22,447 nt of DNA from a virus: IMG/VR virus record IMGVR_UViG_3300032053_000574, positions 1-22,447 of that record, one strand, 5' to 3'. This document shows positions 1-22,447 of this stretch, one piece after another. The position numbers were made by a program, and so were the translations under genes. The first letter of the stretch is position 1, and the number at the start of each line of letters is the position of its first letter. The notes under the pieces are model-generated. The model was given only the letters and a program-made list of their open reading frames with translations, did no database searches and was not told the origin of the DNA.

Positions 1-1176
1 AATATCATCTATGCGCTGGATAGAGTGAGTAGTGTCCGGCAACCGGTCATTTGGAAATTTGGGAACCCCACGCGATCAGGTTTCGGTATCTCGCGCGAGT
101 TCTTGCAATCGGATCAGCGGGAATGGCATGTAGAGTGTGAGCATTGTGGCCATAAACAGATTCTTGACTGGTATCAACATTTTGTTGAGTCAAGCGGGGT
201 AGACAGTAAAAACTGGTGCTTGAAAGATTCTGATGGCAGACCAGTTTGTCAGATATGCCAACAGCCTTTTAACAGACTGAATGATGGACAATGGATTGCA
301 CTTAACCCCGATTCGACAACCAGTGGCTACCATATTTCACAGCTATTCGTTAGCAAGAATGGATCAAGCGAAGATATTCTTGACCTCTTTGCTAAGTTTC
401 AATCGGCACAAAACAGTCCCACAGCATTGCAGAATTTTCATAACAACTATCTGGGGATAACGTATGAGCATTCCGATTTCAAAGTCACTGATGATGTATT
501 AAATAGGTGTCATTATCAGGGTGATATCCAATTTGATCCTAAGTTATATCGCACTATTATGGGTGTGGATCAGGGCAAGACTTTCACTTGCGTAATTTCG
601 ATGGTCTGGGAGAATGAGATTATTGATGTCTACTATGCACAGGTTAAACGTTGGGTGGACGTTGTTGATTTAGAACAGAAATTCAATGTAACATCAACAG
701 TAGTTGACGCTCAGGGTGGCGGATACGCGGAAGTGCGAGACTTTATTTCTAATGCAGAGCATCGTTACGCTTGCTATTATCGTCCTAAAGATCAAATCAA
801 AACCCCACTCTATAATTTGAAACAGGCTGAACAAATTGTTGAAGTGAATCGTACCGAGCTTTTGGATACTATCGTAAAACGCTTTATTGATAACCGAACG
901 CACACTCGCTCTGACTGGCAATCTGTATTAGGTGGAGAATACAAAAAACAAATGACAGCATCGTCTCGGATTATTGACGCGGGCGGCAGACCAGTATGGA
1001 CAAAAGGCGACGATCACTTTTTCCATGCGACTGCCTATTGCCATTTAGCAAAGTTAGTAAGTGGAATGAGCCACAGTGTTATCAAGCATCAGAACTGGCG
1101 GGCACAGTCTGTTAAACTTGTAGAAACCGTTGATACAGAATCAGATAAGCCTAAAAGAAATTGGCACAGTGGTTAG
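1..1176 (+). CDS. terL: Phage terminase large subunit, gpA type (5' partial)
   Basis: This is the C-terminal part of the DNA-packaging motor; the missing N-terminal part would carry the ATPase. The frame is open to the left edge, so the GTG at 25 is an internal codon and not the start. Two CxxC pairs (CEHCGH near nt 157 and CQICQQ near nt 250) form a zinc-ribbon-like element typical of the lambda gpA family. The nuclease part follows: MGVDQGK with its acidic residue near nt 560, VVDAQGGG near nt 700, and a late GDDHFFHA near nt 1010, matching the acidic and histidine positions expected of the RNase H-like headful or cos nuclease. It cuts concatemeric DNA and drives it into the prohead. It stands first in the head operon, 52 bases before the portal, as is usual. 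The family call is firm; whether packaging is cos or pac cannot be told. Confidence 0.9.
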   Translation, partial: NIIYALDRVSSVRQPVIWKFGNPTRSGFGISREFLQSDQREWHVECEHCGHKQILDWYQHFVESSGVDSKNWCLKDSDGRPVCQICQQPFNRLNDGQWIALNPDSTTSGYHISQLFVSKNGSSEDILDLFAKFQSAQNSPTALQNFHNNYLGITYEHSDFKVTDDVLNRCHYQGDIQFDPKLYRTIMGVDQGKTFTCVISMVWENEIIDVYYAQVKRWVDVVDLEQKFNVTSTVVDAQGGGYAEVRDFISNAEHRYACYYRPKDQIKTPLYNLKQAEQIVEVNRTELLDTIVKRFIDNRTHTRSDWQSVLGGEYKKQMTASSRIIDAGGRPVWTKGDDHFFHATAYCHLAKLVSGMSHSVIKHQNWRAQSVKLVETVDTESDKPKRNWHSG

Positions 1177-1228
1177 GGTGAAACAAAACCCCAACAGTTA
1201 GCGTCTATACTATTGGATGGGAGAATAA

Positions 1229-2956
1229 ATGAAACTTACAACTTGGATAAATGATCTCTGGCATTTGGTGACGTTGCGAGATCGTGCCGCGACTGCTGAT
1301 ATCAGTAGATTTGCAGCCGGTAAAGAGTGGGTTGCGCGTTCATCGGGCGTACATGGTGACTTTGAAGCATCATCTGTTAATGCCAATGCCTATATCGCTA
1401 CCAGAGCAATCTCTGATGCAATCATAAGTTTACCCGTCTCAATTGTCGAAATTGAATCAGATGCCGGTAAAGAGCGAATCGTACCCGCATCAGACCACCC
1501 CGCTAATGAACTTTTTCGCAATCCTAATTCAGAGCATTCATGGAGCGATGTTGTTTCATTTATCGTGAAATCTTATTTGAATGACGGCAATGCGATTTTG
1601 ACAATGGAGCGACTTACCGGCCCCAATCAATTTTTGGAAATCTGGCCACGTGATCCTCGCAATGTAGAAATCAGTCCAGTCAATCGTTCTTATCGTTTTG
1701 GGGGTTATACCGGCAACCAGATTATTTATCCCCGTGAAAAAGTTCTCCATATTCGAGACATGAATATCTTGAACCCGTTCTGGGGAATTGGACGTGTGGC
1801 AACAGTGCGGGAAGAAATTCTTATGGATTATTTTATCAATGTATTTAATCGGAATTTCTTTAAGCATGGCGCGGTTTTGAATTTGATGTTTACCCCTGAC
1901 AATAATCTCACTGACGATCAACATCAGCAGGTTCTTGATGCAATGGCTGCCGACATTGGCGGTGCGGAGAACGCTTTCAAGATTTTTGTCAATAAGTATG
2001 CCGGTAAATTTGAATCTCAAAAAATGAATCATACCGATATTGCTTTTCAGGATTTGTTAAAAACAAACCGCGAAAAGATTTTTGGTGTCTTCGGTCTGCC
2101 GCCGTTTCGTGGTGGTGTTATGGAGTATGCAAACTACGCTAACGCCCTTGCTCAAGACTTAGACTTCTGGAATAATACAATTCAACCGATTCTAACAGTC
2201 ATTACCAGTGCCTTCAATAAACAAATCTTGTGGCCTGTCTATGGTCAAGATATCCGAATGAATTTTGACTTGGGCGTTGTTCCGGCTATACAGGGTGACC
2301 CGACACAGAAAGTCCAGCGATTAGTGATGCTGAAAGAAGCGGGTGTAGTAGATGGTGAGTATGTGCGTAAGGAACTCAATATCAGTGAGGATGCCGCGCC
2401 AACAGGAGACGAACCAACATCGGTTAAGCCTACCCCCGCTGCCGATCAAGAAAAAGTTGCCAATGCTATCTACCAGCAATTCAAATTACAGCATAAGCAC
2501 CTGTTAGCAAATTTGCGAACAGTCACTGATAATGGCAAGTGTATGGGTGTCTTATGTGATCCTGCCAGTCAACTTGATAGAATGTTACCACCGTTGTCTA
2601 CAATTAGAGACGTGAAAGCTGGGATTATTCCTCTGGTACATGATATTGCAATGCTGCAAGTGGTCTCTAATATCAGAGCTTCTGAGTTAGATATTAGTGC
2701 TCTCAATACTTTGTTGAGTTTACGACTTGAAAGTTTGCATAATCAGACTTATGACCTGCTGCGAACAACGCTTACAGAAGCCGATCAGCGCAAATGGTCT
2801 TTAACGCAATTGGAAAAAGCCATTAAGTCACAGTTCACTTTTAGCCGTGCAAAATCACAGGCGGAAATCTTCGTTACTGAAATTGCCACACAGGTTAAAC
2901 GACAGATTGACAAATTCGATTTTGATTCTTTGATAAATAACAGGAAGGAAAATTAA
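1229..2956 (+). CDS. HK97-type portal protein with long C-terminal extension
   Basis: The portal is the dodecameric ring at one capsid vertex through which DNA passes. The N-terminal two thirds fit the HK97/SPP1-like portal family: an early ISDAIISLPVSIVE segment, and the characteristic FGVFGLPP helix-turn near residues 285-292 followed by NYANA. A GGGAG-type ribosome site lies just upstream of the ATG. At 575 aa it is well above the roughly 400 aa usual for HK97 portals. After a Pro-Thr-rich joint near residues 390-410 come about 160 mostly helical residues. Their end, SQAEIFVTEIATQ, recalls the IARTE stretch of Mu gpF-like minor head proteins, but the likeness is weak. The gene ends 2 bases before the capsid gene, which implies coupled translation. 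The portal call is secure; the nature of the extension is inference. Confidence 0.9.
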   Translation: MKLTTWINDLWHLVTLRDRAATADISRFAAGKEWVARSSGVHGDFEASSVNANAYIATRAISDAIISLPVSIVEIESDAGKERIVPASDHPANELFRNPNSEHSWSDVVSFIVKSYLNDGNAILTMERLTGPNQFLEIWPRDPRNVEISPVNRSYRFGGYTGNQIIYPREKVLHIRDMNILNPFWGIGRVATVREEILMDYFINVFNRNFFKHGAVLNLMFTPDNNLTDDQHQQVLDAMAADIGGAENAFKIFVNKYAGKFESQKMNHTDIAFQDLLKTNREKIFGVFGLPPFRGGVMEYANYANALAQDLDFWNNTIQPILTVITSAFNKQILWPVYGQDIRMNFDLGVVPAIQGDPTQKVQRLVMLKEAGVVDGEYVRKELNISEDAAPTGDEPTSVKPTPAADQEKVANAIYQQFKLQHKHLLANLRTVTDNGKCMGVLCDPASQLDRMLPPLSTIRDVKAGIIPLVHDIAMLQVVSNIRASELDISALNTLLSLRLESLHNQTYDLLRTTLTEADQRKWSLTQLEKAIKSQFTFSRAKSQAEIFVTEIATQVKRQIDKFDFDSLINNRKEN

Positions 2957-2958
2957 TA

Positions 2959-5319
2959 ATGCCGTGGGAAGAAACCCCAACTGAAATTCGACACCGATTG
3001 CGCGATCCAAATGACTTTCGCGCCGATACGTTTCGCTATAAAGAGATTCAAGGCGGGGCAAAGGCCATCAACTTGGTTCTTGGCAAACTCAAGCCGGAGA
3101 ATGTGCCTAAAGACGGCGATGCTAATGCAATGGTATCACAGTCAGCCCGTTTCAAAAAGAAAACGCCTGACAATCCCGATGGTTGGGTTATGTCTGAATG
3201 CAAAGTCTGGATGGAATCACATAAAGATTTGAGTGATAATTCTGATACGCAGTTGCTGCAATTGCCGATTGATTTGACACTGCGATTATCATCTATTGAT
3301 AGCCAGTTTGCTTTAGCCCCTAAAACAAGTGCAACAGGTGATATTCTGGTTGAAGGCTGGTTTGTTACGGAAAAGCCGATTCTTAAACACATCGGGTATC
3401 CACCAATGGATTTGATAGTCAGAGCTTCTGCCTTCAAACAACCTGATTCAATGTCACGATTTAATGGACGTATTCTTGCGTTTCACGATGATGACAGCGG
3501 CCCAATTGGCGAAGTAACTGGAATGAGTATTCAAGAGGGTAGAGGCATCTGGGGGCAGGTAAAATTATGGCAAGAAAACGCTCCACTTTTCAAACGCGCA
3601 ATTCTTAGTAAAACACTCAATGCTTTTTCAATTGGGTTCACAATTACAAAATATGAGGTAGACGAAGACAAACAAACTCTTACAACGACAAGTGCTCAAC
3701 TAAATGAGGTATCGGTCGTCAACATTGGGGCAGACCCCAACGCACTTTTTGATATCAAAAATTCATTGAAGTTTATTAACCCTATAGAAGTAAGGAGCAC
3801 ACAATTGTCGGATAAGAAGCCCGTCGATATTGATGCTTTTATGACCGAGCACGTTGAGCTTGGCGCAAAGGTCACAGACCTAACCAGTATGCTGAATGCA
3901 ATTAAAGAAACTCAATTGCAGTTTAGCAAGAATCACATTACCAAAGCGGAATTGGCTGAACGCCTTGAGTCGCTTGGTACGTCTTTAAGCACTTTGAAAA
4001 CTGAAATGGAGATTGCTAAGAATCAGCGCGTTGTTGATTCACAGAAATTGGCATTTACTGATTTTCGTGGAATGCTCAAGATTCCTTGGCTGACTGACGA
4101 AAACGGCAACAAGGTTTCTGCTATTGAACAGGCCGCGCATTGTCTTTTCCAGCTGCCGGTTGACTATACACAAATGGTTGATGGCTACAAGCTGAAGAAT
4201 TTGCGCGATCTGCATGATGCGGTTTTGATTTCAGACGCGATGCTGCGCTATAAAGGCCGTGACCGCCATGATATTCGCAATCTTTCACTTTTCAAACAGC
4301 TTGTTGAAGCGACTAAGGAGTTTGATCCTAATGTTGCTCTGGCAATGGCGGGCGGCAATGTTGGTTATGGCGCGGAGTGGCTGCCGGAAGAAATGTCAGC
4401 AGAGTTTTCTGAGATTCTGCGTGTTCAGCCAATGCTGGCCTCCAAGTTCATCACTTGGCTTATGCCGCGTGGCGGAAGTGCCAAGTACCCGTTTCAGAAT
4501 GGCCGTGCGGTTGTCTATAAGGGCGGTGAGGCTCTTGTTGATAATGCTGAGGAAGCCCGCAAGACCAACATTGCGACCGGCGTTAAGACTTTCACACCGG
4601 AATTGTTTATTGGTGCGCTGGTAGCCTCTGAGGAGCTTACCGAAGACACCATTCTCGATATGGTTGCCTTTGTTCGTAAGGAACTTGCAGTTGCCCAGCT
4701 TGAGGGTCTTGAGACTGCCCTTATTAATGGTGACGATTCAGCTACGCACTTTGACAATGCTAATGGTACGACTTCTTATCAGTCGTATCAGGTTGAGACG
4801 GCATTTAAGGGTTTGCGCAAACTTGCAATCTCTAATACTGTTCAGGCCGCCGATACGGTCAATGGACTTGTCTTGTCAGATTTTGTTGCTGTCAAACAGA
4901 AAATGGCTACTGCCGGTCTTGTCCCTGCTGATTGTATTTATGTCACAGGTATTAAGGGCAAGGCCGCTGTTCAGGCCGCTTTGTTTGCTGAAGACGCTCT
5001 TGGTGTTCTTGCATTCATGTTGTCCGGCACTGTTCCTAACATTGATGGTTCGGAAGTCTATATTTCTGGTGGATACAATGAGGCTTTGTATTCTACTGGT
5101 ATCGCTGAATCAACCAATACCAAATATACGTCAATGGTATGCGCTCATAAGCCGTCGTTTAGAATTGGTCAAAGACGCGGCGTTACGTTGGAATTCAATA
5201 AGAATATTCTGACGCAGCAACAGCAGTTCGTTTGTACTGCCCGTTATGACTTTGGTAAAGTCTGTGCTGATGCCATTGTTCCGACAGCGGCTGTTATTCA
5301 GATGAAGCATACTGCCTAA
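2959..5319 (+). CDS. Prohead protease / scaffold / major capsid protein fusion
   Basis: One 786-aa protein carries the whole capsid-building set. Residues 1-110 are an N-terminal extension I do not recognise. Residues about 110-265 are a U35-type (HK97 gp4-like) protease with its expected triad visible as H176 in AFHDDD, S224 in AFSIGF and E250 in LNEVSVV. Residues about 290-360 are helical and coiled-coil-like, in the place of a scaffold or delta domain. From about 360 the HK97-fold capsid protein follows, including GYGAEWLPEE and the late KPSFRIGQRRG stretch. The protease should cut in cis or trans to free the mature capsid subunit; the cleavage point cannot be placed by eye. A strong AGGAAGGA lies 9 bases before the ATG. 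Fused protease-capsid proteins are known in other phages, so this is unusual but not unique. Codon choice in the capsid part appears more uniform, as in highly expressed genes. Confidence 0.9.
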   Translation: MPWEETPTEIRHRLRDPNDFRADTFRYKEIQGGAKAINLVLGKLKPENVPKDGDANAMVSQSARFKKKTPDNPDGWVMSECKVWMESHKDLSDNSDTQLLQLPIDLTLRLSSIDSQFALAPKTSATGDILVEGWFVTEKPILKHIGYPPMDLIVRASAFKQPDSMSRFNGRILAFHDDDSGPIGEVTGMSIQEGRGIWGQVKLWQENAPLFKRAILSKTLNAFSIGFTITKYEVDEDKQTLTTTSAQLNEVSVVNIGADPNALFDIKNSLKFINPIEVRSTQLSDKKPVDIDAFMTEHVELGAKVTDLTSMLNAIKETQLQFSKNHITKAELAERLESLGTSLSTLKTEMEIAKNQRVVDSQKLAFTDFRGMLKIPWLTDENGNKVSAIEQAAHCLFQLPVDYTQMVDGYKLKNLRDLHDAVLISDAMLRYKGRDRHDIRNLSLFKQLVEATKEFDPNVALAMAGGNVGYGAEWLPEEMSAEFSEILRVQPMLASKFITWLMPRGGSAKYPFQNGRAVVYKGGEALVDNAEEARKTNIATGVKTFTPELFIGALVASEELTEDTILDMVAFVRKELAVAQLEGLETALINGDDSATHFDNANGTTSYQSYQVETAFKGLRKLAISNTVQAADTVNGLVLSDFVAVKQKMATAGLVPADCIYVTGIKGKAAVQAALFAEDALGVLAFMLSGTVPNIDGSEVYISGGYNEALYSTGIAESTNTKYTSMVCAHKPSFRIGQRRGVTLEFNKNILTQQQQFVCTARYDFGKVCADAIVPTAAVIQMKHTA

Positions 5320-5334
5320 TCAAATACGGTATCG

Positions 5335-5388
5335 CGGTAGACGGTCTTCAACTTTAGTCAATGGTGCTAATGGTTTGATCGTCTACCG
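5335..5388 (+). promoter_or_regulatory. Inverted repeat in the gap after the capsid gene
   Basis: Arms 5335-5346 (cggtagacggtc) and 5377-5388 (gatcgtctaccg) can pair over 12 positions with one G-U, around a 30-nt loop. No T-run follows, so it is not a standard intrinsic terminator. It may protect or punctuate the abundant capsid mRNA, or act as an operator. Only the pairing is seen; the role is inferred. Confidence 0.45.
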
Positions 5389-5413
5389 AACGATTAAATA
5401 AGGAGAAGAAAAT

Positions 5414-6217
5414 TTGAGTGATCGTTTAGACAGAGCCGTAGATAAGGCATTGATTAAGTATGCTTTGTTGACCGGTGCTGCTGACTCTGCAACAGTCGGT
5501 ATTACTTGCACTGCCGGTGATGGTACGGCATTGGCATTAGGTGATAAAATAGTTGCCTGTGTCAATATCGCCGTTACTACAAATGCCGTAACTGATATTA
5601 CAGCAAATGCCGGTATTATTGCAGGTGGAAAACTTACTGTTCCTGATTCGACAGATGACAAAGTAGGAGTCTATTGGATGTCGCGCAATGCCGAACGACA
5701 AGTCAGTTCTCCATTTATACAAAGTGAAGTGGCAGCTGGAGCAGGTGCAAATAACAGTATAACGATTGCCGGTATCAGTCTTACCGACAAACTGATTTCA
5801 GTTATTGAGTACAATACTACAAGCGGCGCACAGACTGACAGAACTGCTGCCAGTTCAATTTATGCCGCTAATGTGATTCGCTGTACATCGTCTACCAGCG
5901 GCAATTCTGTTTACGTCTTATGGATGGATTGCTCCGGCCCACGCGGGTTTAGTTCGTTCTTGCCACGTTTTGGTATTGCGACACTTGACGCATCGCCAAG
6001 CGCATATCCGTCAACGGCGACTTTGACGGGGATTAAAGAAGGCGAAGTCATATTAAGTGCTCTTTGCCTTGATGAAACTGACTATGATATTGTTGATGAC
6101 CTAACAGCATATATCGTGGCCAGTGCAGATAACACACTAACAATCAATGAACCTTCACCGTCAATGACGGCCAGTGCAAAACTGTTGGTATTCTATCAAG
6201 GTGGAGTAGATAGGTAA
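5414..6217 (+). CDS. Putative virion decoration protein with repeated beta domains (TTG start)
   Basis: This 267-aa protein sits directly after the capsid gene, where head decoration or stabilising proteins are usual. I see three related segments, about residues 18-92, 108-180 and 190-265. Each has an alternating hydrophobic beta pattern, for example GDKIVACVNI...VGVYWM, TDKLISVIEY...VYVLWMD and EGEVILSALC...LLVFYQGG. The sequence suggests a trimmed tandem of one small beta fold. No signal peptide or membrane segment is present. The start is an uncommon TTG, supported by AGGAG 8 bases upstream and by the absence of a better start in frame. One short native EPSPS stretch occurs near residue 246, too short to count as an inserted linker. 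The role as capsid decoration is inferred from position and fold-like pattern; I do not recognise the family by name. Confidence 0.65.
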   Translation: MSDRLDRAVDKALIKYALLTGAADSATVGITCTAGDGTALALGDKIVACVNIAVTTNAVTDITANAGIIAGGKLTVPDSTDDKVGVYWMSRNAERQVSSPFIQSEVAAGAGANNSITIAGISLTDKLISVIEYNTTSGAQTDRTAASSIYAANVIRCTSSTSGNSVYVLWMDCSGPRGFSSFLPRFGIATLDASPSAYPSTATLTGIKEGEVILSALCLDETDYDIVDDLTAYIVASADNTLTINEPSPSMTASAKLLVFYQGGVDR

Positions 6218-6220
6218 TAA

Positions 6221-6287
6221 TAAGGCCAACATTGTAGAAATGATCGGCGCGGGAAAAGCAATGCCGAGTACCGCGCCTTTGGCCTTA
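6221..6287 (+). promoter_or_regulatory. Two-step inverted repeat upstream of the first beta-sandwich gene
   Basis: Outer arms taaggccaa (6221-6229) and ttggcctta (6279-6287) and inner arms ggcgcgg (6246-6252) and ccgcgcc (6271-6277) are each perfect complements. They enclose a 16-nt bulge on the left and an 18-nt apical loop. The element ends 16 bases before the ATG of the next gene, and no T-run follows. It could be a structured mRNA leader. The second copy of the shared 39-nt sequence, at 20949, lacks the left outer arm. Confidence 0.4.
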
Positions 6288-6311
6288 ACTATTGTGGTAG
6301 ACAATGTCTGA
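6240..6311 (+). CDS. Possible small leader ORF, 23 aa
   Basis: A short reading frame begins at ATG 6240 and stops at the TGA inside ATGTCTGA, the first bases of the next gene. It encodes [12 protein letters not shown], the same peptide that ends the small ORF at 20871-20990, because both contain the exact 39-nt repeat in the same frame. The 8-nt stop/start overlap matches the overlaps at 7826 and 20446, which favours translation and coupling to the next gene. Against it, the ribosome site is poor and the frame is open further upstream to 6210, so the true start is unsure. It may instead be the tail of a lost gene. Confidence 0.35.
6249..6287 (+). repeat. 39-nt exact direct repeat, copy 1
   Basis: This stretch is identical, base for base, to 20949-20987 on the same strand. 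The bases on either side differ. Each copy lies just before a gene that begins with the same kind of beta-sandwich module. Confidence 0.9.
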
Positions 6312-7038
6312 AATTTTTGAGGCGTATATTGCCGCTGATTCTGATGATGTACAGATATTTCCGGTATTAGAACTTTTTGGTATAGGTGAATGCGGCTTTG
6401 GTACAATAACAGTTGAGGCAGTGCCTTCTATCCGAAGCATGGACGCATATTTCCGCTGGACAGGCTTGTCTATTCCTAAAAATATACAAATTATTTCAGC
6501 CTACGTTATTTTCAAAGCCGCTACTTATAGTGTTGGCACAACATCACCTTGCAATATTTCTATCAAAGGGGAAGCCGCAGATAATCCGATTACTTTTTCT
6601 ACATACTCCAACTGTATCAATCGCATACAAACTAATAAAACAATTACATGGGACAATCTTGAAGTCTGGACTGCTAATAGTTTTTATCAATCACCGGAAT
6701 TAAAAGAAATTATTCAAGAAATTGTTGATCGTGACGGTTGGGAATCCGGTAATGCGATAGTTTTAATTTTTGAGGATAATGGATCATCCGGAACGAAATC
6801 ACGTCGCACACCAAGAGATTATAGTGATGGTGGCGTTCTTGCACAATTACATATTGAATATGGAGAAATTCCGTCTCCGAGTCCGTCTCCGAGTCCGTCT
6901 CCGAGTCCGTCTCCGAGCCCGTCTCCGAGCCCGTCTCCGAGCCCGTCTCCGAGTCCGTCTCCGAGTCCAACAGCACATAGACGATCAGTATTCATGTATA
7001 TCATTTGGGAATTTTTCAAACGCAGAGGTAAATTGTGA
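6304..7038 (+). CDS. Beta-sandwich module protein with Pro-Ser tail
   Basis: Residues 1-188 form one copy of the recurrent module. The landmarks are [19 protein letters not shown], a [15 protein letters not shown] stretch, [31 protein letters not shown] and a closing LHIEY. The pattern resembles DNRLRE/CBM96-type carbohydrate-binding beta-sandwiches found in secreted bacterial proteins; exact family unresolved. Residues 190-222 are a (PS)n run from eight 12-bp units. The last 22 residues hold a short hydrophobic patch ([10 protein letters not shown]) and a basic end (KRRGK), too short for a standard membrane helix. Its place between capsid and connector genes suggests a head or neck decoration that binds glycans. 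The ribosome site is weak, so translation may depend on the short upstream frame that overlaps the start by 8 nt. No secretion signal is seen. Confidence 0.75.
6871..6969 (+). repeat. Pro-Ser tandem array, eight 12-bp units
   Basis: A 12-bp unit (ccgtctccgagt) repeats about eight times and encodes Pro-Ser. The units differ only by AGT or AGC, in the order T,T,T,C,C,C,T,T. This grouping suggests duplication of neighbouring units. All six frames stay open through the array. Confidence 0.95.
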
Positions 7039-7613
7039 TTCTAAGCCTGATAGACTATAAAATTCTTGATGATAGTCCAAGTCCAAATGCTAATGATGAA
7101 CAAATAGAAGTGGCTATTGATTCGGCTACGGCAACAATTGAGAACCTGACTGGCAGAACATTCGCAGTTTTAAGCGCGTCACCTTCGCCCTCTCCGTCAC
7201 CAGTATTCACAGAAGAAATTCTTAACGGTAAGGGCAGTCTGCGTTTGTTTACAGATAACGGGCCGATTACCGCCATTGACTCAATTGCTTATTGGGATGG
7301 TAGCGCATGGGCTGAGTATGATGCAGTTTCATATCCATATACTTTCAAAGCCAATTCTAATTGCGTCTATTTCACTTTGGGACATAGGTTCTACAAGGGT
7401 TACCAAAATATCAAGATTTCATATTCCTACGGCTATGAAACAGTTCCCCAAGATTTGGTCTATGCTTGTTATCTTTTGACGCGCCACATTCTAAATGAGG
7501 CCGAACGTTCTGGTATTCGTTCACAGGGTGACGGTGAACAACGATTTGATTATGACCACGATGTACCGGCAGAAATCAACAAGATCATCATTCGTTACAA
7601 GACAAAGTGGTAA
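7035..7613 (+). CDS. Head-tail connector, HK97 gp6 type, with Pro-Ser insertions
   Basis: The 192-aa protein fits the gp6-like adaptor that docks on the portal ring. An N-terminal helix ([21 protein letters not shown]) is followed by the family's TGR.F stretch, [14 protein letters not shown] beta strands, a PITAIDSI strand, and a C-terminal helical part ([22 protein letters not shown]). Two Pro-Ser runs interrupt it: residues 14-17 near the N-terminus and residues 49-56 exactly in the loop between [10 protein letters not shown] and VFTEE, where relatives have a short turn. Both use mixed codons. The GTG start at 7035 overlaps the previous stop (GTGA), with AGAGG upstream. The connector call rests on motif order and genome position and is good; the inserted runs would lie on an exposed loop of the neck. 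Confidence 0.8.
7074..7085 (+). repeat. Short Pro-Ser run in connector (SPSP)
   Basis: Four codons, residues 14-17 of the connector. It is short and could be native sequence; listed because a clear second run follows in the same protein. Confidence 0.5.
7179..7202 (+). repeat. Pro-Ser run in connector loop, mixed codons
   Basis: Eight residues SPSPSPSP are coded by tca cct tcg ccc tct ccg tca cca. No 12-bp unit is left, which suggests an old array diversified at third positions while the protein pattern was kept. Confidence 0.85.
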
Positions 7614-7614
7614 T

Positions 7615-7833
7615 ATGAAAAAAGTTGAATGGATAGAAACAGACCTCGATATTTTTGAAGCTGCTATTCGACATAGAGGTATTGAGTACAAAGTCTGTGT
7701 TGAATCGGATTGTGAAAAATGGATTTACACGATTGTAAATGATGATATGGATTTGCCGGTTTGTAGTGCTGGTAGTTATGATACAAAAGAGGAAGCACAA
7801 GAAACGGCACTTGAGGAAATCTACAATGTCTGA
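7615..7833 (+). CDS. Small acidic protein of unknown function, 72 aa
   Basis: The ATG at 7615 lies 1 base after the connector stop codon, so coupling to the connector is likely; the frame is open further upstream but only over the connector gene. The protein is short and acidic with an alpha-beta pattern: EWIETDLDIFEAAIRHRGIE, then strands with EYKVCVESD and EKWIYTIVND, then a terminal helix (TKEEAQETALEEIYNV). It has no signal peptide or membrane segment. I do not recognise it. It lies between the connector and a neck protein and overlaps the latter by 8 nt (ATGTCTGA), so it is probably translated, but whether it enters the virion is unknown. Confidence 0.6.
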   Translation: MKKVEWIETDLDIFEAAIRHRGIEYKVCVESDCEKWIYTIVNDDMDLPVCSAGSYDTKEEAQETALEEIYNV

Positions 7834-8239
7834 TTTTAATATGTCCGTATCCTCAAAACCTGCCGGTTTCAAATCGCTTGCACTTGCTGAAGCCTTAAAG
7901 AATTTTGGCCAACTTCCGAAGCTCATGGTAGAATTGGGGCAAGTCGTTACCGAGAACATTAAAAATAATGCTTCCGGCACAATCCTTAACATCCGTTCTG
8001 GTAGACTCTGGCATTCGTGGAATTGGAGAGTCTCTGCTATAAATAACGGTTGGCAAACTACTATTGGTTCAGATTGTGTGTACGCCCGCATTCACGAAAT
8101 GGGCGGGTACACTGGAAGAAACCATAAGACACATATTCCAGCAAGGCACTACGTTTCGCTTGCATTGATAAAGTCGCATGTCAAAATCAACCAACTATTC
8201 AAGAATTTTGTAGCAAACTTATTTAGGCAACATGGCTAA
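7826..8239 (+). CDS. Neck / tail completion protein, HK97 gp10 or gpS-like
   Basis: The 137-aa protein carries the family signature YARIHEMGGYTG followed by HIPARHYVSLAL, seen in HK97 gp10-like neck proteins and in the gpS group of virion morphogenesis proteins. An N-terminal helix (LAEALKNFGQLPKLMVELGQVV) and the GRLWHSWNWRVS strand region fit as well. Such proteins join the filled head to the tail. The start is ATG 7826, set by GAGGAAATC upstream and by the 8-nt overlap with the previous gene, not the longer open frame. It ends 8 nt inside the next gene. The call is sound at superfamily level; it does not separate gp10 from gpS. Confidence 0.75.
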   Translation: MSDFNMSVSSKPAGFKSLALAEALKNFGQLPKLMVELGQVVTENIKNNASGTILNIRSGRLWHSWNWRVSAINNGWQTTIGSDCVYARIHEMGGYTGRNHKTHIPARHYVSLALIKSHVKINQLFKNFVANLFRQHG

Positions 8240-8639
8240 CACCAAGACTACGATATTGGATAATCTTGTCGAGCAACTGGCAACCATTACTGGAATAGCC
8301 AAGTCTACACGTATTTTGCTAACTCCAAATGAAGCGAGACAGCACTCGCCTTACATCGGATTGATTGCAGGCAGTGAAGAAGCCGTAGTAGAGGATATTA
8401 CCGATGTTCGCTATGAGCTTGAAGTCAATCTGATTTTGCTAAAAAAAGGACGCGATATTGAAACGATGCTGGACGATGTCAAGCAATTACTTTATGACTC
8501 AACACTTGCGGCCACAATTGGAGCATTGCAAGTTAGAATCATCGGCCAAGAAGAAGTTGCTCTTATCGATTCAGATGTCTATAGTTCGACAAGAATTGCT
8601 GCCATCATTACCTATGTCGCAAGCAAGGCGGGATTCTAA
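8232..8639 (+). CDS. Tail terminator-like protein, 135 aa
   Basis: Size, position and pattern suit the tail terminator that caps the tail tube and meets the neck. An N-terminal helix (ILDNLVEQLATITGI) leads to a PYIGLIAGSEE strand, an ELEVNLILLKKG strand, a central helix (IETMLDDVKQLLYDS) and a final strand RIAAIITYVAS. No membrane segment or signal is present. It overlaps its upstream neighbour by 8 nt and shares one base with the next start (TAATG). The next gene appears to have a related fold in its C-terminal part, so one of the two may be the terminator and the other a second neck protein. No invariant motif lets me choose. Confidence 0.6.
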   Translation: MANTKTTILDNLVEQLATITGIAKSTRILLTPNEARQHSPYIGLIAGSEEAVVEDITDVRYELEVNLILLKKGRDIETMLDDVKQLLYDSTLAATIGALQVRIIGQEEVALIDSDVYSSTRIAAIITYVASKAGF

Positions 8640-9658
8640 TGGGCTTTATTGAAACCGCACATAGCAAAATCGTTAATGTTTTGCAGGGAATTTTCGACCC
8701 CAGTCCATCACCTTCTCCGTCTAATTCAGGAGTTTATCATGAGAGAATTGCTTCGGAAGACGACGACTGCTATATTTATGTTCCTGATTCAAACATAAAT
8801 CTTGGGCCTCAGCTCTTAGTAGTTGGAAGTCAGGGCGGTTCATTAAATACTGGGATGCGTTGGCTTAACGTCGATATTCCTAAAGACGCAGTAATTTCTA
8901 CGGCGTACATAACCTTTATGTCGGCTGACAATACGCCGCAAACAGGTACAATAATACAGGCCGATTCAGCCTATATTCCCGCTACGTTTACTACTTATGA
9001 GGATTTTATCGCGCGGGTTTTTGGGGCAGAGTCGGTTCCATTTTTGATACTGGAGTGTGGTGACGGAGTTTCTTACGATACCCCAGAACTAAAGACAATA
9101 ATTCAGGAGATAATTGATGGGGTAGGATGGGAGTCAGGGAATCCTATCGCACTTTTCTTGAGTGATGACGGCACTTCGGTCTATTCGCAGGCAAACATTA
9201 GGGATTTTAGCTTAACGGGACAGTCACCCCTACTTCATATTGAATATTTAGCTCCAGTTCCGAGTCCAGAACCTTCTCCAGTTACAATCAATGTCTATGA
9301 GACTCACAAAGTTGCCAACTTGATAATTCCTGCTCTGAGTGTAGAAGTCGAAGCAATCACACCCTTAAAAGACGATAAGGCAATCAACAATCAGGAGCTA
9401 ATTGACAACTGGCTACAGCGATTTACGATCAAAATTCACACAGGTTATCGACTTGGAATACACGACACCGCCGGTTCACGCGCGATTGTCGATTTAGTAA
9501 TTCGACAACTGCGAGTTAGTACGAACTTGTCAGACGGATATCGGATATTTGATGTTGCCGGTGTTGCCTTTGATGTTGAACATAGAGAGAGCGGAACAAC
9601 CGGAGCGGAAATTCTGGTTGATGTCCATAAAGTTGAATATTATAATCAAACACTCTAA
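8639..9658 (+). CDS. Terminator-like neck protein with an inserted beta-sandwich module
   Basis: Three parts are visible. Residues 1-20 (IETAHSKIVNVLQGIF) look like the first helix of a terminator-like protein. Residues 21-28 are PSPSPSPS. Residues about 30-205 are the recurrent module (TGMRWLNVDIPKDAVISTAY, SYDTPELKTIIQEIID, GWESGNPIALFLSDDG, LLHIEY). Residues 206-214 (PVPSPEPSP) form the second linker. Residues 215-339 resume a phage fold: NVYETHKVANLIIPALSVEVEA, a beta region and VDVHKVEYY. Joining the two ends without the middle gives a protein of about 145 aa, close to the 135 aa of its neighbour and with the same helix-then-strand order. The simplest reading is a domain inserted into a loop and flanked by linkers. 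If the protein forms a ring, as terminators do, each ring would show several copies. That is inference. Confidence 0.7.
   Translation: MGFIETAHSKIVNVLQGIFDPSPSPSPSNSGVYHERIASEDDDCYIYVPDSNINLGPQLLVVGSQGGSLNTGMRWLNVDIPKDAVISTAYITFMSADNTPQTGTIIQADSAYIPATFTTYEDFIARVFGAESVPFLILECGDGVSYDTPELKTIIQEIIDGVGWESGNPIALFLSDDGTSVYSQANIRDFSLTGQSPLLHIEYLAPVPSPEPSPVTINVYETHKVANLIIPALSVEVEAITPLKDDKAINNQELIDNWLQRFTIKIHTGYRLGIHDTAGSRAIVDLVIRQLRVSTNLSDGYRIFDVAGVAFDVEHRESGTTGAEILVDVHKVEYYNQTL
8699..8722 (+). repeat. Left Pro-Ser linker of the inserted module
   Basis: Eight residues PSPSPSPS coded with mixed codons; residues 21-28, joining the N-terminal helix to the module. Confidence 0.85.
9254..9280 (+). repeat. 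Right Pro-Ser linker of the inserted module
   Basis: Residues 206-214 read PVPSPEPSP. A Glu and a Val replace Ser, so the run is old or under less constraint. It joins the module to the resumed phage domain. Confidence 0.75.
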
Positions 9659-9680
9659 CAATAAATGAGAGGACAAATTA

Positions 9681-10691
9681 ATGTCATCACTTGAAACCCG
9701 CCAATTACGATTTGGATATGTTGAACAAGACGCTTTCGACACACCAGAAGCTGACGATTCTGCCGTTAATGAGGTAACAGTCGAACCGTTTGATCTTGAT
9801 CCTGATGTTATGGTTCACGATATGCCAAAAGATCATGGCAGCCGAAGCCCTGTAGAACAAAATACAGTGCACTCCACTCTGGGGAGTACCGCCAAGTTTT
9901 CCGTTAAGGGGCCAGTTGATCTAAATGATATTGACCACTATCTATATTCGCATTTTCAGAAAGTTGTTGAAGCCGCTGGCCCGACATTTGGTAAAACGTT
10001 CACCTATTTTGATACACACCCAAGCTTCTCTCTTGATGAGGGGCACTACTTGACTTGGTTTAAGCGGCTACCCTCTGGCTCTCTTTCACAAAAAGCCGGT
10101 GGCTGTATTGCCAACAAGATCAAACTCTCTGCCGAACGTGATAAGATGCTATTATTTGAATCAGACTGGCTTTCACACGGTTCGCCAATTGACGATGCCG
10201 ATCCTGACGGCGTATGGACTCCGCGTGATGGCTCTAAATTGCTCTACTTTAATGATCTGACTGCTGCCAGTATTATTTATGGTGATAATCCAAGTCCAAG
10301 TCCTGATCCGAGTCCGGTCACAGCCACACTCAGTTCATTTGAAATCGAATGTAACTATGACGTAACAAAACTTGGCCACAATGCCGAACAAGGATATACT
10401 GACTTTGGGTTCAGCAACCGTTCCGGTAACTTCAAACTCAAACTCTTGCGCGATGTCGCTTCTGATGCCGCCTTTGCCGCGCTCAAGGCCGGAACGATCT
10501 GCCAGATTTCGCTTGCCTTCGGATCAACAATGACAATCGCTTTTTCAGGCAAGATCGAGAAAATTGATTATGATGCTGAGGGTCTTTTGATTGATAACAT
10601 TACCGGCAGACTCTTTTCGACACACACTGCCGATCAATGGGGAGAACTGATAGAAATTACGGTTGCCAACAGTATCGACCGTAGCTGGTAA
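9681..10691 (+). CDS. Major tail tube protein with a Pro-Ser loop
   Basis: The 336-aa protein has the position (between terminator and chaperone genes) and pattern of a siphovirus tube protein: an N-terminal FGYVEQDAFDTP, a strand region with AKFSVKGPVD, and a C-terminal beta part with FEIECNYDVTK, GNFKLKLLRDV and a TITF-like strand (MTIAFSGKIEKIDYDAEG). It polymerises as rings around the tape measure to form the tail. A linker PSPSPDPSP (residues 204-212) divides two beta regions at IIYGDN / VTATLSS. Some phages carry extra surface domains on the tube subunit; here there is only a linker and no domain. The AGAGGAC ribosome site is good. The tube call is reasonably secure; the linker lying on the outer face is inference. 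Confidence 0.75.
   Translation: MSSLETRQLRFGYVEQDAFDTPEADDSAVNEVTVEPFDLDPDVMVHDMPKDHGSRSPVEQNTVHSTLGSTAKFSVKGPVDLNDIDHYLYSHFQKVVEAAGPTFGKTFTYFDTHPSFSLDEGHYLTWFKRLPSGSLSQKAGGCIANKIKLSAERDKMLLFESDWLSHGSPIDDADPDGVWTPRDGSKLLYFNDLTAASIIYGDNPSPSPDPSPVTATLSSFEIECNYDVTKLGHNAEQGYTDFGFSNRSGNFKLKLLRDVASDAAFAALKAGTICQISLAFGSTMTIAFSGKIEKIDYDAEGLLIDNITGRLFSTHTADQWGELIEITVANSIDRSW
10290..10316 (+). repeat. Pro-Ser linker in the tail tube protein
   Basis: PSPSPDPSP, mixed codons with one Asp, residues 204-212. No domain follows it, so it is an empty linker. Confidence 0.8.
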
Positions 10692-10735
10692 ATCATTAAC
10701 TTGGGCTAATGCCCGATCACTCTAAGGAGTACAAA

Positions 10736-11161
10736 ATGCCATTACGCTTGGTAAACAAAGAACGCGCATATCCGATCACCGTTTGTGATACGGTATTCAA
10801 TATCGTTAGTATGACTGTCGGAGAGAAAGAGCAGTTGCTCTATAAACTCTCCGAAGTCCACAAAGAGGGTTTGCAAATTGGTGACACCTTCTCCAATTTA
10901 CTTGACCTGATTGCCCCCGCGATAAAGTCTGTTGATGGCTTTACTGATTCACCGCGTAAAATTCTTGGTATGCTTGAGAATTACGATCAAATCCAAATGA
11001 TCGTCAAGGCGGTTGTCGAACATTGTGGTCTTTCCGATACTGAAATAAAAAACTCATCCTCCTCGTTGGCGCAGCCTATTCCGGTATCGACGGGGAGTGC
11101 GGAGAAGCCTGTCGAACCGGAAGACGTGCTTGTTTTAGACAACAAAATTCCAACGATGTAA
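10736..11161 (+). CDS. Tail assembly chaperone, short form (gpG-like)
   Basis: This lies between tube and tape measure genes, the fixed place of the tail assembly chaperone in siphoviruses. The 141-aa protein starts LRLVNKERAYPITVCDTVFN, followed by helices (EKEQLLYKLSEVHKEG, RKILGMLENYDQIQMIVKAVVEHCG) and a Ser/Pro-rich end. I chose ATG 10736 because AAGGAGT lies 5 bases before it; the in-frame ATG at 10709 lies inside a small gggc/gccc hairpin and lacks a ribosome site. A canonical -1 slippery heptamer at 11047-11053 allows a second, longer product fused to the next frame. In lambda the analogous G and GT proteins hold the tape measure during tail assembly. Family resemblance is by position and frameshift rather than by sequence motif. 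Confidence 0.7.
   Translation: MPLRLVNKERAYPITVCDTVFNIVSMTVGEKEQLLYKLSEVHKEGLQIGDTFSNLLDLIAPAIKSVDGFTDSPRKILGMLENYDQIQMIVKAVVEHCGLSDTEIKNSSSSLAQPIPVSTGSAEKPVEPEDVLVLDNKIPTM
11047..11053 (+). promoter_or_regulatory. Probable -1 ribosomal frameshift site, A AAA AAC
   Basis: The heptamer is in the right register: codons ata, aaa, aac in the chaperone frame give X XXY YYZ. The -1 frame is open from 11044 through to the stop at 11517. A 12-bp stem with one bulged A and a 19-nt loop can form at 11079-11122. The stem starts 25 nt after the heptamer, further than the usual 5-9 nt. Confidence 0.65.
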
Positions 11162-11181
11162 TTGTTGTCAAAGGCCAGAAT

Positions 11182-11517
11182 ATGCCAACATTGGAAGTAA
11201 CAAAATCTGATTGGTGGAAAATTGTTGAAGTTGTTCGTAAACGTGCTGGTAAACCAATACCGGCACACGTGGCTATGATGCACTATTATAGTGTTTGTTT
11301 GTTGTCGATAATCACACCTTTGTCGTTCAAACTCTGGCATCTGTATCAGTCTATTCGTGGAACTGGTAATGAGACTTATCAGAGCTATTATAACCTACCG
11401 GCATTCTGGACAGACGCTTGTCAGGTGATTGAAACCGAAACAGCGCGTATTGACAAACTGCGTGCTGATAAAGCAAAAACGGAACAAAACGAATTGCTAA
11501 AGAGAGTCAGTAAATAA
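11182..11517 (+). CDS. Tail assembly chaperone second domain (gpT-like), possibly made by frameshift
   Basis: The frame is -1 relative to the chaperone gene and stays open back to 11044, so the natural product may be a fusion of about 260 aa that shifts at 11053. A free start is also possible: ATG 11182 has AAAGG 8 bases upstream, giving 111 aa. The protein has a helical pattern: TKSDWWKIVEVVRKRAGK, a hydrophobic stretch around YYSVCLLSIITPLSFKLW, and a charged C-terminal helix rich in Lys and Glu. It ends directly before the tape measure ATG. The order chaperone, extension, tape measure is the standard siphovirus layout. Which of the two modes is used cannot be told from sequence alone. Confidence 0.6.
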   Translation: MPTLEVTKSDWWKIVEVVRKRAGKPIPAHVAMMHYYSVCLLSIITPLSFKLWHLYQSIRGTGNETYQSYYNLPAFWTDACQVIETETARIDKLRADKAKTEQNELLKRVSK

Positions 11518-13476
11518 ATGGCAACCGGACAAGAAAAATTCCAGATAGTTTTTGAAGCACAGGAAAACGCCTCTGCTAAAATTCGAGAATTGTCTGCGCG
11601 TCTTGCCGAACTCGGCGGCCCCCAAATGGTCAAGTCTCAAAATGAGATTAAGAAACTTGAGAGACAAATTGACCAGTTATCCGGAACAGCAAAAAAAGGT
11701 TCTGATTATTTCTCTCACATGGCCGAGAGTTTCGCTATTGGCTCATTAGCCGCTGCCGGAGCACAAAAGGCTATGAGTTTCTTAACAAGTGCTGTTAAAG
11801 AGATGTGGACGGCAACGCTTGAGGGCGAGACCGCAGCAATCCAATTGAAAGGCGCACTTGATCGTCTTGGTTTAGGAACTGAAGCAAACCTTGCTGCGAT
11901 CAATCAATTTGCTATGGGAATCGCCCGCACAAGGGGGGAATCAGACGAATTAGTGAAATCAATAACAGGGCGGCTGCTTGCTGCGGGATTATCGTGGTCA
12001 CAAACACAGGGATTAATCAGTGCGGCATTAAACTCCGCAGCGGCAAGAGGAAAAGAATTTGGTGAGGTTATTGAGTCTCTCACTGTCTCAATGGAGACAA
12101 ATAAAGTTCGTGGATTTCGTGCGTTAGGCGTTGATGTTGAGCACGCTAAAACTGCTTTTGAAGCCTTAGAGCCGGCTATTAAAGAAGCAGAAAGACTCTA
12201 CGGATCACAAGCTCAAATAGCTGCCGGATCAATGGCAACAAGGGTTAAGACACTCGGAGAAGCTTGGCATAATGCTTTAGAGGAAATTGGTGAGGGTAAC
12301 AAAGGGGCCATTAAAGGTACAACCAGTCTTCTTACACAGTTTGTAGAGCAGTTACCAAAAATGATTGCAGGGATGAAGGGATTTGCACTTGGGGGTTTAT
12401 TTGGTCAAATGCGCGCCGGTGTTGAATACGATATGGAAAAAATCAAAGAGTCAGTCAAGGCGACCAGTGCTTCATTTGGAGAAGGCCCACCTGTTGATAT
12501 TGCAAAGTGGCAAGAACAAATTAAAGCCGGTTATGATGCCCGACAAAAAATAATAGATGCAGCAGCAATTAAACAAAAAGAAATAGACAACGCAGCTCAA
12601 AAAGAGGCCGAGAAAGCCCGCGATGCTTTACTTGCTGTTTGGAAGGGCTATGAAAATACACGACAAAAAACTCAAGATGATATTTTTGCCGCTTCTCTAA
12701 TTGGTGAGACCGCCTCTACTCAAGCAATAATGAAAGTCAAAGAAGCCTATGCTCGCAGAGTCAATGAGATTGATTCAACAATGTATGCCAGTCACGAAGA
12801 GTGGTCAAAAGCGCGACAGGCAAATGATGCACTATACGCGGCAGCTTTAGCTCAAGCCGAAGCTGATGCCAGAGCAGCGAAAATTGAGTTTGACAAAAAA
12901 GCATTTGACGAATCAAGAAACTTGGCAGAAGAAAATCAGACTTTTGCAGAGAGTACATTAGAACAAATTCAAAGTGGAATGACTGCTTCTGTAAGTGCCA
13001 ACTTACAAGCCTTTGTACATGGTAGAGCAAACTTAGCACAAGTATTCAAGGGTATGGCCTCTGACTTCTATAACATATTCGTAAAAGCGGTTCTTGATTA
13101 TGTTGCCAAAACTTTGGTAGTAAAATTGGTTGCAATGTTAGGCGGGATATTCGATAACCCAACAAATGACCGCATGGCCGCAAAACAAGGTTCAGACTTT
13201 GCTTTTCATTTTCAGCGCGGCGTGCTCGGAATGTTGGGTAACAATCTCGCAGCGGGAATCGGCCAACAAAATCGCATCACTCCGATTGCGCAAACTGCTG
13301 GCGGTAGCGGCGGAACAATAGTAATGAATGTATCTATTTCTGGCAACATTCTTTCGGACGGTTTTATTGAGGATACTGTTGCCCCGAAATTACAGAGGCT
13401 AATAACGGGTAAACGATCTAACTTAGCTGTTAGCCCAGAACATAAAACTGGAAGTCGTGATGTTCGATTCAACTAA
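11518..13476 (+). CDS. Tail tape measure protein, 652 aa
   Basis: Features are typical: a helical N-terminal part with coiled-coil periodicity (residues 15-58), an Ala/Gly-rich hydrophobic segment (about 71-92), a second one (about 280-300), a long charged helix rich in Ala, Glu and Lys (about 335-490), and a C-terminal region with VKAVLDYVAKTLVVKLVAMLGGIF. The end, GGTIVMNVSISGNILSDGFIEDTVAPKLQR, matches the usual tape-measure terminus. It sets tail length and is released with DNA. Using the general figure of about 0.15 nm per residue, the tail would be near 100 nm. It starts directly after the previous stop and overlaps the next gene by 17 nt. No lytic domain or peptidase motif is visible. 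No Pro-Ser run is present, as expected for a protein inside the tube. Confidence 0.88.
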   Translation: MATGQEKFQIVFEAQENASAKIRELSARLAELGGPQMVKSQNEIKKLERQIDQLSGTAKKGSDYFSHMAESFAIGSLAAAGAQKAMSFLTSAVKEMWTATLEGETAAIQLKGALDRLGLGTEANLAAINQFAMGIARTRGESDELVKSITGRLLAAGLSWSQTQGLISAALNSAAARGKEFGEVIESLTVSMETNKVRGFRALGVDVEHAKTAFEALEPAIKEAERLYGSQAQIAAGSMATRVKTLGEAWHNALEEIGEGNKGAIKGTTSLLTQFVEQLPKMIAGMKGFALGGLFGQMRAGVEYDMEKIKESVKATSASFGEGPPVDIAKWQEQIKAGYDARQKIIDAAAIKQKEIDNAAQKEAEKARDALLAVWKGYENTRQKTQDDIFAASLIGETASTQAIMKVKEAYARRVNEIDSTMYASHEEWSKARQANDALYAAALAQAEADARAAKIEFDKKAFDESRNLAEENQTFAESTLEQIQSGMTASVSANLQAFVHGRANLAQVFKGMASDFYNIFVKAVLDYVAKTLVVKLVAMLGGIFDNPTNDRMAAKQGSDFAFHFQRGVLGMLGNNLAAGIGQQNRITPIAQTAGGSGGTIVMNVSISGNILSDGFIEDTVAPKLQRLITGKRSNLAVSPEHKTGSRDVRFN

Positions 13477-14287
13477 CTTTTGCACATTTGAAGTTATGGA
13501 CGGGGCGAAAGTCCAACTGGTTTCAAGTCAGAATCCTTTGCACCCTGCCGAACATGCAATTTCCCCACTTGAACCAAATATGGCATGGGAAGCAAACGGA
13601 GACACTGAGCAGCATACTCTCACAGTTATTTTGCCAGAAACAAAGTCAGTAGACGGGTTTTTATTTATTCACCATGAGACTGATACTCTGCTACTGTCAA
13701 TAGAAATTTCAGTGGAGTCTTCTGGTAATGGAACAAGCTGGTCTTCAGTCTCTATTGAAGAATTGAGAGATTACGGGCCGCCCTATCAAATAAAATTGCG
13801 GCGTTTTGTTAATGCAATCTCTGCCCGTTATTGGCGTTTTACCATTTCAAGCGCTGTAGCCTTTGAGGGAAACTATATTATCGGTAGTGCCCCTGATGAC
13901 ACTCGGATTAGTGCCCTTTGGTTATTTACATCCCACGAGTTAGACTGTGGAGCAATTCTACCAATTAACGATCAAACAAGTTTTTCCAATAACGAAATTC
14001 AATTACCCGCCGGTAAGCAATTTACAACGGGATATGGAGTCAACTCGTCAATCAATATTAATCGCTCATGGGCAGTTAATGATGCTCAAAGAGAGACCCT
14101 ATGGTCTGTTATTCGTAATTGTAATGGAATTTTTCGACCTTTTCTTTTTATTGATCTTGACGGAACTCGCCATCTTTGCAGACTGGCTTCAAATTCTATT
14201 TCTGAAACCGTTCTTGATATTGGACTATTTCGTCTGGAATGGTCTGCGATTGGAATTCCAATTGTAAAAATGGATAAGTACCACTAA
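13460..14287 (+). CDS. Distal tail-type protein with discoidin-like N-terminal part
   Basis: The first gene after the tape measure usually encodes the distal tail protein. Residues about 15-155 show a discoidin (F5/8 type C)-like pattern: NMAWEANGD, LTVILPETKSVDGFLFI, IEISVESSGNGTSWSSV, NAISARYWRFTIS, and RISALWLFTSHE. Residues about 200-275 (SSININRSWAVNDAQRET, NGIFRPFLFIDLDGTRHLCR, GLFRLEWSAIGIPIV) have the look of a tail-hub domain. It could bind a surface sugar while forming part of the baseplate ring. I chose ATG 13460 with GGAAG 5 bases upstream; a GTG at 13457 is too close to it. The fold reading is moderately sure; the role is inferred from position and shared layout with the next gene. 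Confidence 0.6.
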   Translation: MFDSTNFCTFEVMDGAKVQLVSSQNPLHPAEHAISPLEPNMAWEANGDTEQHTLTVILPETKSVDGFLFIHHETDTLLLSIEISVESSGNGTSWSSVSIEELRDYGPPYQIKLRRFVNAISARYWRFTISSAVAFEGNYIIGSAPDDTRISALWLFTSHELDCGAILPINDQTSFSNNEIQLPAGKQFTTGYGVNSSININRSWAVNDAQRETLWSVIRNCNGIFRPFLFIDLDGTRHLCRLASNSISETVLDIGLFRLEWSAIGIPIVKMDKYH

Positions 14288-15141
14288 TGAATTGCAGTCT
14301 TTTAACTCCTGTACGGGCATTGCCGATTTTAACAGCTGGTTGCAATACCTCCAATATTGTTGTCGGCCATGAACCCATATTAGTCCTCAATAATGATCCC
14401 GACACTTACTGGAAGCCAAGTATCAGAACCGGAATATCTTTATATATTGATCTTGGTTTGAGTACAGTTGTAGATGCTGTTGCTCTGTGGCTACAGTCCT
14501 ATAACGAAGATTGGGCGGACTCAAAACAGTGGGAAGTATCCTTTAGCAACGATGATATAACATATACATCATCTACTACTTTTAATTTCGCCGATCAGCG
14601 CACTTCTCAAAAAGAGCCGGTTATTGTTGGAATGTTAGCTTCTCCGGTCAATGCCCGTTATTGGCAAGTCGAATTTTTGAATTTCCAGAATGCCCCCAGT
14701 ATGCTTCCCCATATTAGCTGTCTTTGGTTTCTGAATGATTATTCTCTCAAACGCAACTATCAACTTTCAGAAAAAATCAATTACAATTACTTATCCTTAG
14801 GAGTTCGTTCGCAATCGGGACAACAACTAAGTCCTCGATTTACAAACTTTGGCTTTCAACGAACATTTGATCGCACGTTTATCTTTACTGATATCGTTGA
14901 ATGGGGGAAATTACAAGACGCCTATGCCGCCGTATGTGGATATAATCTTCCAATCTTTATCCAATTAGAGGGAATTGCAGGAGCCTATCTCGCTGGTTTC
15001 TTTATCTCGAATTTACAGACAGCGTATCAAGAATACCACTATTGGCAACCAACTGTATCAATTATTGAAATGGGTTTCAAGCGTGTTCCTACAGATGCAG
15101 AAGGATTTACAGACTATGGCGAATGGGGAATAAAATGTTAA
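14287..15141 (+). CDS. Second tail protein with discoidin-like N-terminal part
   Basis: The 284-aa protein repeats the layout of its neighbour. Residues about 25-155 again look like discoidin: NNDPDTYWKPS, LYIDLGLSTVVDAVALWL, WEVSFSNDDITYTSS, NARYWQVEFLN, and HISCLWFLNDYS. The remainder (RFTNFGFQRTFDRTFIFTDI, GYNLPIFIQLEG, SIIEMGFKRVP) parallels the C-terminal part of the neighbour in length and strand pattern. The two genes probably arose by duplication, though identity is low. It starts at TAATG, sharing one base with the previous stop. A tail-tip role with glycan binding is likely but inferred. No Pro-Ser run, membrane segment or enzyme motif is visible in either gene. Confidence 0.6.
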   Translation: MNCSLLTPVRALPILTAGCNTSNIVVGHEPILVLNNDPDTYWKPSIRTGISLYIDLGLSTVVDAVALWLQSYNEDWADSKQWEVSFSNDDITYTSSTTFNFADQRTSQKEPVIVGMLASPVNARYWQVEFLNFQNAPSMLPHISCLWFLNDYSLKRNYQLSEKINYNYLSLGVRSQSGQQLSPRFTNFGFQRTFDRTFIFTDIVEWGKLQDAYAAVCGYNLPIFIQLEGIAGAYLAGFFISNLQTAYQEYHYWQPTVSIIEMGFKRVPTDAEGFTDYGEWGIKC

Positions 15142-18100
15142 TCAGAAGTAGTCATTTTGAGCAATATTCTCAAATTTCTGGTATGCAACGTGATACAATT
15201 GTTGCCATCTATAAAAATGCAGGAGTAACCGGACTGAGTCCGTCTCCGAGTCCGTCTCCGAGTCCCAATACAAATAACGTATATCTATTCTCTACCCGTC
15301 CTATGCCACGCGGTCTTGATGGAATTCCTGTATATCCAATGTTACTTAGTCATAATGCTGTTTCTGAACGTATTGATATCTTTAACAAGCAATTTCAAAT
15401 AGGTGATGTCAAAGTCACGCTGTCTAATATGCCTTTTTATCCCATAGAGGGTGAAATCCCAGTTAGTGCCGATATGCTACTTCAGGATATAAATGGAAGC
15501 CAATGTCAAATTTATCAATGGGTAGATGGAATTGCATCTTTAGCAGATTGCCTATTTATTTTTAACGGCACAGTGTTACAAACTCCCGATGTTACTGGTA
15601 AGACCTTTTCCTTTTCAGCACAGAATCCTAGTAAACTATGGGATACAGTTTTACCCCCATACCGTGTAGGTGATATTTTTCCAAATGCTCCTACTGAGAC
15701 AATTAATGAGCCTGTGCCCCTTGTCTATGGGATTTTTAATATTGCTGATCCTTATGACGCAGCGATTCATCCAACAGGGCTTGTTAAGGCGTTAGCAACT
15801 ACGGAGTTTCTTAGTAGCCACTATGTTGTTGCTTTTGAAAAAGCTCTCAATAACTATTACAATAGCAATGTAATCAATACATATCGGGATATCGGCGGGC
15901 CGACGGTTTTACCCCCATTTTATGCACGCGATTGGAATGGCTTTAAGTATATTAACGGAATTCTTTACGCATATATTGGACTGACTGCCGGACAGTGGGG
16001 CACCGCGCTTTTCGAGTTATCGGCGACGCTACCAAATACAATTGTTGGTGCTGAAGTCTATAATGATGAAAGATTTTTTGAGTCTGAATCAGACCGAATA
16101 AAGTTATGCGACAGCCTTCAAAACACTGCTTGTAGATTTAGAGATCGTTTAATCGATTTTGCGGGATTTACAGGGGGTAGGGCACTTTTTGGGATTCAAT
16201 ATAACAATATTTTTCGTAAACATATTCTCAATACCGGCTATGCGACTATTAATTACGTAGGCGTATCTGGAATTTCCCCTATTCTTAATAGTTACGTACA
16301 ATATTTGAAATTCTTTCTCTATTACGGGCACACTTTAGAACATGTGGATCAACGAATACAAATGGGCTATGCCGCAAAAAGTAGTTGGGGCGGTAACCCT
16401 GTTTTGTTATACACAGATAATCTTATCCACTCTGCGAGTTATGAAGACCCCGACTTAAAATGGTCAGCAGATGCCAGTATGTTAACTACAGAAACCCCCG
16501 CTGAACTTCTTGCATTAGGCATTGAGAGTTTAACAACCGGAGGCAATAGTGTTGTTAATGACCAATTCATATTGCAAATAGCCGGTGTGTCTTTATTATA
16601 TAGATGGACTGTTGACTTTTTTCAGCCTATCTGTTGGGCGACTTGCGCAGGTAAGGGTATTAGTATTGAGTTCTTTGACTCCCCCGAAGACCCCTATCGT
16701 AGCAATTTTCCTTATCGTTTAGGGGCAGTTATTGAAGACCCTATTTCAATAATTGAAGACTTGTATCGAACTCATCTTGGTTTTACTGCCGATAATATTG
16801 ATCTTCCAAGTTTTGATCTCGCTGTAGACCAAATAATCAAAGCCCGTATCAATGTCACCACACAAACAAAATTAAGTGATATCGTTCAGCAATTATCAGA
16901 ACAAAGTACATTCTTAATTTGTGCCAGTAGTACCGGAATTTTACGCGCTGTCTCTCTAAACAATGCCACACCCATTAAAGCTGCTACGATCTTTCGTGGG
17001 CAGTTAGTTGATGATACACTGGATATTTCAAAAACAGATTTCATTATTAATAAGCTCGCTATTCATTCAAGTTGGCAAGCCGAATACAACCGCTTCAAAG
17101 ACCTCGATACTTATGAAGATATGTTATCGCAAAGTCAGTTGAAAATTCGGACAGGGACTTATGAATGGCCAAATATCAATGGGAATAGTGCAGCAAGAGT
17201 CGCTACTTTTTATGTCAATCCTGTTTCTGGTTTGTGGTCAAAAGAGCATATTCAAGTAAGATTTTCCACTGCCGGTTTCATGCACTCCTATTTACAAGTC
17301 GGCGATTGGATTCAACTTAATTCTGATATAAATGAATTACTGACAGCCTTTGGTGACCCTTGGCAAACAATTCCTTTAATGGTTGTTGATATTGAACGTG
17401 ATCTATTACAAACTACGATTACAGCAATAGCAGTCCCTTCTACTCCGTGGGTTATTCCGCCAGAATCCCCCAGTCCCTCACCTTCTCCGAGTCCGTCTCC
17501 GAGCCCCTCGCCAAGTCCCTCACCTTCTCCGAGTCCTTATGGAGAAGCAATCGCAATTATTCATCCACAGGGCGCATCAAATTATGGTGAAATCACCACA
17601 ATCAATGTCGGCGATGGCGGCCAACTTGATGAAATCGAACTTGATAATGAAGAAATTGTTGCGGCTGAAATTCGTTATCCGGCTTCGTGTCATATTGTTG
17701 ATGATTACTATGCAATGATTGCACATGATAGCAATAATTACCCAACATTAAGGACTTATAGAATAGAAATTGACGGTACAATTACTGCAATTGATTCATG
17801 GCTATTCAATGGCAATGTTTCACAATATGGTGCGGCAATTACCAATGCTGGCGGCGGGTATTTTGCTCTCTGGTATCGTACGCCTGCTGCTCCTGACACA
17901 CTTGATGTCACTGCAACAGGTGCAAGTAATAATTGCTATGTTATTCCCTCAATATCATATTATTCTTCCAATCCTCTGTTTATGGGAAGTCAAGGCGGTG
18001 CAGATACAACAAAAGCAGGAATGCGTTGGCAGAATATTACTGTCCCCAAAAATGCAACTATTACATCTGCGTATGTGACTTTTGTTTCATCAGGCTCTCT

Positions 18101-20345
18101 CAGTGCTAATACTTGCAATTTGATCTTTACCGGAGAGGCCGCCGATAATCCAATAGCCTTTTCTACCTATTCAGATTTTGCAGCGCGTTCTGTTGGATCA
18201 GCATCAAACCCTTGGAATGCTGTTGGTTCTTGGATAAATAACCAATCTTATCAATCACCAGAATTAAAAACTATTATTCAGGAGATTGTTAATCGTAGTG
18301 GTTGGGTTTCTGGCAATGCTATGGTTCTTTTTTGTAGCGATCATGGGTCAACATCGAATGTTTATCGACAGGCATCGGTTCAAACTGCGCAACTTCATAT
18401 TGAATATGGTGACGCAGGAGTTACTGGCGGCATAGTTAGTACGGTTGCGATCAATGATGAGGGGATTATTACTGAGACGCTAATAGATACTGTCAATTTT
18501 GACGATTCCAGTGGAGACTCACCTGCCCGTATTACGGCGCAGAAAGTGGAGAACTCCAATGTTCATGTTTTTTCTTATCATCAGTATTTAATTGACACTA
18601 CTCCGAGTCCGTCTCCGAGTCCGTCTCCGAGTCCGTCTCCGAGTCCGTCTTGGGTCGCTAAAATAAAAAGTATTCTTATCGCTCCTGATACTGGTGATAT
18701 TGGTACTGTAATTGATACAATCACATCAGCGACTTTTGCTTCTAATAATACTCTTAGATGCAATTCCAGTTTATGTCAAATCAACCCGTCTTCAAATATG
18801 TGGGCAGCAGTTTATAGTATTGATGGGGCAACTGCGTCTCTGATAACTTTCACTTGTGACCCAGATTCCGGCGATCTTTCTGCTGTACTTGATAATGAAA
18901 CTACGGCACTCGCAAACTCAGGAATTTCCCTGTGGCATTGTGATATCTATCCCATTTTTGCCGATAACAATCGCATTGTAATAACGTGGACACAGGGAAA
19001 TAATAATGGTTCAATTCAAACCGCATCAGTTAATTTAATTTCAGGAGCGATTACTCTGCTGGATGCGGAAACAATCGCTAACGATGTTTGTAAGCCGTGT
19101 TCAATTGTTGTGGCTGATGGAATATTATTAATTTGTTATACAGTTGATACCAGCGATGCCGGAGTAATCAAAACCTATAGTCTTGCTACTGATGGAACAA
19201 TTACTCTAATTGATACATGGAATTGGGGAACTAATCGAAATGGGGGATATACAGGTTACCGTAGCTATCTTCAAAATCTCGGCGAACCATCTTTACCTAT
19301 TAATTACCCACGGGGTCGCTATGGTTCTCAAACTCCGATTGCTGATGATTTCTTAGTCCCGCTGAACTCAAAAATTCTTGACGGGAATACCACAGTTGAA
19401 ATAGGAAGTTTATATGGACATGTATCTGCTAATGACCACTATTGTATAGAGTGGGCAAGTCCGGTATGGTTACTCCTTAATCTCGGCACATATATGCATT
19501 TGCCGACATTTATCGCCCGTTTAGATCGGCCAATTTCGTCATTAACACACGGCAGTTGTTATATCTATTGTAGTGACGATAATCTTCATTGGACACAAAT
19601 AGGCACATTGCGCACTATTGAGAATAGCGGTCTACAGGTTCCACATTCTGTACCTTATGCTGACAAAACGTATTTACTTATTTATGGAGATGGCTCACTC
19701 GCTCCAAGTCCAGAACCCGAACACAAATACTGGAAATTTGCTTTTGTTGAACCTCTCGGAGACGAAGCAACTGTGGGGATTACTGAAATTTATGATACGG
19801 GGTATGTTGTGCCATTATCCCCTTCGCCAAGTCCAAGTCCGGTTGAGCCAAGCATTGAACCAAGTCCAAGTCCGTCACCCTCTCCAAGTCCTCAAGAGAA
19901 TGTTACCGGCTATTATGGACATCAATGGCCGGCCGCAAGCAATATCACACTGGCTTCCAATACGGCTCTAACAGACAATATTACAAGCGTTGAAATTGGA
20001 TCAGAACACGGGTTTATTGCCACTGATGACCAATACGGTTTAGGTTTTGATGCGCCTACACCAATTCCTTATTACAGAACCTTTACTGCTACTTTGGATC
20101 GAAATTGTGGACAATTAATACGTGGGGCTTGTCTCCTCTACTATAGCGATGATAATTCGCATTGGACGCAGTGGGGAACACTAAGAACAATTTCAAATGG
20201 CGGAATTGGTAAAATTGCCGCTAATGAGATTATTATTATTCGTGATGGTGTAGCCTCATCACATCTGTATTGGAAATTTGTTGTCGTTGAAGCATTTTGG
20301 GATGGTGCAACTATTGGAATAACCGAACTTAAAGCAGGAACATAA
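15135..20345 (+). CDS. Large modular tail-tip / host-recognition protein, 1736 aa
   Basis: The start is ATG 15135 (GGGGAA 4 bases upstream), not the earlier ATG 15123. Residues 1-770 look like a tail-hub part: a strand domain (QIGDVKVTLSNMPF), FNGTVLQTPDVTGKTFSF, the LPPYRVGDIFPNAP and EPVPLVYGIF stretch common in phage tip proteins, then IEDLYRTHLGFT and a late hub-like WIQLN region. Residue 35-44 and 778-801 runs are Pro-Ser. Residues 802-917 and about 1094-1360 have propeller-like four-strand repeats (TYRIEIDGTITAIDSW, TYSLATDGTITLIDTW). A beta-sandwich module (920-1093) lies between them and a Pro-Ser run (1157-1172) lies inside the second part. Two discoidin-like repeats end the protein (about 1367-1560 and 1590-1736; SDDNLHWTQIGTLRTI and SDDNSHWTQWGTLRTI), with another Pro-Ser run (1562-1586) between. 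It should sit at the tail end and bind the host surface. Confidence 0.75.
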   Translation: MLIRSSHFEQYSQISGMQRDTIVAIYKNAGVTGLSPSPSPSPSPNTNNVYLFSTRPMPRGLDGIPVYPMLLSHNAVSERIDIFNKQFQIGDVKVTLSNMPFYPIEGEIPVSADMLLQDINGSQCQIYQWVDGIASLADCLFIFNGTVLQTPDVTGKTFSFSAQNPSKLWDTVLPPYRVGDIFPNAPTETINEPVPLVYGIFNIADPYDAAIHPTGLVKALATTEFLSSHYVVAFEKALNNYYNSNVINTYRDIGGPTVLPPFYARDWNGFKYINGILYAYIGLTAGQWGTALFELSATLPNTIVGAEVYNDERFFESESDRIKLCDSLQNTACRFRDRLIDFAGFTGGRALFGIQYNNIFRKHILNTGYATINYVGVSGISPILNSYVQYLKFFLYYGHTLEHVDQRIQMGYAAKSSWGGNPVLLYTDNLIHSASYEDPDLKWSADASMLTTETPAELLALGIESLTTGGNSVVNDQFILQIAGVSLLYRWTVDFFQPICWATCAGKGISIEFFDSPEDPYRSNFPYRLGAVIEDPISIIEDLYRTHLGFTADNIDLPSFDLAVDQIIKARINVTTQTKLSDIVQQLSEQSTFLICASSTGILRAVSLNNATPIKAATIFRGQLVDDTLDISKTDFIINKLAIHSSWQAEYNRFKDLDTYEDMLSQSQLKIRTGTYEWPNINGNSAARVATFYVNPVSGLWSKEHIQVRFSTAGFMHSYLQVGDWIQLNSDINELLTAFGDPWQTIPLMVVDIERDLLQTTITAIAVPSTPWVIPPESPSPSPSPSPSPSPSPSPSPSPSPYGEAIAIIHPQGASNYGEITTINVGDGGQLDEIELDNEEIVAAEIRYPASCHIVDDYYAMIAHDSNNYPTLRTYRIEIDGTITAIDSWLFNGNVSQYGAAITNAGGGYFALWYRTPAAPDTLDVTATGASNNCYVIPSISYYSSNPLFMGSQGGADTTKAGMRWQNITVPKNATITSAYVTFVSSGSLSANTCNLIFTGEAADNPIAFSTYSDFAARSVGSASNPWNAVGSWINNQSYQSPELKTIIQEIVNRSGWVSGNAMVLFCSDHGSTSNVYRQASVQTAQLHIEYGDAGVTGGIVSTVAINDEGIITETLIDTVNFDDSSGDSPARITAQKVENSNVHVFSYHQYLIDTTPSPSPSPSPSPSPSPSWVAKIKSILIAPDTGDIGTVIDTITSATFASNNTLRCNSSLCQINPSSNMWAAVYSIDGATASLITFTCDPDSGDLSAVLDNETTALANSGISLWHCDIYPIFADNNRIVITWTQGNNNGSIQTASVNLISGAITLLDAETIANDVCKPCSIVVADGILLICYTVDTSDAGVIKTYSLATDGTITLIDTWNWGTNRNGGYTGYRSYLQNLGEPSLPINYPRGRYGSQTPIADDFLVPLNSKILDGNTTVEIGSLYGHVSANDHYCIEWASPVWLLLNLGTYMHLPTFIARLDRPISSLTHGSCYIYCSDDNLHWTQIGTLRTIENSGLQVPHSVPYADKTYLLIYGDGSLAPSPEPEHKYWKFAFVEPLGDEATVGITEIYDTGYVVPLSPSPSPSPVEPSIEPSPSPSPSPSPQENVTGYYGHQWPAASNITLASNTALTDNITSVEIGSEHGFIATDDQYGLGFDAPTPIPYYRTFTATLDRNCGQLIRGACLLYYSDDNSHWTQWGTLRTISNGGIGKIAANEIIIIRDGVASSHLYWKFVVVEAFWDGATIGITELKAGT
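15237..15266 (+). repeat. Pro-Ser run near the N-terminus of the tip protein
   Basis: Ten residues (residues 35-44), mostly the pure 12-bp unit, in the first domain between TGL and NTNNVYLF. No domain follows it. Confidence 0.9.
17466..17537 (+). repeat. Pro-Ser run between hub and propeller parts
   Basis: Twenty-four residues (778-801). Two pure 12-bp units are embedded in mixed-codon Pro-Ser sequence, so old and new repeat material lie together. Confidence 0.9.
18603..18650 (+). repeat. Four perfect 12-bp Pro-Ser units inside the propeller part
   Basis: Exactly four identical units (ccgagtccgtct), residues 1157-1172, between QYLIDTT and WVAKIKSI. It interrupts a propeller-like repeat, with no domain attached. 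Confidence 0.92.
19704..19718 (+). repeat. Short PSPEP in a discoidin-like repeat
   Basis: Five codons (residues 1524-1528) between YGDGSLA and HKYWKF. The sister repeat downstream has RDGVASSHLYWKF here, without it. Confidence 0.6.
19818..19892 (+). repeat. Pro-Ser run between the two discoidin-like repeats
   Basis: Twenty-five residues (1562-1586) of Ser-Pro with VEPSIEP in the middle; codons are mixed and mainly agt cca. Confidence 0.9.
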
Positions 20346-20360
20346 ACAAAGAAGGTAACA

Positions 20361-20453
20361 ATGGGAATTTTTTCAGTACTCAGTAACACCATAAAGCCGG
20401 TCTGTGACTTGGTTGACAGTCTACACACATATAGAGGAGAAAAACATGGCTGA
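20361..20453 (+). CDS. Short ORF, 30 aa, like the N-terminus of a phage holin-type protein
   Basis: An ATG with a good AAGAAGGT site begins a 30-aa frame that stops at the TGA inside ATGGCTGA, the start of the next gene (8-nt overlap). The residues GIFSVLSNTIKPVCDLVDSL recall the N-terminus of three-helix holin-like phage proteins (GTA holin type), which continue with a charged EEK-rich stretch and membrane helices. Here the sequence ends after HTYRGEKHG, with no membrane segment. It may be a truncated remnant now serving to couple translation of the next gene, or a coincidental short gene. The likeness is from memory of the family and is weak. Confidence 0.4.
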   Translation: MGIFSVLSNTIKPVCDLVDSLHTYRGEKHG

Positions 20454-20871
20454 TTTTAACAAATTTCGATCTTTTGTAGAAGCACAGGCCGAGAAAGTCC
20501 ATAATCTTGGTTCTGACGATTTGCGATTAGCTTTGACAAATACTGCCCCTGTGAATACTGATAGTTTGTATACAGTGGGGGCTTTTCCTGTACCGGCTGC
20601 GGCTAATAACTATCCGTCAGGTGGTGGAGACTTGGCAATTTCAAGTTCGGCACAGTCTTCAGGATTATACAAACTTTGTATTACCGACTTTACTTTCACA
20701 GCTACGGCAGGGGGTATTGGGCCGTTTAGATATGCAATTTTGTATAACAACAGTGCCACTAACAAAGAACTAATTGGTTGGTGGGATTACGGTTCGGCAC
20801 TGACTCTTGCTGTTGATGATAGTTTGCTTTGCGATTTTGATGGTGCTAATGGAGTTTTGACAGTAGAATAA
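20446..20871 (+). CDS. Small phage virion protein, FNKF...VHNLGSD family, 141 aa
   Basis: The start FNKFRSFVEAQAEKVHNLGSD, the middle SSAQSSGLYKLCITDFTFTATAG, and the end FRYAILYNNSATNKELIGWWDYG with DFDGANGVLTVE are a pattern seen in a widespread group of small beta-rich proteins near tail or fibre genes in many phages. No enzymatic motif, signal or membrane segment is present. A strong AGAGGAG sits 6 bases before ATG 20446, which is why I reject the longer open frame from 20404. It shares one base with the next ORF (TAATG). It probably forms a trimeric or other virion surface part, but the exact role is not known to me. Confidence 0.65.
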   Translation: MADFNKFRSFVEAQAEKVHNLGSDDLRLALTNTAPVNTDSLYTVGAFPVPAAANNYPSGGGDLAISSSAQSSGLYKLCITDFTFTATAGGIGPFRYAILYNNSATNKELIGWWDYGSALTLAVDDSLLCDFDGANGVLTVE

Positions 20872-20990
20872 TGGCACTGGTTGTAGGAACAAACGTTGGA
20901 TTCGTTAGAGTGCGACCAACAGCAGACCTCGCAGGAACAGCGGGAACAGCGGGAAAAGCAATGCCGAGTACCGCGCCTTTGGCCTTATGA
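20871..20990 (+). pseudogene. Truncated fibre-type ORF, 39 aa
   Basis: The start MALVVGTNVGFVRVRPTAD follows the opening of a common phage fibre-type family (VVGTN.GFV..APTADP), which continues for over 100 residues. Here it goes into [19 protein letters not shown] and stops. The last 12 residues ([12 protein letters not shown]) are in the 39-nt repeat also found at 6249-6287, read in the same frame. It looks like a gene cut at the junction where the repeat and the adhesin gene were joined. It may still be translated and couple to the next gene, whose ATG lies 12 bases after the stop. Confidence 0.5.
20949..20987 (+). repeat. 39-nt exact direct repeat, copy 2
   Basis: Identical to 6249-6287 and 14.7 kb away from it. 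It ends 15 bases before the ATG of the second module-first gene. The surrounding bases are not alike. Confidence 0.9.
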
Positions 20991-21002
20991 GAGTAGATTG
21001 TA

Positions 21003-22447
21003 ATGGAACACATTCTTACACGTAATATAATCAGTGATAATGATGATTGTCGAGTTGATGTTACAACTACGACTATTGGTTTAACTGACCCACTTACTAT
21101 GGGGAAGTCAACTACTGATACCTATCATTCCGGTTGCCGGTTTCAAAATATCGCCCTTCCAAAAAATACTAATATTATCTCAGCAACAGTAACATTTAGG
21201 GCTGCCGGTGGGCAAACGGGTGAAACTTGTAATTTAATTATTAAGGGCGAAGCAATAGACGATGCGCCACAATTTTCTACATACGCTGATTTTATGGGAC
21301 GCGCCCGCACTGACGGTGTAGCATGGGATGCAGTTGAGGCGTGGTCTGTAAGTGATAACTACTACACATCAACCAATTTTGCTTCTGTAATCCAAACACT
21401 TGTTAATCGTGATGGTTGGGTATCTGGTAATGATATTGTGATATTTTTTGAAGATAACAATTCTTCAGCAAGTGCGCGGCGTGCTGGGCGTGATTATAGT
21501 TATAACGCTTATGGACAGGTGCAGTTATCAATAACTTATGATACTACACCCAGTCCGTCACCTTCACCTGGGCCGGAAATTTTTGAACAAACTATTTTAG
21601 GCAGTACCGACGATTGCTATACTAATGTTACCAGTTCAACAATTACTCTTACCTCTTCCTACAACCGTGTTGGCAGGCTTACTGATAACTTTTCTATGGG
21701 ACTGCGATTTACCAATATTACAATTCCAAATGGCAAAATTGTTTCTAATGCCTATATTAAATTACGAGCAACTGCCAATTTTTCCGGTGATACTTGTAAC
21801 GCTAAGATTGCTGGCGAAGACGTTGATGATGCTTTGACCTTTTCAACTTATGCAGATTTTGCAGCGCGTACACGAACTGCTTCAGTGGCATGGAATGCAA
21901 TATCGCACTGGGTAAAAGGTGTGGTATATAATTCTCCGGATATTTCGGCAATAATTCAAACAATATTTGATCGTGAAAGTTGGGTATCAGGTAATAGTCT
22001 TGTCCTTTTTGTAGAAAACAATGGTTCAACCGGCAGCGGGTATAGGGATGCTTATAGTTACAATGCTTATCATTATTATGCTCCGGTTCTTCACATTGAA
22101 TATACTGCACCAGTCATAAATACTCTTACGTGTGTTCAGGGCACATTCACTCTTGTTGGCAAACCGGTTACATTTGTGGTTACACGTGTAATGGGTAAGG
22201 GCACATTCACTCTTGTTGGTAAGCCGGTTACATTTATAGTTACACGTGTAATGGATATGGGGACAGGAGTATTCTCATTACTCGGTAAAGCATTAGAATT
22301 TATACTTCATATCTTTGCTTCTCCGAGTCCGTCTCCGAGTCCGTCTCCGAGTCCGTCTCCGAGTCCGTCTCCGAGCCCGTCTCCGAGTCCGTCTCCGAGT
22401 CCGTCTCCGAGTCCGTCTCCGAGTCCGTCTCCGAGCCCGTCTCCGAG
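21003..22447 (+). CDS. Modular adhesin / fibre-type protein (3' partial)
   Basis: The frame opens at ATG 21003 and has no stop before the right edge, at least 481 codons. Residues about 1-181 are the module (FQNIALPKNTNIISATVTF, an IIKGEAIDDAPQFSTYADF stretch, RDGWVSGNDIVIFFEDNNS). PSPSPSPGP (183-191) links to a second copy (about 193-370; GLRFTNITIPNGKIVSNAYI, SPDISAIIQTIFDRESW, VLHIEY). Then come three 20-residue units with GTFTLVGKPVTF, a G-x-F-x-L-x-G repeat seen in other phage proteins, and finally a (PS)n array from residue 440 to the edge. The gene directly follows the truncated ORF with a modest GAGAG site. The likely role is a surface-binding fibre or decoration protein. The C-terminal part is unseen. 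Confidence 0.8.
   Translation, partial: MEHILTRNIISDNDDCRVDVTTTTIGLTDPLTMGKSTTDTYHSGCRFQNIALPKNTNIISATVTFRAAGGQTGETCNLIIKGEAIDDAPQFSTYADFMGRARTDGVAWDAVEAWSVSDNYYTSTNFASVIQTLVNRDGWVSGNDIVIFFEDNNSSASARRAGRDYSYNAYGQVQLSITYDTTPSPSPSPGPEIFEQTILGSTDDCYTNVTSSTITLTSSYNRVGRLTDNFSMGLRFTNITIPNGKIVSNAYIKLRATANFSGDTCNAKIAGEDVDDALTFSTYADFAARTRTASVAWNAISHWVKGVVYNSPDISAIIQTIFDRESWVSGNSLVLFVENNGSTGSGYRDAYSYNAYHYYAPVLHIEYTAPVINTLTCVQGTFTLVGKPVTFVVTRVMGKGTFTLVGKPVTFIVTRVMDMGTGVFSLLGKALEFILHIFASPSPSPSPSPSPSPSPSPSPSPSPSPSPSPSPSPSPSPSPSP
21549..21575 (+). repeat. Pro-Ser linker between tandem modules
   Basis: PSPSPSPGP (residues 183-191) in mixed codons joins the first and second modules of the adhesin. Confidence 0.85.
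22140..22319 (+). repeat. 60-bp direct repeats, G-x-F-x-L-x-G units
   Basis: Units at 22140-22199 and 22200-22259 agree at about 54 of 60 positions. A diverged third unit fills 22260-22319. Each encodes 20 residues around FTLVGKPVTF or its variant FSLLGKALEF. Confidence 0.85.
22320..22447 (+). repeat. Pro-Ser tandem array at the right edge
   Basis: More than ten 12-bp units (tctccgagtccg) run off the window. Four AGT units then one AGC unit recur, so two 60-bp blocks at 22320-22379 and 22380-22439 are identical. True length is unknown because the window ends here. Confidence 0.95.

Follow-up and report, generated by a model that had tools for sequence, protein, structure and literature searches.

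Pro-Ser runs and a carbohydrate-binding-like module in the virion genes of an uncultured tailed phage

Structural genes and Pro-Ser runs

The window analyzed here is the entire IMG/VR record IMGVR_UViG_3300032053_000574 (22,447 bp), which derives from an uncultured tailed phage. Its gene set reads as that of the head, neck, and tail of a siphovirus-like phage. The gene order is terminase, portal, capsid with a prohead-protease-like part, gp6-like connector, neck protein, and tail terminator candidate, followed downstream by a tail-tube candidate, a gene of tape-measure length, two genes with F5/8-type C domains (13457-14287 and 14287-15141, the match of the latter lying just below Pfam's cut-off), a tip protein of 1740 residues, and an adhesin gene. 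The capsid gene (2959-5319) is an apparent fusion with a prohead-protease domain (Peptidase_S78 plus Phage_capsid). Rfam had no match anywhere in the window. The close relatives found number only three, all of them short, and contigs L016 to L018 contain no tRNA genes. Six genes of the window carry runs of alternating proline and serine (Pro-Ser runs):

6304-7038, + strand: module gene; a stand-alone module domain (6304-6870), a Pro-Ser array (6871-6969), and a short basic/hydrophobic tail
7035-7613, + strand: gp6-like head-tail connector; matches the family profiles Phage_connect_1 and phrog_442
8639-9658, + strand: gene 8639, terminator-like by position and earlier label; run, module, and run between a 20-residue N-terminus and about 125 residues
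9681-10691, + strand: tail-tube candidate; phrog_290 minor tail protein, E 4e-5
15123-20345, + strand: tail tip protein, 1740 residues, six runs, one module
21003-22447, + strand: adhesin gene, open at the contig end; module, Pro-Ser run, module, 20-residue repeats, Pro-Ser array

All 13 of the runs that an earlier note had described in these genes exist, and they occur far above chance:

6871-6969, + strand: 12-bp array in the module gene, CCGTCTCCGAGT x8.25, encoding (PS)16P
7179-7202, + strand: connector run SPSPSPSP, codon-mixed, an insertion missing from the homologue on contig L116
8699-8722, + strand: gene 8639 run PSPSPSPS, codon-mixed, on the N side of the module
9260-9280, + strand: gene 8639 run PSPEPSP, codon-mixed, on the C side of the module
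10290-10316, + strand: tail-tube candidate run PSPSPDPSP, codon-mixed, internal to the protein
15237-15266, + strand: tip 12-bp array near the N-terminus, without an adjoining module
17466-17537, + strand: tip run (SP)12, partly array and partly codon-mixed
18603-18650, + strand: tip 12-bp array, x4, (PS)8, 100% identical to the unit
19704-19721, + strand: tip short run PSPEPE
19818-19841 and 19860-19892, + strand: two codon-mixed runs in the C-terminal part of the tip
21549-21569, + strand: adhesin codon-mixed run between two modules
22320-22447, + strand: adhesin 12-bp array, x10.7 (run 22320-22445, open at the contig end), continuing off the record end

Pure alternating runs of at least six residues make up 10 of the 13. 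When the residues of the same proteins were shuffled 2000 times, 1996 shuffles gave no pure run and four gave one, versus the ten observed. At the DNA level, the 12-bp unit with at most three mismatches occurs 47 times versus 8.5 expected, and no out-of-frame or opposite-strand 12-bp arrays are present in the window. The count of 13 is a lower bound since the record ends inside an array. The related L016 contig likewise ends in a Pro-Ser array, for which the simplest explanation would be that repeated arrays of such length break assemblies; a search for an extension beyond 22447 returned only L016 as having the array in common at a contig end.

The runs are of two kinds. Four runs (6871, 15237, 18603, and 22320) qualify as 12-bp arrays, with TCT and AGT in strict alternation and 96-100% identity to the unit; the run at 17466 is an array only in part (68% identical). 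The remaining eight are 50-75% identical to the unit, lack the TCT/AGT alternation, and mix TCN and AGY serine codons. Tandem 12-bp periodicity is accordingly a property of the first four and part of the fifth, not of all 13 runs. Thus four or five runs are homogenised 12-bp DNA arrays while eight are a Pro-Ser protein pattern without the 12-bp unit. Codon differences from the unit over all runs comprise 48 synonymous changes, 15 serine-family switches, and four amino acid changes, counts that are biased toward synonymous changes by the choice of runs on their protein pattern. A serine-family switch requires two base changes, usually via another residue, and so the mixed runs are not merely decayed copies of an array. 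The codon-mixed runs are better evidence for protein-level constraint than the 12-bp arrays.

This distinction bears on the earlier proposal that the runs are selected surface linkers because one and the same 12-bp unit is read as Pro-Ser every time. Eight of the runs do not consist of that unit, and an array copied from another inherits its frame, so the frame argument fails, and a test of thirteen frames at one in three each was rejected since the frames are non-independent. Protein-level constraint and a linker role are nevertheless supported on other grounds, namely the nearly exclusive synonymous variation, the position of the runs at domain edges, and an insertion of 11 columns in the connector. 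The terminase, portal, capsid, and tape measure do indeed lack runs, as had been noted, but the inference drawn from the buried position of these proteins is unsupported: counted by gene, such an absence has p of about 0.16 (C(14,6)/C(18,6)), and both F5/8-type C genes are also without runs.

A beta-sandwich module adjoining the runs

What the first reading missed is a domain of about 180 residues that most of the runs serve. This module is a beta-sandwich, and its five copies (27-42% mutual identity) are distributed over four of the six genes that have runs:

6304-6870, + strand: module copy of the module gene, directly followed by the run at 6871
8723-9259, + strand: module copy of gene 8639, with runs on both sides
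17892-18419, + strand: module copy of the tip protein
21003-21548, + strand: module copy 1 of the adhesin, directly followed by the run at 21549
21570-22120, + strand: second module copy of the adhesin, not part of the clade formed by the other four

The runs at 6871, 8699, 9260, and 21549 directly abut modules. Gene 8639 has no family match, and the module-bearing proteins are assigned to the virion from gene order. In the adhesin, a 60-bp repeat (22138-22265, 2.1 copies) encodes a 20-residue GTFTLVGKPVTF-type repeat directly before the terminal array.

The module has no match above cut-off in Pfam, PHROGs, or NCBIfam (DNRLRE is weak, E 0.11) and no Ig-like Pfam match. An AlphaFold model from a six-sequence alignment (pLDDT 84) gave Foldseek matches to a chondroitin-sulfate carbohydrate-binding module (CBM; 8wab, E 6e-6, TM 0.66) and to an alginate CBM (7vbo, E 2e-4, TM 0.50). 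Sequence identity in these fold matches is about 10%, and beta-sandwiches other than CBMs, such as TGF-beta prodomains, are also among them; viral matches include phage tail proteins and one protein named as CBM96-containing. The predicted fold is CBM100/CBM96-like, and the model suggests that the module binds carbohydrate. Pattern searches found the module in at least 70 cellular and at least 62 viral loci, which indicates an uncatalogued module family. In a tree of 208 rows, four of the window modules and the L016 module form one clade (SH-aLRT 98), showing that the module spread within this lineage.

The runs in the connector, the tail tube, and the N-terminal part of the tip are short insertions without an adjoining module, so part of the run set is unexplained by module tethering. 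The connector run is an 11-column insertion in the alignment with the L116 homologue (E 4.6e-10), and a model of the connector (pLDDT 51) has coil at the run but is too weak to fix its position. Connector matches on L014 and L015 were dropped as they rest on a common WDGSAW motif only. For the connector and the tail tube, a PDB sequence search gave nothing useful and tblastn matched no phage record; the tail tube has no relatives in the viral_contigs or phages collections, and the loci fetched contain no tip homologue for the run at 15237. L116 also carries a neck-type gene (L116:1138-2607) into which, as read by eye, an intein with an endonuclease-like central part seems to be inserted.

Tethers, exchange, and other explanations of the runs

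We consider it probable that the virion is decorated at several sites for adhesion to glycans and that the Pro-Ser runs serve this decoration as extended, disordered tethers. A carbohydrate-binding-like module would have been duplicated within the lineage into a stand-alone gene, the terminator-like gene, the tail tip, and the adhesin, with Pro-Ser stretches that carry the module or hold it apart from the structural core. The short stretches of the connector, tube, and tip would be module-free tethers or loops, perhaps remnants. If the runs are exposed at the surface, many glycan contacts, each of them weak, may together keep the virion reversibly close to the surface of the host or to its extracellular polysaccharide. 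The tethers of greatest length, being 12-bp arrays, could become longer or shorter by slippage or unequal recombination. Slippage, recombination, and array exchange would all keep the frame, as 12 bp correspond to complete codons.

A comparison with L016 raises the possibility that the in-frame arrays are mainly shared homology for module exchange between virion genes or phages, with a secondary linker role. The terminase, portal, capsid, and gene 5414 of L016 have 85-90% DNA identity to those of the window. In the module gene, identity drops to about 54% from codon 6 across the domain and recovers at the array; this puts the L016 module about as far from its window counterpart (54%) as the tip and adhesin modules of the window lie (51%). 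The L016 module is thus about as divergent as a paralogue while the ends of its gene stay constant, which fits replacement of the module between those ends. An identical 39-bp element also lies upstream of two module genes:

6249-6287, + strand: 39-bp hairpin element upstream of the module gene, stem GGCGCGR/YCGCGCC
20949-20987, + strand: second, identical copy of the 39-bp element, upstream of the adhesin gene

In the L016 copy (L016:9809-9847), two changes compensate within the predicted hairpin at one pair; the element has no Rfam match. A small ORF (MALVVGTNVGFVRVRPTADLAGTAG..., 20872-20990) ends before the adhesin and is possibly the remnant of a longer gene. The replaced module allele between codon 6 and the array, the repeated element, the four near-identical 12-bp arrays in three genes, and the spread of module copies within the lineage are all as exchange would predict. 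Nevertheless, the replacement is a single one, in one relative whose contig ends in an array, the runs flanking the module of gene 8639 have mixed codons and have diverged too far for ordinary homologous recombination, and loop runs without modules are left unexplained. Exchange as the main role of the arrays is unlikely. A related proposal, that the arrays, set in loops of neck, tube, tip, and adhesin genes, are frame-safe sockets that receive binding modules by recombination (filled in the module gene and gene 8639; empty in the connector, tube, and N-terminal part of the tip), is likewise unlikely. If exchange at the arrays does occur, it would offer phages a simple route for shuffling adhesion domains with reading frames intact.

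Neutral replication slippage, tolerated in exposed loops or linkers with a frame set by the founder and without function, would account for the near-perfect, slippage-type 12-bp arrays that make up the long runs and for the restriction of runs to some genes. We regard it as quite unlikely, as eight runs keep Pro-Ser despite scrambled codons with TCN and AGY mixed, the runs lie at domain edges, and the same module is adjoined by Ser/Pro-rich linkers in independent phages (contigs L095, L096, L097, and L129). The modules of L095 to L097 form a separate clade (SH-aLRT 99), and with these and L129 the pairing of module and linker must have arisen more than once.

A role of the runs as acceptor sites for O-glycosylation, or for some other modification coating or shielding the virion, is most improbable: PMC3490864 describes linkers between carbohydrate-active domains of secreted enzymes as often glycosylated, and an ORF of L016 (2293-3015) resembles by eye an FkbM-type methyltransferase, but no glycosyltransferase is seen in the window and the tie of the runs to the module would be unexplained.

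Relation to known virion decoration

The tethered decoration favored here has precedents. The 936 lactococcal siphophages carry carbohydrate-binding modules in the neck passage structure, in an extension of the major tail protein, and in Dit; binding was demonstrated for two modules and higher avidity was proposed (PMC6669499). The window phage is similar in having binding-type modules in several virion proteins (here five copies in four genes), and the statement of the earlier note that no described phage is known with one linker type in so many structural proteins leaves these phages out. They differ in that their modules are BppA-like and others, the tail extension is made by a programmed frameshift, and their binding is experimental where that of the window module is predicted. 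The Pro-Ser arrays are a feature of the window, being unreported for the 936 phages (the word "proline" is absent from PMC6669499). Ig-like domains are also found in structural proteins of tailed phages, including tail tubes (PMC8718954), and weak carbohydrate binding has been proposed for them. There too a single domain type is appended to or inserted in structural proteins, but the window module has a CBM-like beta-sandwich fold and occurs together with Pro-Ser runs. CBM96 (7vbo, PMC9971899) and the chondroitin-sulfate CBM (8wab) share with the module a beta-sandwich fold and similar size, although at about 10% identity the module shows no family match to them at the sequence level.

An extended form is known for proline-rich linkers that join carbohydrate-active domains (PMC10598543). 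The Pro/Ser/Thr-rich linkers of multimodular cellulases and LPMOs resemble those of the window as low-complexity, extended tethers that join a CBM to another domain (PMC10598543, PMC3490864). The window linkers, in contrast, belong to phage virion proteins, are partly 12-bp arrays, occur in several genes of one genome, and include short insertions. A limited literature search found no description of a single Pro-Ser linker type in six virion genes. On this analysis, the window phage is best explained as a variant of the known decoration of virions by binding modules, akin to the CBM-decorated 936 phages; it would extend such decoration to one linker type in six genes, core neck and tail-tube proteins included.

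In a scan of IMG/VR for Pro-Ser-like runs, the matches listed included no contig with the module, and Pro-rich runs, mostly Pro-Thr, occurred there in no more than three genes of any one stretch. Further parallels are L095, L096, L097, and L129, which like the window combine the module with long Ser/Pro low-complexity linkers. Their linkers are SPSx rather than PSPS, are found in one or two genes per stretch, and were not seen in a connector or tube. In L097 (6012-7891), a small phrog_644-like gene lies just upstream of an adhesin that has the module and Ser/Pro linkers, and this contig too ends in the linker. Very long SPSx low-complexity proteins adjoin the module at L096:3-2900, L096:3795-5735, and L095:9962-11938.
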